64,000 nt of DNA from the NCBI RefSeq assembly GCF_003688895.1, contig NZ_REFV01000010.1, positions 1-64,000 of the forward strand, written 5' to 3'. Source of the stretch: Dokdonia sinensis. Lineage in GTDB: Bacteria > Bacteroidota > Bacteroidia > Flavobacteriales > Flavobacteriaceae. The notes under the pieces were generated by a model. The model did not search any database, was not told where the DNA came from, and was given only the letters and a program-made list of their open reading frames with translations. Both the position numbers and the translations under genes were made by a program. This document shows positions 1 through 64,000 of the stretch, one piece after another; the first letter of the stretch is position 1, and every line of letters begins with the position of its first letter.

Positions 1-86
1 ATTTCTTCTACTACTTGAAGCTTAAAAGAAAGCGAGTAGTCTTTTTGGGTACGTTTAACATACCCAGTGGTTACTGGTGTTTTCAT
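1..86 (-). CDS. IS3-family transposase OrfA, N-terminal fragment (runs off the window)
   Basis: The reverse strand from the ATG at 86-84 encodes a start resembling MKTPVTTGYVKR followed by TQKDYSLSFKLQVVEE. This matches the opening of the helix-turn-helix OrfA proteins (HTH_8 / InsE type) of IS3-family elements in Bacteroidetes, which bind the element ends for transposition. The reading frame is open to the window edge. Nothing can be said about OrfB or whether the element is intact. Confidence 0.6.
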   Translation of the reverse strand, partial: MKTPVTTGYVKRTQKDYSLSFKLQVVEE

Positions 87-127
87 TACACTAAGAATTT
101 AGTGTATCGCTATTTCAGGACGGGACA
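1..127 (-). mobile_element. End of an IS3-like insertion sequence (partial)
   Basis: The left edge holds the first 28 codons of a transposase OrfA-like protein reading leftwards. About 40 bases upstream of its start the sequence TGTCCCGTCC (reverse strand, ending near 127) has the 5'-TG expected at an IS3-family terminus. Only one end is in the window, so the inverted repeat and target duplication cannot be checked. The family is assigned from the protein start; the exact boundary is inferred. Confidence 0.5.
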
Positions 128-471
128 GAAGCAATAATGAAAAAAGCAACGTTTGTTATCATTTTTACAGAAGCATATGATTTAATTTTATTCAAATAAT
201 TTTGAACACTAAATTCACATGAACTTCCAAAAGCATCCAAAATTTTTGTTAATTGGGCTATTTCTGTGGAGTTAGAATTTCAAAGCGCTTTCAAGCTTAA
301 TAAACGCTATGTAAAGGAGATTATGAACAGTTCCTCTTTCTCCGCAAAAAACCCACACCTTTTCAAGTTGTGGGTTTTTACTTAGGTGTACTTACTACTA
401 AAACTAAATCTGCACGGAAGCTAACATCTCTACTTGCTCTAGGATTTCAGAGTAAAACAAAATATCAATCT
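128..471. other. Intergenic stretch without a recognisable gene
   Basis: About 340 bases between the IS end and the first lipoprotein gene. I see no open frame longer than about 20 codons on the plus strand. It holds a hairpin terminator (346-380) and, just before it at 328-346, a sequence ending CTCTTTCTCCGCA that resembles the 3' end of a tRNA-Ser gene without the rest of a tRNA. Confidence 0.5.
346..380. terminator. Bidirectional intrinsic terminator hairpin
   Basis: The arms AAAACCCACA and TGTGGGTTTT flank a 12-base loop and are followed by T-rich sequence on either strand. It could end transcription of the leftward lipoprotein gene or of a lost plus-strand RNA. Confidence 0.7.
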
Positions 472-972
472 CTAAAAATGGAAATTCCTATCTGATACCG
501 AAACATCTTCTCTCACCAAATAATCTGATATCCTCCTTCGTTGTCCGAATTGATCGTGCAAAAAAGAAATATGGAGCGAATCTGCACTCACATAAAAAAT
601 CTTAAAATCCTTATAATCCTTCTCCATCCCAAAAATCTCACCTATCTGCGGACTACTAATTCGGATATTACTATATCCTAAACTATCCTTTAAAACAGCC
701 CAAGATCCTCGAAGTGATGGGCCACAATCATAATTTTCTTCATTATTGTCAAAAACTGTCCCGTCACTTTTAAATGTTTGGCGATAACTCAAGAAGCAAT
801 CACCCATATTCATTCTAGTCTTACCATTATACCGTTTAGCAATTTTCCAAACTTTTGTAGAGTCCCCCGCAATAAGCAGGTGTACATTTTCAGGAACCTG
901 ATATAAATTACTCTTATTTTCCGAACAAGAAAAATAAGCTACAAAAACTAAAACAACAATTACCCACCTCAT
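472..972 (-). CDS. Lipocalin-like lipoprotein
   Basis: The 166-residue protein starts with a hydrophobic segment ending in a lipobox (AYFSC, Cys at about residue 16), so it should be lipid-anchored after signal peptidase II cleavage. The core (VWKIAKRY..., a FKSDGTV segment, a SWAVL strand and a late SLHISFL strand) has the spacing of small lipocalin-like lipoproteins of Bacteroidetes (W-K-I-A, then G-x-W, then I/L-x-I-S). Its start ATG overlaps the stop of the upstream heme A synthase gene (ATGA), so it is probably translated with it. The ligand is unknown. The fold assignment is by pattern only. Confidence 0.65.
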   Translation of the reverse strand: MRWVIVVLVFVAYFSCSENKSNLYQVPENVHLLIAGDSTKVWKIAKRYNGKTRMNMGDCFLSYRQTFKSDGTVFDNNEENYDCGPSLRGSWAVLKDSLGYSNIRISSPQIGEIFGMEKDYKDFKIFYVSADSLHISFLHDQFGQRRRISDYLVREDVSVSDRNFHF

Positions 973-2063
973 AATGCGCTTACTCCTTTACGATCACTAC
1001 TCGGTCGGAAACTCTGTAGCACCAAGTAAAATTGCACTCCAAATAACAGCGCAGCTATGACTAGGTGAAGCGGTTGACTTGTAAAAGGAAAATCTAGATA
1101 ATACATCGCCACACCAGTAATAACTTCTAGCCCAATCAGAATCAAAACCCAATTAAGAAGTGCCGTATGTCCTAAATTCAACTTACGATTGCGCCAGTAT
1201 ACGTAGACATTTAACAAGGTAACCAGAATCGAAAATGAGCGGTGTACATAAAACCCAAGCGTAGGCGGATCAAGCCAAAGACTCTTAACCTCATAACCTA
1301 CCTTAGAAACACGCTCATCCACATATTGCCTTACCTGTGTACCCATAGCTACTTGCACCAATGTCAGCATCACCGCGATTAACATTAAATATTTAAATGT
1401 AGGATCGTATATAAGGGAGTGATCCCTTTCAGAAAATACTGTATGATTCGTATTACGCTTTCGCGAAAGCGTAACCTCTCTCTCACGAAGTTTAAACCAT
1501 AAGAATAGTAAGAGTCCCGCAATTACAAGCGCTGCAATCATATGGATCGTAATTTTTACAGGAGTAAGGTTACTATCTACAACAAGTTTTCCCAACCAAG
1601 CCTGAAATCCCATAAGCGGCAAGACAAGAAATGAAGCAAAAATAAGCCACGGACGACCTTTCCAATACCAGAAGGCAAAAACAACCATAAGCAACATCGG
1701 GATTCCTGCCAAAACTGTAACCAGCCTATTAATGTACTCAATCCAAGTATGCCATTTATTAAAGCTCGAATAATCGTGCTTTGTATAGCGCTCCCAATTT
1801 TGAGCATTATAGCTTGAAGTTGTTTCAAAATCTGCAGAAGCAACACGTAATTCCTTATTTCTAATAATAACCTGCCCCTCTTTATAAAATCTATTTGCTT
1901 CCCATTCTAAATCTGCCTCTTCTTGTGGCGGGATGTAATACCCAAAACATTTAGGCCAGTCAGGACAGCCCATACCACTACCAGTCATACGTACCACAGC
2001 ACCTGCGACGATAATGAGATATAAAAATATGATGGAAATTTTAAGACTATTGCGATACCACAT
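969..2063 (-). CDS. ctaA: Heme A synthase (CtaA/COX15)
   Basis: This multi-pass inner-membrane protein oxidises the C8 methyl of heme O to give heme A for cytochrome c oxidase. It has about eight hydrophobic segments, the family signature VVRMTGSGMGCPDWPKCFG with a cysteine pair near the N-terminus, and four helix histidines expected as heme ligands (in KWHTWIEYINR, TIHMIAAL, YVHRSFS and PLHLVIAAL). The frame stays open to an ATG at 2114, but that adds 17 hydrophobic residues. I prefer the ATG at 2063 (MWYRNSLK), which places the first membrane segment and the signature where the family has them. The stop overlaps the downstream lipoprotein start by ATGA. A copy of the TTTCGCGAAA palindrome is read as LSRKR in a loop. 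Confidence 0.9.
   Translation of the reverse strand: MWYRNSLKISIIFLYLIIVAGAVVRMTGSGMGCPDWPKCFGYYIPPQEEADLEWEANRFYKEGQVIIRNKELRVASADFETTSSYNAQNWERYTKHDYSSFNKWHTWIEYINRLVTVLAGIPMLLMVVFAFWYWKGRPWLIFASFLVLPLMGFQAWLGKLVVDSNLTPVKITIHMIAALVIAGLLLFLWFKLREREVTLSRKRNTNHTVFSERDHSLIYDPTFKYLMLIAVMLTLVQVAMGTQVRQYVDERVSKVGYEVKSLWLDPPTLGFYVHRSFSILVTLLNVYVYWRNRKLNLGHTALLNWVLILIGLEVITGVAMYYLDFPFTSQPLHLVIAALLFGVQFYLVLQSFRPSSDRKGVSAL
1456..1471. repeat. Iterated palindrome CGCTTTCGCGAAAGCG (type copy)
   Basis: A perfect 16-bp palindrome, extended on both sides to TTACGC...GCGTAA. It lies in ctaA and is read as LSRKR in a variable loop. The core TTTCGCGAAA occurs 24 times in this window; by chance under 0.1 copies would be expected. 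Confidence 0.95.
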
Positions 2064-2139
2064 GCGCTCAATGATTAGGAATACAAAAATAACGAAATGA
2101 CAAAAGCTTCTCATAAACTCAAATCAATAAAAACAAAAA

Positions 2140-2164
2140 GGCCTTTCAAAAAAATTGAAAGGCC
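2140..2164 (-). terminator. Intrinsic terminator of the lrp-like gene
   Basis: The arms GGCCTTTCAA and TTGAAAGGCC are followed, reading leftwards, by TTTTTGTTTTT. It sits 23 bases past the stop of the Lrp-family gene. Confidence 0.8.
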
Positions 2165-2186
2165 CTTAAATTATATTTCGAGACAT

Positions 2187-2669
2187 TTAGTTAAGATCCT
2201 GAAAGATAGAATGCATTAAACGCTTTTTATCATTTATACTCTCTTCTAGTGAGATCATTGTTTCTGTGCGATAAACTCCATCTATATCATCTAGCATAAA
2301 TATGATGTTTTTTGCGTGGTTTGTATCCTGAGCCCTGATCTTACAGAAAATATTAAATTTTCCAGTAGTTACATGAGCCACAGTAACATAAGGAATTTGG
2401 GCAATGCGCTCCAGTACAAAAGTTGTTTGAGAAGTCTTATTTATAAACACACCTACGTAAGCAATAAAAGCGTATCCCAGTTTTGCATAGTCAAGAACAA
2501 GAGAAGACCCTGTAATAATACCAGCCTCTTCCATTTTCTTAACACGAACGTGTACCGTTCCTGCAGATATCAGAAGCTTCTTTGCAATGTCTGTAAAAGG
2601 TGTTCTAGTATTCTCAATAAGCATATCGAGAATTTGGTGATCTACTTCGTCTAGCTTAAATTTTGCCAT
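2187..2669 (-). CDS. Lrp/AsnC family transcriptional regulator
   Basis: The 160-residue protein has the full Lrp layout. An N-terminal winged helix-turn-helix (about residues 5-55; LDEVDHQILDMLIENTRTPF, then ISAGTVHVRVKKMEEAGII) is followed by a C-terminal RAM/effector domain (about 65-150; the GKFNIFCKI strand and the METMISLEES-like end). Such proteins oligomerise and sense amino acids or related metabolites. The length is normal for the family. It stands alone, with its own terminator and an AT-rich upstream region that contains short TATTCA/TGAATA-like inverted repeats, so autoregulation is possible. The regulated genes cannot be told from the sequence. Confidence 0.92.
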   Translation of the reverse strand: MAKFKLDEVDHQILDMLIENTRTPFTDIAKKLLISAGTVHVRVKKMEEAGIITGSSLVLDYAKLGYAFIAYVGVFINKTSQTTFVLERIAQIPYVTVAHVTTGKFNIFCKIRAQDTNHAKNIIFMLDDIDGVYRTETMISLEESINDKKRLMHSIFQDLN

Positions 2670-2747
2670 TATATTCGTTTTAATTGAATTATATGCAAAA
2701 ATAATTGAATATTAGTGAATAATCCGCAAACAATTTAGGATTATTGA

Positions 2748-3875
2748 CTACAACGTTATCGTTAGGTCGATACTGTTATTCCATTCTGTAAGCGTATCCC
2801 CTACTTCTATTTTCTTATCTTCCTCATCATAAAGTCCTGCAGAACTAATTGCAATCTCCTTATGGCCAAAAAACCTATCTAAATCCCCTATTTGAGAGAC
2901 TTTAGGAACGAATAAGACTTTATTACCCTGGAGCACCTCTTCGTACTGTACAGCGATATCATCTCCAGAGCTATTTCTTAAAATAATGTCAAAAAAGCAC
3001 TTTTGATGTTCTGGTATTTTAAAATAGTCACCATCTACATCTTCTTTTTTCAACGCAATACCCGCTAAAGCTATTGAAATTGCAGCAAATACATAGCCTC
3101 TTGTGACCTCGCGCTCATAATCATCAGGGTAATGCCCAGCCTCAAATAAAATTGTCGGAATACCAGCCGCCATGAAAGTATCTCCAGTACAATTGAGATT
3201 AAAGTCATCGTCGTAACGTCCTATTTTTCCTGAAAGTTGTGGATTTAGGCCATTATATATATGAGAAATAATATTCATAGCCCGCTTTCGCGAAAGCGTA
3301 ACACTACGCCCTTCATCACCAGAAGGAGCTAAAAACGAGAGCACAGATAGCGCCCCCGAAGCCTCAAAACCATAAATTGTGCGCTGTCCGTGTAGGTTAA
3401 AACAGTAATCTGGTTTAAAATCTTCAAAAATCTTAGCTAGAACTTGGCTTTCTGGTTGCGTAAGATCCTGCGCATCCCTATTTAAATCTACTTGAGCTGC
3501 ATTTACCCTAGTGTAAGCCTGAGCTCCATCAGGGTTGAGCATAGGGATGATTATAATTGTAAAATGCTCCGATACCCAATCAAAGTTCTTATCTGCATCA
3601 TCTACAGCTTTAAATAGGTCAAATACTGCCTTTGTTGTAGTGCTTTCATTACCGTGCATTTGGGACCACATCAAGATCTTTATTTTACCTTGACCAAACT
3701 CAATAGCATAAATAGGACGCTCTTCTACAGAATGACCTAAGACACTAATCTTAAATGAGGACGATAAATCATCTATCAAAGGTTCAATCTGATGCAGATT
3801 TATATAGCGTCCTTTAATGACTTTTTGATGATTGCTCTTATGCCAATCTAATAAATTTTCCAATTGTAAATTCAT
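2748..3875 (-). CDS. M14-family zinc carboxypeptidase
   Basis: The 375-residue protein carries the M14 zinc site HxxE (MHGNES, H74 and E77), a later FNLHGQR histidine as probable third zinc ligand, and a C-terminal catalytic-glutamate context (TILFEAGHYPDDYERE). It therefore probably removes C-terminal residues from peptides. I see no signal peptide, so it is probably cytoplasmic. It is transcribed divergently from an XRE-type regulator; a 14-base element (TACAAATGTAAACA) lies just upstream of both genes, which suggests shared control. The iterated palindrome is read as LSRKR in a loop after the DEGRSVT segment. The substrate is not known. Confidence 0.85.
   Translation of the reverse strand: MNLQLENLLDWHKSNHQKVIKGRYINLHQIEPLIDDLSSSFKISVLGHSVEERPIYAIEFGQGKIKILMWSQMHGNESTTTKAVFDLFKAVDDADKNFDWVSEHFTIIIIPMLNPDGAQAYTRVNAAQVDLNRDAQDLTQPESQVLAKIFEDFKPDYCFNLHGQRTIYGFEASGALSVLSFLAPSGDEGRSVTLSRKRAMNIISHIYNGLNPQLSGKIGRYDDDFNLNCTGDTFMAAGIPTILFEAGHYPDDYEREVTRGYVFAAISIALAGIALKKEDVDGDYFKIPEHQKCFFDIILRNSSGDDIAVQYEEVLQGNKVLFVPKVSQIGDLDRFFGHKEIAISSAGLYDEEDKKIEVGDTLTEWNNSIDLTITL
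3283..3298. repeat. Iterated palindrome, full 16-mer
   Basis: Perfect copy within the M14 peptidase gene, read as LSRKR; flanked by GTAAC on one side. Confidence 0.95.
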
Positions 3876-3879
3876 AAGA

Positions 3880-4156
3880 TTACAAATGTAAACAAGTCAA
3901 TGTTTCCAAATGTATACAGATACAATTTACAATTGTATACAGGTTTTGTTTTTGAGTTTTTTGATTACTCGGATAAATTCCTACTTAGAATATAATATAT
4001 TTTAAAATGCTCTTATTTAGATTATTAATTACTATATATTCATCCTATGATTTAAATATTTATTCATTATTTAAGGATAGATTAGGTTATTTTCTTTCCA
4101 ATGTTTACATTTGTATACTCTCAAAATAATGAGACGCTGTAAACAATGGTAAACAC
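3880..4156. promoter_or_regulatory. Divergent promoter/operator region with repeated TACATTTGTA-type elements
   Basis: The 14-base element TACAAATGTAAACA occurs at 3881-3894, directly before the M14 peptidase ATG, and again in inverted orientation at 4102-4115, before the XRE gene. Each copy contains a Bacteroidetes -7 box (TACATTTG) pointing at its gene. Related copies lie at 3906-3920 (CCAAATGTATACAGA) and 3928-3941 (TACAATTGTATACA). Two GTAAACA repeats flank the XRE start codon (4139-4156). Overlapping operators and -7 boxes would suit autorepression by the XRE protein; that binding is inferred. Confidence 0.6.
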
Positions 4157-4568
4157 CCCTGAATTTACTAAACGACTTGAAAAAATATGCCAAGAGCACG
4201 ACCTTTCGGGGGCTGCTTTTGCAGAGCGTATTGATGTGGGAAGGGCTACGATTTCTCATATTATGAGCGGTCGCAATAAGCCAAGCTTAGACTTTGTGAT
4301 GAAGGTGGTCTCCTCCTTCCCCGATGTAGATTTATATTGGTTACTTAATGGAAGAGGCTCTTATCCCAAAAACATCCAACCCGAAATAGTTCAAAGAATA
4401 GTCCCAAATACAAAATCTTCAGATCAACCAGAAAATCCTGAACAAGAACAAAACCCAGCCATAAATCCCGTAATTGAAAAAAAGCTAGCATCTCCAGCAA
4501 ATGGCTCAGCTATCAAACGAGTGGTGATCTTCTTTGAAGATGGAACTTTTGAGAGCTATACACCTTAA
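4146..4568 (+). CDS. XRE-family helix-turn-helix regulator
   Basis: The 140-residue protein has an N-terminal XRE/Cro-C1 helix-turn-helix (about residues 8-60; LSGAAFAERIDVGRATISHI and SGRNKPSLDFVMKV). A Pro/Glu/Asn-rich linker (about 75-110) follows, then a short conserved-looking tail (IKRVVIFFEDGTFESYTP). It has no peptidase or sensor domain. The start codon lies inside a pair of GTAAACA repeats. The repeats in the upstream region shared with the M14 peptidase gene are likely binding sites. The signal it responds to is unknown. It does not look like part of an intact prophage, as no phage genes are nearby. Confidence 0.85.
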   Translation: MVNTPEFTKRLEKICQEHDLSGAAFAERIDVGRATISHIMSGRNKPSLDFVMKVVSSFPDVDLYWLLNGRGSYPKNIQPEIVQRIVPNTKSSDQPENPEQEQNPAINPVIEKKLASPANGSAIKRVVIFFEDGTFESYTP

Positions 4569-4604
4569 AATGCCCAGATAAATAGAAATTACTCTATCGT
4601 TTCA

Positions 4605-4612
4605 TATTTTTG
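4605..4612 (+). promoter_or_regulatory. -7 promoter box 7 bases before the next ATG
   Basis: TATTTTTG matches the Bacteroidetes TAnnTTTG -7 box and ends 7 bases before the ATG at 4620. A start a few bases past the box would give a nearly leaderless mRNA. I see no clear -33 TTG. Confidence 0.4.
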
Positions 4613-4619
4613 CAGCGCT

Positions 4620-4991
4620 ATGAGATGGATTCCTTTTTTACTTATTACATTACTATTTTCGTGTACACCCCTAAAGCGGGATTGCAAAGCGTTTAAAACA
4701 GGAACGTTCAGTTTTGAAACATTACAGGACGGCCAGCTCATCACAACCACATTTACCCGCAACGACACGCTCGAGGTTGCTATGGTAAACGGACGTCCAG
4801 ATTCTTCGGATGTGCGGTGGATAAATGATTGCGAGTATATCGTGAGCAAACGCAACCCTAAGAACCGTGCAGAAAAGCAAGCTGTACACATGAAAGTGCT
4901 ATACACAGAGGCAAATTCTTATACTTTTGAATATTCTTTGGTGGGTAAACCGCGCAAGGAAAAAGGCTCAGTTTCTAAACTGAAGGACTAA
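4620..4991 (+). CDS. Small lipoprotein of unknown function
   Basis: The 123-residue protein has a hydrophobic N-terminus with a lipobox (LLFSC, Cys at about residue 15). The mature part is beta-rich (CKAFKTGTFSFETL..., TTTFTRNDTLEV, YTFEYSLVG). A pattern of this kind (CxxFKTGTF...I.R...Q.E) is widespread in small flavobacterial lipoproteins with no known role; some database entries for them carry unrelated names. It is probably its own transcription unit, with a -7 box at 4605 and a terminator at 5062. Confidence 0.7.
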   Translation: MRWIPFLLITLLFSCTPLKRDCKAFKTGTFSFETLQDGQLITTTFTRNDTLEVAMVNGRPDSSDVRWINDCEYIVSKRNPKNRAEKQAVHMKVLYTEANSYTFEYSLVGKPRKEKGSVSKLKD

Positions 4992-5061
4992 TTTTAGCTG
5001 ATATATTTAATTACAATATGCTGAAATTCAAGTATTTAAGATTATTATTTTGCGAAAGCGT

Positions 5062-5096
5062 AGCCCTTTTACATCTATTCTTCTAGAGGGCTTTTT
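5062..5096 (+). terminator. Intrinsic terminator
   Basis: The arms AGCCCT and AGGGCT enclose a 19-base loop and are followed by TTTTTC, downstream of the small lipoprotein gene. A degraded copy of the iterated palindrome (TTTGCGAAAGCG, from 5049) abuts its left arm. Confidence 0.55.
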
Positions 5097-5178
5097 CAAT
5101 TTCTGGCACGTTACTTGTTTACTATTCATTGTTCATCAATTAATCACGAACAATTAAGAACCCTTAAAACAAGATATT

Positions 5179-6534
5179 ATGAAAAAGCTCGCTTTACTAC
5201 TTATCGGCTTTATGACATTTGGTTTTACAAATGCCGCCGAGGATACGACAACAATTACGCGTTATGCAAACTATGACGGCAGTAGATATACTTTTACAGA
5301 AGCGGGAATTGAGTTTTCTGTTTTTCCAGATGGAGAATTTGATTTTTACATCCCACAATACACAGAGGGTGTTTCTGTTTCGGTTAATGCTGGTCCTGTA
5401 GGACTTACATTTAACACAGGATACGACTATGATCCTTATGTACAGTATGATGATTTTGGTGCGGTAATACAAATTGAAAACACTCCATTATATTATGACA
5501 ACTTTGGTCGCTTGACACAGGCCGGAAGCGTAGATATAAGATATAATAGTAATCGTATTGTACGCGTGGGAGGACTTAACGTTTTTTACAACCGCTATGG
5601 AGCGTTTGATTACTATACTGGATTTATTAATGTTTATAACAGACATTATGTGTACCGCCCATTTTACGACTATTTTTACAGACCAGTTTTTAATAGATGT
5701 CTAGTATGGACAACTCCATATAGATTACACTACGCCCCTATTCGCTATGGATATGCGTTTCATAGAGATAACTACTGGAGAGGATATAATGACGGATACA
5801 GAAATGCACGTCGTGACTTTAGACGTCCAGACCGTGGTCGTGTGGCTCACAATAACGGACGACGTGGTAATGTAGATCGCAATAACAGAAGCTTTAGAAG
5901 AGCTGCAGTTACAAACACGACAGGAAGATCCAGAAGTAATAATGGCGTAGTCTCGAGAAGTAATACTTCAAGAAGCAACTCTAGAGGTACAGCTAGCACA
6001 TCTAGAAGTACAAGAGGAAATAGTACAGCAAGTCGCTCATCACGTTCGGCTAGTCCTAGAGCAACATCGGGTAACCGTTCAACGAGCAGAGATACTGCAA
6101 ACAGAGGTTCATCACGCTCTAGCCAATCGGCAAGAACGGCTGGTGCGTCAGGTAACTCTAGAGGTACAGCATCGAGAACTGCACGTAGTACGAAACCAAG
6201 AGCAACTCAATCTCGTACATCTAGTAGTTCAAGAGGAACAGCGTCTGCGAGTGGCAGAAGTTCAAGTAAAGCCTCAAAGCGCTCATCGAGTAGCTCAAGA
6301 GCCATAGCTTCTAATGATGGTCGTAAGAGCAGAACGAGTTCGGCACAACGAGGTACTACATCTAGATCGAGTAAATCAACTGCATCACGCAGTTCGAGAT
6401 CAAGTTCTAATAAGAGTACATCTCAAAGAACATCAAGAAGTTCTAGTAAGCGTTCAAGCGCAAGCAAAGCTCCACAAAGAACAACAAGCCGTAAGAGCTC
6501 AAGTAGCAAAAGCACAAGAGCCCGTCGCGGATAG
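5179..6534 (+). CDS. Secreted protein with a Tyr-rich core and a long Ser/Arg-rich tail
   Basis: The 451-residue protein has a signal peptide (residues 1-20, cleavage near NAAED). A Tyr/Phe-rich beta-type domain follows (about 25-215; many YxxY and FYRP motifs, e.g. YRPFYDYFYRP). The remaining half (about 215-451) is nearly all Ser, Arg, Thr, Ala and Lys (repeats such as SRSS, RGTAS, SKSTR), strongly basic and surely disordered. I do not recognise the family by name. The tail could bind nucleic acid, anionic polysaccharide or the outer face of the envelope; this is inference. A 7-bp inverted repeat (ATTGTTC/GAACAAT, 5128-5154) lies upstream of the start, and a strong terminator follows the gene. 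Confidence 0.75.
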   Translation: MKKLALLLIGFMTFGFTNAAEDTTTITRYANYDGSRYTFTEAGIEFSVFPDGEFDFYIPQYTEGVSVSVNAGPVGLTFNTGYDYDPYVQYDDFGAVIQIENTPLYYDNFGRLTQAGSVDIRYNSNRIVRVGGLNVFYNRYGAFDYYTGFINVYNRHYVYRPFYDYFYRPVFNRCLVWTTPYRLHYAPIRYGYAFHRDNYWRGYNDGYRNARRDFRRPDRGRVAHNNGRRGNVDRNNRSFRRAAVTNTTGRSRSNNGVVSRSNTSRSNSRGTASTSRSTRGNSTASRSSRSASPRATSGNRSTSRDTANRGSSRSSQSARTAGASGNSRGTASRTARSTKPRATQSRTSSSSRGTASASGRSSSKASKRSSSSSRAIASNDGRKSRTSSAQRGTTSRSSKSTASRSSRSSSNKSTSQRTSRSSSKRSSASKAPQRTTSRKSSSSKSTRARRG

Positions 6535-6563
6535 AAAATTTAGATTTTTGGTTGGTTAGTTTG

Positions 6564-6606
6564 GAATTCCCGTTACAGTGTGGTTACTGTGCGGGAATTC
6601 TTTTTT
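6564..6606 (+). terminator. Strong intrinsic terminator
   Basis: The 9-bp arms GAATTCCCG and CGGGAATTC enclose a loop that itself contains ACAGT/ACTGT, followed by TTTTTT. It ends the Ser/Arg-rich protein gene and lies just before the convergent flippase stop. Confidence 0.85.
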
Positions 6607-6614
6607 GTATGCAT

Positions 6615-8081
6615 TTAGAACTTTGTATATTTCTTGACAGCTTCGGTTATATCTGTTGAGATATTTGTCAAGCGTACGACCAGAATAAATAAACCGCCCA
6701 GCAACAGTGATTTCACTAAAATGCTGAGGACTGGATGCCAGTCAAAATTCCAAAAATAGAAAACGCTAAAGAAGACCCCTCCTACTAGAATCATTTTTAA
6801 GGTGCCTATGGTAAAAGGATGCATCTTAAATTTCCACTGGACAATCATAATTTTCATTACACCATAGCCTACACTTGAAATAAATGTTGCCACGGCCGCA
6901 CCGTGAATCCCATACAGCGGGATAAGCCACATATTAAGACCTATAGCGATAAAAATAAGAACTACACCTATCACTAGTACAAGCCTATAATAATCACTAT
7001 TGAAAATTATCGCATTATTCACACCAAGTACGTTATCAAAAACTCTTGCAAGACCTATAAGCAATACCACATAGAGACCATCTGCATACTGAGGCTCTAC
7101 AAGTTTATATAGTGTTTCCACATTGCAGGCGATAAGCAGGAAAAGTAATGATGAAATAATAAAAAGGGTTAATGAACTCCGTTTGTATAAATTCTCAATT
7201 TCTGGAAAATTCTTCTCATTTAGGAGCTTAGCGACCATTGGGCTTGTAATTTGATGCATCGCCCGTTGCGGGATCACGATGGTGGTTGCAATATAAATCG
7301 CAACCGAATAATAGGCTACATTCTGAATAAACTCATATTTTCCTATCATAAACTTATCAATGTCCAGAAGCATTGTTGCCACAGAACCTGCTATAATGAT
7401 GAGTAGCGTATACTTAATGACTCGTGAGAAATTCTTCGGCAACTGGTAACCATCACTTCCGAATGAAAACTTAGGCATTCTCAAATGGAACGCGTAAATT
7501 TTCATAATCACCATTCTTAAAATGTAAACAGCGGTAAACAGAATAAAGAAAAGGTTTAGGTCAATAATCTCGTAGCCCAGCAACAATAATAGCAAGGCCA
7601 CGAGCAAGCGATGAAAAACTTCCTTTAAGAAATTACCAAAAATGCTTTTGAGCTGTACACGAGCCCAGGCAAAAAAGATTTCAAAATAGGCCGCAGTAAT
7701 AGCGAGAATAACGATATACCATACATAGTCTGCAACTAGATCGTTTTTTGTAGATAAATAGGCTCCGATTTCATCATAAAAAACAAAGAAAACCCCTAGT
7801 CCAATTGTGACGGGAATCAATGGCAATAAAAGCATCACCCACAAAAACCGATCTTGTTCAGCTCCGGCATATGATGAATAAAATTTAATGAGTGTATTGT
7901 GAACGCCAAAGGCAAAAATGGGCATCAATAACATTGCCGTAGAGAGCAAGAAGCCTACTAAACCATAATAAGTGTCATTCATAAATTGCACATAAAAAAA
8001 CAACGTGTTAAGCGCGCCTATCCCAAACCCTAAAAAGGTCGTGATAAGATTGCTCAACGATTGTTTGATTACGATTCCCAC
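6615..8081 (-). CDS. Polysaccharide flippase (Wzx/oligosaccharide-repeat transporter family)
   Basis: The 488-residue protein is hydrophobic throughout, with about 12-14 membrane segments and short charged loops. Its opening (SLSNLITTFLGFGIGALNTL) and the MLMPIFAFGVHNTLIKFYSS segment are typical of the MVF/MOP flippases that move lipid-linked glycans across the inner membrane. It is the last gene of a three-gene leftward operon with a GT4 glycosyltransferase (2-base gap) and a YfhO-like protein, which fits export of a surface polysaccharide or glycolipid. The transported substrate is unknown. Confidence 0.85.
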   Translation of the reverse strand: MGIVIKQSLSNLITTFLGFGIGALNTLFFYVQFMNDTYYGLVGFLLSTAMLLMPIFAFGVHNTLIKFYSSYAGAEQDRFLWVMLLLPLIPVTIGLGVFFVFYDEIGAYLSTKNDLVADYVWYIVILAITAAYFEIFFAWARVQLKSIFGNFLKEVFHRLLVALLLLLLGYEIIDLNLFFILFTAVYILRMVIMKIYAFHLRMPKFSFGSDGYQLPKNFSRVIKYTLLIIIAGSVATMLLDIDKFMIGKYEFIQNVAYYSVAIYIATTIVIPQRAMHQITSPMVAKLLNEKNFPEIENLYKRSSLTLFIISSLLFLLIACNVETLYKLVEPQYADGLYVVLLIGLARVFDNVLGVNNAIIFNSDYYRLVLVIGVVLIFIAIGLNMWLIPLYGIHGAAVATFISSVGYGVMKIMIVQWKFKMHPFTIGTLKMILVGGVFFSVFYFWNFDWHPVLSILVKSLLLGGLFILVVRLTNISTDITEAVKKYTKF

Positions 8082-8083
8082 AC

Positions 8084-9373
8084 TTAAATTTTAATGATTT
8101 CCGCAAGTCGGCTTGTTAGTTCGCGCCTATGATATTTATTTATCTCAACAGATTTTACACTTAAATCTTTACTTGAGATAAAGCCCTTAAATTTCTCTAA
8201 AACAAAGTGCTTTATCTCTTCTTTCGAATTATATGTAAAGTACTTTCCAGCACCAGTCTGGTCTATAATTGCCTCAACATCTCCTTCGGCGGGACCTACT
8301 GCGAGGATAGGTCTGCGTGAAGCTAGATATTCAAATAATTTTCCTGCGATAATACCTTTAGTGATGGTGGCGTCTATTTCTATAAGCAACAAAATGGAGG
8401 CCTGTCGCTGTAATATCAACGCTTCTTTGTGGGATACATAACCCAATACTTCTAAGTTTTCGGCGAGTCCTTGGGTGGCGATGGAGTCTATGACTTCTTG
8501 GCTTACTTTTCCGGCTAGTTTTATTTTTAACGCTTTCGCGAAAGCGGAATACTCTTCTTTCAACTGCGCAATTGCCTTCCACAATGATTTAGGATTACGG
8601 TCAGACAGCAAAGAACCGACGTGTGAAATGGTAAAAGTGTCGTCCACCGGAACCTCTGGAATTCCCTCATCATCAAACCCATTAGTAATCACGTGAATAG
8701 GTTTTTGTGTAATCGCCTCAAATTCTCTAGCTGTAGAAGGGCTTGTGACTATAACTTTATCTGCCATTTGTAATACCTCCTGCTCTAGCCTTTTATGCTT
8801 TGCCTTTGTATTTGTGGTCATTTTAAGCTTGTCGTGATACCCAATTGTAGTCCACGGGTCACGAAAATCTGTGATCCATTGCATTTCTGGAAACTCCTTT
8901 TTAAGGCCAAGACCTATTAAATGCAAGCTGTGCGGAGGTCCGGTCGTAATGATGGTCTCAATGCTGTTATCTGAAATATACTTCCTAAGAAACCGCACAG
9001 AAGGCTTTACCCAAAGGATGCGTGCATCAGGAACAAAGAAATTTCCGCGGATGTATAGCATCGCTTTTTGCAAGAAACTTTGCTTTCTCTCCTTTGGAAT
9101 AATTCCTGAGGAAATTGATTTTGTTTGCTTTCGCGAAAGCTTACTCGCCCACCCATAAGGCTCCGTGATAGGATGTTTTATAATTGTGATGCCCTGAGTG
9201 ACTTCATTAACTAAAGTCTCGTCCACCAAAGGATAACTAGGATTTTCAGGGATAAAAACTACAGGCTCAATACCAAATTCTGGTAAATACTTTACAAACT
9301 TAAGCCACCGCTGTACGCCTGGTCCACCCGCGGGAGGCCAATAGTAACATATGATAAGTGCTTTTTCAGCCAT
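8084..9373 (-). CDS. Glycosyltransferase, GT4 family
   Basis: The 429-residue protein begins with the GT-B opening loop (LIICYYWPPAGGPGVQRWLK). Its second half has the nucleotide-sugar donor region: FTISHVGSLLSDRNPKSLWK, then an EVLGYVSHKEAL segment and GIIAGKLFEYLASRRPILAV (the E-x7-E-like stretch). It should transfer a sugar to a lipid- or polymer-linked acceptor at the inner membrane. It lies between the YfhO-like gene (1-base gap) and the flippase. Two copies of the iterated palindrome fall inside it, one read as AFAKA and one as LSRK, both between conserved blocks. Donor and acceptor cannot be told. Confidence 0.88.
   Translation of the reverse strand: MAEKALIICYYWPPAGGPGVQRWLKFVKYLPEFGIEPVVFIPENPSYPLVDETLVNEVTQGITIIKHPITEPYGWASKLSRKQTKSISSGIIPKERKQSFLQKAMLYIRGNFFVPDARILWVKPSVRFLRKYISDNSIETIITTGPPHSLHLIGLGLKKEFPEMQWITDFRDPWTTIGYHDKLKMTTNTKAKHKRLEQEVLQMADKVIVTSPSTAREFEAITQKPIHVITNGFDDEGIPEVPVDDTFTISHVGSLLSDRNPKSLWKAIAQLKEEYSAFAKALKIKLAGKVSQEVIDSIATQGLAENLEVLGYVSHKEALILQRQASILLLIEIDATITKGIIAGKLFEYLASRRPILAVGPAEGDVEAIIDQTGAGKYFTYNSKEEIKHFVLEKFKGFISSKDLSVKSVEINKYHRRELTSRLAEIIKI
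8531..8546. repeat. Iterated palindrome, full 16-mer
   Basis: Perfect copy in the GT4 gene, read as AFAKA; flanked by GGAAT. Confidence 0.95.
9127..9140. repeat. Iterated palindrome, 14-mer
   Basis: GCTTTCGCGAAAGC, second copy in the GT4 gene, read as LSRK about 600 bp from the first. Confidence 0.93.
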
Positions 9374-9374
9374 T

Positions 9375-11801
9375 TTATGCGGCTTCTTCTTTCTTTGATT
9401 CCTTCCAAGTATAAAACAAACCTCCTAGAACCAAGATTACGAGGAGTAAACTGCTCGCCAGGGTGATGGTGCTTCCTGTTTTTACAACTTGCGGATCAAA
9501 AACAAACGCAATGGTGTGATTCCCGGCAGGAACCTTAATGCCACGCAACATATAATTTACGGGATATATTTCAGTAGGATTACCATCTATAGTTGCTTTC
9601 CAGCCGTGTTCGTAATATGCTTCGGCAAAAACTGCAAAGCCTTCTTTGCTATTATTGGACTCATAAACCAGCTCATTAGGTTCGGATTTTATGACTTTAA
9701 TGATGGCAGTGCTGTCTTTTGTAAGTTGCTGTGCTCCTATCTCGTTTTTGTATTTCTCACGAATGACTACGGTTTCCTTAGTATTTATTTCGCGTAAAGC
9801 GTTATACTCGGCATTGTAATCTGGCACATACTGTATATCGTTTACAAACCAAGCAGGGCCATTTGCATACGGATTGCGCTGTGTATACATCGCTCCTTTA
9901 TTATCTTGAATGATATACTTGACATTGAGCATATTAAGGGCACCCACATTTCCTGAAGCAATGAGATTATATACATCCTCCATACGTTGTGGTCGTACGG
10001 CAGAATAGCCATTAAGCGAATTAAAGAAGTAAGCCGCGTGTGACTGGTTGTAACCACGATACTGGTCCAGCACTCTGAAATAGCCGTCGTCCTCAAGGAT
10101 CTTCTTATCGGCTGGAGTAGGCTCAAAGTTTTGGGCATATTTTCGCTCGGTGATAAAATTTTCTTCGGTTACACTGCGGCGGTCAACGCCTACAAGGTCA
10201 AAAAGGATGATACAACCTATTAAAACGATGCCGATATTTTCTTTAATTTTCGCTTTAAGCGACAACCAAAGAATTCCTCCCAAGGTCAATACCAGAAGCA
10301 ATGAACGTAAACTGTCGCTTTTTAATATGGTAAGTCGGTCGGCTTTTATTGAATTGAGGATTTCAGGTTGTTCGATGGCCATTCTACCTTCCGCATCAGA
10401 ACGAAGGTCAAAAAGACTACCCCCAAAGAGAAAGAAAACCAAGCATAACCCACCTAAAATTCCTACAGCTATGAATAGCTTCTTAGTCTTCACTGCACTA
10501 TCCTCTCGCTGATTATAAAATTGGTGCAATCCTATCACTGCTGCAATGGGGAACAACAACTCAAGAATCACTTGAATACTCGTAATCGCTCGAAACTTAT
10601 TGTATAAGGGCACATAATCAACAAAAAATCGTGATACCCCCTCAAAATTCTTACCCCAGCTCAAAACTAAGGAGAACACAATCCCGCCGATGAGCCACCA
10701 GCGCAATCTTCCTTTTATGAGAAATAATCCTAGTAAGCCCAGTAAAACAACCGTTACTCCTATATATGGTGGATCCTCAACAAATGGCTGGTCACCCCAG
10801 TATAAACTTGTAGTCTGCGCATAATAATTTGCTTCCTCTGATGGAACCTGTAAATTGATAAGTTTCTTATAAAAAGCTGAGTCACGTCCCAGGTCTGAAG
10901 CACGCCCAGATCCGAAGAGCTTAGGGATAAATAAGTTAAATGACTCTGTAATCCCGTAGCTCCACTGGGTAATAGTTTCAAAGTCAAGACCGTCCGTAGT
11001 TGTGGACTCGGTTGGATTTTCAGGAGTTAGCAGTTTTTCTCCCCGTATACTTGCTTTGGCGTATTCGGCAGTACTTAGAAGTGTTGTTGCATTAGTCGCT
11101 AGTCCCAATAAAACTGCAAGGACTAAAATTCCTACAGCCTTAAAGAAGTGGGGTAATTGCTTACGCTTAAAAGCATCTACCAGATAGGCAATTCCTAAAA
11201 TAAGCACGAGAAATCCTAAATAATAGGTCATCTGGTAGTGATTGGCCTGTATCTCCAGCCCCATCGCCACTGCAGTGAGCAGGAATCCCCACAAGTACCG
11301 CTTCTGGAAGGTCATAATTATACCAGCCAAAACCAATGGAAAATAGCCTATCGCGTGCGCCTTGGAATTATGCCCTACACCAATTATAATTATCAAATAT
11401 GCCGAAAACCCAAACGCTAGTGCCCCGAGAACCCCGAGTTTCCAAGGAACCCGCATTACAAGCATTAAAATATAGAAACTAAAAAAATATAGAAAAAGAT
11501 AGTCGGCTGGACGGGGTAAAAAACGAATCGCGCGATCCAGCTTGTCCATGTAATCGTGAGGAAAATAAGCGCCCATCTGGTAGGTAGGCATTCCGCCGAA
11601 TGCTCCGTTAGTCCAATAAGTCTCCTCCCCTGTCTCTGCTCTAAACTGGCGGTGCTGCTGCGCCATTCCTTCATACTGCTTGATATCGTTTTGATACAGC
11701 ATTTTTCCAGAAAGCACAGGATTAAAAAATAAAAGAGAAACTGCAATAAAGCCGAAAATCACTAAAATGTGCGGTAATAGTTGCTTCAAAGATGTGGGCA
11801 T
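9375..11801 (-). CDS. YfhO-like integral membrane protein (possible GT-C type glycosyltransferase)
   Basis: The 808-residue protein has an N-terminal membrane part of about 11-12 helices with a large extracytoplasmic loop after the first (YQNDIKQYEGMAQQHRQFRAE, then TNGAFGGMPTYQMG). A second soluble region (about 570-770) and a final helix (ASSLLLVILVLGGLFYTW) follow. This is the arrangement of bacterial YfhO proteins; in Firmicutes YfhO modifies teichoic acids with sugars. The late segment (AYYEHGWKATIDGNPTEIYPVN, LRGIKVPAGNHTIAFVF) is the conserved C-terminal beta domain. As first gene of the operon with a GT4 enzyme and a flippase it probably adds sugars outside the inner membrane. That role is inferred. 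Confidence 0.8.
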   Translation of the reverse strand: MPTSLKQLLPHILVIFGFIAVSLLFFNPVLSGKMLYQNDIKQYEGMAQQHRQFRAETGEETYWTNGAFGGMPTYQMGAYFPHDYMDKLDRAIRFLPRPADYLFLYFFSFYILMLVMRVPWKLGVLGALAFGFSAYLIIIIGVGHNSKAHAIGYFPLVLAGIIMTFQKRYLWGFLLTAVAMGLEIQANHYQMTYYLGFLVLILGIAYLVDAFKRKQLPHFFKAVGILVLAVLLGLATNATTLLSTAEYAKASIRGEKLLTPENPTESTTTDGLDFETITQWSYGITESFNLFIPKLFGSGRASDLGRDSAFYKKLINLQVPSEEANYYAQTTSLYWGDQPFVEDPPYIGVTVVLLGLLGLFLIKGRLRWWLIGGIVFSLVLSWGKNFEGVSRFFVDYVPLYNKFRAITSIQVILELLFPIAAVIGLHQFYNQREDSAVKTKKLFIAVGILGGLCLVFFLFGGSLFDLRSDAEGRMAIEQPEILNSIKADRLTILKSDSLRSLLLVLTLGGILWLSLKAKIKENIGIVLIGCIILFDLVGVDRRSVTEENFITERKYAQNFEPTPADKKILEDDGYFRVLDQYRGYNQSHAAYFFNSLNGYSAVRPQRMEDVYNLIASGNVGALNMLNVKYIIQDNKGAMYTQRNPYANGPAWFVNDIQYVPDYNAEYNALREINTKETVVIREKYKNEIGAQQLTKDSTAIIKVIKSEPNELVYESNNSKEGFAVFAEAYYEHGWKATIDGNPTEIYPVNYMLRGIKVPAGNHTIAFVFDPQVVKTGSTITLASSLLLVILVLGGLFYTWKESKKEEAA

Positions 11802-11863
11802 AGGAACATATTAAATTGTCATTTACAAAAGAACGGAAAATTAAGGGAAATATGTAAACAAAA

Positions 11864-11887
11864 AAATCCCGCCATAAAGCGGGATTT
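11864..11887. terminator. Intrinsic terminator of the sigma/DUF4252 operon
   Basis: The 9-bp arms AAATCCCGC and GCGGGATTT enclose a 6-base loop and are followed leftwards by T7. It ends the operon running from 13966 to 11918. Confidence 0.85.
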
Positions 11888-11917
11888 CAGGTTGTTCAAC
11901 ACCTTGGAGTAGCGCGT

Positions 11918-12466
11918 TTAGTTGTCCTTAAAGACATCCATCACTCCTTCAAACTGAGATACGTCAATACCTCCCTTTTCCATAGTTTGCGCTAGTTTCA
12001 TCATATCGCCTATGTTCATATCGTCTCCCAAGAGACGTGCGAGCATAAATCCTTTTGTATCATCTGCTACAAAGACAATCATCTCATCTATAGCTTCTTC
12101 TTCTCCTTTAAAGAAAAGTTTCATAGCCCCCATATCAGAATTTGCTTTCATAAGCTCCTCATAGTCATCTCCAGCGAGGATTGTGTTTACTTTTACTTTC
12201 TCCGCTTCATAATTTGCTTCCGTAGTACTATTGCGTTGATATGCCATAATATTGATCTTACGAACGGTCTTGAGTACCTTCTTTTGCTCCTCATTCAAAG
12301 CATCGCTGTCTTTACTTATAAGACTCGTAGGGATGTCCACAAGAACAAAATCTCCATTTTCTTGATTGTCTACATAGTATTCTTGCAAGGACTGTTTATC
12401 GTTACAACTTACCAGGGTTACAAGTCCGAAAGCAGCAATCGTTATTATTTTAAGTAGTGCTTTCAT
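11918..12466 (-). CDS. DUF4252 lipoprotein
   Basis: The 182-residue protein has a lipobox (TLVSC, Cys21) and a DUF4252 domain with the typical central KTVRKINIMAYQ strand, the DDYEELMKANSDMGAMKLFFK stretch and a late MLARLLGDDMNIGDMMKLAQ segment. DUF4252 proteins are small envelope proteins of Bacteroidetes, usually next to an ECF sigma/anti-sigma pair, as here. It is the last gene of that operon and is paired with a second, non-lipidated DUF4252 protein 4 bases upstream. The biochemical role is unknown. Confidence 0.85.
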   Translation of the reverse strand: MKALLKIITIAAFGLVTLVSCNDKQSLQEYYVDNQENGDFVLVDIPTSLISKDSDALNEEQKKVLKTVRKINIMAYQRNSTTEANYEAEKVKVNTILAGDDYEELMKANSDMGAMKLFFKGEEEAIDEMIVFVADDTKGFMLARLLGDDMNIGDMMKLAQTMEKGGIDVSQFEGVMDVFKDN

Positions 12467-12470
12467 AGTT

Positions 12471-13007
12471 TTATGATTTTTTTGCTTTATCTACGTTCTT
12501 TAGTTCTTCACTCCCTTTAAAATCAAACTCTTGGGCAAGTTTTGAAATTTGCTTTAAATCTATATCTCCAGTGAGTTGGAAGAATACAGCTCTATTCTCT
12601 CCTTCAATGTTTCCATTGAGGAACATTACAAATTCACTTACGTAGTCCTCATTCTTTCCTTCTTTGTAATAGAATTTTGCCGTTCCTTCATCTCCAGAAG
12701 CACGCATCAATTCTTGCAATGTCCCTTTCCCTAGGTATCCTTTCATTGCTGTAGACATTTGCCCCATCACAGCATCATCCTTAGAAGTAAACATCTTGAT
12801 ATTCTTAAGATTATCTACTAAATCCTTGTATGCCTTAATTTCTGGGTCTGCACCATCCAGATCAACTTTGCTCAATAATTTGAACATCTTTTGATTCATA
12901 ATAAGTGACTGAACACCTTTTGTGTCTTCAAATTTGTCAAACTCATTTTGCGCCTGCATTCCTACTGAGAACACTGCACATATTGCTACTATAATTAACT
13001 TTTTCAT
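12471..13007 (-). CDS. DUF4252 periplasmic protein
   Basis: The 178-residue protein has a cleavable signal peptide (residues 1-20, ending VGMQAQ) and a DUF4252 domain (LKNIKMFTS, LQELMRASGDEGTAKFYYKE, FFQLTGDIDLKQISKLAQEF). It is a diverged paralogue of the lipoprotein encoded just downstream, so the pair probably arose by tandem duplication and may work together in the envelope. Operon context with the sigma factor and the membrane anti-sigma candidate suggests it belongs to an envelope stress or signalling regulon. Confidence 0.85.
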   Translation of the reverse strand: MKKLIIVAICAVFSVGMQAQNEFDKFEDTKGVQSLIMNQKMFKLLSKVDLDGADPEIKAYKDLVDNLKNIKMFTSKDDAVMGQMSTAMKGYLGKGTLQELMRASGDEGTAKFYYKEGKNEDYVSEFVMFLNGNIEGENRAVFFQLTGDIDLKQISKLAQEFDFKGSEELKNVDKAKKS

Positions 13008-13032
13008 CGTTATTGTTTTTTAAATTTTAATT

Positions 13033-13470
13033 CTAATTTGTTATAAATGGTGCTGGAGCATTCTGAAATTCTGATACCACCTCCAGCTGTGCAGTACTTT
13101 GATTAAACATTTTAGACATTACTCCAAAAGCTTGCTTTGCCTTTAGTACAGCAACTTCTTCATTTTCATAGGTTCCTTCGTATCCTGCGTTTTGGTTAAG
13201 TTGGGAAAATAGGCCTATGGCGATGATTACCGTTGCCGCTACGCTGGCTATCCAGCTCCAGTTGCGTTTCTTAGATGGTATTTTGATGGTAGTGGGTAGT
13301 GTTTCTTGTTGCGCTTTCGCGAAAGCGGAAAACATCCCACAATATACTTCTAGATGAGGAGCAACGTCCTCTCCAGTGAAGTAATCGCGTAGGGTTTTCT
13401 CCTCGACCAAAGTCGTCTCGCCCTCAAAATAGCGTTCCAATAAAACCTCAATCCTTTTAACGGATTCCAT
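13033..13470 (-). CDS. Putative membrane anti-sigma factor
   Basis: The 145-residue protein has an N-terminal cytoplasmic part (about 1-68) opening with an I-x-x-LLERYFEGETTL motif common in Bacteroidetes proteins paired with ECF sigma factors. One membrane helix (about 71-90, WIASVAATVIIAIGLFSQ) and a short periplasmic tail follow. It overlaps the sigma gene by 14 bases. By position and layout it should hold the sigma factor at the membrane; no zinc-type anti-sigma motif is visible. The palindrome is read as AFAKA in the cytoplasmic linker. Confidence 0.7.
   Translation of the reverse strand: MESVKRIEVLLERYFEGETTLVEEKTLRDYFTGEDVAPHLEVYCGMFSAFAKAQQETLPTTIKIPSKKRNWSWIASVAATVIIAIGLFSQLNQNAGYEGTYENEEVAVLKAKQAFGVMSKMFNQSTAQLEVVSEFQNAPAPFITN
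13312..13327. repeat. Iterated palindrome, full 16-mer
   Basis: Perfect copy in the anti-sigma candidate gene, read as AFAKA just before the membrane helix. Confidence 0.95.
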
Positions 13471-13966
13471 AATTCTGTTTTTTTATTAGTCCTTCTCTTA
13501 GTGTTTTTCTCGCTCTGGACAAAGCCACCCTCACGGCAGTTTCATTCATCTCAAGCATCTCTGCAATCTCAGCATTGTCAAACTGTTCCACATCACGCAA
13601 CTGCACGATAAGTTGCTGTTGTTCTGGAAGTTGCTCCATTAACTTAAACAACCACTCCACCTCGTCATTTGCTTCTACTTGGCGCCCCGTGTTAGTGGAA
13701 CTGTCCTCGTAATTACTGTGAACAATTTTTAAATTATTACTGCTCTTTGCCTTAAGCTTATCGTAGCAATAATTTTTTGTCATTGTCATTGCAAAAGCTT
13801 CAACACTTCTGTAATCTTGAATCTTTGAACGTTTTGTCCATAACTTCAACAGGATTTCCTGTGTCGCATCCTGCGCCTCCTCTGCAGATACTAGCAATCG
13901 CTTTGCAACGCGATACACCTTATCTTTAAAAGGATTTACAAGAGTTATGAACGATTCTTGATTCAT
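13457..13966 (-). CDS. ECF-type RNA polymerase sigma factor
   Basis: The 169-residue protein has sigma region 2 (about 10-75; FKDKVYRVAKRLLVSAEEAQ, then DATQEILLKLW) and region 4 (about 110-160; LPEQQQLIVQLRDVEQFDNA, then EIAEMLEMNETAVRVALSRA) and no region 3, as in ECF sigma factors. It is the first gene of an operon with a membrane protein and two DUF4252 envelope proteins, so it probably drives its own operon among other targets. The regulon and the inducing signal cannot be read from the sequence. Confidence 0.9.
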   Translation of the reverse strand: MNQESFITLVNPFKDKVYRVAKRLLVSAEEAQDATQEILLKLWTKRSKIQDYRSVEAFAMTMTKNYCYDKLKAKSSNNLKIVHSNYEDSSTNTGRQVEANDEVEWLFKLMEQLPEQQQLIVQLRDVEQFDNAEIAEMLEMNETAVRVALSRARKTLREGLIKKQNYGIR

Positions 13967-14111
13967 TTGTTGTGGTTAGTTATCAGGTAGACGATGTACA
14001 TCTCAATTTGTTACAGCATAAATTTATAAGCCCACTATTTCTCGTAACGTTTTCTGTATTTAGTGGTCTAACTTATAGTTCTAATAACGTAAAATATTAA
14101 AATCTTACAGT

Positions 14112-14576
14112 ATGTTTCATAAAGTGAAAGTAATTCTCATAGTGGTGTGCGGTCTTTTGGCAGTTGCGACTTTAATAGACTTTGACTTTGATAGCGGGAC
14201 ATTTACGGAGCAAATAGAAGGTTCTGACCAGAAAAGACAGCGATATTATAATGCCGGCGGAAACTCACACAAGACCTTTAAAGTGTATACCAATAGTTTC
14301 AGTATTCCAGTCACCAAGGTTTTTTACAAGACAATACAAGAAGGTGATCAAGTTGTCGTAAGCAAATCGCTATTATTTGAAGAAATAAATAAGGTTGAAA
14401 ATGTCAGAACAACTGTAAGCGAGACCCACTCTATGCGCTATTTTTCTGGTCTCGCAATTCCAATATTGATGCTCATTGTGGCTGGGCTGGCTTTCAAGTT
14501 CAAGAATAAATATGAAACGCTCATTTTTGTAGTTTGTGTACTTACAATTGCAAATTTCATCTATATTCTAAATTAG
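14112..14576 (+). CDS. Membrane protein of unknown function
   Basis: The 154-residue protein has one N-terminal membrane helix (about 5-22), a polar extracytoplasmic stretch (about 25-118; includes RYYNAGGNSHKTFKVYTNSF) and two C-terminal helices (about 112-130 and 136-153). I do not recognise a family. It is divergent from the sigma operon and converges on the YkgJ-like gene with a 4-base gap. The composition matches its neighbours, so I treat it as a real gene. Confidence 0.6.
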   Translation: MFHKVKVILIVVCGLLAVATLIDFDFDSGTFTEQIEGSDQKRQRYYNAGGNSHKTFKVYTNSFSIPVTKVFYKTIQEGDQVVVSKSLLFEEINKVENVRTTVSETHSMRYFSGLAIPILMLIVAGLAFKFKNKYETLIFVVCVLTIANFIYILN

Positions 14577-14580
14577 ATCA

Positions 14581-15075
14581 CTACAATTTTATCCTCCGTT
14601 TCATTTTCTCCACAATATTGAAGGCAGCTGGACACATTTTTACGTTTTCTAACGTGAGCTTAGCTATTTGCTGGAATTTCTTTCGGTCTGTATGCGGAAA
14701 CTCTCTGCACGCTTTAGGTCTCACTTCATAAATAGAGCAATAGTTATCGGCTCCTAGAAAATGGCAGGGTGTGGTTTGCAGGACGTAATCTTTATCCTCA
14801 TCTATGCGCAAGAAGGCCTGAATAAAGTCAAATTCCTTCATTTTAAAGTGCTTGGAAATGCGTGAGATGTCTTTGTCGGTAAATAATGGGCCTGTTGTTT
14901 TACAGCAGTTTGCACATTCCAGACAATCTGTGCGCTCAAACTCCTCCTCGTGCAATTCTTGCATAACATAATCCAGATTCTTTGGTGGTTTTTTGCGCAG
15001 TTTTGCAAAGAACTTTTTGTTTTCGTTCTCCTTATCTTTGGCGAGCTGTGGCAAGGCTTTTATAACATCTTCCAT
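14581..15075 (-). CDS. YkgJ-family cysteine cluster protein
   Basis: The protein has the Cys pattern of the YkgJ/CxxCxxCC family: CLECANCCKTTGP, then CHFLGADNYCSIYEVRPKAC and a final MCPAAF. These cysteines probably bind zinc or an iron-sulfur cluster; the family role is unsettled. I start at the ATG at 15075 (MEDVIKALPQLA, 164 residues). The longer start at 15108 would overlap the divergent methyltransferase start and add residues with no family similarity. A -7 box (TACTTTTG at 15087-15080) lies 4 bases before this ATG. Confidence 0.85.
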   Translation of the reverse strand: MEDVIKALPQLAKDKENENKKFFAKLRKKPPKNLDYVMQELHEEEFERTDCLECANCCKTTGPLFTDKDISRISKHFKMKEFDFIQAFLRIDEDKDYVLQTTPCHFLGADNYCSIYEVRPKACREFPHTDRKKFQQIAKLTLENVKMCPAAFNIVEKMKRRIKL

Positions 15076-15079
15076 AGCG

Positions 15080-15087
15080 CAAAAGTA
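15080..15087 (-). promoter_or_regulatory. -7 promoter box 4 bases before the YkgJ-like ATG
   Basis: TACTTTTG on the reverse strand matches TAnnTTTG. It supports the start at 15075 and implies an mRNA with almost no 5' leader. The -33 element is not clear. Confidence 0.4.
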
Positions 15088-15097
15088 GCGATTACCT

Positions 15098-15805
15098 ATG
15101 GATAACATTGATATTTTCGGGCGTGCACTTCAGGATTATCACGAGGATTATTATTCAGAGGACATTGTCGTGCACTCCTCTATCGCCGAAGATGATGTGA
15201 TTCCCATCCCCTATTTATTTCGTGAGTTTGAAGAGATGCCAGTTATTGAGCAAAAGGCGCTTGAGCTTTGCAAAGGAAAAACGCTGGACATCGGCTTCGG
15301 TGCTGGTAGCCACTTAATGTGGTTGCAAGACAACGATATTGATGCTAGTGGAATTGATATTAGTGAAGGTGCGGTTACGCTTTCGCGAAAGCGTACTCTA
15401 AAAAACACGCATCACGCTCATCTTTTAGAATATCAAGGTACTTACGACACACTATTATTGCTGATGAACGGCACAGGAATTTTTGAAAAAGTATCCAAAG
15501 TAGACGAATACCTAAAACATTTAAAATCACTCCTCGCCGAAGGTGGACAAATTTTAATAGATGGCTCCGATATTAAATATATGTACGAGGACGAGGACGG
15601 CGGGTTATGGATTGATACGCATCGTGACTATTACGGGGAAGTGACGTATGCTATGAGCTATAAAGGGCAACGTGGAGCAACCTTTGACTGGCTCTACTTG
15701 GATTTTGAGCTTTTGAAATATTACGCAAATAAAAATGAGCTCAACTGTGAGCTCATTTTAGAAGGTGACCATTACGAGTATCTCGCACGGCTTACTGTTG
15801 CATAA
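15098..15805 (+). CDS. Class I SAM-dependent methyltransferase
   Basis: The 235-residue protein has a Rossmann-type SAM-binding motif I (TLDIGFGAGSHLMWL, about 61-75), an acidic end of strand 2 (DIDASGIDISEGAV) and a later motif (LLAEGGQILIDGSDI). The C-terminal DFELLKYYANKNELNCE helix is typical of this group. The substrate is unknown. It is divergent from the YkgJ-like gene, only 22 bases apart, and its 3' end overlaps the convergent DUF2059 gene by 14 bases. The palindrome is read as LSRKR just after motif II. Confidence 0.85.
   Translation: MDNIDIFGRALQDYHEDYYSEDIVVHSSIAEDDVIPIPYLFREFEEMPVIEQKALELCKGKTLDIGFGAGSHLMWLQDNDIDASGIDISEGAVTLSRKRTLKNTHHAHLLEYQGTYDTLLLLMNGTGIFEKVSKVDEYLKHLKSLLAEGGQILIDGSDIKYMYEDEDGGLWIDTHRDYYGEVTYAMSYKGQRGATFDWLYLDFELLKYYANKNELNCELILEGDHYEYLARLTVA
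15378..15393. repeat. Iterated palindrome, full 16-mer
   Basis: Perfect copy in the methyltransferase gene, read as LSRKR; TTAC precedes and TAC follows, the same extension as at 1456. Confidence 0.95.
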
Positions 15806-16328
15806 CGTGCCCTTTTTCGGCAAGTTTGTCAACCATCATTTTATAGAGATCTCGACTCCAGATTTCTGAAACTTCACCTACACTGCGGGATATTTTATCT
15901 TTGGAGGTCAAGATTTTTTTTCCAGTATCTGTATTATAGAAAAAACTTACATCATTGCGCTGGGCATCTGTCAGAGCCGTCTGGTCCTTAAGCAGTTGTT
16001 GTCCTGCCTCGGTTTGATAAAAGGAAATCATATTCTTGATATCATCTTGGGTATACGTGCCACGATAAGCAGAAACTAACATCGCCTTGATACGTCCTAT
16101 CTCACCAGAGCTCGCATCTCTGAGCTCATCCCAAGTAGCAGGTGTTACATCGTTAGATGCATATTGCCTTTTTAATAGTTCGAACAATTGATCTATAGCA
16201 TTTCGATATTGTTCGGTTGTTCCATTGAGACTCAAAAGATCTAGCACATCTTCCCTGTAAGAAGATTCTTGAGCCGATGCACTTAATGTTATCGTAAATG
16301 CAAATAGGATACATAATATTTTTTTCAT
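15792..16328 (-). CDS. DUF2059 secreted protein
   Basis: The 178-residue protein has a signal peptide (about 1-19, ending LSASAQ) and a DUF2059 domain in the second half (about 85-150), with the diagnostic YTQDDIKNMISFYQTEAGQQ stretch followed by LLKDQTAL. DUF2059 proteins are helical and periplasmic, with no established activity. It overlaps the end of the methyltransferase gene tail to tail. Confidence 0.85.
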   Translation of the reverse strand: MKKILCILFAFTITLSASAQESSYREDVLDLLSLNGTTEQYRNAIDQLFELLKRQYASNDVTPATWDELRDASSGEIGRIKAMLVSAYRGTYTQDDIKNMISFYQTEAGQQLLKDQTALTDAQRNDVSFFYNTDTGKKILTSKDKISRSVGEVSEIWSRDLYKMMVDKLAEKGHVMQQ

Positions 16329-16366
16329 CTTTACAGTTCTATTTATAAGGACTAAATATATAAAAA

Positions 16367-17155
16367 ATGACGGTAGCTCAACTGAAAAGACTTTCTATAT
16401 TATTCATAATATGTGCTTTGTCGCTCACTGCCTGTAATGATGATGACGATGCTACAGGAAGTAATAGTCAAGAAAATGAAAATGCGGCAAATAAACGACC
16501 TTTGGGCACTAGCGCAAACGAACTCCTATCGTCTGATGAGTTTACGAGTTTACGCCTAGAAATAGCATATCCAGACGGGTTTAGACCTACACAAGGAACT
16601 ATAGATCTTATAGAAAGTTTTCTAGAAGAGCGACTCAATAAACCAAATGGTATAACGATGGTAGAGACTATTATCAATCTCTCACAAGACCCACCATATG
16701 ATATCGATGAAATAGTCGCTATAGAAGATGAAAACAGAACGATTTTTAACAATGGAGACGAAATAGGCGTTTATGTATTTTTCTCTGACGGAAATTCAAC
16801 ATCAGATGAGGGAAACTCAGTGGTTTTAGGAACTGCTTACCGTAACACGTCTATGGTAATTTACGAGAAGACCTTTAGAGATCTTGCAAATAATTCATCT
16901 ACGGCAATTAATAGAACTTTAATAGAAACAGCAACCCTACGTCACGAATTCGGACATATTTTTGGCCTAGTAAATTTAGGAACACCTCTTACCTCTGAGC
17001 ACGAAGATCAAGATAACCGTCGTCATTGTGATGTAGAAGATTGCCTAATGTTTTTCCAAACGGTTTCGAATGTATTCAATACTAGTAACGTGGCATCCCT
17101 GCCTGAGTTTGACCCACAGTGCATCGCCGATTTACAGAATAACGGAGGAAAGTAA
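16367..17155 (+). CDS. Lipoprotein with a metzincin-like HExxH zinc peptidase motif
   Basis: The 262-residue protein has a signal with a lipobox (SLTAC, Cys at about 23) followed by an Asp-rich spacer. Near residues 192-202 it has HEFGHIFGLVNLG, a HExxHxxG motif like that of metzincins and archaemetzincins. About 20 residues further comes HCDVEDCLM, a C-x4-C-x-M pattern also found in archaemetzincins. It is therefore probably a surface-anchored zinc metalloprotease. The third zinc ligand is uncertain; the His of HC or of SEHED are candidates. It stands alone, with a strong terminator behind it. Confidence 0.7.
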   Translation: MTVAQLKRLSILFIICALSLTACNDDDDATGSNSQENENAANKRPLGTSANELLSSDEFTSLRLEIAYPDGFRPTQGTIDLIESFLEERLNKPNGITMVETIINLSQDPPYDIDEIVAIEDENRTIFNNGDEIGVYVFFSDGNSTSDEGNSVVLGTAYRNTSMVIYEKTFRDLANNSSTAINRTLIETATLRHEFGHIFGLVNLGTPLTSEHEDQDNRRHCDVEDCLMFFQTVSNVFNTSNVASLPEFDPQCIADLQNNGGK

Positions 17156-17171
17156 ATAGCTCCTGAAAAAA

Positions 17172-17210
17172 CAAAAACGGGAAAGTGTTTTGAACATTTT
17201 CCCGTTTTTG
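17172..17210. terminator. Bidirectional intrinsic terminator
   Basis: The arms CAAAAACGGGAAA and TTTTCCCGTTTTTG (13 bp) enclose a 12-base loop. It serves the HExxH lipoprotein on the plus strand and the LysM protein gene on the minus strand. Confidence 0.85.
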
Positions 17211-17229
17211 TTTTATATGAATATATGGT

Positions 17230-19272
17230 CTAATCTTTTAAATCAAGAGGAACAGTCATCTTCACCTCTTCCAGTTGCAAATCTTCTCCATACTTCATAA
17301 GATAAACAGCGTCATTGTAAAAACCACTGGATCCATCATTTGAGTAGTGAAACTTATGCTCTATATATTGTGTCTCTACTCCTGAGGCAGCTGCTTGAAA
17401 AAGATCATCTGCATACGCGAGTCTTAAAATTACATCGTAGGCAATATCATAACCTCTTTTTGCAACCATACTTGGACTTACATCAAACATATCTTCGTAA
17501 GCATCATCAAAAGACAAAGTTGTTTCAGACAATATCTCTTTGCTAAAAGATGGAAAATGAAACTTGAGATTCATAAGGTGCATATGTTGTATCTCGTCAC
17601 TGTCATAAGCAGACCCCTTATCAGTGGTAAAGAGCGTCACATTTTTATCGGCAACCATAGTATTTAGGCTAGTGGTTACATTACTTATAAGAGGTACATC
17701 ATTAGTTTCAAGAATTACCCAATTATCTTGTGTTGCAGAAATCTGCTTTGGAATATCATCGGGGTATAAATAATACCCGCTATCGCTAGACCTAGGAGTC
17801 ACTGTTTTTGCTGTCGGGAATAAAGCCATAAGTTTAGACTTATTCGAGCTGTTCTTAGCATCTGCGATGATGACGATATTTTTTCCCTGCCCGTTTGCTT
17901 TTAAATAAGACAGCATACGATCTCTTAATATTTTGTCACTTGGTCTCGTCTGGAAAGTCGTGTTGCGCATCTCTATGCCTGAACTCAAAGCAATTAAGGG
18001 AATTCCTTTTCTGCTCAGCAGTGAAGAAGCGCGATTAACGTTAGCCTTAATTAATGGTCCAATAACCACATCTACATCGTCAAAATTATTTCTCGCGATT
18101 ATATCGTCTATTTTACGTGCATTTACTGAAGCTCCGTTTTTACGGTCATATTCGGTATCATAAACCTCCAAGTTTACTGACAATCCTTCTTTTTTTGCTT
18201 GATCTATGGCCATCAGTATACCAGAGTGAAAATCCAGCGCAAGTCTAAGTACGCGATCGCTTTTTAAAAGTTTCTCTTTGGTCATTGTAGAATCACCATT
18301 TATCCTCTTAAGACCAAATGGTAACATAACCACCATTTTTTTTGCAGAAGTGTAAGTGATACTATCTCTTAAATCTATAAAATCTCCCTTTTCACTCGGT
18401 GTGATATCAATATTAGTATTAACAACGATACCACCTTTTGCTTTTGGAATTTTAAGTACCATTCCTTCCTTAAGGCCATCGGCTAGTGCAGGATTCAGAT
18501 CTACCAGAGCATCTGCATTCATCTCAAGACGCTTTAAAAGGCTGTACATCGTATCGCCTTTTGGCACTTCATAAAAATCAAACTCCGTTTTGTCTATTAC
18601 TTCTGTAGAAGAAGGCTTTTTTCTAGGGACATTAATGGTTGTCCCCATCTGAAGGCCTTTTCCCATTCCTGGGTTCATTGCTTCAAGCTCAGCTATTGTT
18701 ATTCCATAGCGTTGTGCAACACCGTACTTCGTTTCTTTAGGCTGGACTTTATATTTTTCGTAAGGATTTCCGTCTGTAGGGATGTTGTTAGGAGATACTC
18801 CTCCTCCACTTTGCTCGACAACAGTTGTCGTTGTCTCCTTATAATTCGTTGGGATTTTTATCTTGTCCCCCTTTCGCAAGGGCGAACTATATAATTGTTT
18901 ATTGTAACGCTTGATAACGTCCTGTGGGACTCCATATCTTTTTGAGATACTGTAAAGTGTTTCTTTACGACGTACTTTATGGGTTTTAAATGTGATATCC
19001 TCTTGATCCATATCTATCGCTCTAGGCTTCTTTGCCTTTGCCTCTGATGGTAAAATGAGTACTAATCCCTCATAAATATTCTTACGAGCGTCAGGGTTCA
19101 ATTTTAGGATTTGCTTTTCGTCTATGTTGTACTTTTTTGAGATACTGTACACGGTTTCACCTGCTTGTACCTGGTGAGAAACATAATCCTGAAAAGCGGT
19201 GGAGGTTGATGTACACGCTTTCGCGAAAGCGCAACAAAAAACAATCAATCCTATAAAAAGTGATTTCTTCAT
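17230..19272 (-). CDS. LysM-repeat protein with a periplasmic-binding-protein-like domain
   Basis: The 680-residue exported protein has four LysM domains (about 31-76, 95-141, 172-217 and 231-276, each with a V-x-x-G-E/D-T-x-Y-S/G motif) that should bind peptidoglycan. A type I periplasmic-binding fold follows (about 310-680; DVVIGPLIKANVNRASSLLS, GIPLIALSSG, GKNIVIIADAKNSSNKSKLM), similar to the receptor-like half of LpoA. It may sense or organise cell-wall synthesis; this is inference. The gene lies 9 bases downstream of guaA. The palindrome sits in the signal peptide, which reads CCAFAKACTS, so it forms part of the export signal. Confidence 0.85.
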   Translation of the reverse strand: MKKSLFIGLIVFCCAFAKACTSTSTAFQDYVSHQVQAGETVYSISKKYNIDEKQILKLNPDARKNIYEGLVLILPSEAKAKKPRAIDMDQEDITFKTHKVRRKETLYSISKRYGVPQDVIKRYNKQLYSSPLRKGDKIKIPTNYKETTTTVVEQSGGGVSPNNIPTDGNPYEKYKVQPKETKYGVAQRYGITIAELEAMNPGMGKGLQMGTTINVPRKKPSSTEVIDKTEFDFYEVPKGDTMYSLLKRLEMNADALVDLNPALADGLKEGMVLKIPKAKGGIVVNTNIDITPSEKGDFIDLRDSITYTSAKKMVVMLPFGLKRINGDSTMTKEKLLKSDRVLRLALDFHSGILMAIDQAKKEGLSVNLEVYDTEYDRKNGASVNARKIDDIIARNNFDDVDVVIGPLIKANVNRASSLLSRKGIPLIALSSGIEMRNTTFQTRPSDKILRDRMLSYLKANGQGKNIVIIADAKNSSNKSKLMALFPTAKTVTPRSSDSGYYLYPDDIPKQISATQDNWVILETNDVPLISNVTTSLNTMVADKNVTLFTTDKGSAYDSDEIQHMHLMNLKFHFPSFSKEILSETTLSFDDAYEDMFDVSPSMVAKRGYDIAYDVILRLAYADDLFQAAASGVETQYIEHKFHYSNDGSSGFYNDAVYLMKYGEDLQLEEVKMTVPLDLKD
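19216..19231. repeat. Iterated palindrome, full 16-mer
   Basis: Perfect copy in the signal peptide region of the LysM protein, read as AFAKA. Confidence 0.95.
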
Positions 19273-19281
19273 ATTTAATAT

Positions 19282-20814
19282 TTATTCCCACTCAATAGTG
19301 GCAGGCGGTTTAGAACTAATATCGTACACCACTCTATTAACGCCTTTTACCTTATTTATTATATCATTAGACACCTTCTGAAGAAACTCATATGGCAAAT
19401 TTACCCAGTCTGCCGTCATCCCATCCGTACTCTCTACAGCACGTAATGCTACGCACTTTTCATACGTACGCTCATCACCCATCACTCCTACTGAGTTTAC
19501 AGGTAACAACATTGCACCTGCTTGCCAAACCTTGTCATACAGTCCCCACTCGCGCAATCCTGAGATAAAAATATGGTCTACCTCCTGTAAGATACGTACT
19601 TTCTCTGGCGTGATATCTCCTAAAATTCGAATTGCAAGTCCAGGTCCAGGAAAAGGATGTCTCCCCAACAACGATGGGGATAATCCCATACTTTTTCCTA
19701 CGCGACGTACTTCATCTTTAAATAACATCTTGAGTGGCTCTACCACTTTAAGTTTCATAAAGTCTGGAAGTCCGCCTACATTATGGTGTGATTTGATCGT
19801 TGCGCTTGGTCCACCCGTTGCGCTCACAGATTCTATCACGTCAGGATAAATGGTGCCTTGACCTAACCACTTCGCATTTTCTACTTCTTTACTCTCATCA
19901 TCAAAAACCTCGATAAATACACGTCCTATGGCCTTACGTTTGGTTTCAGGGTCGCTTTCCCCTTCCAGCGCTTCCAAGAAACGTGCCGACGCGTCTACTC
20001 CCTTAACGTTCAACCCCATTCCCTCGTATTGCAACAATACTTCTGAAAATTCATTTTTGCGCAACAAGCCGTTGTTAACAAAAATACAATACAGATTATC
20101 ACCTATCGCCTTGTGAAGTAAAGTAGCGGCTACCGTGCTGTCTACTCCTCCAGATAATCCCAAAATTACACGATCATCACCCAGTTGCTTTTTGAGCTGC
20201 GCCACAGTAGTATCTACAAACGCATCTGGTGTCCACGTTTGTGCTACACCGGCAATTTTTACTAAGAAATTCTCAAGAATTTGTTTCCCATCGCTAGAGT
20301 GATATACTTCTGGATGAAACTGAATCGCATAAGTATCTTCTCCTTCTATTCTATATCCTGCATTTTCTACATCATTTGTAGATGCAATGCGCACACCATC
20401 TCTAGGAAGTTTTTTAATCGTATCACTATGGCTCATCCAAACCTGACTACCCTGAGAAACTCCCTCAAAAAACAATTCTCCTTCCTTAACCATAGACAAG
20501 TTTGCTCGTCCGTACTCGCGTGTGTTGGACTGCCCTACTTCTCCATCATAAAAATGAGCAAGGTATTGTGCACCATAACAAACGCCTAAAAGTGGTTTTT
20601 GTCCTTTAATTTGCGATAAATCAGGATGTGGAGCGTCTTCTCCTCTCACCGAATGTGGTGATCCAGAAAGAATAACCGCCTTGTATGAAGACAAATCTTC
20701 TGGCGGATTGTTATAAGGTTTGATTTCGCAATAAATATTAAGCTCGCGTACACGTCTAGCGATGAGTTGTGTGTATTGCGATCCGAAGTCGAGGATGAGT
20801 ACGTTGTTTTGCAT
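19282..20814 (-). CDS. guaA: GMP synthase (glutamine-hydrolysing)
   Basis: GuaA converts XMP to GMP using glutamine and ATP. The protein has the N-terminal class I glutamine amidotransferase domain with the nucleophile ([14 protein letters not shown], Cys79) and its His/Glu partners (IQFHPEVY). The ATP pyrophosphatase P-loop ([12 protein letters not shown]) and the C-terminal dimerisation domain ([15 protein letters not shown]; ending KPPATIEWE) follow. The length, 510 residues, is normal. I start at the ATG at 20814 ([13 protein letters not shown]); the frame extends two codons to a TTG, which is unlikely. A -7 box lies 3 bases before this ATG. The gene lies downstream of the tRNA cluster. 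Confidence 0.97.
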
Positions 20815-20817
20815 CCG

Positions 20818-20825
20818 CAAAAATA
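20818..20825 (-). promoter_or_regulatory. -7 promoter box 3 bases before the guaA ATG
   Basis: TATTTTTG on the reverse strand matches TAnnTTTG and is separated from the ATG at 20814 by CGG only. If used, the guaA mRNA would be leaderless. Confidence 0.4.
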
Positions 20826-20932
20826 TTAAAAATAGCGTGAGGAAATTACCTATTAGAAGTACAAAAAAATAGAGTTTTTAACAAGCTTATTGTATTGAGG
20901 ACTCTTTTAGATGAATGTTTTATAAAACAAAA

Positions 20933-20954
20933 AATCCCCGCAAATGCGAGGATT
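20933..20954 (-). terminator. Terminator of the tRNA cluster
   Basis: Arms AATCCCCGC and GCGAGGATT (one mismatch) around AAAT, followed leftwards by a T-rich run, just past the tRNA-Arg 3' end. Confidence 0.65.
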
Positions 20955-20959
20955 AAATG

Positions 20960-21033
20960 TGAGCCCTGAAGGATTCGAACCTTCGACCGCCTCCTTAGAA
21001 GGGAGGTGCTCTATCCAGCTGAGCTAAGAGCCC
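20960..21033 (-). tRNA. tRNA-Arg (anticodon TCT)
   Basis: On the reverse strand the acceptor stem GGGCTCT pairs with AGGGCTC (with G-U pairs). The anticodon stem CCTCC/GGAGG holds the loop CTTCTAA, giving TCT. The T arm is GAAGG-TTCGAAT-CCTTC. CCA is not encoded. It is the third gene of a Ser-Pro-Arg cluster. Confidence 0.93.
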
Positions 21034-21047
21034 TAACTCTTAAGTTG

Positions 21048-21122
21048 TCGGGGTAGCAAGATTCGAACTTGCGACCTCCTCGTCCCAAACGAGGCGCGAT
21101 AACCGGGCTACGCTATACCCCG
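21048..21122 (-). tRNA. tRNA-Pro (anticodon TGG)
   Basis: Acceptor CGGGGTA pairs with TACCCCG. The anticodon stem CCTCG/CGAGG holds the loop TTTGGGA, giving TGG. The T arm is GCAAG-TTCGAAT-CTTGC. It lies 14 bases upstream of tRNA-Arg. Confidence 0.93.
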
Positions 21123-21202
21123 AAAAGCAACTACGTTGCAAAAAAAATAAAAAAATGAATTCTAAATTCCTAAAAATGGTCTTTAAAATTCATCTTCTAT
21201 CG

Positions 21203-21291
21203 CGGAGAGACAGGGATTCGAACCCTGGGTAAGTGTTTCCACCTACGACGATTTAGCAAACCGCTCCTTTCGGCCACTCAGGCACCTCTCC
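21203..21291 (-). tRNA. tRNA-Ser (anticodon GCT)
   Basis: Acceptor GGAGAGG pairs with TCTCTCC. The long variable arm (TAGGTGGAAACACTTA region) is typical of class II tRNAs. The loop TTGCTAA gives anticodon GCT. The T arm is CAGGG-TTCGAAT-CCCTG. The length of 89 bases fits serine. Confidence 0.93.
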
Positions 21292-21493
21292 AGTCTTTAT
21301 AAAAGAACTTGCTTTTCTTAAGCGGTTGCAAATATAAAAAATTTGTTATTCACTTTCCAAAAGAAATCAAAGTAATATCTAAATATTATCTCACTTTTTT
21401 TTGTTCAGTCCGTAGTCATTTGAAAGTGAGTAACAAAAAGAAGATAACAAAATGACATTCTAGGTATCTACTTTTGCAAAACCGTAAAAATCA

Positions 21494-23293
21494 CTATCGC
21501 CTGAGTGCAAAGTAACCTGTAAAGATCACATTACTTTCCGTAAATGCTTTGTACCAAAATCCTGAATCTAAAAGCATATTACCTCCATAGCTTCCATCCC
21601 ACCCCATACTACGAGAGCTAAACTCCGTAATTTTCTTACCGAACCGGTCAAAAATCTGAATGTTTGTAACAATCTCACCATCCACTCGTACGCCACGTAC
21701 TTGCCAGTAGTCATTAATACCATCTCCGTTAGGTGTAAAATATTTGGGAAATCCTCTATCTCGAACAATCCTTTTTGAAGTAATACGGCAACCATTTTTA
21801 TCTCTTACGTAAACCATTACATCAGTAATATTTACGTTATTAAATACATTGCTATCTTGATAAGGTCCATCAACATCGAGTGCGTACTCATAATCACTAC
21901 TACCCTCGGCAGTGACAGTAAGTTTAAAATTAAATCCCTGATTACGTATATCCAATCCTGTGATTATGGCAGCCTCGGAGGTTGTTACTTCAAATTCATG
22001 TGAAGATTCACACATTAGACTTCCCCCACTAGGAATAATAATCTCATTAACTACCTCTAAGCGGTACAAACCTCCTTGGTCAATGGCTACGTCCCGACTC
22101 GTAGATATTTCTCTCTCGCTAGTTCCTTCTAAAAATAACCAGCGAAACGAAGTGCCTTCTCCACTATGATTTAATCGTAACGGGCTCTCGTTTAAACATA
22201 ATATATAAGAATCTTCTAAATCTATAATAGGATTGAGGTCTATTGTATTTCCAAATTCATTAATATATGGCCCACATCCTAATACAGTGGTAAAACTCGT
22301 TGTGAGACAATTACGAGCCTCACCAGCAAGGTTATAAGGTGTAACTGTGACATAATATGTTACTCCTTCGTCAAAATCGAGCACAAGAGTTGACGTTCTA
22401 TCCCCTAAATCTTCGTTATTGAGTACATCTCCCGCTCCTGGCGAAGTTCCTATGCGTAATAGATAACCATCGGCGGTAGCTACAGGTAACCAAGATAAAA
22501 GAGGTGTTAGTGCAACCCCTTCGGCGCCATCTGCAGGATTAATTAGTTGTGTGCAGTCAGGAACATCGTCATCTAAAAATACAGTAGTAAAAGTCGTCTC
22601 CGAGCAATCTCCCCTTTCTCCAACAGAATTTTCTGGGATTACTCTGGCATAATACGTTGTACCAAAATCTAAATTAAAGGGTATGGTATATTGCAATTCG
22701 TTGCTATTCGTATCTACATCAAGAACATCTGTGCCGCCTGGGGTAGTACCTAGTTGTACTATATAATTTGTAGCTCTTGGAGCGTATGTCCATACCAATG
22801 TCAAGGCAACAGCAACATCTACCTCTCCGTCGGATGGTATACTCAAAGAAGTACACTCAGAAAGTTGTGTGATTGCTCCAGTTGTAAACTCTTGCTCATT
22901 ACAAGCTATAGAAGTGGACGAAGAGTCTCGCACTTCAATATTTACATAAATAGTAGTGTTTTCGGGAAGTCCCAGAGGCGGTCTAAAAGAGTTGGATCCT
23001 ACGCCTGTCGAGGAGACAATTTCATTACCACCCGGTGTTGTTCCTAATGTAATAATGTATCCAAAATTACCTTGTGTGGGGTCCCAGGTGATAATGCTCT
23101 CCACAGGGACATTTGTAGCTCCAGCAGCAGGAACAATTAAAGCTGAGCAGGGTTGTTGTATACTGCTATTATCACTTTTGAGAGTCTCAAATGCTTTTAT
23201 TTGAGGTGATTCCGCTTTCGCGAAAGCATAATTAGAACAATTTCCCAGTAGAAAAAAAAATCCTAAGCAATATGTCCAGAACACCTTATGCAC
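21494..23293 (-). CDS. Secreted Fn3-like repeat protein with a type B T9SS sorting domain
   Basis: The 599-residue protein has a signal peptide (about 1-25) and then three fibronectin III-like repeats (about 47-132, 141-235 and 244-338). Each opens with a C-x-x-L/I-x-x-P...G...V segment and carries LGTTPGG or IGTSPGA. A linker domain with paired cysteines follows, then a C-terminal gliding-motility-type sorting domain (YFTPNGDGINDYWQVRG, IQIFDRFGKKI, GFWYKAFTESNVIFTGYF). The CTD marks it for export by the type IX secretion system. It is short for this class and may be an adhesin. The palindrome is read as AFAKA right after the signal peptide. Confidence 0.9.
   Translation of the reverse strand: MHKVFWTYCLGFFFLLGNCSNYAFAKAESPQIKAFETLKSDNSSIQQPCSALIVPAAGATNVPVESIITWDPTQGNFGYIITLGTTPGGNEIVSSTGVGSNSFRPPLGLPENTTIYVNIEVRDSSSTSIACNEQEFTTGAITQLSECTSLSIPSDGEVDVAVALTLVWTYAPRATNYIVQLGTTPGGTDVLDVDTNSNELQYTIPFNLDFGTTYYARVIPENSVGERGDCSETTFTTVFLDDDVPDCTQLINPADGAEGVALTPLLSWLPVATADGYLLRIGTSPGAGDVLNNEDLGDRTSTLVLDFDEGVTYYVTVTPYNLAGEARNCLTTSFTTVLGCGPYINEFGNTIDLNPIIDLEDSYILCLNESPLRLNHSGEGTSFRWLFLEGTSEREISTSRDVAIDQGGLYRLEVVNEIIIPSGGSLMCESSHEFEVTTSEAAIITGLDIRNQGFNFKLTVTAEGSSDYEYALDVDGPYQDSNVFNNVNITDVMVYVRDKNGCRITSKRIVRDRGFPKYFTPNGDGINDYWQVRGVRVDGEIVTNIQIFDRFGKKITEFSSRSMGWDGSYGGNMLLDSGFWYKAFTESNVIFTGYFALRR
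23213..23227. repeat. Iterated palindrome, 15-mer
   Basis: CGCTTTCGCGAAAGC at the signal-peptide junction of the T9SS protein, read as AFAKA. Confidence 0.93.
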
Positions 23294-23352
23294 TTTTTTA
23301 TTTTAAAGATACTTAAAATGCCTAAACCTCACTTTACAATGCAGCAACGATA

Positions 23353-26031
23353 TTAAAAAAGCGTAATCTGACCTTCTCCATCTCCATCGTTGCCCCCCTT
23401 TTGAGCGTCATCATCTTTTGGACTATCATCACTTGCAGCAACAGTTTCGTCGTCTATAACCTCAATCTCTTCTTTGGGAGTTTCTTCCGGAATTTCATAT
23501 GGAAGTGGTTCCAGCCAGTTGAGCTGTTTAAGTTTTTCTGGGTAAAACTGGTTTCCAAGAGCTTTTAAGCCTTTTACGGCAATAAAATCCTCCATCGAGA
23601 CTTCTTCATTTTCTTTCTGATCTTTACCACGCTCTTTATAAAACACCATCTCTGCCACGGGGCGATAATCGGTAGAAACCAACTCGAGGTGACTGTTATC
23701 ATTTTCGGAAATAAAGACTTCAGATTTATCTGGGTTTTCCACTAGGAAACGTTTCCCGTAGTATTTCTCCTTTTCGCCATCCCAATAAATTGCAGTGATC
23801 GGTTTTTCGGGCACCCATTTTTCGAGAATAATCATATCATCGTCAAAGTGTGCTGTCACATCTGGAACAATAGTCCTCACGTTCCCGTGCTGATTGATAA
23901 TAAGCAATCTGTCCTCTGCAGTGAATTCACCCACTAGATCTCCACGACCATCCACATTGAGTCGTTGCACCGTATCGTCAAACCATATTTTTCGGGGCTT
24001 AAGCGTAGATAGTCCCTTCTCCTTAAGCTCTACAGACTTCACCGAATGCTTAGTAACAATATTACCTTTAGACCCGCGACCTTTTATAAGAATGTCTGCA
24101 AAGTCTAGGTCAAAGCGAAGTTTCTTTATTTGGCCTACTGCTCTCAGAAAAATATTAACCACCTCTGCCTCTCCGTTAGAATTTGCTGTAAAGTAAAAAA
24201 CGACAGAGCCTTTTTTACCATTGGTCAGGTCATAGTCTCGATCCCGTGTTACCGAGGTAACATTAAATCGTTTTACGTAGGTGGCACCACCAGAACCATC
24301 ACGATATATCATATTGTATGTGGTTCGCTTATCTTTTTTCTTAAATACGGCCACGTGCAGGATGTCTTTGCCCACAAAAGTTTTTGCATCCACTTTTGTA
24401 ACCATCATTTTTCCTTCTTTAGTAAAAACAATGATATCATCTATGTCTGAACAGTCTGTCACATATTCATCCCTCTTTAAGGAAGTTCCTATGAAACCTT
24501 CGGCACGGTTTACGTAGAGTTTTGTGTTTCTCAGAACCACTTTTGTGGCCTGAATATCGTCAAAAATGCGAATCTCCGTTTTACGCTCGCGACCCTCACC
24601 ATAATCCTTTTTTAATCTCGTGAAGTAATCTACCGCATATTGCGTTAGATTTTCTAGGTGATGTTTTACTTGCGCAATTTGATCCTCTAAAGCTTCTATT
24701 TTTTGTTGTGCTTTGTCGATGTCAAATTTTGAAATACGCTTGATGCGTATTTCTGTAAGCCTCGTAATATCCTCAACAGTAACAGGACGCTTAAGATGAC
24801 CTATGTGTGGTTTCAGACCTTTGTCAATAGCCTCAATAACACCGTCCCACGTTTCCTCTTCTTCGATATCGCGGTAAATTCGGTTTTCAATAAAAATGCG
24901 CTCTAGCGACGCATAATGCCATTGGTTTTCAAATTCACCAAGCTGTATTTCTAGTTCGCTTTTAAGCAATTGCTTTGTCCGGTCTGTAGATCTACGTAGC
25001 ATTTCTGTAACACCTACAAATAGAGGCTTATTGTCTTCAATCACACAACCTAGAGGAGATATGGAAGACTCACAATTTGTAAAAGCAAATAAAGCGTCTA
25101 TTGTTTTCTCTGGTGAAATACCAGAAGGAAGATGCACCAGTATCTCAACATCTGCAGCGGTGTTATCTTCTATTTTTTTGATTTTTATTTTTCCCTTGTC
25201 ATTTGCTTTCAGAATAGAGTCAATTAATGACCCTGTCGTCTGACCAAAAGGAACCTCAGTGATTACTAGCGTATTTTTATCCTGTTGATTTATACGTGCT
25301 CGCACTCTTACCTTCCCGCCACGCAGTCCATCTTTATAATCTGAAAAGTCTGCAATTCCAGCGGTGGGGAAATCTGGGAAAATGGTAAATTTTTTATCCT
25401 TAAGGTGCTTGATAGACGCGTCTATCAATTCGATAAAATTGTGAGGTAATACTTTTGTACTTAATCCTACAGCAATACCCTCTGCCCCTTGAGCAAGAAG
25501 TAGCGGGAACATTACCGGAAGATTTATAGGCTCCTTTTTACGGCCATCGTAAGATGCTTGCCAGTCGGTTATTTTGGGATTATAAACCACATCTAGGGCA
25601 AACTTAGAGAGTCGTGCTTCAATGTAACGAGAAGCAGCGGCGCGGTCGCCTGTTAGAATATTTCCCCAGTTTCCTTGGGTATCGATGAGAAGGTCTTTTT
25701 GACCTATTTGCACCATAGCGTCCCCAATACTTGCATCACCGTGCGGGTGATACTGCATCGTATGTCCAACAACATTTGCTACTTTATTATAACGACCATC
25801 GTCCAGCTCCTTAAGCGCATGCATAATCCTGCGTTGTACTGGTTTGAACCCGTCTTCAATAGCAGGTACTGCACGCTCCAGAATTACATAGGAAGCATAA
25901 TCCAGAAACCAGTCTTCAAACATTCCCGAGACACGGGTAATGGTTTCTGTAGACCCATCTTCTGGAACTTGTGGCTCTAGGTTTGGGTTTATTTCTTCTT
26001 CTTCGCTATGGTCGTTTATTTCTTCGCTCAT
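23353..26031 (-). CDS. parC: DNA topoisomerase IV subunit A
   Basis: The 892-residue protein is a type IIA topoisomerase breakage-reunion subunit. It has the active-site tyrosine in AAASRYIEARL (Tyr136) and the quinolone-region helix HPHGDASIGDAMVQIG (Ser101 at the usual resistance position). The C-terminal half is a beta-pinwheel-like DNA-binding region. It lacks a clear gyrase QRRGG box, and its partner gene parE lies upstream, so topoisomerase IV (chromosome decatenation) is the better call than gyrase. An acidic tail (about 850-892) ends in QITLF. A small lipoprotein gene separates it from parE. Confidence 0.92.
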   Translation of the reverse strand: MSEEINDHSEEEEINPNLEPQVPEDGSTETITRVSGMFEDWFLDYASYVILERAVPAIEDGFKPVQRRIMHALKELDDGRYNKVANVVGHTMQYHPHGDASIGDAMVQIGQKDLLIDTQGNWGNILTGDRAAASRYIEARLSKFALDVVYNPKITDWQASYDGRKKEPINLPVMFPLLLAQGAEGIAVGLSTKVLPHNFIELIDASIKHLKDKKFTIFPDFPTAGIADFSDYKDGLRGGKVRVRARINQQDKNTLVITEVPFGQTTGSLIDSILKANDKGKIKIKKIEDNTAADVEILVHLPSGISPEKTIDALFAFTNCESSISPLGCVIEDNKPLFVGVTEMLRRSTDRTKQLLKSELEIQLGEFENQWHYASLERIFIENRIYRDIEEEETWDGVIEAIDKGLKPHIGHLKRPVTVEDITRLTEIRIKRISKFDIDKAQQKIEALEDQIAQVKHHLENLTQYAVDYFTRLKKDYGEGRERKTEIRIFDDIQATKVVLRNTKLYVNRAEGFIGTSLKRDEYVTDCSDIDDIIVFTKEGKMMVTKVDAKTFVGKDILHVAVFKKKDKRTTYNMIYRDGSGGATYVKRFNVTSVTRDRDYDLTNGKKGSVVFYFTANSNGEAEVVNIFLRAVGQIKKLRFDLDFADILIKGRGSKGNIVTKHSVKSVELKEKGLSTLKPRKIWFDDTVQRLNVDGRGDLVGEFTAEDRLLIINQHGNVRTIVPDVTAHFDDDMIILEKWVPEKPITAIYWDGEKEKYYGKRFLVENPDKSEVFISENDNSHLELVSTDYRPVAEMVFYKERGKDQKENEEVSMEDFIAVKGLKALGNQFYPEKLKQLNWLEPLPYEIPEETPKEEIEVIDDETVAASDDSPKDDDAQKGGNDGDGEGQITLF

Positions 26032-26053
26032 TTAGTATTTTAACTTACTTGCT

Positions 26054-26476
26054 TCACTTTTTAGGTGAATTCATTTCATCATCCCAAGGAATAACTACAA
26101 CATCTAAAATTTCTCTTTTGTTGAAAGTTTGCACCCTTACCTCTTGAAGAATATCAGAATCCTTGAACCAAGCTTTCATTCGATAATTCATTGTGTCAGA
26201 CAAGGAGCCTTTTAACCTATCGATTTCCAGATGCTCTAATTTACCTAGTTTCTCATTGATATTCTTGAAATATGCTTCGCCTTTTTCAGATTCTAAAAAT
26301 TTTTCAAAACTTGAGGAAAGCCTCATTTTATTCTTGTTTATTTCTTCACTTTCATTGTTCACGATTTTCTCAGCTGCCTCTTCTACTTTTTTGGTACCTA
26401 AGACTGCTTTTGCAACTGGCGCACAACTAATTAAAAAACATCCTACGAACGTAATAATCATAATTTTCTTAATCAT
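26054..26476 (-). CDS. Small lipoprotein between parE and parC
   Basis: The 140-residue protein has a lipobox (FLISC, Cys at about 18), a helical charged middle (EEAAEKIVNNESEEINKNKM and SSFEKFLESEKGEAYF) and a beta-type end (ILDVVVIPWDD). I do not recognise a family. It is co-directional with parE and parC (22 bases before parC), so it is probably co-transcribed, although an envelope lipoprotein has no obvious tie to topoisomerase. It may be a later insertion into the parE-parC pair. Confidence 0.6.
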   Translation of the reverse strand: MIKKIMIITFVGCFLISCAPVAKAVLGTKKVEEAAEKIVNNESEEINKNKMRLSSSFEKFLESEKGEAYFKNINEKLGKLEHLEIDRLKGSLSDTMNYRMKAWFKDSDILQEVRVQTFNKREILDVVVIPWDDEMNSPKK

Positions 26477-26548
26477 CTCACTTTATTTAATGGGTTATAT
26501 AAATTAAGACGTCAAAAAAATTAAAATAGTTGCCTCGCTTTTAAATTT

Positions 26549-26562
26549 GCTTTCGCGAAAGC
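26549..26562. repeat. Iterated palindrome, 14-mer, intergenic
   Basis: GCTTTCGCGAAAGC between parE and the small lipoprotein gene; the only intergenic copy that keeps both full arms. Confidence 0.93.
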
Positions 26563-26570
26563 AAAAAAAC

Positions 26571-28427
26571 CTACTCCTCCACTACTCTATCCAATTCTAC
26601 TTTTAGGTTTTCGATGATAAACTTTTGTCTATCTGGCGTATTTTTTCCCATATAAAAAGACAGTAATTCCTCTATCATCAGCGCTTTGTCGAGCATTACG
26701 GGTGCTAATCTTATATCTTCCCCTATGAAAAATTTAAACTCATCTGGAGAAATCTCTCCAAGTCCCTTAAATCGCGTAATCTCAGGTTTTGCACCTAATG
26801 CTTCCATTGCATCTGCCTTCTCCTGATCGCTGTAACAGTAAAAAGTTTTCTTCTTGTTACGCACTCGGAATAATGGAGTTTCCAGAATATACAAATGTCC
26901 ATCCTTAATAAGCTCAGGAAAGAACTGAAGGAAAAAAGTAATCAATAGTAACCTAATGTGCATTCCATCCACATCTGCATCTGTCGCGATGACAATGTTA
27001 TTATATCTTAAATCCTCAATGGATTCTTCGATGTTCAGGGCCGCTTGAAGCAGGTTGAATTCCTCATTTTCATACACAATCTTTTTTGTGAGCCCATAAC
27101 TGTTTAATGGCTTCCCTTTAAGGCTAAAAACCGCTTGGGTATTTACATCCCTAGATTTTGTGATAGATCCACTTGCACTATCTCCCTCTGTAATAAAAAG
27201 TGTAGATTCTAGATTACGTTCTTTCTTACTGTCCGTAAGATGGATACGACAATCACGTAGTTTCTTATTGTGAAGACTGGATTTTTTTGCTCTGTCTCTC
27301 GCGAGTTTACGTATTCCAGAAAGGTCTTTACGTTCCCGTTCTGCTTGTAACACCTTACGTTGCAGTGCATCTGCCGTTTCTGGATTTTTGTGCAGGTAAT
27401 TATCTAAGGCCGTTTTTATAAAGTCATTTATGTAGGTACGTACCGTGGGAAGGTCGCCACCCATATCTGTACTACCCAGCTTTGTTTTGGTTTGCGACTC
27501 AAAGACAGGCTCCATTACTTTGATACTAATGGCAGAAACAATGGACTTTCTAATGTCCGAAGCATCATAGTTCTTACCGTAAAATTCGCGTACGGTTTTT
27601 ACAATGCTTTCGCGAAAGGCCGCTTGATGCGTTCCACCCTGCGTCGTGTTCTGACCATTTACAAACGAGTGATATTCCTCAGAGTACTGCGTTTTACTAT
27701 GTGTGAGCGCAATTTCAATATCCTCACCTTTTAAATGAATGATAGGATACAATCTATCCCCTTCTGCAATGCTTTCTGAGAGGAGATCTTTTAAACCGTT
27801 TTCAGAAAAGAATTTCTCTCCATTAAAAATTATGGTCAATCCCGGATTGAGGTACACGTAGTTTTTGAGCAGTCGTTCTACATACTCGCTACGAAATTTA
27901 AAATTCTTAAAAATGGAATCATCCGGAACGAATGATACCTTTGTACCACGACGTCGTGATGTCTCGTTCAGTAATTCTTCATCCTTTAATTCGCCACGCT
28001 CAAACTCGGCACTTGCAGATTTACCATCGCGGGTAGACTCCACCCTAAAGTAGTTAGAAAGTGCATTTACCGCTTTTGTACCGACCCCGTTAAGTCCTAC
28101 AGATTTCTTAAAAGCACGCGAGTCATACTTACCTCCCGTGTTCATTTTTGAAACCACATCTACCACTTTCCCTAGCGGAATCCCACGACCGTAATCCCGT
28201 ACAATAACTTTCTCTCCTTGTATGGAAATCTCGATGGTCTTACCAGCCCCCATCACAAACTCGTCGATACAGTTGTCAAGCACCTCTTTTACAAGGATAT
28301 AAATACCATCATCTGCACTTGAACCATCGCCTAATTTACCGATGTACATCCCAGGACGCATCCTGATATGTTCCTTCCAGTCGAGCGATCGTATGTTATC
28401 TTCGTTGTATTGTGTTTCCTGAGCCAT
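26571..28427 (-). CDS. parE: DNA topoisomerase IV subunit B
   Basis: The 618-residue ATPase subunit has the GHKL ATP-binding motifs ([12 protein letters not shown] near residue 48; [23 protein letters not shown]). The TOPRIM metal site follows ([11 protein letters not shown] and [18 protein letters not shown]), then the C-terminal GRYKGLGE-type stretch, here [15 protein letters not shown]. It pairs with parC downstream to form the decatenase. I start at 28427 ([13 protein letters not shown]); the 13 codons upstream of it are not family-like. An imperfect palindrome copy is read as FRES in [11 protein letters not shown]. Confidence 0.93.
27606..27618. repeat. Iterated palindrome, one arm shortened
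   Basis: GCTTTCGCGAAAG followed by GCC inside parE, read as FRES; the right arm is lost where the protein is conserved. Confidence 0.85.
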
Positions 28428-28536
28428 AAAGTATCGTAGAGTCGCTAATATAAGGACTTGCGACACCTTAATGCAACAAGAAAAACAGAAGTAATTAACA
28501 ATTTAATAGATACGGTTGTTAATTGTTTTTTTAGCC

Positions 28537-28550
28537 CGCTTTCGCGAAAA
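28537..28550. repeat. Iterated palindrome, one arm degraded, intergenic
   Basis: CGCTTTCGCGAAAA between parE and the divergent gene at 28630. Confidence 0.85.
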
Positions 28551-28629
28551 TTTTAGACGAATCAAACCGACACTTCTGCCAAATATTTCGTCTATTTGCA
28601 CTTCATATTTTAAATCATTCATCCAGAAA

Positions 28630-29388
28630 ATGGCTGTCATAAGAGGACTAAACAGACGATTACTTTTGATTGCAGGCGTGGGCGGAATCATAGCCCTCTT
28701 CTTTATTTTTAGAGGTAAAGATGCAACAGTCATTCCCGAGACTGGAGCAACCTTCCTTGCCAAAATAATGGATGAACACGGTGGCAAAAAGGCTTGGGAC
28801 AGCATTAATAAAATCTCATTTCTCAAAACATTTAGCCTATACAAAGAAGATGGTTCCGTAGAAATGACGCGTAACGAGAAACATTCCTATGGGTATACTA
28901 ATGGAATCTCCAGACTTGTACAATGGAAACAAGATGAGAAAACGTATAACCTAGTTCAAGATGATAATACCTACAGCCAAGTTATCGATGGGCAACTGGA
29001 TACACTTGCTACAACCGAGCAGTTAAGAAATAAGATGCAAGCCTCAACCTTTGTGCTAGGACTTCCCTACACTCTAGATACACCCACTAATGAGCTTTCA
29101 TATAACGGACTAAAAACTTTCGAAGGGAACATCGCACACGAACTAGAGGTCCGTTTTCAGGGTTCTGAGGATATCTGGTGGCTGTATTATTCGGAAGCAG
29201 AGTTGGAATGGCTGGGATATTGGGTAAAGACATCGGGCCATTACAGTCTGGTGCTCAATACGGAAATGATTGTAGAGAATGGGTTTTTGCTTTCGCGAAA
29301 GCGTAAAAGCTACCGTACAGATTCGCTACGCAATAAAACATATCTACGCGCGGAATATCTGTATGACAACTATGCCATAATAAAGTAG
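28630..29388 (+). CDS. Membrane-anchored protein of unknown function (LolA-like fold suspected)
   Basis: I start at the ATG at 28630 (MAVIRGLNRRLLLIAG, 252 residues). Upstream codons in frame read through the degraded palindrome and are probably untranslated. One N-terminal helix (about 10-28) anchors a periplasmic domain. Its strand pattern (IMDEHGGKKAWDSINKISFL..., VEMTRNEKHSYGYTNG, EDIWWLYYSEAELEWLGYWV) is similar to flavobacterial DUF6503/LolA-like proteins; that family name is from memory and unverified. The palindrome is read as LSRKR near the C-terminus. Confidence 0.65.
   Translation: MAVIRGLNRRLLLIAGVGGIIALFFIFRGKDATVIPETGATFLAKIMDEHGGKKAWDSINKISFLKTFSLYKEDGSVEMTRNEKHSYGYTNGISRLVQWKQDEKTYNLVQDDNTYSQVIDGQLDTLATTEQLRNKMQASTFVLGLPYTLDTPTNELSYNGLKTFEGNIAHELEVRFQGSEDIWWLYYSEAELEWLGYWVKTSGHYSLVLNTEMIVENGFLLSRKRKSYRTDSLRNKTYLRAEYLYDNYAIIK
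29289..29303. repeat. Iterated palindrome, 15-mer
   Basis: GCTTTCGCGAAAGCG near the 3' end of the gene at 28630, read as LSRKR. Confidence 0.93.
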
Positions 29389-29415
29389 AAATAGCTGTAT
29401 TTTTAAAAGAAAAAA

Positions 29416-29589
29416 ATGGCTGGATTATTTTCACGTAAGACTCCGCTTCAAAAATTAGAAGCAAAACACAAAAAAGTATTGGAAGATGCCTTTAAAACCT
29501 CGCAAACGAATCGGTCTGCTGGGGATACTTTGTATGCTCAGGCAAATGAAATCGAGAAGGAAATTGAAAAGTTAAAGGCGGACCAGTAA
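29416..29589 (+). CDS. Lacal_2735-family small protein
   Basis: This 57-codon frame starts MAGLFSRKTPLQKLEAKHKK, continues with a DAFKTSQTNRSAGDTLYAQA-type helix, and ends KLKADQ. The L-x-K-L-x-x-K-x-K-x-L...A...S-x-T-N-R pattern matches the short Lacal_2735 family of Flavobacteriia, predicted to form two helices. Function unknown. It starts 27 bases after the preceding gene and may share its transcript. Confidence 0.8.
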   Translation: MAGLFSRKTPLQKLEAKHKKVLEDAFKTSQTNRSAGDTLYAQANEIEKEIEKLKADQ

Positions 29590-29658
29590 GAGGTATCGCT
29601 GTTAATAAATACCCACATTTAGGGCGTAAGAGGTTTCTTTTTATACTCCTGCGCTCAT

Positions 29659-29666
29659 TATATTTG
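29659..29666 (+). promoter_or_regulatory. -7 promoter box 6 bases before the dnaX ATG
   Basis: TATATTTG matches TAnnTTTG; the dnaX ATG is at 29673, which suggests a nearly leaderless transcript. Confidence 0.4.
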
Positions 29667-29672
29667 TGACCT

Positions 29673-31520
29673 ATGGAACCATTTATTGTATCTGCCCGAA
29701 AATATCGCCCGACGACTTTTAAAGACGTTGTGGGACAGCAGGCAATTACAAATACGCTAGAGAATGCCATTGCAAATGACCACCTTGCACAGGCACTGCT
29801 TTTTTGTGGTCCCAGAGGTGTAGGAAAAACGAGTTGTGCGCGTATTCTTGCAAAACGTATCAACACGGATGAAAACACGAGTCCCGATGAGGATTTTGCC
29901 TTTAATGTTTTTGAGCTCGATGCGGCGTCTAACAACTCGGTAGATGATATACGGAACTTGATAGACCAAGTGCGTATCCCACCGCAAGTAGGAAAGTACA
30001 AAGTGTACATTATAGATGAGGTACATATGCTTTCTCAAGCGGCATTTAATGCTTTCTTAAAAACGCTAGAAGAGCCTCCTAAACACGCTATTTTCATTCT
30101 CGCCACTACAGAGAAACACAAGATTATCCCGACGATATTATCGCGATGCCAGATTTTTGACTTTAAGCGTATTACCGTTACAGATGCACGCCAGCATCTT
30201 GTACAAATAGCACAAGAAGAAGGTATTGAAGCAGATGAAGATGCATTACACATCATTGCTCAAAAGGCTGATGGTGCAATGCGGGATGCCTTATCCATAT
30301 TTGACAGGGTTGTTAGTTTTAGTGGAAAAAAGCTTTCGCGAAAAGCGGTAACCGAAAACCTGAATGTTCTAGATTACGAGACCTATTTTACTGCAACGGA
30401 CCTTATTCTAGAAAATAATATCCCGGAGCTATTGGTGCAGTTTGATACTATACTCTCTCGTGGATTTGATGGACATCACTTTATAGCGGGACTTGCTTCA
30501 CATTTTAGAGACCTAATGGTTTGTAAAAACCCTCCAACGATTCATTTGCTGGAAGTAGGTAAAGACACCAAATTAAAATACCACGAGCAAGCCCAAAAAA
30601 CAGATCTTGACTTCCTGCTGAAAGGGATTGAAATTGCAAACACTTGCGATTTAAAATATCGAACGAGTAGGAATCAGCGTCTTCTCGTAGAGTTATGTTT
30701 GATGCAACTAGCCTCTATCACATTTGATGGAGAAAAAAAAAATGACGGCCCCTTCTTAATTCCGCCATCGTACTACAAAATTGATACAAACGCAGATTTT
30801 AGTAGGAAAGAAAGCAATCAATTTATCGCAACCCCTGCGACCAATCCCATTAAAAAGGAGGTTGAGGTCACTGCTACTGAAGAAGTTGCTCCCGAAATAA
30901 AGAAACAAACTATTACTGCGACACCCGTTCAAGAAACACCAGCAATTGCTGAGAACGCTAGCGAAATACTTAAATCATCAAACGAGAATTCTTCTGTTTC
31001 CCGAGATGCCCAAATCACTAAGGAAACAGAAACTTTTGCCCCGACCATCGAACCTCGCCAGAATCGAATTTCCGGTCTTTCACTAAAAGGATTGCAAAAG
31101 AAAAAAGAACTCGAAAAAGAACGTGCTTCTCAAAAGGTAGATGTCACAAATTTACCTAAGGAACCGTTTACTGAGATTGCTATGCAGGCCGCCTGGCAAG
31201 AATACGTGACCAAAATAACAAACGCTGGAGAAAAGATTATCGCATCAAACCTAGAAGCAGATGAGCCTAGGTTAAAAGGTACCACGATACATCTTGAATT
31301 TCCTAACGAAACAATGAAGGTCGAGGTAGAACGTGCGCAGGGACCCCTATTGGAATTCCTAAAACGCAAACTTAATAATTACGATATAACGCTGGAGATT
31401 GTTGTAAATGAGGAAGTACAGCGCAAATACGCTTACACCCCACAAGAGAAATATGAGAAGTTACTTTCTCAAAATCCTGCGCTAGATATACTTAGAAAAA
31501 CATTTGATTTAGATTTCTAA
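29673..31520 (+). CDS. dnaX: DNA polymerase III subunit gamma/tau
   Basis: DnaX is the clamp-loader ATPase. It has the Walker A motif (GPRGVGKTSCARILA, residues 46-60), Walker B/DExH (VYIIDEVHMLSQAAFNAF), sensor 1 (ILATTEKHKIIPTILSRCQ) and domains II-III to about residue 370. A low-complexity Thr/Glu/Pro linker (about 395-470) and a tau-like C-terminal domain follow. The cysteine zinc module usual between Walker A and B in proteobacteria is missing: there is no Cys between about residues 56 and 110. The palindrome, with one extra A, is read as LSRK in a loop. I did not find a clear slippery site for a gamma form. Confidence 0.95.
   Translation: MEPFIVSARKYRPTTFKDVVGQQAITNTLENAIANDHLAQALLFCGPRGVGKTSCARILAKRINTDENTSPDEDFAFNVFELDAASNNSVDDIRNLIDQVRIPPQVGKYKVYIIDEVHMLSQAAFNAFLKTLEEPPKHAIFILATTEKHKIIPTILSRCQIFDFKRITVTDARQHLVQIAQEEGIEADEDALHIIAQKADGAMRDALSIFDRVVSFSGKKLSRKAVTENLNVLDYETYFTATDLILENNIPELLVQFDTILSRGFDGHHFIAGLASHFRDLMVCKNPPTIHLLEVGKDTKLKYHEQAQKTDLDFLLKGIEIANTCDLKYRTSRNQRLLVELCLMQLASITFDGEKKNDGPFLIPPSYYKIDTNADFSRKESNQFIATPATNPIKKEVEVTATEEVAPEIKKQTITATPVQETPAIAENASEILKSSNENSSVSRDAQITKETETFAPTIEPRQNRISGLSLKGLQKKKELEKERASQKVDVTNLPKEPFTEIAMQAAWQEYVTKITNAGEKIIASNLEADEPRLKGTTIHLEFPNETMKVEVERAQGPLLEFLKRKLNNYDITLEIVVNEEVQRKYAYTPQEKYEKLLSQNPALDILRKTFDLDF
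30332..30343. repeat. Iterated palindrome, arm interrupted by one base
   Basis: GCTTTCGCGAAA then AGCG inside dnaX, read as LSRKA. Confidence 0.8.
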
Positions 31521-31539
31521 TCGCAAAAAAACAAAGATT

Positions 31540-32148
31540 ATGGAAGAAGAAAAAGCAGCGATTAAGATGCTTCACTTAAAATTACCCACGGACCCGAGAT
31601 GGGTAAATATTGTAGAAAAAAATGTAGATGAAATCCTGACGGATCACGCCTACTGCGAGCAAAAAGCAGCATCTACGGCGATTTCCTTTATTATAGGATT
31701 TCCCGACCATACCGAGCTTGTATCTGAGATGAGTGACCTTGTAATGGAAGAGATGAGCCATTTTAAAATGGTACACGACATTATAAAAGAAAGAGGTGGT
31801 CATTTAGGTCGAGAAAGAAAAGATCCTTATGTTCATAAACTCCGCTTTTTCTTTCCTAAAGGAGGATCTCGCACAGAAAGTTTAGTAAATAGACTTCTCG
31901 TTGCGGCACTTATAGAAGGTAGAAGTTGTGAGCGGTTTAGATTACTTTCAGAAGAGCTAGAAGATAAAAAGCTTGCAAAGTTCTATAGAAAGCTGATGAT
32001 AAGCGAAGCTGGTCATTATACAATGTTTCTCAACTTTGCCAGAAAATATGGCGATAGAGAGATTGTAGATAAAAAATGGCAAGAACTTCTGGCCTTTGAG
32101 GCTGAGGTTATGAAAGAATTGAGTACCGGAGAAACAATCCACGGTTAA
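31540..32148 (+). CDS. miaE: MiaE-like tRNA hydroxylase
   Basis: The 202-residue protein is a ferritin-like diiron helical bundle. Iron-binding residues are visible in DHAYCEQKAAS, MEEMSHFKMVH, LIEGRSCERF and SEAGHYTMF, the E...ExxH...E...ExxH set of MiaE. MiaE hydroxylates the isopentenyl side chain of ms2i6A37 in tRNA. The gene follows dnaX by 19 bases and a terminator follows it, so the two probably share a transcript. Assignment to MiaE rather than another ferritin-like hydroxylase is from overall sequence pattern. Confidence 0.88.
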   Translation: MEEEKAAIKMLHLKLPTDPRWVNIVEKNVDEILTDHAYCEQKAASTAISFIIGFPDHTELVSEMSDLVMEEMSHFKMVHDIIKERGGHLGRERKDPYVHKLRFFFPKGGSRTESLVNRLLVAALIEGRSCERFRLLSEELEDKKLAKFYRKLMISEAGHYTMFLNFARKYGDREIVDKKWQELLAFEAEVMKELSTGETIHG

Positions 32149-32171
32149 GAAAATACCTTATCAAACTAAAA

Positions 32172-32197
32172 ATGCCTGAGACTTACATCTCAGGCAT
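32172..32197. terminator. Bidirectional intrinsic terminator
   Basis: The 10-bp arms ATGCCTGAGA and TCTCAGGCAT enclose a 6-base loop between the convergent miaE-like gene and the beta-barrel gene. Confidence 0.8.
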
Positions 32198-32219
32198 TCT
32201 TATATAATATGTCTTCTTA

Positions 32220-32855
32220 TTAAAGTCTGTACCCTAACACAAAAGAGAAATAGGCATTTTTACCCGATAGATTTCTATAACGATTATCTTGATTCACCTC
32301 ATTAGAACCTTCAAGCTGCACTCGAATAGGAATGTCTGCATCGTCTTCAAAAACTTCTGCAAAACCTAAGGTGTATCTGGCCTCAACAAAGATATTTTCT
32401 CCAAAGAAATACCCTATTCCTCCAAAAGCACTAAAGTCGATAGACTTGTAATCATTAGACTGTTCAAAGAAAGAAACCTTAATTGCTGCCTGAGGTCCGG
32501 CTAGAACATAGAGTTTACTAAAGTCATATTTTAAGGCTAGTGGTAACTGCAGTTGCTCATATTTAAATGCATCTCCTTTATTTCCTAAGGACGTGAATAA
32601 AAATTCCGGTTGGAATTTGAGCTTTTCTGTTATTGGAATCTCTGCAAAAAAACCTGTAGTTACAGCGATGCGTCCATCTTCGTTATCACCTGGGGATGCA
32701 ATAGGGGTTTCTCCCTCTACATTTACTAAATCGAAAGAAAAATCACTTATTGATGTTGATGCGAGTCCAAATTTAAAACCATATCTGGTTCCCTGAGCTT
32801 GCATAGTCGCGCCAAACATTAAAAATATCGAACTTAGGAGTATTATTTTTTTCAT
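32220..32855 (-). CDS. Outer-membrane beta-barrel protein (PorT-like family)
   Basis: The 211-residue protein has a signal peptide (about 1-20, ending TMQAQG) and alternating amphipathic strands starting with YGFKFGLASTSISDFSF. It ends in an aromatic-rich strand (NAYFSFVLGYRL) as in outer-membrane barrels. It resembles the small 'outer membrane beta-barrel / PorT' proteins of Bacteroidetes, but is not specifically the T9SS component PorT. It follows ppx in the same direction (19 bases) and may share its transcript. Confidence 0.75.
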   Translation of the reverse strand: MKKIILLSSIFLMFGATMQAQGTRYGFKFGLASTSISDFSFDLVNVEGETPIASPGDNEDGRIAVTTGFFAEIPITEKLKFQPEFLFTSLGNKGDAFKYEQLQLPLALKYDFSKLYVLAGPQAAIKVSFFEQSNDYKSIDFSAFGGIGYFFGENIFVEARYTLGFAEVFEDDADIPIRVQLEGSNEVNQDNRYRNLSGKNAYFSFVLGYRL

Positions 32856-32874
32856 AATTATTTTATGCTATTTA

Positions 32875-33777
32875 TTAATCTAAATCTGTTTTGGTTGCAA
32901 GATACTGACTTTTTATAATTCCGTCTGCTAATCCTATTTTAGGTACAAAGATTTGCTTTGAACGTCCCCACTTCATCGCCGAAAGGTAAATACGCATCGC
33001 GGGAATGATCACATCTGCCCTATCCTGATTTAATCCTAGGTCTACTATACGATCTTCGTAACTATAGGACTGTAGCTCTTCATAAAACTGAGTCATAAAT
33101 AAGTACGATAAAGGTTTACCTACTTTTCGACCACTGAGCTTAAAAATCTTATTAATATTACCTCCAGATCCCACAAGATTTAGTCGGTCGTAAGAAGCCG
33201 TGTGCTCACGAATCCATTGTTGTAGTTCTTCCCAATCTTTATGTGATACTAAGTCATTGAGTAATCGTACTGTCCCTATTTTAAAAGAACGGCTTACAAT
33301 TAGTTTGCCCTCGCTGTAAACGGTAAATTCTGTACTTCCTCCACCTACGTCTACATAAAGGTAGTTTTGGTCATCACTTAGGAGTGTATGTAGATCTGTG
33401 GCCGCAATTATTGCCGCTTCTTCATCACCATCTATGATCTCAATGTTGATAGAGGTTTTTTCTTTTATTGCTTTCGCGAAAGCGTATCCATTACCAGCCT
33501 CACGCATCGCACTCGTAGCACAGGCACGATACTGAGTAACCTTGTGCGCGTTCATTAACAGACGGAATGCCGTCATCGCATCAATCATTCGCTCAAGATT
33601 TTCTTGAGAAATTTCCTTTGACTTAAAAACATCTTCCCCTAAACGAATGGGAACTCTAATAAGGGCACTCTTACGAAAAATTGCTGGCTCATCATTGCGT
33701 TCTAAAACATTAGAAATAAGAAGTCGTATAGCATTAGACCCAATATCTATAGCGCCAAATTTTTGAATCTTAAGCAT
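32875..33777 (-). CDS. ppx: Ppx/GppA-type exopolyphosphatase
   Basis: The 300-residue protein has the actin-like ATPase/Ppx motifs: GAIDIGSNAIRLLI (phosphate 1), YVDVGGGSTEFTVY (phosphate 2) and LVGSGGNINKIFKL. It should hydrolyse terminal phosphates of polyphosphate, or of pppGpp if GppA-like; the ppk1 neighbour favours polyphosphate. It is shorter than E. coli Ppx, lacking the C-terminal domain, as is usual in this phylum. It overlaps ppk1 by 8 bases. The palindrome is read as AFAKA in a loop. Confidence 0.88.
   Translation of the reverse strand: MLKIQKFGAIDIGSNAIRLLISNVLERNDEPAIFRKSALIRVPIRLGEDVFKSKEISQENLERMIDAMTAFRLLMNAHKVTQYRACATSAMREAGNGYAFAKAIKEKTSINIEIIDGDEEAAIIAATDLHTLLSDDQNYLYVDVGGGSTEFTVYSEGKLIVSRSFKIGTVRLLNDLVSHKDWEELQQWIREHTASYDRLNLVGSGGNINKIFKLSGRKVGKPLSYLFMTQFYEELQSYSYEDRIVDLGLNQDRADVIIPAMRIYLSAMKWGRSKQIFVPKIGLADGIIKSQYLATKTDLD
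33470..33484. repeat. Iterated palindrome, 15-mer
   Basis: GCTTTCGCGAAAGCG in ppx, read as AFAKA. Confidence 0.93.
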
Positions 33778-35839
33778 TGAGACCCAATTTATCTAGATAG
33801 TAATCATAAGTAGCAAATTGTGATCGAACTTTAGTTTTATCGTTTTTTCTGTAAGCGTTGTCTTGAGCAGCATTGAGCAATCTAGCTTTAACATTATCCT
33901 GCCAGCAAATCTCGTGTGTATCTATAATTTCTTGCTTTATATCTTCTGCATAAATAGGGCAGGTAACCTCCACTCTATTGTCTAAATTTCTACTCATCCA
34001 ATCTGAAGATGATATAAATACCTGTTCTTTACCTCGCTCACCAAATATATATACTCGAGGGTGCTCTAAAAATTTATCTACTATACTGATGAGTTCAATA
34101 TTCTCACTCATCCCAGGTATTCCTGGAATCAAGCAACATATACCTCTGACAATCATTTCGACCTTTACTCCAGCCTGACTAGCTTCATACAATTTATCTA
34201 TTATGTCGTAGTTAGAAATACTATTGAGTTTAAGACGTATCAAGCCTTTGCCCCCAGATTGCACTTTTGTAATTTCTGCATCGATCATTTTATTAAAACG
34301 ATTACGGGCGTATAAAGGCGATACAATAAGGTGCTTATATTTATTTACAATATAGTTTGTCTCAAAAAAGTTAAAGAGTTTATTAAGGTCTTTAAGAATT
34401 TCTTGGTTTGCGGTAAATAAAGTGTAATCCGTATAAATACGGGCCGTAGCGTGATTAAAATTACCAGTACTTATGAAGCCGTAACGCTTTACCTTCTTAT
34501 TCTCATTACGTTCTATTACACAAACTTTGCTATGTACTTTTAATCCTGGAACACCAAAAATGAGTCGCACACCTTCGTTTTCCATCTTTTTAGCATACAT
34601 CATATTTGCTGCTTCGTCAAAACGCGCACGCAGCTCAATCTGGACAGTTACCTGTTTACCATTTTGGGCAGCGTTAATTAATGCACTAGCGATACTAGAA
34701 ATTTTGGCGAGACGGTAAATAGTAATTTTTATGGATATCACTTTAGGGTCCAGCGCCGCTTCCCGTAACATTTTTATGGTGTAAGAAAATGTTTGGTATG
34801 GAGTATATTGTAAATAATCCTTTTCGGCTACCTTCTCAAACATGCTATCTTCAAGGTGCAATCCTTTTATAGGTAGTGGTTTTACTTTCTCATATAAAAG
34901 ATCTGCTCTGCCCAAACTGGGAAAGCTCATGTAATCTTTGCGGTTATGGTAGCGACCACCTGGAATTATACTATCGGTACGATCTATTCCTAGTTTGTGT
35001 AGTAAGAACTTGAGTGTTGATTTTTCAATGGTTTTATCAAATACAAAACGTACCGGTTGCCCATCTTCTCGTCCTTTTACACTTCGTGAAAGCTTCTCAA
35101 CAAAACTCTTACCTAAATCTGACTCAATATCTAATTCTGCATCACGAGTGATTTTAATCATATGTGATGTTATTGAATCATACTTAAATATGTTGAAAAT
35201 ACTGTCCAGATTATAGCGTATCAAGTCATCGAGTATCATAATGTAATCTTTCCCATCTATAGACGGCATTACAATAAAACGATCTATCGTACTAGGGATT
35301 TCTAGTAGAGCATATAATGGTTTTTGTGTTTCAGTAAGAACCATCTTTACCATAAGGTAGGCATCAAGATCCTGAATACGTGGTAACTCAACGTCTTCAC
35401 GAAGTATAATTGTCTCGACGGCTAGACTTACTTGATCCGTAAAAAATTCTTGTACAAACCTTTTGTGTACTTCGTGCTCGATCTCTTTTTCGTTGAGTAC
35501 GTAAATATTCTCCTTTGCCAGCCGCTTATGGATATCTTTAAGAATCTCCAGACTTTCTGTTTGCTGGCTGATTACGATTTCGGTAATTCTCTCAAGAAGT
35601 TCTTCTGCCGAATAGACTCCAAGCGCTTTGCGCCCCGTTTTACCAGCCTCTACGATCCTGCGTACCGTTGCATAACGAACTCTAAAAAACTCATCAAGGT
35701 TGTTTGAGAAAATACCTAAAAATCGCAATCTCTCAATAAGTGGCACCGTCTCGTCTGCTGCTTCCTGTAATACACGAGCATTAAATTGTAACCAACTCAA
35801 CTCTCTATTTATATATCTTTTTTCTTGATTGTTTGTCAT
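33770..35839 (-). CDS. ppk1: Polyphosphate kinase 1
   Basis: The 689-residue enzyme makes polyphosphate from ATP. It has the N-terminal domain (YINRELSWLQFNARVLQEA), the head domain and the two phospholipase D-like catalytic domains. The phosphorylated His lies in the GVPGLKVHSKVCVIE segment; ISIKITIYRLAKISSIA and IELRARFDEAANMMYA line the active site. The length is normal. It overlaps ppx by 8 bases downstream and shares one base with the sixA-like stop upstream (TAATG), so synthesis and breakdown enzymes are translated together. No palindrome copy lies in this 2-kb gene. Confidence 0.95.
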   Translation of the reverse strand: MTNNQEKRYINRELSWLQFNARVLQEAADETVPLIERLRFLGIFSNNLDEFFRVRYATVRRIVEAGKTGRKALGVYSAEELLERITEIVISQQTESLEILKDIHKRLAKENIYVLNEKEIEHEVHKRFVQEFFTDQVSLAVETIILREDVELPRIQDLDAYLMVKMVLTETQKPLYALLEIPSTIDRFIVMPSIDGKDYIMILDDLIRYNLDSIFNIFKYDSITSHMIKITRDAELDIESDLGKSFVEKLSRSVKGREDGQPVRFVFDKTIEKSTLKFLLHKLGIDRTDSIIPGGRYHNRKDYMSFPSLGRADLLYEKVKPLPIKGLHLEDSMFEKVAEKDYLQYTPYQTFSYTIKMLREAALDPKVISIKITIYRLAKISSIASALINAAQNGKQVTVQIELRARFDEAANMMYAKKMENEGVRLIFGVPGLKVHSKVCVIERNENKKVKRYGFISTGNFNHATARIYTDYTLFTANQEILKDLNKLFNFFETNYIVNKYKHLIVSPLYARNRFNKMIDAEITKVQSGGKGLIRLKLNSISNYDIIDKLYEASQAGVKVEMIVRGICCLIPGIPGMSENIELISIVDKFLEHPRVYIFGERGKEQVFISSSDWMSRNLDNRVEVTCPIYAEDIKQEIIDTHEICWQDNVKARLLNAAQDNAYRKNDKTKVRSQFATYDYYLDKLGLNA

Positions 35840-36324
35840 TACTTTAGTGCTTTAGGTGTTGCAGTGGCTATGGTCTTGCCTTGCTTTAAATTTTTCCAAT
35901 TATCAATATCAAATTGAATTGCCGTAAATCCTGCGGTAGGAACATTATCTATTTGGGTATCCCCATAAACGTTCACTACGTTAGTCATAGCATTGTTGTG
36001 TCCAAATACCATCAGGCAATCTATAGCGTCATCGCACTTCCTAATTTGCTCGATAAGTTGTTGCCCCGCAAAGTCGTACAATTCGTGTATTAGGACTATC
36101 TCTTTAGAAGGTATGTTATATGCTTTTGCAAAAAAAGCTGCAGTAGTTTTTGCCCTGAGTGCATCGCTACTTATCATTAAGTCCGGTTTAGGCATCGTAG
36201 TTGCCACGTGATCTGCAACTAATAGTGCATCATTTAGTCCACGCTCGTTAAGTGGTCTCTCGTGATCTATAACATCAAACTCCCAACTGGATTTTGCGTG
36301 TCTTACTAAATATAATGTCTTCAT
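35839..36324 (-). CDS. SixA-like histidine phosphatase
   Basis: The 161-residue protein begins with the RHG motif (LYLVRHAKSSWEF) and has the second catalytic His in VFGHNNAMTN. This is the phosphoglycerate-mutase-like fold of SixA, which dephosphorylates phosphohistidine proteins. Here it sits between pdxH (1-base gap) and ppk1, so a link to phosphate or polyphosphate metabolism is possible but not shown. The substrate is unknown. Confidence 0.8.
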   Translation of the reverse strand: MKTLYLVRHAKSSWEFDVIDHERPLNERGLNDALLVADHVATTMPKPDLMISSDALRAKTTAAFFAKAYNIPSKEIVLIHELYDFAGQQLIEQIRKCDDAIDCLMVFGHNNAMTNVVNVYGDTQIDNVPTAGFTAIQFDIDNWKNLKQGKTIATATPKALK

Positions 36325-36325
36325 A

Positions 36326-36973
36326 TTAAGGTGCTAATCGTTCTTTAAGCCAACTTCCATTTTTGCGTGTGTACCTAATTCTATCGTGAAGCCTGCTTGG
36401 ACGGCCTTGCCAGAACTCGATACTCTCAGGCTTTACTATATAACCTCCCCAATGTTCTGGACGGGGAATTGTATCCACATTGGCATATTTCGCTTTAAGC
36501 GCACTCATTCTATCTTCTAATAATTGACGGTCAGCAATGACATCACTTTGGTCTGAGGCTAGAGCCCCGAGTTGGCTGGCTTTAGGCCTAGCATTAAAGT
36601 AGTTGTCAGATTGCGAGGCAGGAACTTTGCTCGCTATTCCTTTAATAACTACCTGACGCTCCAGATTGGGCCAAAAAAAAGAAATACCAACCTTGCTATG
36701 ATGCGCAATGCTCTCGCCTTTCTCGCTACCGTAGTTTGTGTAAAAAACAAAACCAGCAGCATCGTATTCCTTTAGTAAAACTATACGGGCTTTGGGAAAT
36801 GCGTCTTTGCCTAAGGTAGCAAGAGTCATCGCATTGGGCTCTGTTACGCCTCCAGCCTCCTCTACTTCCTTAAACCAGGTCTCAAACTGTGCTATAGGAT
36901 CAGACGCCGAATTTTCCAATAGCAGCTCCCCTTTTTCGTACGATTTTCTATAATCGTGTAAATCTCGATTCAT
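36326..36973 (-). CDS. pdxH: Pyridoxamine 5'-phosphate oxidase
   Basis: The 215-residue FMN enzyme oxidises PNP/PMP to pyridoxal 5'-phosphate. It has the family N-terminus (DLHDYRKSYEKGELL), the FMN-binding stretch (TLGKDAFPKARIVLLKEYD, FYTNYGSEKGE) and the C-terminal signature (EFWQGRPSRLHDRIRYTR). It is the first gene of a leftward operon with the sixA-like gene, ppk1 and ppx. The metabolic link is not obvious; probably it just shares a promoter. Confidence 0.96.
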   Translation of the reverse strand: MNRDLHDYRKSYEKGELLLENSASDPIAQFETWFKEVEEAGGVTEPNAMTLATLGKDAFPKARIVLLKEYDAAGFVFYTNYGSEKGESIAHHSKVGISFFWPNLERQVVIKGIASKVPASQSDNYFNARPKASQLGALASDQSDVIADRQLLEDRMSALKAKYANVDTIPRPEHWGGYIVKPESIEFWQGRPSRLHDRIRYTRKNGSWLKERLAP

Positions 36974-37126
36974 ATCTGCTAATTTACAAATAGCACTATG
37001 AAGTTAAAAGCATTCCGAAAGGTTTCACACGGAATTAATACTGTCTTTTAACGTGAGGAAAATAGGGTATTTGACCCTTATTTTTTTCTTTCACACAACC
37101 TACTTTTACCCCGTAAAACATTGATA

Positions 37127-37495
37127 ATGAATATTAAGAAACTCTTATATATCACATTGTATGCCTGTGCAATAACATTACTTCTTCTTGCAACTTCTTG
37201 TGTGAGTACAAGAGTCGAGGCAAATCCATATCAAGATAGTGCAGAGAATATTGCTTGTCAAAAGGAAAGTAGCTGGAGTTATTTCTGGGGTTTAAAACAG
37301 AAAATGGTAAGTGCAAATCCTGAAATTCCAGATACGACTTGTCCGTGTGCAGAGAAAGCAATGAGTTGGGTCGTTACAAAATCTTCTTTTGGAGATTTTA
37401 TGTTGAGCCTTGTAACACTAGGAACGGTAAACCATCGCACCGTAACCTACGGTTGTGCACGACCACGAGATGGCGATGGTGGCTTAGATGATTAG
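37127..37495 (+). CDS. Small lipoprotein with paired cysteines
   Basis: I start at the ATG at 37127 (MNIKKLLYITLYACAITL, 122 residues), since the frame's earlier TTG adds only two codons. A lipobox (LATSC, Cys at about 25) follows a long hydrophobic stretch. The mature part has a SWSYFWGLKQK segment, a CPCAEKAM motif and a late TYGC; four mature cysteines could form disulfides. I do not know the family. The next gene begins 3 bases after its stop, so they are surely co-transcribed. Confidence 0.65.
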   Translation: MNIKKLLYITLYACAITLLLLATSCVSTRVEANPYQDSAENIACQKESSWSYFWGLKQKMVSANPEIPDTTCPCAEKAMSWVVTKSSFGDFMLSLVTLGTVNHRTVTYGCARPRDGDGGLDD

Positions 37496-37498
37496 ATT

Positions 37499-39076
37499 AT
37501 GATACCCGACGGAATTACACGACTGCCCATTACCAGCTGGATGAACAAGCACGAAAATTTTACCCAAGATTTAGTGCAGGACGCTTCTTTCCAACTGCGC
37601 AATCCGCCGGGGTTTAATAGGCAAGAGCGCTATCAGATCACTACGCAAAATTTCCAATGGCTCATCAGGCACGCAACCACCCACGATTTAAAACTACGCG
37701 CAATGGGCAGTGGCTGGTCCTTTACAAAAGTAGGCGTTACCGAAGGAGGAATAATAGACACCGCTTCATTGAATTTCTCTTTTCCGCTTTCGCGAAAGTA
37801 TGTAAACGACAACTACCCGCTCACACCTGAGGATTTATACTTCGTACAATGTGGCACCATCATCTATGAGTTAAATAATAGACTAGCTGCCAAAAGCCCA
37901 CCACGTTCCATAAAGGCCTCTGGAGCCAGCAACGGTCAGACCATAGCTGGGGCCTTATCTACTGGTACACACGGCGCAGCTTTTAAAGTAGGCGCTATAC
38001 AAGACTTCGTTGTCGGGCTTCATATTATAACTGGCGAAGACAAACACATTTGGCTAGAACGTGCCTCCTATCCCGTAGCAGCACCTGCATTTATCGATTG
38101 GTTAGACACAACCATTATTCGAGATGACGCTATGTTTAATGCCGCTCTCGTGAGCTTTGGCAGTTTCGGGTTTATTCACGGTGTAATGATAGAGACAGAA
38201 CCTATTTTTCTGCTAGAAGAACATCGTATTGGTAACGTTCCTTATGATGTCAAGCTTAAAAAAGCAATGACAACGCTGGACTTAAGCGATTTAAATCTTG
38301 CTGGAGCTGGGCCAAACAAAGATTTGTATCATTTCGAGGTATTATTCAACTTACACAAGTTTGCTATAAACGATCCTCAAAAAGGAGCATTCTTAAAATA
38401 TATGTACAAAAAGCCCTATCAACTTCCATACACCCCTGTTACTCGTAATAATGTGTTTACTTATGGTGATGATCTTCTAGGAATCATTTCTACGGTTCTG
38501 GATACTTTAGGCAAGGCATCTCAACTCTTGATTCCAAAACTTGTAAATACAATGTTTGGACTAGCTTTTGCGCCCCAACCTCCCCAAGAAGGAACAATAC
38601 GAGAAATATTTAATTATACGAAATTTCGAGGTAAGGTAGCTAGCGCTGCAATCGGTATCGACATAAAAGATGCCGCGCAAGTCGTAGAAGAAATAATTGA
38701 AGTTAACAAGCAACACCCCTTCTCTGGCGGTCTCTCACTGCGCTATGTTAAAGGTACTAAAGCAACTTTAGGGTTTACAAAATTTAAAGATACCTGCGTC
38801 CTAGAAATGGATGGTGTAGATAGCAATGTAGCAAGAGATTTTTATGAAGCGGTCTGGAATACATTAGAAAGCAAGAATATCCCGTACACCTTGCATTGGG
38901 GTAAAATCAACTTTAACCTAAATGCAACGAGAATAAAGAATATGTACGGAAGCGCACAAGTAAACCAATGGATTGATGCCCGTAACACACTATTGAGCAA
39001 TAAAGTAGCTTCGGTTTTTACAAATAAGTTTATAGAACGATGTGGGCTGGATAAACTATTAGGGCCCATTGTCTAG
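37499..39076 (+). CDS. FAD-linked oxidase (aldonolactone oxidase-like)
   Basis: The 525-residue protein has the PCMH/FAD_binding_4 fold: TTHDLKLRAMGSGWSF, then GASNGQTIAGALSTGTHGAA (pyrophosphate-binding loop) and GAIQDFVVGLHIITG. The C-terminal half is like sugar-lactone oxidases (such as D-arabinono-lactone oxidase), with a late HWGKINFN segment as in the HWGK/HWAK motif of that group. It probably oxidises a sugar lactone or polyol with oxygen. No signal peptide is evident. It is paired with a lipoprotein gene 3 bases upstream, an odd partner. The palindrome is read as LSRKY. Confidence 0.85.
   Translation: MIPDGITRLPITSWMNKHENFTQDLVQDASFQLRNPPGFNRQERYQITTQNFQWLIRHATTHDLKLRAMGSGWSFTKVGVTEGGIIDTASLNFSFPLSRKYVNDNYPLTPEDLYFVQCGTIIYELNNRLAAKSPPRSIKASGASNGQTIAGALSTGTHGAAFKVGAIQDFVVGLHIITGEDKHIWLERASYPVAAPAFIDWLDTTIIRDDAMFNAALVSFGSFGFIHGVMIETEPIFLLEEHRIGNVPYDVKLKKAMTTLDLSDLNLAGAGPNKDLYHFEVLFNLHKFAINDPQKGAFLKYMYKKPYQLPYTPVTRNNVFTYGDDLLGIISTVLDTLGKASQLLIPKLVNTMFGLAFAPQPPQEGTIREIFNYTKFRGKVASAAIGIDIKDAAQVVEEIIEVNKQHPFSGGLSLRYVKGTKATLGFTKFKDTCVLEMDGVDSNVARDFYEAVWNTLESKNIPYTLHWGKINFNLNATRIKNMYGSAQVNQWIDARNTLLSNKVASVFTNKFIERCGLDKLLGPIV
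37785..37798. repeat. Iterated palindrome, one arm shortened
   Basis: CGCTTTCGCGAAAG in the FAD oxidase gene, read as LSRK. Confidence 0.88.
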
Positions 39077-39079
39077 CGG

Positions 39080-39478
39080 CTATTTCTTTACAAATCCTTT
39101 TTTAATCAATATATCGCGCACCTCCTTATTGTGCTTGAGCATTCGTTTGTGCTCTTCATAGGAAATATCATCATCCATCAGATCGTACTGGCCTTCATAA
39201 TTTTCCAGCTGTTCAAAATCATCTTGACCAACAAACCAACGTCTGTGCGCAGAGAAATTATCCGTTTGCACAAAATACTCCGTATAATATCCCTCCTCTT
39301 CTTCGGCAATGAAAAATGAAATCATCACATTGTTCTTTACCGAAATAGACCCAGGTGTGCGATATACCCTATTGAGCATTGTCCCTTTCTTTACGAGAAA
39401 AAGGTTGCGAGGGATAAGATTGTCAAAGTGCTCCTGAACCTGTGCGGCAACTTGAGGTGGTACGGGTTTCTGTTCCAT
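39080..39478 (-). CDS. Conserved-looking protein of unknown function
   Basis: The 132-residue soluble protein has no signal or membrane segment. It is acidic, with aromatic motifs (EEEGYYTEYFVQTDNFSAHR and RWFVGQDDFEQLENYEG), and ends in a charged helix (EHKRMLKHNKEVRDILIKKG). I do not recognise it. It converges on the FAD oxidase with a 3-base gap and is upstream-isolated, so it is probably a single-gene unit. Confidence 0.6.
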   Translation of the reverse strand: MEQKPVPPQVAAQVQEHFDNLIPRNLFLVKKGTMLNRVYRTPGSISVKNNVMISFFIAEEEEGYYTEYFVQTDNFSAHRRWFVGQDDFEQLENYEGQYDLMDDDISYEEHKRMLKHNKEVRDILIKKGFVKK

Positions 39479-39587
39479 AATTTTTGTAATAAACTATCTC
39501 GATGCGAACATACGAGGTATTAATATTATTGTATTTCATTTTAGGGCGAGTCCAAGAGACTCTTTTCCTAGGCTATTTCCCCCCGGA

Positions 39588-40502
39588 TTAAAATTCAAAG
39601 GTTTTACCATCGTCCGCAAGATGAACATTTTTAAATATAGGAGCGGCCTCTTTTTCAAACATTTCCAAATCTCGATAGCGCGTGGAGTAATGTCCTAAAA
39701 TAAGATGTTGCGCTCCAGCGAGCTTTGCAATTGATGCGGCTTGGGCTGCAGTGCTGTGCCCTGTAGGTTTGCAAAGTTTTGCGTGGCTTTCTAGAAATGT
39801 GCTTTCGTGATAAATAGCGGTTACACTAGTAATTTGTGTAGCAATTTCTGGTTTATAGGCAGTATCACTGCAATAGGCGTAGCTTTTAGCAGGTTCTGGA
39901 GGGAAGGTGACTTCTTCATTTTTGATAATGGTACCATCTTCCAATCGTGCGTCCCCACCCTGTTTGAGTTTTTTATAATAAGCTTTATCTATTTCCAGAT
40001 TTAGGCAAGTATTGATGTCCAATTTTCGCTCCCCAGGTTTTTCCTGGAAATGAAAACCATTTGCATAAATCCTATGATTCAAGGGAATAGTTGTGACCGT
40101 TACTTTATCATCGTCCAGAATAACGGTTGGGGTTTTGGCTCCTATTTCACGAAAGTGTAAAGGATAACTTGTAAATCCTTGCGAAAGTTTGAGCTGTAAG
40201 AGACATATTTCTTTAATGCCTTTAGGTCCATAAATAGTTAATGGAGCGCTACGTTTCAGCAAGCTAAATGTTGTGATGACTCCCATTAATCCAAAAAAAT
40301 GATCTCCGTGCAAATGGGAGATAAAAATATGCTTGATTCGGGAGAACTTTATTTTGTTTCGCCGTAAGGCTACTTGTGTTCCTTCTCCACAATCTATGAG
40401 AAAAAGATGATTGCGCATCTCCAGTACTTGAGCCGTAGGATTCTTAAACGAACCCGGTGCGGCAGCATAACAGCCTAAAATATGTACTTTAAAAGTGCTC
40501 AT
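39588..40502 (-). CDS. rnz: Ribonuclease Z (tRNA 3' endonuclease)
   Basis: The 304-residue metallo-beta-lactamase-fold nuclease trims tRNA 3' trailers, which matters here because the tRNAs in this window do not encode CCA. It has the zinc motif ISHLHGDHFFGLMG, GCGEGTQVALRR-like text (LIDCGEGTQVAL), CSDTAYKPE and the late HSTAAQAASIA/LILGHYSTRY histidines. It is the last gene of the pyrR-pyrB-STAS-like-rnz run, 8 bases after the STAS-like gene. Confidence 0.94.
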   Translation of the reverse strand: MSTFKVHILGCYAAAPGSFKNPTAQVLEMRNHLFLIDCGEGTQVALRRNKIKFSRIKHIFISHLHGDHFFGLMGVITTFSLLKRSAPLTIYGPKGIKEICLLQLKLSQGFTSYPLHFREIGAKTPTVILDDDKVTVTTIPLNHRIYANGFHFQEKPGERKLDINTCLNLEIDKAYYKKLKQGGDARLEDGTIIKNEEVTFPPEPAKSYAYCSDTAYKPEIATQITSVTAIYHESTFLESHAKLCKPTGHSTAAQAASIAKLAGAQHLILGHYSTRYRDLEMFEKEAAPIFKNVHLADDGKTFEF

Positions 40503-40510
40503 AGGCCAGA

Positions 40511-40846
40511 TTAAAAGCCTAAATCACGTTCTATCTCTTCCATCTGAATGATATCCTCTGCCTCCTGTAAAGTCGGTACGACAATCATCTCATCGGGAAC
40601 TAAATCGCTATTAATGGCACTATTTACAATCACATAAGACTTTTTACCACCGCGTTGATAGTTAGAGAGTTTGAGATATGAGACTAATTGATCTAGAGTA
40701 AGATCTTCGTATTTGAGCAAATCTATGACAAGGTTGTGCATCTCATAAGTTTGAGGAACTGCCCTTTCTAAGTAAGAAGCAAATGCAACAGGATCGTCAT
40801 GGTCATCACCTAGGATAAAATAATTATCTTTTTTAGTAATCTGCAT
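40511..40846 (-). CDS. STAS-like protein encoded next to ribonuclease Z
   Basis: The 111-residue protein has an alternating beta/alpha pattern (NYFILGDDHDDPVAFASYLE, HNLVIDLLKYEDLTLDQLVS, KKSYVIVNSAINSDL, MIVVPTLQEAEDIIQME) like STAS/anti-sigma antagonist folds. No phosphorylatable Ser/Thr motif is obvious. In Flavobacteriia such proteins commonly precede rnz and are sometimes misnamed after it. It lies 4 bases from pyrB and 8 from rnz. The function is unknown. Confidence 0.7.
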   Translation of the reverse strand: MQITKKDNYFILGDDHDDPVAFASYLERAVPQTYEMHNLVIDLLKYEDLTLDQLVSYLKLSNYQRGGKKSYVIVNSAINSDLVPDEMIVVPTLQEAEDIIQMEEIERDLGF

Positions 40847-40850
40847 TGTA

Positions 40851-41777
40851 CTATTGAATTTTTGATGCCAGAAGGTAAATAACCGCCATTCTCACCGCAA
40901 CACCGTTCTGTACTTGATCGAGAATTATTGCTTGTCCTGAGTCTGCTACATCACTGGTAATCTCTACACCTCTGTTTATAGGCCCTGGGTGCATAATAAC
41001 GATTTCTTTGTCCAGCGACTCCAATATTTCCTTATTAACACCGTATTGCTGGGTGTACTCTCGGGTGCTCGGAAAATAACTGATGTCCATACGCTCGTTC
41101 TGAACGCGTAACATATTTGCCACATCACACCATTCCAGTGCTTTTCTCAGGTCTAGCTCTACTTCTACCCCTAGACTTTCTATATATTTTGGGATGAGCG
41201 TTTTAGGACCGCACACTTTTACATTTGCTCCTTGCAGTTTAAGTGCATATATATTTGATAGCGCAACACGACTGTGCAATATATCTCCTACGATCACAAC
41301 ATTTTTACCTGCTACCTCGCCTAATCGCTCCCTTATGGAGTAACTATCAAGCAACGCTTGTGTGGGATGCTCGTGGGCTCCATCGCCTGCATTTACAATA
41401 CTGGCCTTTATATGTTTAGACAAGAAAACCCCTGCTCCAGGATTGGGATGGCGCATAACGACCATATCAACTTTCATTGATAGGATGTTATTTACCGTAT
41501 CGATAAGAGTTTCCCCCTTTTTAACCGAAGATGCTGCAGCGCTAAAGTTAATAACATCTGCACTGAGACGTTTTTCGGCTAGCTCAAAGGACAGCTTGGT
41601 ACGGGTACTGTTTTCAAAAAATAGATTTGCAATCGTGATATCACGCAGGGAAGGAACTTTTTTAATAGGCCTATTGATCACTTCTTTAAAATGATCTGCC
41701 GTTTTAAAAATAAGATCAATATCTGCAGCGGTGATATATTTAATCCCTAACAAATGATTGACGCTCAACTCAGCCAT
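40851..41777 (-). CDS. pyrB: Aspartate carbamoyltransferase, catalytic chain
   Basis: The 308-residue enzyme makes carbamoyl aspartate in pyrimidine synthesis. It has the carbamoyl-phosphate loop (NLFFENSTRTKLSFELAE), the HPTQALLD motif (AHEHPTQALLDSYSIRE) and the aspartate-binding end (HPGPINRGVEI). No regulatory chain (pyrI) is beside it. It is downstream of pyrR (7-base gap), the usual coupled arrangement. Confidence 0.96.
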   Translation of the reverse strand: MAELSVNHLLGIKYITAADIDLIFKTADHFKEVINRPIKKVPSLRDITIANLFFENSTRTKLSFELAEKRLSADVINFSAAASSVKKGETLIDTVNNILSMKVDMVVMRHPNPGAGVFLSKHIKASIVNAGDGAHEHPTQALLDSYSIRERLGEVAGKNVVIVGDILHSRVALSNIYALKLQGANVKVCGPKTLIPKYIESLGVEVELDLRKALEWCDVANMLRVQNERMDISYFPSTREYTQQYGVNKEILESLDKEIVIMHPGPINRGVEITSDVADSGQAIILDQVQNGVAVRMAVIYLLASKIQ

Positions 41778-41784
41778 AATATCC

Positions 41785-42324
41785 TTAACTATTTATAACG
41801 TAAACACTATCCTCTCCTTCATTCTCCACCCAGCTCACTTTTACCTTTTCATTATTAATTGCATCCACTTGTCTTCCTCTGTAATCCGGCTGAATGGGTA
41901 AATGTCTGCTAAAACGTCTGTCTATCAAACACAACAACTCTACTTCCTGAGGTCGCCCAAAGCTTTGTACCGCTGTTAAAGCCGCATTTATACTACGCCC
42001 CGTGTACAAAACATCATCAATGAAGACGACTTTCTTATCTTCTACAACAAAATCAATTTTAGTCTTGTTTGCCTCAAGTGTTTTTTCTGATCTGCGGAAA
42101 TCGTCTCTGTAAAATGTAATATCGAGGTATCCCAATTTTATATTTTCCAGACCATAATCTTCTATGAGCATTTTCTTGATACGATCTGCCAGATAAATCC
42201 CACGAGGCTGAATGCCTATGAGTACCGTATCTTCAAAAGTATCGTGATTTTCAATGAGTTGACACACAAGTCTATTCAGTGTAATATTGACTTCGGTGGC
42301 ATTAAGTAGTACTTTCTGACTCAT
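41785..42324 (-). CDS. pyrR: PyrR: pyrimidine regulator / uracil phosphoribosyltransferase
   Basis: The 179-residue protein is a PRTase with the PRPP-binding motif VVFIDDVLYTGRSINAAL and the GIQPRGIYLADRI loop typical of PyrR. I start at 42324 (MSQKVLLNATEVNITL): the 13 codons upstream to 42363 are not family-like and overlap a -7 box. PyrR normally binds pyr mRNA to cause attenuation. I do not see an obvious anti-antiterminator between it and pyrB, so in this phylum it may act mainly as an enzyme. Confidence 0.9.
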   Translation of the reverse strand: MSQKVLLNATEVNITLNRLVCQLIENHDTFEDTVLIGIQPRGIYLADRIKKMLIEDYGLENIKLGYLDITFYRDDFRRSEKTLEANKTKIDFVVEDKKVVFIDDVLYTGRSINAALTAVQSFGRPQEVELLCLIDRRFSRHLPIQPDYRGRQVDAINNEKVKVSWVENEGEDSVYVINS

Positions 42325-42352
42325 AAACAGTTTCCAAACGTTGTTCGGAGGA

Positions 42353-42360
42353 CAAAGGTA
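42353..42360 (-). promoter_or_regulatory. -7 promoter box of the pyr operon
   Basis: TACCTTTG on the reverse strand matches TAnnTTTG, about 28 bases before the pyrR ATG at 42324. It supports the shorter pyrR start. Confidence 0.4.
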
Positions 42361-42391
42361 CAATATTTAAGGGTTATGATATTGTTTTTTA

Positions 42392-42405
42392 CGCTTTCGC
42401 GAAAG
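42392..42405. repeat. Iterated palindrome, one arm shortened, intergenic
   Basis: CGCTTTCGCGAAAG upstream of pyrR; TTA precedes it. Confidence 0.88.
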
Positions 42406-42585
42406 ATGGTAGTTTCGATACAATTTTCAACTGCGCTGTCGCTTCGTTCAAAATCACTCAACCACCTTGGATTTGTTCAGAGATTGCCAAACCTTTGAAT
42501 ATTTGAATAAATAAATGAAAATTCTGTAACCAAAAGAGAGAGACACCCGTCATAGGTACATAATCAATTAAAAAAATCAATAGTT

Positions 42586-42924
42586 ATGGGAGGAGAATTA
42601 GTATTTATCTGTTTATTTATTATCGTGTTTGGCATTGCATATTTGCATTATTCAACACGCAATAAGGAACGACTTGCACTTATCGAGAAAGGTATGGACG
42701 CTGGAATCTTTAAGCAATCTAGAGAAACTGCGCCCGTGTGGAAAGTGCTTGTCTTAAACCTTGCACTTCTATTAATGGGAATAGGTGTGGGTATTTTATT
42801 GGCCTTATTACTACAAGAGGGTCTCGGAATTGTAAATGACGCCCTTTTTCCAGCACTCATCTTTTTAATGGCGGGAACTGGACTTCTAGTTGGATTCTTT
42901 ATGACGAAAAAGTATGTGAAGTAA
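42586..42924 (+). CDS. DUF6249-type small membrane protein
   Basis: The 112-residue protein has three hydrophobic helices (about 3-21, 51-72 and 83-104) around a cytoplasmic loop (HYSTRNKERLALIEKGMDAG). The E-R-x-A-L-I-E-K-G motif is the mark of the small DUF6249 family of Bacteroidetes, often near ECF sigma genes, although none is adjacent here. Function unknown. It is monocistronic, followed by a REP-like hairpin. Confidence 0.75.
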   Translation: MGGELVFICLFIIVFGIAYLHYSTRNKERLALIEKGMDAGIFKQSRETAPVWKVLVLNLALLLMGIGVGILLALLLQEGLGIVNDALFPALIFLMAGTGLLVGFFMTKKYVK

Positions 42925-42937
42925 GAATACTTTAATT

Positions 42938-43015
42938 TGTCTGTTCGGGCGCAGTCGAGAACGCATTGAAGATTTGTAGTTTTCACTAAACCTTTCGACT
43001 GCGCTCAAGGAGACA
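42938..43015. repeat. REP-like intergenic hairpin
   Basis: The inverted repeats GCGCAGTCGA (42949-42958) and TCGACTGCGC (42995-43004) form a 10-bp stem, with an outer TGTCT/AGACA pair. The TTCGACTGCGCTCAAG arm resembles a repeat I recall from intergenic regions of many Flavobacteriia. It sits between two convergent genes. That it is genome-repeated is from memory; a diverged fragment lies near 42414-42475. Confidence 0.6.
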
Positions 43016-43049
43016 TTCTTTGATAGTGGAAGTATATTTTAGAAAAAAA

Positions 43050-43742
43050 TTATAGGACGTTTAAAATATCATCCACTTTCTCAAAAGCCTGAAAATTATC
43101 GTGCACCACTTCATAATCTATCTGCTCGTGCACCCAAGTCGTATGAAACGGAATATGAATAGCGTTCCCTCCTATCTCCAGCACAGGAAGAATATCCGAC
43201 TTGAGGCTGTTACCCACCATAAAGAAGGATTCAGGGGCAATATCCAGATGGTTTACGAGCTTCATATAATTTTTTGGCTGTTTGTCTGACATCACTTCGA
43301 TGTGGTGGAAGTATTTGGCGAGCCCAGACTTTTCAAGTTTCCGTTCTTGGTCCAGCAGGTCGCCCTTTGTGGCCACTACGAGTCTATACTTTTGCGAAAG
43401 CGTATCCAAAACCCCTTCTATCCCTTCCATAAGTTGGACAGGCGCATCTAGCATCGCCTTTGCCATTGCGATCAATTCCTGAATTATTTCAATAGAGACT
43501 TCACCATCTGTAATCTCGATGGAGGCCTCAATTAACGATAGTCCAAAAGGCTTAATCCCATAACCATACAACGGTAAATTGCGCATTTCCATCTCAAAAA
43601 GGCGCTTGTGGCACTCCTCATAAGGAAGATAATCTTCCAGTAGCGCACAAAACTGATCCTCAGCATCGCGAAAGAACGTTTCGTTTATCCACAATGTATC
43701 ATCTGCGTCGAAGGCTATGGTTTTAATAATGGATTGATTCAT
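43050..43742 (-). CDS. HAD-superfamily hydrolase
   Basis: The 230-residue protein has HAD motif I (AFDADDTLWINE; nucleophile and acid/base Asp), motif II (VVATKGD), the motif III Lys (MSDKQPKNYMKLV) and motif IV (FFMVGNSLKSDI). The helical cap lies between I and II. It probably hydrolyses a phosphate ester, like the YjjG/PhnX-type group; the substrate is not known. A degraded palindrome (TTTTGCGAAAGCG, from 43391) is read as LSQKY. Confidence 0.88.
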   Translation of the reverse strand: MNQSIIKTIAFDADDTLWINETFFRDAEDQFCALLEDYLPYEECHKRLFEMEMRNLPLYGYGIKPFGLSLIEASIEITDGEVSIEIIQELIAMAKAMLDAPVQLMEGIEGVLDTLSQKYRLVVATKGDLLDQERKLEKSGLAKYFHHIEVMSDKQPKNYMKLVNHLDIAPESFFMVGNSLKSDILPVLEIGGNAIHIPFHTTWVHEQIDYEVVHDNFQAFEKVDDILNVL

Positions 43743-43757
43743 ATTGAAAAGATAAAG

Positions 43758-43793
43758 AAATAGCTGTCCAAATGAAGATATGAACAGCTATTT
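43758..43793. other. Intergenic hairpin between ettA and the HAD gene
   Basis: The 10-bp arms AAATAGCTGT and ACAGCTATTT enclose a 16-base loop. It lies past the ettA stop, but the T run after it is weak, so it may be a terminator or an mRNA 3' stabiliser. Confidence 0.45.
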
Positions 43794-43823
43794 ATAGAAT
43801 TAATTGATTTGTATTGAAAGTAA

Positions 43824-45515
43824 CTACCTCACCAACTTCTTATACTTAATACGCTTAGGCATCAAGTCACCGCCCAATCGCTTCTTCTTGTTCTCTTCAT
43901 ACTCTGAGAATCCACCTTCGAAGAAATAGACCTGACTATCCCCTTCAAAAGCAAGAATATGCGTACAGATACGATCCAAGAACCAGCGGTCGTGACTAAT
44001 CACAACGGCACATCCCGCAAAGTTTTCCAATCCTTCCTCTAATGCTCTCAACGTATTAACATCAAGGTCATTTGTAGGCTCATCCAGAAGTAATACGTTT
44101 CCTTCCTCACGCAGTGTCATCGCGAGGTGTAAACGGTTGCGCTCTCCACCAGAAAGGGTTGATACTTTTTTGTTTTGTTCACTCCCAGAGAAGTTAAATC
44201 GGCTCAGGTATGCTCTGGAATTTACTTCCTTTCCTCCCATCAACACCAGCTCCTGCTCATCAGAAAAATTTTGCCAAATGGTTTTTTCTGGGTCTATATT
44301 ACTGTGACTCTGATCTACATAAGCGATCTGAGCAGTTTCTCCCACGGTAAAGCTTCCTTTATCTGGAGTCTCCTCACCCATTATCATTTTAAAAATGGTG
44401 GTCTTCCCCGCTCCGTTAGGTCCTATAATCCCAACAATTCCTGCTTGTGGTAGGTTAAAGTTTAAGTCTTCATAAAGCAACTTATCGCCAAAAGCTTTAC
44501 TCACTCCACTTGCCTCAATCACATTTGTTCCTAGACGAGGTCCGTTAGGGATGTAGATTTCCAGTTTTTCATCTACTTGTTTCTGATCCTGACTCATTAA
44601 CTTATCATAGTTTTTGAGACGCGCCTTTTGTTTAGTCTGACGACCTTTTGCGCCTTGACGTACCCATTCGAGCTCGCGTTCAAGTGTTTTTTGACGCTTA
44701 GATGCGGTTTTTCCTTCCTGTGCCATACGTTTGGACTTTTGGTCTAACCAAGAAGAATAGTTCCCTTTCCAAGGTATTCCCTCTCCTCTATCCAGTTCCA
44801 GAATCCATCCCGCTACGTTATCTAAGAAATATCTATCGTGCGTTACGGCGATAACAGTTCCTTTGTATTGAGCTAAGTGATGCTCTAACCAGTGTACGGA
44901 CTCGGCATCAAGGTGGTTTGTAGGCTCATCTAATAATAATACGTCTGGTTCCTTTAATAAAAGACGACAGAGCGCCACGCGACGTTTCTCTCCTCCAGAT
45001 AGTACTCCCACTTTTTGATCTCCCGGTGGAGTTCTTAAAGCATCCATTGCGATTTCTAGCTTTGTGTCCAGTTCCCAAGCACCACGAGCGTCTATTTCAT
45101 CTTGAAGGACTGCCTGACGTGCCATAAGCTTATCCATCTTATCTGCATCTGAATATACTTCCTCTAGACCAAAAGAATCGTTTATTTTATTGTATTCCTC
45201 CAGAATCGCAACAGTTTCTGAAGCGCCCTCTTTTACGACCTCCAAAACGGTTTTTTCTGGATCAAGCTTAGGCTCCTGCTCAAGATACCCAACAGAAAAC
45301 TCCTTATCTGAGGTTACATCGCCCTGAAAGTTAGTATCCAATCCCGCAATAATTTTCATTAGCGTTGATTTACCAGAACCGTTAAGTCCTAGAATACCAA
45401 TTTTTGCCCCGTAGTAAAAACTGAGGTATATTTTTTTAAGTACAGGTGTCTGCGCTCCAGGATACGTCTTAGACACGCCCTGCATTGTAAATATTATTTT
45501 TTTATCGTCGCTCAT
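43824..45515 (-). CDS. ettA: EttA: ABC-F translational throttle protein
   Basis: The 563-residue soluble protein has two ABC domains with Walker A (ILGLNGSGKSTLMKI and IIGPNGAGKTTIFKM), signatures (LSGGEKRRVALCRLL and LSGGERNRLHLAMTL) and Walker B (LLDEPTNHLDAESV and LLDEPTNDLDVNTL). The charged PtIM linker between them (KRMAQEGKTASKRQKTLERE...) and the length match EttA, which binds the ribosomal E site and gates translation by energy state. It has no membrane segment. Confidence 0.95.
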   Translation of the reverse strand: MSDDKKIIFTMQGVSKTYPGAQTPVLKKIYLSFYYGAKIGILGLNGSGKSTLMKIIAGLDTNFQGDVTSDKEFSVGYLEQEPKLDPEKTVLEVVKEGASETVAILEEYNKINDSFGLEEVYSDADKMDKLMARQAVLQDEIDARGAWELDTKLEIAMDALRTPPGDQKVGVLSGGEKRRVALCRLLLKEPDVLLLDEPTNHLDAESVHWLEHHLAQYKGTVIAVTHDRYFLDNVAGWILELDRGEGIPWKGNYSSWLDQKSKRMAQEGKTASKRQKTLERELEWVRQGAKGRQTKQKARLKNYDKLMSQDQKQVDEKLEIYIPNGPRLGTNVIEASGVSKAFGDKLLYEDLNFNLPQAGIVGIIGPNGAGKTTIFKMIMGEETPDKGSFTVGETAQIAYVDQSHSNIDPEKTIWQNFSDEQELVLMGGKEVNSRAYLSRFNFSGSEQNKKVSTLSGGERNRLHLAMTLREEGNVLLLDEPTNDLDVNTLRALEEGLENFAGCAVVISHDRWFLDRICTHILAFEGDSQVYFFEGGFSEYEENKKKRLGGDLMPKRIKYKKLVR

Positions 45516-45533
45516 ATATAGTTTTATTTTGTC

Positions 45534-45553
45534 ATTCCCGCGAAGGCGGGAAT
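45534..45553. repeat. REP-like hairpin (ATTCCCGC-GAAG-GCGGGAAT)
   Basis: A perfect 8-bp stem with a GAAG loop, preceded by GTC and followed by CTCG, in the 78-base gap between ettA and the PhyH pseudogene. This sequence type recurs in intergenic regions of many bacteria; I recall that and cannot check this genome. Confidence 0.6.
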
Positions 45554-45593
45554 CTCGTTAGTCTGTAGACGGTAGTTTTATACTACACTAGTC

Positions 45594-46323
45594 TTATACA
45601 AAAATAGGCATTCTTTCACGCCATTCAAGGGGTGGTAACAATTGTTCACTTGAAAATTCTAGATGTATTACTCTTCTGTTACTGTTTCCTTGAGAACGAC
45701 CAGAAGCGTGCATTGTAAGAGGTTTCATCAACATAGCACTACCTCTCTTGACATTACAAATCACCTCATTAGTTAAAGAAATACTTTCTTTTCTCAAAAT
45801 TCCACTATTATGTGATGTTGGAATTACCTTGAGCGCTCCATTTTTTTCGGTGGTGTCGTCCAGATGTATTCTTAAAGTTATTATGTTTTCAAGAATTGAT
45901 ACAGGCGGAATAACCCCAATTTGCCCACGCTTTTCTGTCCATTTTGTATAGCCCGGCAAATCTTCTTTTTGGTTTACTGATATACTTAGGTCTTGATGAT
46001 ACGAAACAAACCAATTGGATGTTTTAGGCTTATCAAAGTAAATTGCTTTTGTCAAAAAATAGTCTTCATTCCCTACTAATCTAATTAGATCCTTCACTTT
46101 TTTTAGAAAACAGGAAGGGAACAAATTGAGGAGCAACATCAATAAAACGTCGGACAGCAAACAAATCTTTGGTTATCAAAAATGATGTTCCGTTTTTTGG
46201 TAACAAAGATAATTCTTGATCTAGTCTTTCAATTTCCCTCTCAGAAAATAAATTTTCAACAATTGAAAATCCATTTTCAATCAACTCCATTTGAGATTTT
46301 AAAAATTGTTCTTTCATATCCAT
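45594..46323 (-). pseudogene. Phytanoyl-CoA dioxygenase (PhyH) family gene broken by a frameshift
   Basis: Two overlapping frames together make one PhyH-like Fe(II)/2-oxoglutarate oxygenase. The first (46323-46081, 80 residues) supplies the N-terminus up to FVPFLFSKK; the second (45594 to about 46100) continues VKDLIRLVGNEDYF and holds the iron site HxD (SYHQDLSI), the distal His (TMHASGRS) and the 2-oxoglutarate Arg (NRRVIHLEF). The frames join at a run of seven A (reverse strand, 46104-46098); six would restore one frame. It may be a real mutation or a homopolymer read error. Its ATG overlaps the pabB stop (TAATG). Confidence 0.8.
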
Positions 46324-47657
46324 TACTCTTTCCCCTCTAAAACAGCCCGCATCGCCTTAGCTTTAAGTAAACATTCTGCATACTCCTTTTCTGGATCAGA
46401 ACCTGCTGTGATGGCGCCTCCCACGGAGTAGGAAATGTATTTTTCTGTTGCATTGTACAAAATGCTCCTTATAATCACATTAAAGTCAAAATCACCATTC
46501 GGTTTAAAATATCCCACGGCACCGCTATATAATCCGCGTTTTGAGGCTTCTAGGTTTTCTATGATTTTCATTGCGCTTACTTTTGGTGCGCCGGTCATAC
46601 TGCCCATTGGGAAGGTGCTTCTTATGACGTCTACGGGTGAAATGCCCACGCCTATTTCTGAAACTACGGTGCTTATCATTTGATACACTTGTTTAAATGG
46701 GTAGACCTTGCACAATTCTTCCACCGCAACGCTTCCTTTTTTTGCAGTGCGGGACAAATCGTTGCGTACGAGATCCACAATCATTACGTTTTCTGAGCGC
46801 TCTTTTGGGTCTGTTGATAACGCTTTCGCGAAAGCGGAATCCTCCTCCTCACTATTTCCTCTTTTTGAAGTGCCCTTTATAGGTTGACTCACAATCTTAT
46901 CCCCAATCTTCTTTAAATACCGCTCTGGCGTTGCCGAAAGTAAGTACTTATCCTCGAGGCGCATAAAGGTTGCAAAGGGCGGTGTACTTATTGCGTTTAG
47001 ATTTTTATAAGTCTCAAAAGGATCAATGGTACCGTGGGCATAAAATTCCTGACACAAATTTGCTTCATAAATATCACCACGGTGAATGTGGTCTAGCATT
47101 TTCTGAATTTTCTCCTTGTAAGCTTCTTTATGAATTTTAAGTTTTATAGACAGTGGTTCCTTGTGATTCTTTGAGGCTTCAATTTTAAGGTTTGCGTTTT
47201 GAATTTCTTCCCAGTCTTTATCCATCTCATCGTCTACCATCGCGAGATAATGCATTTCAACCACGCCGTCTTTGAGTAGGAAAATCTTTTTAGGTTGAAA
47301 AAAATGCAGGTCTGAGAAACCGAGACCATCATCATTTTTAGATGTAAGTCGTTCCGTGTCATTCTTTAGGTCGTAGCCCAAGTAGCCAAAAATCCAATCT
47401 TTAGTTGTGTTCTGATATTCTTCAAGTCTATCAAAGGCACCTTGATATGAAGTCTCGATACTCGTAAAAGCCTCAACGGCAAGGATAGCTTCATATTCAG
47501 GGTAGTTCTGGTAATCGTAACTATTGCTATCCAGCCAGACCACTTCATCAAACTGCTGAGACCACGCTAAAAGATTCCTTTTAACTGTTTTTAAGTCGGT
47601 ATAGCTATGTTTTTGTATCGCACGATTCACATCGTAAAAATAAGAACTACCTCTCAA
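46323..47657 (-). CDS. pabB: Aminodeoxychorismate/anthranilate synthase component I (PabB-like)
   Basis: The 444-residue chorismate-binding enzyme has DHIHRGDIYEANLCQEFYAH, PERYLKKIGDKIVSQPIKGT (the PIKGT lysine loop), VMIVDLVRNDLSRTAKKGSV and a GSMTGAPKVSAMKIIE end. These are typical of PabB and TrpE. Flavobacterial PabB is the likelier call, since no trpG is adjacent. No ATG lies upstream of the conserved N-terminus before a stop codon, so translation probably begins at the TTG at 47657. The gene is translationally coupled to the broken PhyH gene. The palindrome is read as AFAKA in an acidic loop. Confidence 0.85.
   Translation of the reverse strand: MRGSSYFYDVNRAIQKHSYTDLKTVKRNLLAWSQQFDEVVWLDSNSYDYQNYPEYEAILAVEAFTSIETSYQGAFDRLEEYQNTTKDWIFGYLGYDLKNDTERLTSKNDDGLGFSDLHFFQPKKIFLLKDGVVEMHYLAMVDDEMDKDWEEIQNANLKIEASKNHKEPLSIKLKIHKEAYKEKIQKMLDHIHRGDIYEANLCQEFYAHGTIDPFETYKNLNAISTPPFATFMRLEDKYLLSATPERYLKKIGDKIVSQPIKGTSKRGNSEEEDSAFAKALSTDPKERSENVMIVDLVRNDLSRTAKKGSVAVEELCKVYPFKQVYQMISTVVSEIGVGISPVDVIRSTFPMGSMTGAPKVSAMKIIENLEASKRGLYSGAVGYFKPNGDFDFNVIIRSILYNATEKYISYSVGGAITAGSDPEKEYAECLLKAKAMRAVLEGKE
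46821..46836. repeat. Iterated palindrome, full 16-mer
   Basis: Perfect copy in pabB, read as AFAKA within the EEEDSAFAKALST loop. Confidence 0.95.
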
Positions 47658-47738
47658 GCAAGCGAGGAATGCACTTTAAAAATATCCGCAATTACGGTAT
47701 CTTGCTTATCTTAAATAACAACCGACTTAAATCTAGCT

Positions 47739-50552
47739 ATGCGTATTTTCTCAATACTATGTATCCTAACATTCTTCATAAGTAGCTGTTCTCAAAACAC
47801 ACCAGAAAATTGGAATTGGGAAACTATGGAGGCTACAGGTGCTCCTACCGCAAGGCACGAGGCGGGAATGGTAGGATATAAAGACCAGCTCATTTTAATG
47901 GGTGGACGACGTATCAATCCCACTTCAGTTTTTAACACTAAAACAAATACGTGGACCCAAAAAGCAGAAACTCCAATTGAGTTGCACCACTTTCAGCCCG
48001 TTGTGATAGATGATGCCGTGTATATTGTGGGCGCAATGACAGGTCAATGGCCCAATGAAACGCCAGTAGATAGAGTGATTATCTATTACCCAGAAAAAGA
48101 TGAATACGTTCACAGTCACGACATTCCTGAGGCGCGCCGTCGCGGTGGCGCTGGAGCGACTGTTTATAATGGTAAGATATATCTAGCTGGAGGAATTACA
48201 AAAGGTCATATGAATGGTTATGTACCGTGGCTAGATGTGTATGACCCAAAAACTGGTAAGTGGGAAATATTACCCGACGCTCCACAAGCTAGAGACCATT
48301 TTCAAGCAGTTACTGTAAATGATATGTTATATGCTTTTGCCGGTCGTACGACCTCAAAAATCACAGAACAAGATATGGCGCTCACGGTTGCTCACGGCGA
48401 TAGATTTGACCTAAAAAATAACAAATGGCTTCCTGTCATAAATGCCACTAAAATTCCTACCGAACGTGCAGGAAATATGGCTATTGTATGGAATGACGAA
48501 GTCATAATAGGCGGTGGCGAAAGCACCGCACACGTAGTTGCTCATAATGAGACAGAAGTCTATAATCCCAAAACGCAACAATGGAGCCTCTGGCCTACGC
48601 TTAATCAAGGTAGACACGGAACAGGTTTTGCGATTATTGGTGATTATTTATACACGGCCTCTGGATGCGGTAATCGTGGTGGCGAGCCAGAATTAACGAC
48701 GGTAGAACGCCTCGAACTTCCTAAAGGTAACGCGGAGCCTATCTCCACTACAATTAATAAAACACCTGTTCACAAGCAATTCCACAGCCTAGAATTATCA
48801 TTTAATGGACCCGAAACTTCGGAAGATGCTCCGGATAATCCGTTTCTGAACTACAAGCTCGAGGTAACATTTAAAAACGAAAAACAGAGCCAAATCATAC
48901 GAGGTTTCTACGCTACAGATGGTAACGCATCTGAGACTAGCGCTACGTCGGGTAACGTATGGAAAGTTCGTTTTAATCCGCAATCTGTTGGGGAGTATTC
49001 GTATGAAGCTCGGCTTTGTAAGGGAGATAGCATTGCGCTTAAAGAACCTTCAGATGTCACTGAGCAAATTCCTTTAAAAGAAAATACGGGCGCATTTACC
49101 GTCGTACGTTCTGATAAGGAAGGCGCCAATTTTAATTCACACGGAATATTAGAAATGGAAGAGGGATTTTTCCGCTTTCGCGAAAACTTGCCCCGAATTA
49201 ATTTCGGGGGAGGTAAACATTTCATTAAAACCGGCGCAAACAGTCCAGAAAATCTGCTGGCTTATGTAGATTTTGACGACACCTACCGTATCAAAGCCGA
49301 AGCACGAGAAGGCGAAGCCGAAGCTCCCGAAGCTATCCACACGTTTTCTCCGCATTTAAATGATTGGAAAAATGGTGACCCGTCGTGGAAGAATGGAAAA
49401 GGAAAAGCAATCATAGGTGCGATGAATTATCTTGCTTCTAAAGGAATGAATTCGTCATATTTTCTAACCCTCAATATTCTAGGCGACGGTAAGGATGTTT
49501 GGCCGTACCTGACTCCAGATGATTTTACACGATTTGATGTGAGCAAGCTAGAGCAATGGGAAATCCTATTTGAGCATATGCAGTCTCAAGGTATTTTACT
49601 CCACCTCGTCGTGCAAGAAACCGAAAACGAAACGATGCTTGATAATGGTGAGACTGGACCGTTTCGCCAATTGTATTTTCAAGAGCTGATTGCTCGTTTT
49701 GGTCATCATAATGGTCTCGTTTGGAATCTAGGCGAAGAAAACGGTCCTGCTCCTTGGACTCCCGTAGGGCAAAATGATGCGCAACGTAAGGCAATGGCAT
49801 CGTATTTAAAAGCTAATGACCCTTACAAGCATCCTGTACTTTTACACACCCATTCCTACGACCCGTTGCGTAGTGATATTTTAAATGACATCGTAGGCGA
49901 TAAAAACATAGACGGACTTTCCCTACAGCAAGCCGACCGTAAAAAAGCAGGCGTAATTATAGCCGAATGGAAAGAGAAATCACGCAAAGCGGGAGCTCCG
50001 TGGGGAATTACAATGGACGAGATAGGAGAATGGCACACGGCTGTCCTTCCTGATAGTATAGACGCACACCACAATACCATACGTCATTATGCGATGTGGG
50101 GAACATTACTGTCTGGCGGTGCAGGGTTGGAGTGGTACTTTGGCGCAAAATATCCTTCTAATGACCTCACTTCTGAAGACTGGCGCAAACGGGATAATCT
50201 ATGGACCCTTACAAATCACGCTCGCTTATTTTTTGAAAACTACCTACCCTACTGGGAAATGCACCCCAATCACAACTTGATTAATACATCTGAAGCCTAT
50301 TCTTTAGTCAAGGAAAATGAAATCTATGTCACATACCTTCCAAAGTTTGGACAACATACTTTAAATTTAGAAGATGCAACGGGTACTTTTAAAGTGCACT
50401 GGTACAGTCCTGTTTCAGGAGGTGAGCTTCAAAATGGCTCTGTAACAACTATCCAAGGTGGGACGATTCAGAGCTTAGGTAATCCTCCAAATGAAAAGCG
50501 CTCTTCAGGAAGCTATGAGGATTGGGTAGTATTAGTAAGGAAGGAAAATTAA
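47739..50552 (+). CDS. Kelch / DUF5060 / glycoside-hydrolase-like lipoprotein
   Basis: The 937-residue protein has a lipobox (FISSC, Cys at about 17). A Kelch beta-propeller (about 25-330) follows with repeats such as GKIYLAGGITKG and YDPKTGKWEILPDAPQ. Next is an Ig-like DUF5060 domain (about 345-460), then a TIM-barrel-like region (about 470-830) with candidate acid/base and nucleophile in LVWNLGEENGPAPW and GITMDEIGEWH. The C-terminus (about 850-937) resembles the putative collagen-binding domain that follows such barrels. It probably acts on a polysaccharide at the cell surface. The barrel family is not certain. The palindrome is read as RFRE. Confidence 0.8.
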   Translation: MRIFSILCILTFFISSCSQNTPENWNWETMEATGAPTARHEAGMVGYKDQLILMGGRRINPTSVFNTKTNTWTQKAETPIELHHFQPVVIDDAVYIVGAMTGQWPNETPVDRVIIYYPEKDEYVHSHDIPEARRRGGAGATVYNGKIYLAGGITKGHMNGYVPWLDVYDPKTGKWEILPDAPQARDHFQAVTVNDMLYAFAGRTTSKITEQDMALTVAHGDRFDLKNNKWLPVINATKIPTERAGNMAIVWNDEVIIGGGESTAHVVAHNETEVYNPKTQQWSLWPTLNQGRHGTGFAIIGDYLYTASGCGNRGGEPELTTVERLELPKGNAEPISTTINKTPVHKQFHSLELSFNGPETSEDAPDNPFLNYKLEVTFKNEKQSQIIRGFYATDGNASETSATSGNVWKVRFNPQSVGEYSYEARLCKGDSIALKEPSDVTEQIPLKENTGAFTVVRSDKEGANFNSHGILEMEEGFFRFRENLPRINFGGGKHFIKTGANSPENLLAYVDFDDTYRIKAEAREGEAEAPEAIHTFSPHLNDWKNGDPSWKNGKGKAIIGAMNYLASKGMNSSYFLTLNILGDGKDVWPYLTPDDFTRFDVSKLEQWEILFEHMQSQGILLHLVVQETENETMLDNGETGPFRQLYFQELIARFGHHNGLVWNLGEENGPAPWTPVGQNDAQRKAMASYLKANDPYKHPVLLHTHSYDPLRSDILNDIVGDKNIDGLSLQQADRKKAGVIIAEWKEKSRKAGAPWGITMDEIGEWHTAVLPDSIDAHHNTIRHYAMWGTLLSGGAGLEWYFGAKYPSNDLTSEDWRKRDNLWTLTNHARLFFENYLPYWEMHPNHNLINTSEAYSLVKENEIYVTYLPKFGQHTLNLEDATGTFKVHWYSPVSGGELQNGSVTTIQGGTIQSLGNPPNEKRSSGSYEDWVVLVRKEN
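49173..49185. repeat. Iterated palindrome, one arm degraded
   Basis: CGCTTTCGCGAAA in the Kelch/glycosidase gene, read as RFRE. Confidence 0.85.
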
Positions 50553-50589
50553 TACCTTTTGTAAACACTAGTTCAATCTCCCGACTTAG

Positions 50590-50631
50590 TAAACTTTTAC
50601 AACTAGAATTCCGTTTAATAAACTTTTACAA
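50590..50631 (+). promoter_or_regulatory. Direct repeat TAAACTTTTACAA before the methyltransferase start
   Basis: The 13-mer TAAACTTTTACAA occurs at 50590-50602 and 50619-50631, 29 bases apart, the second touching the ATG at 50631. It may be an operator or a small duplication. Confidence 0.4.
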
Positions 50632-52241
50632 TGATAAACACAGCGCTACAGGCTACTTACAGGGCAAGACTCTTTCGTCATCTGGACGGTATAGTTGTCG
50701 CGCCATCGGCATATGCATTATACTCAAAAGGTATCACAAAGCGGATACTCAACGAAAAATCTGTAAGCGTAAGTGAGTTATCGCAAGCTACTAATGCAAA
50801 TGAAGGATACCTCAATGTTGCATTACGATTACTAGCATCTCAAGGCTGGCTAGAGCAAGAAGTAGATAATATAAATAATGTTATTACCTATAGTGCAAAC
50901 GATAAAACAGCCACTGCTTTTGAGCTCTTTCCACTTTATGAGGATGTAACAAATCTTCTTAAACTTTCTGAAGATTATCATTTTAGGAAATTTGAAGTAG
51001 CACCGTTTAAAGCGTTGCAAGCCATTTTTGATAAGTATAAAGATAATTACAATTTAGATTTCTCAAAGGATAAAACTACTAGAGAAATTCAAGAACAAGT
51101 ACTTGCTCATATTGAGGGAATCATACTGGGACCCACGCTCGTTCATCTCGCTATGAATGGCGCTTTTCATAAGTATTTTATGCAAGCTAGTTTTAGGCCA
51201 GAAGAATTTCACAATGATGCTGAGAACTTTATGAAGCTCTTGGATATGCTTGTATACTTTGACCTATTTAGCAAAAGAGGAGAAACCTATCAGTTCACGG
51301 ACAAGGGACTTTTCTTTGCAAAACGCGCTAGTGCTTATGGTGTGACCGTATCATATATTCCTACGCTACGGAAACTGGATGAACTTATTTTTGGTAATCC
51401 GCTTAGCGCGAAAGATCAAGGTGATAGGTCTAAAGAAGGACATGTAGATAGAGCGATGAATGTTTGGGGAAGTGGTGGTGCGCACGCTACTTACTTTAAA
51501 GTGGTAGATAAAATTATACTCGATATTTTTAATAAACCCCTAGAAGAACAGCCAAAAGGCATACTGGATATGGGATGCGGAAATGGTGCGTTTTTAATCC
51601 ATCTCTATAATCTTATTGAAAGACATACCCTGCGCGGAAAGCATCTCAACGAGCATCCGCTTATTCTTGTAGGAGCAGACTATAACAAAGCAGCAATAGA
51701 CATTACAAAGGGCAATCTCATCCAATCTGAAATTTGGGCAAAAGTAATGTGGGGAGATATAGGGGATCCGGATAGGCTCGCCGCAGATTTACAAGAAGAT
51801 TATGGGATTGAACTTAGTGAGTTGCTCAATGTACGCTCTTTTCTAGATCATAATCGCGTTTGGAAAGCTCCAGTTAAACCATTAGAGATACCGAGCAGTT
51901 CAACGGGCGCTTTTGCTTTCGAAGGAAAGCGTCTCTCAAATTCTGACGTTGAAGCCTCGCTTGCCGAACATTTTGGAAAATGGTCTCCTTATGTGAGTAA
52001 ACACGGACTTGTCTTAATTGAATTACATAGCATCCCTCCTATCATCGCTGCAAAAAACATAGGTAAAACAGCAGTTACAGCCTATGATGCCACGCACGGG
52101 TATTCCGATCAATTTATTGTAGAGGTTCCTGTGTTTCACAATATTCTAGAGAATATTGGGATGAAGCGTGATGAGCGTCTCAGTGCAAAATTCCCGAACA
52201 CGGAAGCGGCAACGGTTACTGTTAATTTATTTCGCAACTAG
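50631..52241 (+). CDS. Large class I methyltransferase with duplicated N-terminal modules
   Basis: The 536-residue protein has a SAM-binding motif I (ILDMGCGNGAFLIHLY, 311-326) in its second half. The first half holds two copies of one module: HLDGIVVAPSAYAL (17-30) and HIEGIILGPTLVHL (160-173), each followed by a winged-helix-like segment (about 45-75; about 195-235). Residues 380-536 hold RSFLDHNR and KHGLVLIELHSI. The layout is reminiscent of O-methyltransferases with N-terminal dimerisation helices, or of polyketide-type methyltransferases. Substrate unknown. It is followed 19 bases later by a VF530-family gene. Confidence 0.75.
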   Translation: MINTALQATYRARLFRHLDGIVVAPSAYALYSKGITKRILNEKSVSVSELSQATNANEGYLNVALRLLASQGWLEQEVDNINNVITYSANDKTATAFELFPLYEDVTNLLKLSEDYHFRKFEVAPFKALQAIFDKYKDNYNLDFSKDKTTREIQEQVLAHIEGIILGPTLVHLAMNGAFHKYFMQASFRPEEFHNDAENFMKLLDMLVYFDLFSKRGETYQFTDKGLFFAKRASAYGVTVSYIPTLRKLDELIFGNPLSAKDQGDRSKEGHVDRAMNVWGSGGAHATYFKVVDKIILDIFNKPLEEQPKGILDMGCGNGAFLIHLYNLIERHTLRGKHLNEHPLILVGADYNKAAIDITKGNLIQSEIWAKVMWGDIGDPDRLAADLQEDYGIELSELLNVRSFLDHNRVWKAPVKPLEIPSSSTGAFAFEGKRLSNSDVEASLAEHFGKWSPYVSKHGLVLIELHSIPPIIAAKNIGKTAVTAYDATHGYSDQFIVEVPVFHNILENIGMKRDERLSAKFPNTEAATVTVNLFRN

Positions 52242-52248
52242 ATTGTTT

Positions 52249-52256
52249 TATCTTTG
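52249..52256 (+). promoter_or_regulatory. -7 promoter box 4 bases before the VF530-like ATG
   Basis: TATCTTTG matches TAnnTTTG, ending 4 bases before the ATG at 52261, so this gene may have its own leaderless transcript. Confidence 0.4.
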
Positions 52257-52260
52257 AGCT

Positions 52261-52482
52261 ATGAATGAAATAAATGAACAACCTAATAACCCGCTACACG
52301 GTAAAAAACTGGTCGATATACTGGAATTTCTTGTTGAAAAATACGGCTTTAAAGAACTGAGCTATCAAGTAGACATTAATTGTTTTAAGAAAGATCCTTC
52401 TATTAAGTCAAGTCTCAAATTCTTGCGCAGGACGCCTTGGGCACGGGAGAAGGTAGAGCAACTCTATTTGCAGAGTATTTAG
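52261..52482 (+). CDS. VF530-family DNA-binding protein (DUF2132)
   Basis: The 73-residue protein has the full family pattern: [40 protein letters not shown] and [20 protein letters not shown]. The length is normal. The family was named from a Vibrio protein and is thought to bind DNA; its cellular role is not settled. A promoter box of its own is close to the start. Confidence 0.92.
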
Positions 52483-52679
52483 AAAAGTACTACTGTTTCA
52501 GAGGTTTCGGTACAATCCAGTGTATAGGCGGAAAACTAAACCACCCCGATATTGCTATTTCATTTTGAACCATTATTCCCTACTGCAACACCCCAATACG
52601 CGTGGAATAAATGAAGCAACTATAGCTATGTAGATTTTAAGTTTTTTAGAACTCAAGTAAAACTGAAAACTGAGACTAC

Positions 52680-53456
52680 CTACTTTTGTTTCTTCGCTTC
52701 TTCCCAAAAGACATCCATCTCTGCAAGCGTCATATCAGACATCTCTTTGCCAAGAATTTTTGCCTTACTTTCCAGATATTGAAAACGTTTAATAAATTTC
52801 TTATTAGTACGCTCTAGCGCACTCTCTGGGTCGATCTTAAGAAAACGAGCGTAGTTTATCATTGAGAAGAGTACATCGCCAAACTCCGCCTCTATCTTGT
52901 CTTGATTGTTCTCTTTAATTTCGTGCTGCAGTTCGCCCAACTCCTCCTGTACTTTTTCAAAAACCTGTTGTGGTTCTTCCCAGTCAAAACCTACTCCAGA
53001 GACTTTATCTTGTATGCGACTGGCCTTTACCACCGCAGGTAGTCCTTTAGGCACACCTTCTAGAACGGATTTTTTTCCTTCTTTGAGTTTAAGTTTTTCC
53101 CAGTTGCGCTCCACTTCGGCAGCATCTGCCACATTAATGTCACCGTAAATGTGGGGATGACGGGAGACGAGTTTATCGCTTATAGAATTTGCAACATCTG
53201 CAATATCGAAGTCGTTTGTCTCGCTTCCTATTTTAGCATAGAAAACGATATGCAACAGTAAGTCGCCCAGTTCCTTTTTTATTTCTTCAAGGTCATTATC
53301 CAGAATGGCATCACCTAGCTCGTATGTTTCTTCTATCGTCAAGTGACGCAAACTTTCCATCGTCTGTTTCTTATCCCAAGGACATCCCACACGAAGTTCA
53401 TCCATTATGGTGAGAAGTCTTTCAAAAGCTGCTAGTTGTTGTTGTCGTGTACCCAT
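52680..53456 (-). CDS. mazG: Nucleoside triphosphate pyrophosphohydrolase MazG
   Basis: The 258-residue enzyme has two MazG all-helical domains. The first has GCPWDKKQTMESLRHLTIEE and the metal-binding EExxE...D set; the second has EAEFGDVLFSMINYARFLKI. It hydrolyses (d)NTPs to NMP and pyrophosphate and so removes non-canonical nucleotides. The length and motifs match MazG. It ends with a Lys-rich tail and is a single-gene unit. Confidence 0.95.
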   Translation of the reverse strand: MGTRQQQLAAFERLLTIMDELRVGCPWDKKQTMESLRHLTIEETYELGDAILDNDLEEIKKELGDLLLHIVFYAKIGSETNDFDIADVANSISDKLVSRHPHIYGDINVADAAEVERNWEKLKLKEGKKSVLEGVPKGLPAVVKASRIQDKVSGVGFDWEEPQQVFEKVQEELGELQHEIKENNQDKIEAEFGDVLFSMINYARFLKIDPESALERTNKKFIKRFQYLESKAKILGKEMSDMTLAEMDVFWEEAKKQK

Positions 53457-53540
53457 TTATACCTTAAATTTTAGCAAAGGCGGATATCTAATCTCGCGAT
53501 CGCTTTGTGCTGATACTTATTTTACTCAAATGTACTTCCA

Positions 53541-53553
53541 TTTTCGCGAAAGC
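53541..53553. repeat. Iterated palindrome, one arm shortened, intergenic
   Basis: TTTTCGCGAAAGC upstream of mazG and downstream of the DUF5606 gene. Confidence 0.85.
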
Positions 53554-53563
53554 AAATAAAAAA

Positions 53564-53588
53564 GCCTTTACAACAAGATCGTAAAGGC
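53564..53588 (-). terminator. Intrinsic terminator of the DUF5606 gene
   Basis: The 8-bp arms GCCTTTAC and GTAAAGGC enclose a 9-base loop, followed leftwards by TTTTTTATTT. Confidence 0.8.
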
Positions 53589-53614
53589 ATTCTTTAATTA
53601 TAGAAAGTTATGCA

Positions 53615-54031
53615 CTACTCTTCTTCTCCAGCTGTATCTGCAGGTGCGTCAAAATCTAGCATATCCTTAGCTTGTAATATATTGTACCATTGCACTACTT
53701 TTTTTATGTCGCTTGCATATACACGGTCCTCATCGTAATCTGGAACTACGCCAAAAAAGAATTCTTCTAGTTCATCTTTAGAGACCTTATGACTAATCGT
53801 TTGCTCACCATTTTCCTTGTCCTTTATTTTTTGTAAAACTTCTCTCAATGGCATCTCTTTAGAAAGCGTGTAAATCGCAATTTCAGAAAGGATACTCACA
53901 TTGTGACGTATTCCTACAGTAATACGTTTACCGTCCAGTAAGGACTCTGCCACAAAACCGCTTCGAGTCTGTGTCTTTAATTCGTAAATTCCTGGTTTTC
54001 CTGAAATGGCTAAAACTTTATCTAAACTCAT
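53615..54031 (-). CDS. DUF5606 protein
   Basis: The 138-residue protein is recognisable by MSLDKVLAISGKPGIYELK, FVAESLLDGKRITVGIRHNV and YASDIKKVVQWYNIL, the pattern of a family found in Bacteroidetes without known function. It is followed by its own terminator. It lies downstream of def and ruvX in the same direction, about 90 bases after def. Confidence 0.85.
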   Translation of the reverse strand: MSLDKVLAISGKPGIYELKTQTRSGFVAESLLDGKRITVGIRHNVSILSEIAIYTLSKEMPLREVLQKIKDKENGEQTISHKVSKDELEEFFFGVVPDYDEDRVYASDIKKVVQWYNILQAKDMLDFDAPADTAGEEE

Positions 54032-54121
54032 AGTTATTTTTCAAAATTGGTGCGCAAAAATGCAATACACAACGCACTTATGCAAGTATTTCTGCAATGT
54101 GCTGAGAAGCTTTGTGATTAT

Positions 54122-54712
54122 TTAACGTCTTTTTGACATAAGTGGGAAACGCATGCGATAGTCTGCACTACATTTTCCCTTTGAAATATTAGTCAATTTT
54201 CCTTTAATTAAACGTTTCTTAAGACTTGAAAGTTTATCTGTAAAAAGAACTCCTTCTATATGGTCGTACTCGTGCTGTATTACTCTGGCAATAAGACCTT
54301 CGTATGTTTCGGTATGCTCTTTAAAGTTTTCGTCTTGATACTTAATGGTCACGACCGGCTTTCTAAACACATCTTCGTTTATTCCGGGAATACTTAGGCA
54401 TCCTTCAGAAAATGGCCACTCCTCACCTTCTTCGTCGAGGATTTCTGCATTTATAAACGTTTTTTTGAATGTAGCAAGTTGATCTCTTTCTTCCTCCGTG
54501 TAGCTTTCATCATCAGAAAACGGTGAGGTGTCTACTAGAAACAAACGTATGGCAAGTCCTATTTGTGGTGCCGCGAGACCTACGCCGCTCGCGCCATACA
54601 TGGTCTCATACATATTCTCAATAAGCTCCTTGAGATTTGGGTACTCTGGAGTAATATTTTTGGCTTTTTTCTTTAATACGGGGTCACCATACGCCACAAC
54701 AGGTAAAATCAT
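54122..54712 (-). CDS. def: Peptide deformylase
   Basis: The 196-residue metalloenzyme removes the N-terminal formyl group from new proteins. All three motifs are present: GASGVGLAAPQIGL, EGCLSIPG (metal Cys) and IQHEYDHIEGV (HExxH metal site). The length is typical of Bacteroidetes deformylase. It is 3 bases downstream of ruvX and probably co-transcribed. Confidence 0.96.
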   Translation of the reverse strand: MILPVVAYGDPVLKKKAKNITPEYPNLKELIENMYETMYGASGVGLAAPQIGLAIRLFLVDTSPFSDDESYTEEERDQLATFKKTFINAEILDEEGEEWPFSEGCLSIPGINEDVFRKPVVTIKYQDENFKEHTETYEGLIARVIQHEYDHIEGVLFTDKLSSLKKRLIKGKLTNISKGKCSADYRMRFPLMSKRR

Positions 54713-54715
54713 ATC

Positions 54716-55126
54716 TTATAAATTATACAGGTAATCTTGTAAAATAATAGTCGCACTTATCTGGTCTACAAGTGCTTTGTTTCTTCTCTTTTTCTTTCCT
54801 AAACCGCCATCTATCATCGTCTGGAACGCCATTTTTGAGGTAAAACGCTCATCTTGTCTAATGATTTTGAGGGTAGGGAATTTTTTTTCTACGCTTTCGC
54901 GAAAGCTTAAAATATGCTCTTCCACCTGTGAAGCCTCGCCGCTCATACGTTTGGGCTCGCCCAACACCATTGTCTCTACATTTTCTTCTGCCAAATATTT
55001 GGTTAGAAAATCCATAAGAGTTTTAGTCTCCACAGTAATAAGTCCAGAAGCAATCATCTGCAACTCATCTGTTATCGCGATTCCCGTGCGTTTTGTTCCG
55101 TAATCTATCGCAATAATGCGTGCCAT
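54716..55126 (-). CDS. ruvX: RuvX/YqgF Holliday junction resolvase-like nuclease
   Basis: The 136-residue RNase H-like protein has the first catalytic Asp in IIAIDYGTKRTGIAIT, a VLGEPKRMSGE segment and the late RQDERFTSKMAF and KALVDQISATIIL motifs. YqgF processes pre-16S rRNA in E. coli and resembles Holliday resolvases. A palindrome is read as FRES in the loop ILSFRESVEKKF. It precedes def. Confidence 0.92.
   Translation of the reverse strand: MARIIAIDYGTKRTGIAITDELQMIASGLITVETKTLMDFLTKYLAEENVETMVLGEPKRMSGEASQVEEHILSFRESVEKKFPTLKIIRQDERFTSKMAFQTMIDGGLGKKKRRNKALVDQISATIILQDYLYNL
54892..54906. repeat. Iterated palindrome, 15-mer
   Basis: CGCTTTCGCGAAAGC in ruvX, read as FRES. Confidence 0.93.
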
Positions 55127-55263
55127 TGTAAAAATTTGTGCAAAAATAAGAAATCACAACACAAGGGACGACTTCTAAGAGCAGGAAGTTATACAGTCCT
55201 CACAAAGTCAATTGAAAAGTACACTATCACTTTTTTTAGTCGTGCTGTCTTAGATGGAAACTT

Positions 55264-55271
55264 TATCTTTG
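55264..55271 (+). promoter_or_regulatory. -7 promoter box upstream of dapD
   Basis: TATCTTTG matches TAnnTTTG and lies about 67 bases before the dapD ATG, leaving a normal 5' leader. Confidence 0.35.
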
Positions 55272-55338
55272 ATTTGGTAAAACGATTACTAACAAAACAA
55301 ATCGGGTGGATGAGATTTCCGCCTTCTTGGAAATTAAG

Positions 55339-56154
55339 ATGACACAACTACAAAATATCATAGAAGAAGCCTGGGAAGACCGTTCCCAACTCACAAATAA
55401 AGTAACCATAAATGCTATACGCGAAGTGGTAGATATGCTAGATCGCGGCACCCTGCGCGTAGCAGAGCCCACAGATGAAGGCTGGCAGGTAAATGAATGG
55501 ATAAAAAAGGCGGTAGTCCTTTATTTTCCTATTCAAAAAATGGAAAAACTAGAGTCCGGTATTTTTGAGTATCACGATAAGATTCCGCTTAAGGGGGATT
55601 ATGAAAATCGTGGAGTTCGTGTCGTACCCAATGCAGTAGCACGTCATGGTGCTTACATATCTAAAGGAGTGATTCTTATGCCTAGTTATGTAAATATAGG
55701 TGCTTATGTAGACGAAGGAACAATGGTAGATACTTGGGCCACAGTGGGAAGTTGCGCTCAAATAGGTAAAAACGTACACCTAAGCGGTGGCGTAGGAATA
55801 GGTGGGGTTCTTGAGCCGCTACAAGCCGCACCAGTGATTATAGAAGATGGTGCGTTTATAGGTTCAAGATGTATTGTTGTAGAAGGCGTACGAGTAGAAA
55901 AAGAGGCTGTTTTAGGAGCAAATGTGGTGCTCACTATGAGTACGAAGATCATAGACGTTACAGGTGATAAGCCCGTCGAGACAAAAGGTATTGTGCCCGC
56001 TCGCTCCGTGGTAATTCCAGGAAGTTACACAAAGAAATTCCCAGCGGGAGAGTATCAGGTTCCCTGTGCGCTCATTATCGGAAAACGTAAAGAAAGCACA
56101 AACAAAAAGACATCACTCAATGATGCGTTAAGAGAATATGATGTAGCGGTTTAA
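55339..56154 (+). CDS. dapD: Tetrahydrodipicolinate N-succinyltransferase
   Basis: The 271-residue enzyme makes N-succinyl-2-amino-6-ketopimelate for lysine and meso-diaminopimelate (cell-wall) synthesis. It has an N-terminal helical domain, then a left-handed beta-helix of hexapeptide repeats (GVILMPSYVNIGAYVDEGTM, AQIGKNVHLSGGVGIGGVLE) and the C-terminal arm. I start at 55339 (MTQLQNIIEEAWEDR); the 11 upstream codons are not family-like. It is followed by a GT9 gene 14 bases later, perhaps in the same transcript. Confidence 0.95.
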   Translation: MTQLQNIIEEAWEDRSQLTNKVTINAIREVVDMLDRGTLRVAEPTDEGWQVNEWIKKAVVLYFPIQKMEKLESGIFEYHDKIPLKGDYENRGVRVVPNAVARHGAYISKGVILMPSYVNIGAYVDEGTMVDTWATVGSCAQIGKNVHLSGGVGIGGVLEPLQAAPVIIEDGAFIGSRCIVVEGVRVEKEAVLGANVVLTMSTKIIDVTGDKPVETKGIVPARSVVIPGSYTKKFPAGEYQVPCALIIGKRKESTNKKTSLNDALREYDVAV

Positions 56155-56168
56155 GAGCTCAAAATCCT

Positions 56169-57230
56169 ATGAAGTTTCTCATTATTCAGCAAAAGATGAT
56201 AGGCGATGTTCTTACATCGTCTATTTTGTGTGAATCGCTTAAAAAGCGATATCCAGATAGTGCTGTGCATTATCTTGTAAATAGCCACACTATCCCTGTG
56301 CTGGATAATAACCCATATATAGATAAACTTATTCTATACACTCCAACAATGGAGAAAAATAGTGCAGACAGAAAACAACTACGACAAATTCTAAAAGCAG
56401 AGGATTACGATGCAGTTATGGACGTTTATTCTAAAATAGGAAGTGCCAGAATTGCAAATGCTACAAAAGCCCCAAAGATTATTGGATATAAAAAGTGGTA
56501 TACCCGATTTATGTATACGCACGTTTTTAGGTACAATACTGTTCCCGAAACAGAGGCTGGTTTGGCGGTAGAGAACAGAATGATGTTGTTGCAACCTATT
56601 GCTCCAGATTTCCCTAAGGAAGTTAAACCTAAAATATATTTGAGGGAAGAGGAGATCGCTTTCGCGAAAGCGGAATTAAAAAAATACGCCGTCTCCACCT
56701 CAAAACCCATCTTTATGATTGGTGTTTTGGGCAGCTGCCCCGAAAAAACATACCCACTAACCTATCTCGCCCAAGTATTGGACTTCATTGTCCTAAAGAC
56801 AGAAGCAACACTTTTACTAAACTATATTCCAAATCAAAAGGATGACGTAGAGAAACTCATTGCTCATTGTAATAGCGCTACTCGCGACCATATAAAAGAA
56901 GATGTTTACGGCAAGAGTCTACGTGAGTTTATTGCATTAACAAACGAATGTACGGCCTACATAGGAAACGAAGGCGGTGCGGCAAATATGGCAAAGGCCA
57001 TAACTATACCTACATTTTCTATATTCTCGCCTTGGATCACAAAAGCTGCCTGGGCACTTTATCTAAACGAGAATAATATAGCCATACATCTTGCAGATTA
57101 TAAAGCCTCTCTTTACAAAGAGAAAACCTTAAAAGAAATACGAAAACGCGTTCATCATTATTACGAAAAGTTGGAACCTGATCTTTTTAGAAAAGAACTA
57201 GATGAGTTTTTGAAAAAATTTATTTTATAA
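56169..57230 (+). CDS. Glycosyltransferase, GT9 family (heptosyltransferase-like)
   Basis: The 353-residue GT-B protein starts with FLIIQQKMIGDVLTSSILCE (the family's N-terminal G-D-V-L-x-T/S loop). The donor-binding segments are MIGVLGSCPEKTYP and TAYIGNEGGAANMAKAITIP. It should add a heptose-like sugar to the inner core of LPS or a related surface glycan. Its 3' end overlaps the convergent epimerase gene by 11 bases. The palindrome is read as AFAKA between the two halves. Confidence 0.88.
   Translation: MKFLIIQQKMIGDVLTSSILCESLKKRYPDSAVHYLVNSHTIPVLDNNPYIDKLILYTPTMEKNSADRKQLRQILKAEDYDAVMDVYSKIGSARIANATKAPKIIGYKKWYTRFMYTHVFRYNTVPETEAGLAVENRMMLLQPIAPDFPKEVKPKIYLREEEIAFAKAELKKYAVSTSKPIFMIGVLGSCPEKTYPLTYLAQVLDFIVLKTEATLLLNYIPNQKDDVEKLIAHCNSATRDHIKEDVYGKSLREFIALTNECTAYIGNEGGAANMAKAITIPTFSIFSPWITKAAWALYLNENNIAIHLADYKASLYKEKTLKEIRKRVHHYYEKLEPDLFRKELDEFLKKFIL
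56657..56672. repeat. Iterated palindrome, full 16-mer
   Basis: Perfect copy in the GT9 gene, read as AFAKA; flanked by GGAAT. Confidence 0.95.
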
Positions 57231-58164
57231 ACTTCTCATTATACCAGGCCACCTGAGCCCTTAAACCCTGTTCGAATGGCATTTGAGGAGCATAGTCTAA
57301 AATTCTTTTTGCTTTCTCAATATTTGCAGAAGTCTTAAGTTGATCTCCAGAACGTTTAGACCTCATTTCCAGATTTGCCTTCTTACCTATAATCTTCTCA
57401 ATAAGTGAAATACCTTGAGATGTCGTGTAGACTTCAGAACTTCCTAAATTTATGATTTCTCCATTGCAAGCGCTTATTTTGCTAAGTATTGCAGTCAGAC
57501 CATTTACAATATCGCCTACGTATGTAAAGCTACGCTCGTGCTCTAAACTTCCCTCGTATAAGGGAAACGGCTGGTTTTCGTATATCGCTTTAATAAGTTT
57601 AGTATATAGCTTTTCTGGACGTTCCCTAGGTCCATAAACAGAAAATAAGCGAATCGACGTTGCAGGGAATTTTTTGTGAGCTTGAGCGCTAAGCACTAAA
57701 GTTTCGGCGGCGAGCTTTGTTTCTCCATAATGTGAGGCTGGTCTAGGGACTTCAACTTCTGTAGATGTTGCATGCAGTCCATAAACTGATGAAGTTGATA
57801 TATTTACAAATAGTTTAAGGTCAGGTTGACAATCTGTAACCCATTTAATTAAATTTTTTGTAGCCTCAATATTATTGCGCTCATAATCTTCTAAAGGGGT
57901 ATCTGCAGAAATTCCAGGTTGAGCTGCAAAATGATATAATACATCTATCTTCTCTGGAAGAATCTGGGACAGATTATCTAGTAAATCTCCTTCTATTAAC
58001 CGCACTCCCTTATTGGTAATATCCTGAGCATTTATGCGCTTGAGATTGACATCGTAATAAGATGAAAAATTATCTATTCCAAAAACCTGATGCCCTAATT
58101 CTTGAAGTTTTTCAGAAAGGTGAGATCCTATAAAGCCAGCCGCCCCGGTTATAAGAATTTTCAT
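57220..58164 (-). CDS. NAD-dependent sugar epimerase/dehydratase
   Basis: The 314-residue extended SDR has the NAD motif ILITGAAGFIGSHLSEKL and the catalytic Ser/Tyr/Lys (STSSVYGLH; ASHYGETKLAAETLV, YxxxK). The sequence resembles UDP-glucose or UDP-glucuronate 4-epimerases. It should supply an activated sugar for the neighbouring transferases. It overlaps the upstream GT2 gene by 4 bases, so the two form an operon. The exact substrate cannot be told. Confidence 0.85.
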   Translation of the reverse strand: MKILITGAAGFIGSHLSEKLQELGHQVFGIDNFSSYYDVNLKRINAQDITNKGVRLIEGDLLDNLSQILPEKIDVLYHFAAQPGISADTPLEDYERNNIEATKNLIKWVTDCQPDLKLFVNISTSSVYGLHATSTEVEVPRPASHYGETKLAAETLVLSAQAHKKFPATSIRLFSVYGPRERPEKLYTKLIKAIYENQPFPLYEGSLEHERSFTYVGDIVNGLTAILSKISACNGEIINLGSSEVYTTSQGISLIEKIIGKKANLEMRSKRSGDQLKTSANIEKAKRILDYAPQMPFEQGLRAQVAWYNEKFIK

Positions 58165-58994
58165 AATTCGCCTGCGTTTTTATCTATACCATAGTAGGTA
58201 AAGGCGTATTGTTTTTTTCGGGTGTGTTTACGGATAGCTGTATTTTTTCTAAGTGCTTCTTCATTTACATAACTACGTAAATGGTCTAAATGTATACAGA
58301 GAGCGCTGTAGCGTATTTGTTTAGATTTAATCCCAAGATTAATCAATCGCTCTCCCATTTCTCGGTCTTCACCGCCATACTGCATACGTTCGTCAAAACC
58401 GTTTACAGCAAGAATATCTTTTTTCCAACCACTAGCATTGTGCCCGTTCCAACTTGCCGTTGTCGGTGTAAGTGCGTTTAAAACTTCTGCCCCTTTACCC
58501 GCTGTCAATTTATGATTTTTATAGGAGGACTTTAAACCTTTAGACTTAAGCCAATTTATTTCAAAACAGCGTTGAGAAATGATATCCTCGTTTGTAATGG
58601 CAGTTGATATATCTAGCGGTAATTTAAAATAGCCACCAGAGAGAAAATATCCCTCTTCCCTATAGTTCATATGCTGCTCTACAAAATCATTTTTTGGGAT
58701 ACAATCGCCATCACTAGTGATGATATATTTGGCATTGCAAGATTGAATAGCTTTATTAAGTATCCTGGTTTTTTGAAAACCATCGTCCTCCTGCCACACG
58801 TGAATAATAGGTACAGGAAAATTTTCTGAAATATTATCTAATAATGTTTTCGTTTCAGGACCGGACCCATCATCTGCAATAACAATTTCAAAGTCAAAGG
58901 TGGTTTGCACCGCATATCCCCAAAGCGTTTTTTTTAACCACTCTACAGCGTTATACGTACTTATTATTACTGATATGGATGGTTTAGATTGCAT
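58161..58994 (-). CDS. Glycosyltransferase, GT2 family
   Basis: The 277-residue protein has a GT-A start (ISVIISTYNAVEWLKKTLWG), the VIADDGSG nucleotide-binding acidic motif, IITSDGDCIPKND (metal site, DxD-like) and GGEDREMGERL (a GED-type catalytic region). A C-terminal galactosyltransferase-like segment is typical of family 2 enzymes such as those for O-antigen or capsule. It is coupled with the epimerase gene. Confidence 0.88.
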   Translation of the reverse strand: MQSKPSISVIISTYNAVEWLKKTLWGYAVQTTFDFEIVIADDGSGPETKTLLDNISENFPVPIIHVWQEDDGFQKTRILNKAIQSCNAKYIITSDGDCIPKNDFVEQHMNYREEGYFLSGGYFKLPLDISTAITNEDIISQRCFEINWLKSKGLKSSYKNHKLTAGKGAEVLNALTPTTASWNGHNASGWKKDILAVNGFDERMQYGGEDREMGERLINLGIKSKQIRYSALCIHLDHLRSYVNEEALRKNTAIRKHTRKKQYAFTYYGIDKNAGEL

Positions 58995-59037
58995 TGTATA
59001 GGCAACAAAATTACACTTTTATTCTTAAAAAAGTTAG

Positions 59038-59045
59038 TAGCTTTG
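59038..59045 (+). promoter_or_regulatory. -7 promoter box upstream of the KdtX-like gene
   Basis: TAGCTTTG matches TAnnTTTG and ends 16 bases before the ATG at 59062, in the 67-base divergent gap. Confidence 0.35.
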
Positions 59046-59061
59046 TCATCCAATATATTCT

Positions 59062-59820
59062 ATGGAGAAACTAACCGCCATCGTTCCTACAGGAAACGAG
59101 GAACATAACATTCGCGAGGTACTGGAGTCCGTCGCTTTTGCAGATGAGATCATGGTGGTAGACTCATATAGTACCGATAAAACTGTGGAGATTGCACGAG
59201 AATTTACGGACACTATTCTCTCTCGCAAATACGGATACTCTGCCTCGCAAAAGAACTGGGCTATACCGCAAGCAACACACGAGTGGATTTTACTCGTAGA
59301 TGCCGATGAACGTGTTACTCCAGAGCTTCAAAATGAAATTAAGGAAATTTTAAAAAACCCACCAACCGATGGCACAGTAGCCTACTGGATTTACAGAATG
59401 AACCATTTTATGGGAAAACGTGTAAAGTATAGTGGATGGAAAAACGATAAAGTAATACGCCTTTTTAGAAAGAGCTACTGTCGTTATGAAGATAAGATGG
59501 TACACGCAGAAATTATCGCCGATGGAAAAGTTGGGTATTTAAAAAACAAGTTTAGCCACAACACTTACATATCACTAGATCATCATATCGAAAAGCTAAA
59601 TCGTTATGCTGCGTGGCAAGCCCGGGACTATGACAAGAAAACTAACAGACTCACCGTATTTCATTTTATAATAAAACCCTTTTGGGGCTTCTTCAAGCAT
59701 TATATAGTACAAATGGGTTTTAGAGACGGTGTCGTGGGACTCGTAATAAGTTACCTACAAGCATACGCCATCTGGATGCGCTATGCTAAATTATGGCTCT
59801 ATAGAAGAGGTTTAAAATAA
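59062..59820 (+). CDS. Glycosyltransferase, GT2 family (WaaE/KdtX-like)
   Basis: The 252-residue protein starts LTAIVPTGNEEHNIREVLES and has EIMVVDSYSTDKTVEIA, the metal-binding ILLVDADERVTPEL and a C-terminal cationic helix region (YIVQMGFRDGVVGLVISYLQ). This is the layout of WaaE/KdtX, which adds a glucose-like sugar to LPS core heptose. With the GT9 gene nearby a role in LPS core synthesis is likely. Acceptor identity is inferred. Confidence 0.88.
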   Translation: MEKLTAIVPTGNEEHNIREVLESVAFADEIMVVDSYSTDKTVEIAREFTDTILSRKYGYSASQKNWAIPQATHEWILLVDADERVTPELQNEIKEILKNPPTDGTVAYWIYRMNHFMGKRVKYSGWKNDKVIRLFRKSYCRYEDKMVHAEIIADGKVGYLKNKFSHNTYISLDHHIEKLNRYAAWQARDYDKKTNRLTVFHFIIKPFWGFFKHYIVQMGFRDGVVGLVISYLQAYAIWMRYAKLWLYRRGLK

Positions 59821-59821
59821 T

Positions 59822-60364
59822 TTAACTACCCGCGTTTTCTCTTTTAACTAAATTCTCAATATGTGCATAATGATGATTACTGTGCCAAGCATATTGTCCC
59901 ACGTTTTGTCGTAGGCTTATTGTAGATTTTCCCTCTGGATGTCTAAAAGTGCGTTCAAACTGCGCATTCGTCATGCCTTTGAGCAAGCGCACTAATTTGA
60001 AATGTACAACCTCGATGTGCTTTAAGGACCATTCTATGGGAGCATATTTAGCATCATCGAGTTCTGCCCACTCTTTTTCCAGGTATGGCTTTATGAGTGG
60101 GTTATCCTCAGTAAGTGCCCACTTAAATCTGATATAACTATGATGATGGCTATCTGAAATATGATGAACGAGCTGTCGCACGGTCCAGCCACCATCCCTG
60201 TATGGAGTGTCGAGTTGCTCATCTGACATATCACTTACTAGAGTGCTCAATCGTACAGGAAGAAGTTCCAGTGTAGTTATCCACTCTTGTAATTTTTCTT
60301 CAGAAATTTCAGTAGGAATAGATGCTTTTCCTATAGGGTATTGAAGATGAGTGATGTCAGACAT
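59822..60364 (-). CDS. DinB-like metal-dependent transferase (YfiT/BstA type)
   Basis: The 180-residue four-helix-bundle protein has the metal-binding histidines of the DinB/YfiT group (RQLVHHISDSHHHSYIRF; YAWHSNHHYAHIE). YfiT-like proteins in Firmicutes transfer bacillithiol to electrophiles. It is often listed as a bacillithiol transferase in Bacteroidetes as well. I start at 60364 (MSDITHLQYPIGK); the earlier codons to 60415 are not conserved-looking. A terminator-like hairpin is upstream. Confidence 0.82.
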   Translation of the reverse strand: MSDITHLQYPIGKASIPTEISEEKLQEWITTLELLPVRLSTLVSDMSDEQLDTPYRDGGWTVRQLVHHISDSHHHSYIRFKWALTEDNPLIKPYLEKEWAELDDAKYAPIEWSLKHIEVVHFKLVRLLKGMTNAQFERTFRHPEGKSTISLRQNVGQYAWHSNHHYAHIENLVKRENAGS

Positions 60365-60458
60365 AATGTTTATATTGTGGATACTCTTCAAAATTATAAG
60401 ATTGAACATCCTCACCCCATCTCGAGCCTCATTTTTAATTAAAAAGATGTCAACAAAA

Positions 60459-60486
60459 AAGTGCTGTGATTTGACTCACAGCACTT
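60459..60486. terminator. Bidirectional intrinsic terminator
   Basis: The 11-bp arms AAGTGCTGTGA and TCACAGCACTT enclose a 6-base loop, with A/T-rich flanks on both sides. It ends the leftward PPIase gene. Confidence 0.8.
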
Positions 60487-60497
60487 CTAATTTTTAT

Positions 60498-60509
60498 GCT
60501 TTCGCGAAA
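60498..60509. repeat. Iterated palindrome, one arm degraded, intergenic
   Basis: GCTTTCGCGAAA between the DinB-like gene and the PPIase gene. Confidence 0.8.
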
Positions 60510-60543
60510 TTTACTCTAAACTTGTTTCGCAAGCGAAAAAGAT

Positions 60544-61476
60544 CTACTTCACCGCAACTAGCTCTACATCAAAAATCAATGTAGCATCTGGAGGGATCAC
60601 GCCACCAGCACCAGCGCTACCATAAGCTAGGTCCGAAGGAATAACAAGACGTGCCTTGTCGCCCTCTTTCATAAGACCAATACCTTCATCCCAGCCTGGA
60701 ATTACCTGCCCCACGCCTAGTTGAAAATCAATAGGTGCGTTGCGCTTGTATGAACTGTCAAATACAGTCCCATCAGAAAGCTGTCCTTTATAATGTACAG
60801 AAACCGTTTTTCCTTTCTCGGCAGCTTTTCCAGTTCCTTTTTGGATGATTTGGTAACGTAAACCGCTATCAGTCTCATCAAATCCAGTCGCGAGCTTATC
60901 AAGCTCTGCTTTTTGAGCCTCTTTAATTGCTGCTATTCTCTTCTCTCTTGCTCCTTCAAAAGTACGGAAGGCCTCAACAGCATTCCAATTTTGAGCTTCG
61001 TCACCTATTCTAACAATCTCCACTTTGTCCATCGTGTCTCCCTGTGCAACGGCATCTACAACATCCTGTCCATCTACCACTTTACCAAAAACGGTGTGCT
61101 TCCCATCTAACCAGTCTGTAGGAATATGTGTGATAAAAAACTGACTCCCATTTGTTCCTGGACCAGCATTTGCCATACTTAAAACTCCAGGCGCATCGTG
61201 CTTTAAATCTGGATGAATCTCATCGTCAAATTTATATCCAGCATCTCCAGTTCCTGTTCCCTGAGGACAACCTCCCTGAATCATGAAGTCTGGAATTACA
61301 CGGTGGAATTTAAGTCCATCATAGTATGGTGTTCCCTGTGGTTTTACCGAGTTTTCTAAATCCCCTTCGGCTAAGGCTACAAAGTTACCTACTGTTCCAG
61401 GTGTTTTTTCGTGTTCTAGTTTTACTGTTATTTCGCCTTTTGGCGTATGAAATTTTGCGTAAATCCCGTCTTGCAT
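60544..61476 (-). CDS. Cyclophilin-FKBP fused peptidyl-prolyl isomerase
   Basis: The 310-residue protein joins two unrelated PPIase folds. An N-terminal cyclophilin (about 6-157; [18 protein letters not shown] with the catalytic Arg59, [17 protein letters not shown]) leads through a charged helix (about 165-197) into a C-terminal FKBP (about 205-310; [59 protein letters not shown]). Both active regions look intact. No signal peptide is seen, so it is probably cytoplasmic and helps protein folding. Such dual immunophilins are known in a few Bacteroidetes and in apicomplexans. Confidence 0.93.
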
Positions 61477-61574
61477 TGTTGTCTATTTTAATGAGCCGCA
61501 AAGATACCATATAGTAAGAAGTTAGACGAATGAGTGTGGAGATTTTTCGGCTCTTGAAATGAGTTCTGAGTCAA

Positions 61575-61587
61575 TTTCGCGAAAGCG
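61575..61587. repeat. Iterated palindrome, one arm shortened, intergenic
   Basis: TTTCGCGAAAGCG upstream of the M14 peptidase at 61664. Confidence 0.82.
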
Positions 61588-61663
61588 AACCCCTATCCAC
61601 TATATAGAACTGATTTTTTGTAGTATTTTTAAAATCCGACGTTTAACCAAACACTATTACACA

Positions 61664-64000
61664 ATGCGATTACTACTTTCTCTATGTCTTTCTCTTCTAT
61701 TTGCTACCGCCTATGCTCAAACCGGTGAGGTCGATATGGAGTACTATTTGCCAAAAGATATTACCTATAACCCCAACATCCCGACACCAGAAAGTGTGAT
61801 AGGCTATACCCCTGGAGAATGGCACGTAAGCCACGACAAGCTCTCGGAATATATGCGCACGCTTGCGGCTGCGAGTGACCGTATGACCATAGAAAATAGA
61901 GGGACAACTTTTGAAGGGCGACCTATCCTACTGCTCACGGTTACATCACCATCAAACCACGCAAACATAGACAACATTAAAAAAGAGCACCTAAAACTTG
62001 TGGAAGATGGTAGCGCTTCTCTCAATACTGAGAATATGCCCATTGTTGTGTATCAAGGACTTTCTATACACGGAAACGAGCCTAGTGGCGCAAATGCTGG
62101 ACTCGTAGCCGCCTACTACCTTGCCGCTGCTCAAGGTCAGAAAATAGATGAATTACTTAAAAATACGGTCATCCTTTTTGACCCCTCATTTAATCCTGAT
62201 GGCTTACAACGCTTTGCATATTGGGCAAACACTAACAAAAGCATAAACATAAACCCAGATCCTCAGGATAGAGAATATGATGAAGTATGGCCTGGTGGTC
62301 GTACAAACCACTATTGGTTTGATATGAATCGTGACTGGTTACCGGTACAGTTGCCAGAATCGCGTGCGCGCATTGCAACATTTCACGATTGGTACCCAAA
62401 CATTTTGACAGACCATCACGAGATGGGAAGCAATTCCAGCTTTTTCTTCCAGCCCGGGATACAGTCTCGCACGCACCCACTTACTCCTGCTCTCAATCAA
62501 GAACTTACAAAACAAATAGGTAATTATCACGCAAAGGCGCTGGATAAAATAGGAAGCTTTTATTATACGGAGGAAAGCTTTGACGATTTTTACTATGGAA
62601 AAGGGTCTACGTTTCCAGATATTAATGGTGGTATCGGGATTTTATTTGAGCAAGGAAGTAGTCGCGGGCACGCTCAAGAGACGGTAAACGGTCTTCTTGA
62701 ATTTCCGTTTACCATACGCAATCAGTTTACCGCCATACTCTCTACGCTAGATGCTGCTCAGGGTATGAGAAAGCAATTGCTGGACTATCAACGCGACTTC
62801 TTTAAAAATGCTCGTGGTGAAGAAAAAGGTGGTGCATATGTTTTTGGCAATGAAAAAGATGCGGCAACAGCCTATCATCTAGCCGAAGTACTTAAACGTC
62901 ATAAAATAAAAGTGCACGATGTAAAAGGCAGCTTTCGCGAAAGCGGTAAAAATTTTAAAAGCGGTTATTCCTACATAGTTCCCAAAAACCAGAGACAAAG
63001 CAGACTCATCAAGGCGATGTTTGAAAAGCGCACAAAGTTTCAGGACAGCTTGTTTTATGATATAAGTGCCTGGTCTTTCCCGCTGGCCTTTGGATTGGAT
63101 TTTTCTGAAAATGCCTCATTAAGCAATGCTGGAAACGAAATTCAAGATTTGAAAATGCGCACGCCTAAAAATGTATCTCAAAGTAACTACGCCTACTTAA
63201 TGGAATGGCACGAATACTATGCCCCAAAGGCGCTGAATATGATTCTGGAAAAAGGACTGCGAGCAAAAGTGGCGATGGAAACATTCTCGCTCGCAGGTAC
63301 TTCCTATGATTATGGGACAATTATGATTCCTGTTCAAAACCAAGAACTCTCGGCTTCAGAAATGGGAGCCTTTCTTAACAAAGTAGCTCAAGAAGCACAT
63401 ATTGATATCACAGCTGTGGCTACTGGACTTACTGAGGGTATCGATTTAGGAAGTAATCAATTTAGACCACTCTCGCCAGCAAAAGTGGCTATTCTCGTAG
63501 GAGAGGGTACAAATAGTTATGATGCTGGAGAAATCTGGCATTTATTTGATACTCGATATCAAATGAAAATTACAAAACTCGACGTGAAGGATTTTAATCG
63601 GGCTGACATAAGTAAGTATACTGATATTATCCTGCCAGCTTCTTACGGAGCTTATGATAAAACTATAGCCGATAAATTAAAGGGCTGGGTGCGCAATGGT
63701 GGAACATTAATAGGCTACCGCAATGTTGCAAACTGGCTGGAGAATAACAAAATGCTCAATATCGACTTTGTCAAAACTGAAAATCCTGCTAAAAATGTAA
63801 CTTTTGAGCAGCGCAGGGATTTTAGCGGTGCGCAGGTTATAGGAGGAGCGATTTTTGAAGCAAATCAGGACAGATCACATCCTATTAATTTTGGGTACAC
63901 TAATGACAAAATTTCTTTATTTAGGAATACCACAATATTTGTAAAAGCCGATTCTACGAGTTATAAAAACCCTATAAGATATACTAAGAACCCATTACAA
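61664..64000 (+). CDS. Secreted M14-family zinc peptidase with a GATase-like domain (runs off the window)
   Basis: The frame starting MRLLLSLCLSLLFATAYAQ (signal peptide) appears open to the window end, about 779 codons. It has the M14 zinc motif (YQGLSIHGNEPSGANAG, HxxE), a DMNRDWLP stretch and the DHHEMGSNSSFFFQPG segment. After about residue 600 a glutamine-amidotransferase-like segment follows (VAILVGEGTNSYDAGEIWHL, ILPASYGAYDKTIADKLKGW, VRNGGTLIGYRN). It is probably an exported carboxypeptidase; the C-terminal end is missing here. The palindrome is read as FRES between the two domains. Confidence 0.82.
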   Translation, partial: MRLLLSLCLSLLFATAYAQTGEVDMEYYLPKDITYNPNIPTPESVIGYTPGEWHVSHDKLSEYMRTLAAASDRMTIENRGTTFEGRPILLLTVTSPSNHANIDNIKKEHLKLVEDGSASLNTENMPIVVYQGLSIHGNEPSGANAGLVAAYYLAAAQGQKIDELLKNTVILFDPSFNPDGLQRFAYWANTNKSININPDPQDREYDEVWPGGRTNHYWFDMNRDWLPVQLPESRARIATFHDWYPNILTDHHEMGSNSSFFFQPGIQSRTHPLTPALNQELTKQIGNYHAKALDKIGSFYYTEESFDDFYYGKGSTFPDINGGIGILFEQGSSRGHAQETVNGLLEFPFTIRNQFTAILSTLDAAQGMRKQLLDYQRDFFKNARGEEKGGAYVFGNEKDAATAYHLAEVLKRHKIKVHDVKGSFRESGKNFKSGYSYIVPKNQRQSRLIKAMFEKRTKFQDSLFYDISAWSFPLAFGLDFSENASLSNAGNEIQDLKMRTPKNVSQSNYAYLMEWHEYYAPKALNMILEKGLRAKVAMETFSLAGTSYDYGTIMIPVQNQELSASEMGAFLNKVAQEAHIDITAVATGLTEGIDLGSNQFRPLSPAKVAILVGEGTNSYDAGEIWHLFDTRYQMKITKLDVKDFNRADISKYTDIILPASYGAYDKTIADKLKGWVRNGGTLIGYRNVANWLENNKMLNIDFVKTENPAKNVTFEQRRDFSGAQVIGGAIFEANQDRSHPINFGYTNDKISLFRNTTIFVKADSTSYKNPIRYTKNPLQ
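62931..62945. repeat. Iterated palindrome, 15-mer
   Basis: GCTTTCGCGAAAGCG in the M14 peptidase gene, read as FRES in the loop KGSFRESGKN. Confidence 0.93.

Follow-up and report, generated by a model that had tools for sequence, protein, structure and literature searches.

An evenly spaced palindrome in Dokdonia and Nonlabens genomes: a candidate signal for DNA self-recognition or chromosome marking

What purpose might be served by a palindrome that recurs throughout a bacterial genome at regular distances? The question was raised by a 64-kb stretch of Dokdonia sinensis DNA (here called the window), the initial annotation of which likened the repeated word to HIP1 of cyanobacteria and offered as candidate roles a binding site for a nucleoid- or chromosome-organizing protein, an uptake-type signal, or a methylase- or restriction-related site. 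The form and distribution of the palindrome suggest a signal by which DNA is recognized as self or the chromosome is marked.

Abundance and form of the palindrome

The core, TTTCGCGAAA, occurs 24 times in the 64,000 bases of the window, compared with a mean of 0.14 and a maximum of 1 in 100 dinucleotide shuffles. Recounting reproduced the first tally exactly, in number and in position: 24 cores, 15 copies of the 14-mer GCTTTCGCGAAAGC, and 8 of the 16-mer CGCTTTCGCGAAAGCG, extending from a 16-mer that starts at position 1456 to a final core that ends at 62942 (62945 with a three-base extension) (Table 1).

TABLE 1 Copies of the palindrome in the window, assigned to open reading frames (ORFs) of 60 aa or more; conservation refers to comparison with six congeners
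Site	Position	Location	Frame	Conservation
16-mer	1459..1468	inside ORF 969-2114(-)	LSRK
16-mer	3286..3295	inside ORF 2748-3875(-)	LSRK
16-mer	8534..8543	inside ORF 8084-9373(-)	AFAK	gap-free absence in 5/5 alignable congeners
14-mer	9129..9138	inside ORF 8084-9373(-)	LSRK	core conserved in 6/6
16-mer	13315..13324	inside ORF 13033-13470(-)	AFAK
16-mer	15381..15390	inside ORF 15098-15805(+)	LSRK
16-mer	19219..19228	close to start of ORF 17230-19272(-)	AFAK
14-mer	23216..23225	close to start of ORF 21494-23293(-)	AFAK
14-mer	26551..26560	intergenic		core conserved in 2/2 alignable
core, not full 14-mer	27608..27617	inside ORF 26571-28466(-)	FRES	core conserved in 4/6
core	28540..28549	close to start of ORF 28516-29388(+)
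14-mer	29291..29300	inside ORF 28516-29388(+)	LSRK	core conserved in 5/5 alignable
core	30334..30343	inside ORF 29673-31520(+)	LSRK
14-mer	33472..33481	inside ORF 32875-33777(-)	AFAK
core	37788..37797	inside ORF 37499-39076(+)	LSRK
core	42395..42404	intergenic
16-mer	46824..46833	inside ORF 46323-47657(-)	AFAK
core	49176..49185	inside ORF 47739-50552(+)	FRE
core	53542..53551	intergenic
14-mer	54895..54904	inside ORF 54716-55126(-)	FRES
16-mer	56660..56669	inside ORF 56169-57230(+)	AFAK
core	60500..60509	inside short 77-aa ORF, possibly not a gene
core	61575..61584	intergenic
14-mer	62933..62942	no called ORF covers site

The excess is strong and is not local to the window. The source genome holds 857 copies of the 14-mer and none of a reversed control, each of 17 further Dokdonia genomes examined carries 369 to 905 copies, and in 2.13 Mb from two Dokdonia genomes the core was found 662 times against 1.9 expected (Markov-2 model). 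The word is thus neither close to its Markov expectation nor confined to one type of mobile element, the two outcomes that the initial annotation had set against its proposal. Among palindromic 10-mers in 464 kb of the source genome, the core had 141 copies and the runner-up 11.

Outside Dokdonia, genome-wide carriage was detected in our family and phylum samples only in Nonlabens (700 sites in genome G273) and in lineage G222 (559 sites). The on/off distribution between sampled genera is clean, and the core is sharp. Overall, this is a palindrome of 14 to 22 bases, present about once per three thousand bases in two marine genera and an additional lineage. Noncarrier genomes showed no conspicuous repeated word, an uninformative result given the approximately 4 to 9 kb looked at per genome. 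A literature search with exact strings, and with Dokdonia or Nonlabens plus palindrome, returned no description of the word in titles and the openings of abstracts.

The core is usually part of GCTTTCGCGAAAGC and has the extended form TTNCGCTTTCGCGAAAGCGNAA; strongly shared sequence among sites spans only about 22 bp. The flanks are symmetric and base-skewed over about 30 bp, the left side being C-poor and the right side G-poor, such that, on either strand, the 5′ side is rich in G and T and the downstream side in A and C. We found no pairing between flanks around the palindrome beyond that given by composition and no T-run downstream of sites. Dokdonia and Nonlabens have the same word with similar flanks. 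The counts and the symmetric flanks bear out the initial description of a HIP1-like, palindromic repeat without polarity.

Placement, spacing, and turnover of sites

With genes delimited heuristically, 240 of 519 sites are intergenic, where intergenic DNA makes up 8.6% of bases, and site density is about nine times higher between genes. The other 279 sites lie within heuristic ORFs and use all three frames. Distances from stop codons cluster, with 71 of 237 falling at 10 to 20 bp, and density is 2.34/kb in convergent gaps versus 1.03/kb in divergent gaps.

Sites keep their distance from one another. Mean spacing in genome G016 is 2,931 bp with a coefficient of variation (CV) of 0.565, compared with 0.92 to 0.96 for random placement; the CV is 0.476 in G273 (first 100 of 700 sites) and 0.674 in G222 (first 100 of 559 sites), against random means of 0.92 to 0.99. 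Neighboring sites are avoided within about 1 to 2 kb (0 of 99 intervals in the Nonlabens genome are shorter than 1.25 kb), and the hazard of meeting the next site climbs in a roughly linear way up to about 3 kb, beyond which it flattens, apart from small tail bins. Mapping along G016 gave 18 to 30 cores per 80-kb bin, 44 in a single 130-kb bin, and 5 in the last 20-kb bin. An ori/ter pattern, which the initial annotation had suggested looking for, was not seen: sites are uniform along the chromosome, with no gradient, and are neither confined to nor excluded from the ori or ter domain. In a molecular-drive model, 3-kb fragments with a gain/loss of 1 (the best of 24 parameter sets, chosen by eye) produced a mean of 2,840, a CV of 0.61, and a hazard nearly as observed; the model would suit any benefit that extends over 3 kb, uptake being only one.

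Stretches of about 10 to 19 kb without sites do occur. A 19.4-kb example in G016 contains an integrase; in other long gaps we found curli genes, sugar/symporter/glutaminase genes, or an adhesin-like gene next to ABC-permease and pterin genes, and not every one is an acquired island. In 71 kb from two lytic Nonlabens phages that closely resemble each other, there is no site. Sites with host-like flanks do occur on phage contigs (27 in 158 kb), in a set of nine contigs that were picked for having sites and are not all independent.

Between two species with 73% nucleotide identity, 22 sites were common and 14 and 13 were unshared, while random 10-mers were identical in 6% of cases; one site was conserved in 11 of 11 species although its flanks had changed. 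A gap lay no more than 31 bp away from 19 of 27 unshared sites (background, 16%). In the 15 gapped cases displayed, the net length difference ranged from −27 to +22, mostly −9 to +7, and two (+19 and +22 bp) were close to the motif length. Ungapped replacement of sites was also seen between species, and the alignments contained no inserted unit of constant size at sites. In oriented multispecies alignments, one cluster shows gaps. Of five half-site positions, four showed no clear excess of the single-mismatch relics that neutral turnover might have left.

Weighing the alternative readings

HIP1 and the alternate HIPs of cyanobacteria are, like this word, highly iterated, lineage-limited palindromes, and HIP words correlate with methylases (PMC4390886). 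The similar repeat style might suggest a word maintained by an orphan DNA methyltransferase reading TCGCGA, CGCG, or a similar internal sequence, the methylase role initially proposed, but the Dokdonia word is longer (14 to 22 bp) and evenly spaced, with a refractory zone that a methylase alone would probably not explain. Moreover, three methylase families were each missing from several near-complete carriers: 10 of 18 Dokdonia genomes lacked a PF00145 match, as did G273 and G222; PF01555 was above the cutoff in 1 of 18 Dokdonia genomes; 4 of the 13 Dokdonia genomes tested lacked a PF02086 match, as did G042, G273, and G222; and G009, G010, and G273 had none of the three. We therefore consider this role very doubtful. 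A transcription terminator or mRNA-stabilizing hairpin would suit a self-complementary word that often lies just past stop codons and is denser in convergent gaps, but it is hardly credible given the sites within ORFs in every frame, the missing T-run, and the A/C-rich downstream side, and it would leave the regular spacing unexplained; the hairpin was rejected on the flanks, which do not pair beyond composition. A small self-inserting palindromic element of the REP/MITE/RPE type, to which the high copy number, the gap excess near unshared sites, and the two differences of about motif length could point, is extremely improbable: there is no constant unit, most length differences are small, ungapped replacements occur, sites avoid one another, and strong sharing stops at about 22 bp. 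We also think it quite unlikely that the palindrome is a bidirectional Chi-like or self-marking site that signals “self” to a RecBCD/AddAB-type or defense nuclease from either side. Its density is of the order of that of Escherichia coli Chi, with 1,008 copies in 4.64 Mb (PMC1939737). A palindrome can be read from both directions, G/T-rich DNA lies 5′ of this one on each strand, and several phage contigs carry sites, but the two similar lytic phages have none. Chi and KOPS are also frequent genomic words, but they are oriented, and known Chi words are short, whereas the Dokdonia word is a palindrome with symmetric flanks; it is limited to three sampled genera, while such nucleases are widespread.

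The main rival to an uptake signal is a site for a chromosome-organizing protein, a putative dimer that would make symmetric contact over up to about 70 bp and need one site per 3 to 4 kb to compact the DNA, form loops, or control supercoiling. Selection would maintain a site within reach, and near neighbors would be useless. The symmetric extended motif with flanks unpaired beyond composition, the regular spacing and uniform chromosome coverage, the strict core, and the word and similar flanks common to Dokdonia and Nonlabens argue for such a protein; the tolerance of about 10 to 19 kb without sites, the hazard that does not rise further past 3 kb (small tail bins aside), and the absence of an ori/ter pattern argue against it. 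Sites for Noc, SlmA, MatP, and ParB are palindromes of about 13 to 16 bp for dimeric proteins, but they occur in tens of copies within particular regions of the chromosome, in contrast to the hundreds of 14-mers per Dokdonia genome and their uniformity in G016. We regard a chromosome-organizing role as a serious but rather unlikely explanation. Spacing, permissive placement, and the site-free integrase island modestly favor the uptake type over this other role proposed at the outset. Our leading explanation is that cells recognize their own DNA by the palindrome, as by a DNA uptake sequence; this may well be so, although we stop short of calling it probable. The genome- and genus-wide excess, the near match of the drive model, the lack of a constant inserted unit, the pattern of shared and unshared sites between species, and the two site-free lytic phages also speak for it.

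A possible self-DNA word in the genomes of Dokdonia and Nonlabens

Uptake sequences are evenly spaced and in excess in noncoding DNA (PMC1939737), their spacing matches conversion tracts (PMC2397512), and they are scarce in acquired segments (PMC7811141). The palindrome resembles the DUS of Neisseria and the USS of Pasteurellaceae in distribution: hundreds to thousands of copies, even spacing, a noncoding excess that includes positions after stop codons, conserved positions, a flank preference beyond the core, and spacing similar to recombination-tract length (PMC1939737, PMC2397512, PMC7811141). The known uptake words described in PMC1939737 are not palindromes, whereas the Dokdonia word is palindromic with symmetric flanks, and 23% of H. 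influenzae USS10 copies are ≤100 bp from another (PMC7811141), a proximity foreign to the Nonlabens intervals.

If the palindrome is an uptake signal, a putative receptor of the uptake apparatus, probably a symmetric dimer, would bind it and prefer DNA bearing it in Dokdonia and Nonlabens. Incoming fragments, effectively of about 3 kb, would enter via ComEC, the gene for which is present, and then recombine. Biased uptake would seed new sites at positions that tolerate sequence change and have no site within the fragment length; because sites would be gained only beyond a fragment length of another, even spacing would result. Sites would come to lie between genes, behind stop codons, and wherever a coding stretch permits, whatever the frame; some recently acquired DNA would lack them.

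ComEC was found without an internal stop in 21 of 21 carriers (as a contig-end fragment only in G001 and a shorter frame in G007). It was also found in 14 of 14 noncarriers examined and is therefore not discriminating; nothing that we found ties the word to competence, and our literature search turned up no account of Dokdonia being naturally transformed. Also unfavorable to the uptake reading are the sites on phage contigs, the long gaps that are not acquired islands, and the lack of a clear relic excess. Tree branch lengths made faster ComEC evolution in carriers seem likely, and the G000 and G016 proteins are 45% identical, below 85% of 155 reciprocal best pairs. Acceleration was rejected because the distance ratio to a topoisomerase gene was 4.2 in Dokdonia and 4.4 in noncarriers.

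It is possible, though not likely, that a ruler of about 3 kb divides the Dokdonia and Nonlabens chromosome, with a putative dimer reading mutually repelling palindromes. Such a ruler would be the first palindromic uptake code in Bacteroidota or, alternatively, the first nucleoid anchor array that is sequence specific and evenly spaced across a whole genome. Given the number of sites, the clean genus distribution, and the sharp core, both the uptake and the anchor readings are directly testable. An uptake signal would amount to a code for self DNA and offer an independent case on whether such words arise by drive; in the same phylum, R. columbina is reported to prefer its own DNA, in an account with no established word (PMC7965970). 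An anchor would be a chromosome ruler coded in sequence.

Occurrence and sequence of the palindrome

The palindromic signal is real, strong, lineage-limited, and evenly spaced. We detected 24 copies of the 10-bp core TTTCGCGAAA in the 64-kb window (shuffled-sequence mean, 0.14), along with 15 copies of the 14-mer and 8 of the 16-mer that extend it. Nineteen of the cores lie inside open reading frames (ORFs) of ≥60 amino acids, where they occupy all three frames (LSRK, AFAK, and FRES), and five lie outside. Across the genome of D. sinensis (3.65 Mb in 43 contigs, with the window on contig C2), GCTTTCGCGAAAGC occurs 857 times and its reversed control not at all; over 464 kb of it, we counted 141 cores, compared with 11 copies of the next most frequent palindromic 10-mer.

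All 17 Dokdonia congeners examined carry the 14-mer (369 to 905 copies), and the 21 other-genus genomes compared alongside them carry none. In a family sample of 248 genomes from 235 genera, the 14-mer matched in 52, reaching hundreds of copies only in D. sinensis, G042 (578), a Nonlabens genome (G273; 664), and a member of a third carrier genus (G222; 408); the remaining 48 had 1 to 17 copies each. The phylum sample gave matches in 22 of 394 genomes, all except D. sinensis with 1 to 6 copies. Among the 108 16-mer stretches listed from named genomes, 15 bore other names, 5 were from “Flavobacteria bacterium BBFL7,” and the rest were from Dokdonia or Nonlabens.

The extended consensus is TTNCGCTTTCGCGAAAGCGNAA. 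The two flanks mirror each other at 504 sites in the Dokdonia congener G016, with G and T enriched on the left side. C makes up 8% of the left flank at −20 to −10, 13% at −30 to −20, and 17% at −40 to −30 (background, 19%), and at these sites opposite flank positions showed no pairing beyond composition. The skew is seen at intergenic sites and in every coding frame, indicating a DNA-level feature. Flanks at 34 named Nonlabens loci, including 4 from BBFL7 that we assigned to Nonlabens, are similar to those of Dokdonia except for a mixed position −4; five sites from G222 give too small a sample for this comparison. Of the five positions in each half of the core, single mismatches in G016 and D. 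sinensis are clearly over-represented only at the third T (88 observed, 11.9 expected; the others, 6/6.0, 8/7.9, 30/28.1, and 20/15.2). The three other bases are alike in frequency there, and the excess hints at the contact pattern of a putative reader protein.

Spacing, gene context, and turnover of sites

Our sample of the G016 chromosome covered 1.67 of its 3.29 Mb, or half, and consisted of every second 20-kb stretch and a single 70-kb block. The 521 sites in this half, at 18 to 30 per 80-kb bin, 44 in one 130-kb bin, and 5 in the last 20-kb bin, show no ori/ter trend in density. The 440 spacings within stretches have a mean of 2,931 bp and a coefficient of variation (CV) of 0.565, compared with a mean CV of 0.917 (lowest, 0.80) in 1,000 runs of random placement and 0.96 ± 0.04 when the coding/intergenic split was preserved. 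Taken in 500-bp steps, the probability of reaching the next site climbs from 0.025 to 0.35 at 3 kb, after which it holds at about 0.24 to 0.4 up to the smallest bins of the tail. Among the first 100 of 700 cores in Nonlabens G273 (reversed control, 12), spacing averages 4,268 bp with a CV of 0.476, and none of 99 intervals is shorter than 1,250 bp; random placement gave 25 such intervals on average and no fewer than 11 in any of 5,000 runs. The corresponding values in G222 (first 100 of 559 cores; control, 17) are 5,140 bp and 0.674, with 7 such short intervals (null mean, 22; minimum, 9).

We simulated spacing with gain proportional to the share of covering fragments lacking another site and with loss either constant or protected. 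By eye, the nearest of 24 parameter sets (3-kb fragment, gain/loss of 1, constant loss) gave a mean of 2,840 bp, a CV of 0.61, and per-kilobase hazards of 0.10, 0.27, 0.44, 0.47, 0.44, and 0.65, against 0.08, 0.24, 0.41, 0.52, 0.47, and 0.54 observed in G016; protected loss at 3 kb with gain/loss of 0.3 was also near (mean, 3,311 bp; CV, 0.50). As modeled, this supports a length of about 3 kb and not the identity of the process, and any benefit that extends over 3 kb would match the data equally well.

Based on heuristic ORFs of ≥80 amino acids, and after 2 of the 521 sites near stretch ends were dropped, 240 of 519 G016 sites are intergenic versus 8.6% of bases, a ninefold difference in density. 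Coding sites divide by frame as 65, 76, and 138. Convergent gaps hold 2.34 sites per kilobase, tandem gaps 1.94, and divergent gaps 1.03, and the flanking stop codon lies 10 to 20 bp away in 71 of 237 cases.

Across 150 kb aligned between D. sinensis and G016 (73% identity), 22 sites are common, 14 are specific to D. sinensis, and 13 are specific to G016, whereas random 10-mers are identical in 6%. Among the 27 unshared sites, the surrounding 31-bp window is free of gaps at 8 and gapped at 19, against a gapped background of 16%. The 15 gapped cases with enough flank have length differences of −27 to +22, two of which (+19 and +22) are near motif length, and share no common inserted size; these varied differences, together with the ungapped cases, rule out a general inserted unit as the origin of sites. 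Sites instead occupy fast-changing DNA or come in with replaced tracts. All 11 species aligned near a second gyrA/parC-like gene have the core there, with changed flanks, and four positions at the parC locus bear it in 12, 1, 8, and 7 of 14 species.

Coordinates of individual cores, window genes, and copies outside the carrier genera
Feature	Sequence	Position	Strand	Remark
Core	Window	8534		Missing without gaps in 5/5 alignable congeners
Core	Window	9129		Kept in 6/6 congeners
Core	Window	29291		Kept in 5/5 alignable congeners
tRNA-Arg, tRNA-Pro, tRNA-Ser gene cluster	Window	20959-21291	Minus	
892-aa gene	Window	23353-26031		Matches subunit A of DNA gyrase/topoisomerase IV; 55.6% with a Parabacteroides record from a plasmid collection; 72-80% identity among family matches listed
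933-bp pair	G110:C1	2829431-2830377		
933-bp pair	G133:C1	436588-437534		
933-bp pair	G246:C1, G119:C1, G192:C1			
Palindrome in viral contigs	L254, L259, L237 (IMGVR 3300039191_000362)			Transposase in L259; host-like flanks
Palindrome in viral contig	L250			Integrase; host-like flanks

Acquired DNA, phages, and stray copies

The five proteins scanned from the longest site-free stretch in the G016 sample (19.4 kb, extending to the edge of the stretch read) include an integrase, a TonB-type receptor, a P-type ATPase, and an Eco57I methylase; an additional site-free gap measures 16.7 kb. Not all long gaps are acquired islands: another one scanned holds a giant protein with a T9SS signal beside ABC-permease and pterin-binding genes, and others contain either curli genes or sugar, symporter, and glutaminase genes.

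No sites occur in 71 kb of the closely similar lytic Nonlabens phages P12024S and P12024L. These phages (L450 and L451) also lack TCGCGA and contain CGCG only 9 and 10 times in ~35.7 kb each. The 14-mer was found in at least 120 viral stretches. Nine viral contigs picked for bearing sites, some of which look mutually related by flanks or ORF lengths, have 27 sites in the 158 kb read, and proteins from four contigs matched head, tail, integrase, and transposase proteins. Given the transposase, the integrase, and the host-like flanks (see table), the signal seems to have been adopted by some temperate phages.

Several non-carrier genomes hold a few copies clustered within ~10 to 100 kb. Five non-carrier genera have in common two 14-mers exactly 933 bp apart, suggesting one element shared among them. 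Eight proteins scanned from the G110 stretch comprise two P-type ATPases, an AcrB-type pump, an outer-membrane efflux protein, a multicopper oxidase, an ArsP-type permease, a DUF2911 protein, and a PepSY-associated protein; by this content, the stray copies seem to ride a metal-resistance cluster. We infer that carriers were the donors.

Candidate roles of the palindrome

HIP1 words of cyanobacteria are described as accompanying methylases (PMC4390886). The Dokdonia word differs in that no accompanying methylase was found in three families (PF00145, PF01555, and PF02086): none is universal among carriers, and G009, G010, and G273 yielded no member of any. The main rival to an uptake role is a chromosome-organising site, which we consider the less likely of the two. 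The competence protein ComEC (PF03772) was present in every one of the 35 genomes searched, which comprised 21 carriers and 14 non-carriers; among the latter, G207 holds a single stray copy of the word. A ComEC tree of 30 genomes places the three carrier groups together to one side of a branch with support of 91/79, a grouping made uncertain by midpoint rooting and two long branches. Unusually fast ComEC evolution in Dokdonia was ruled out relative to a topoisomerase gene.

Uptake sequences are described as occurring in excess, at even spacing, and more often outside coding DNA (PMC1939737, which also judges their spacing too uneven for a role in compaction), with spacing that agrees with conversion tracts (PMC2397512) and scarcity in acquired segments (PMC7811141). 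At least in part, the palindrome shares the excess, the even and tract-scale spacing, and the preference for non-coding DNA; for scarcity in acquired DNA the picture is mixed, the integrase-bearing stretch and the two lytic phages being free of sites and the selected viral contigs carrying them. It differs in being a palindrome, which known uptake words are not, and in that USS often occur in close pairs, unlike the word in Dokdonia and Nonlabens. Riemerella columbina favours its own DNA; for this species, the authors of PMC7965970 give only A/T-rich k-mers, whose role they leave open. No description of the palindrome turned up in literature searches by exact string and genus, which covered few subscription papers. 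Its distribution resembles that of DUS/USS; we do not claim membership, because palindromy sets it apart and the uptake role is a candidate. As the best explanation, we tentatively propose that the palindrome may serve these bacteria as an uptake-type word marking self-DNA.
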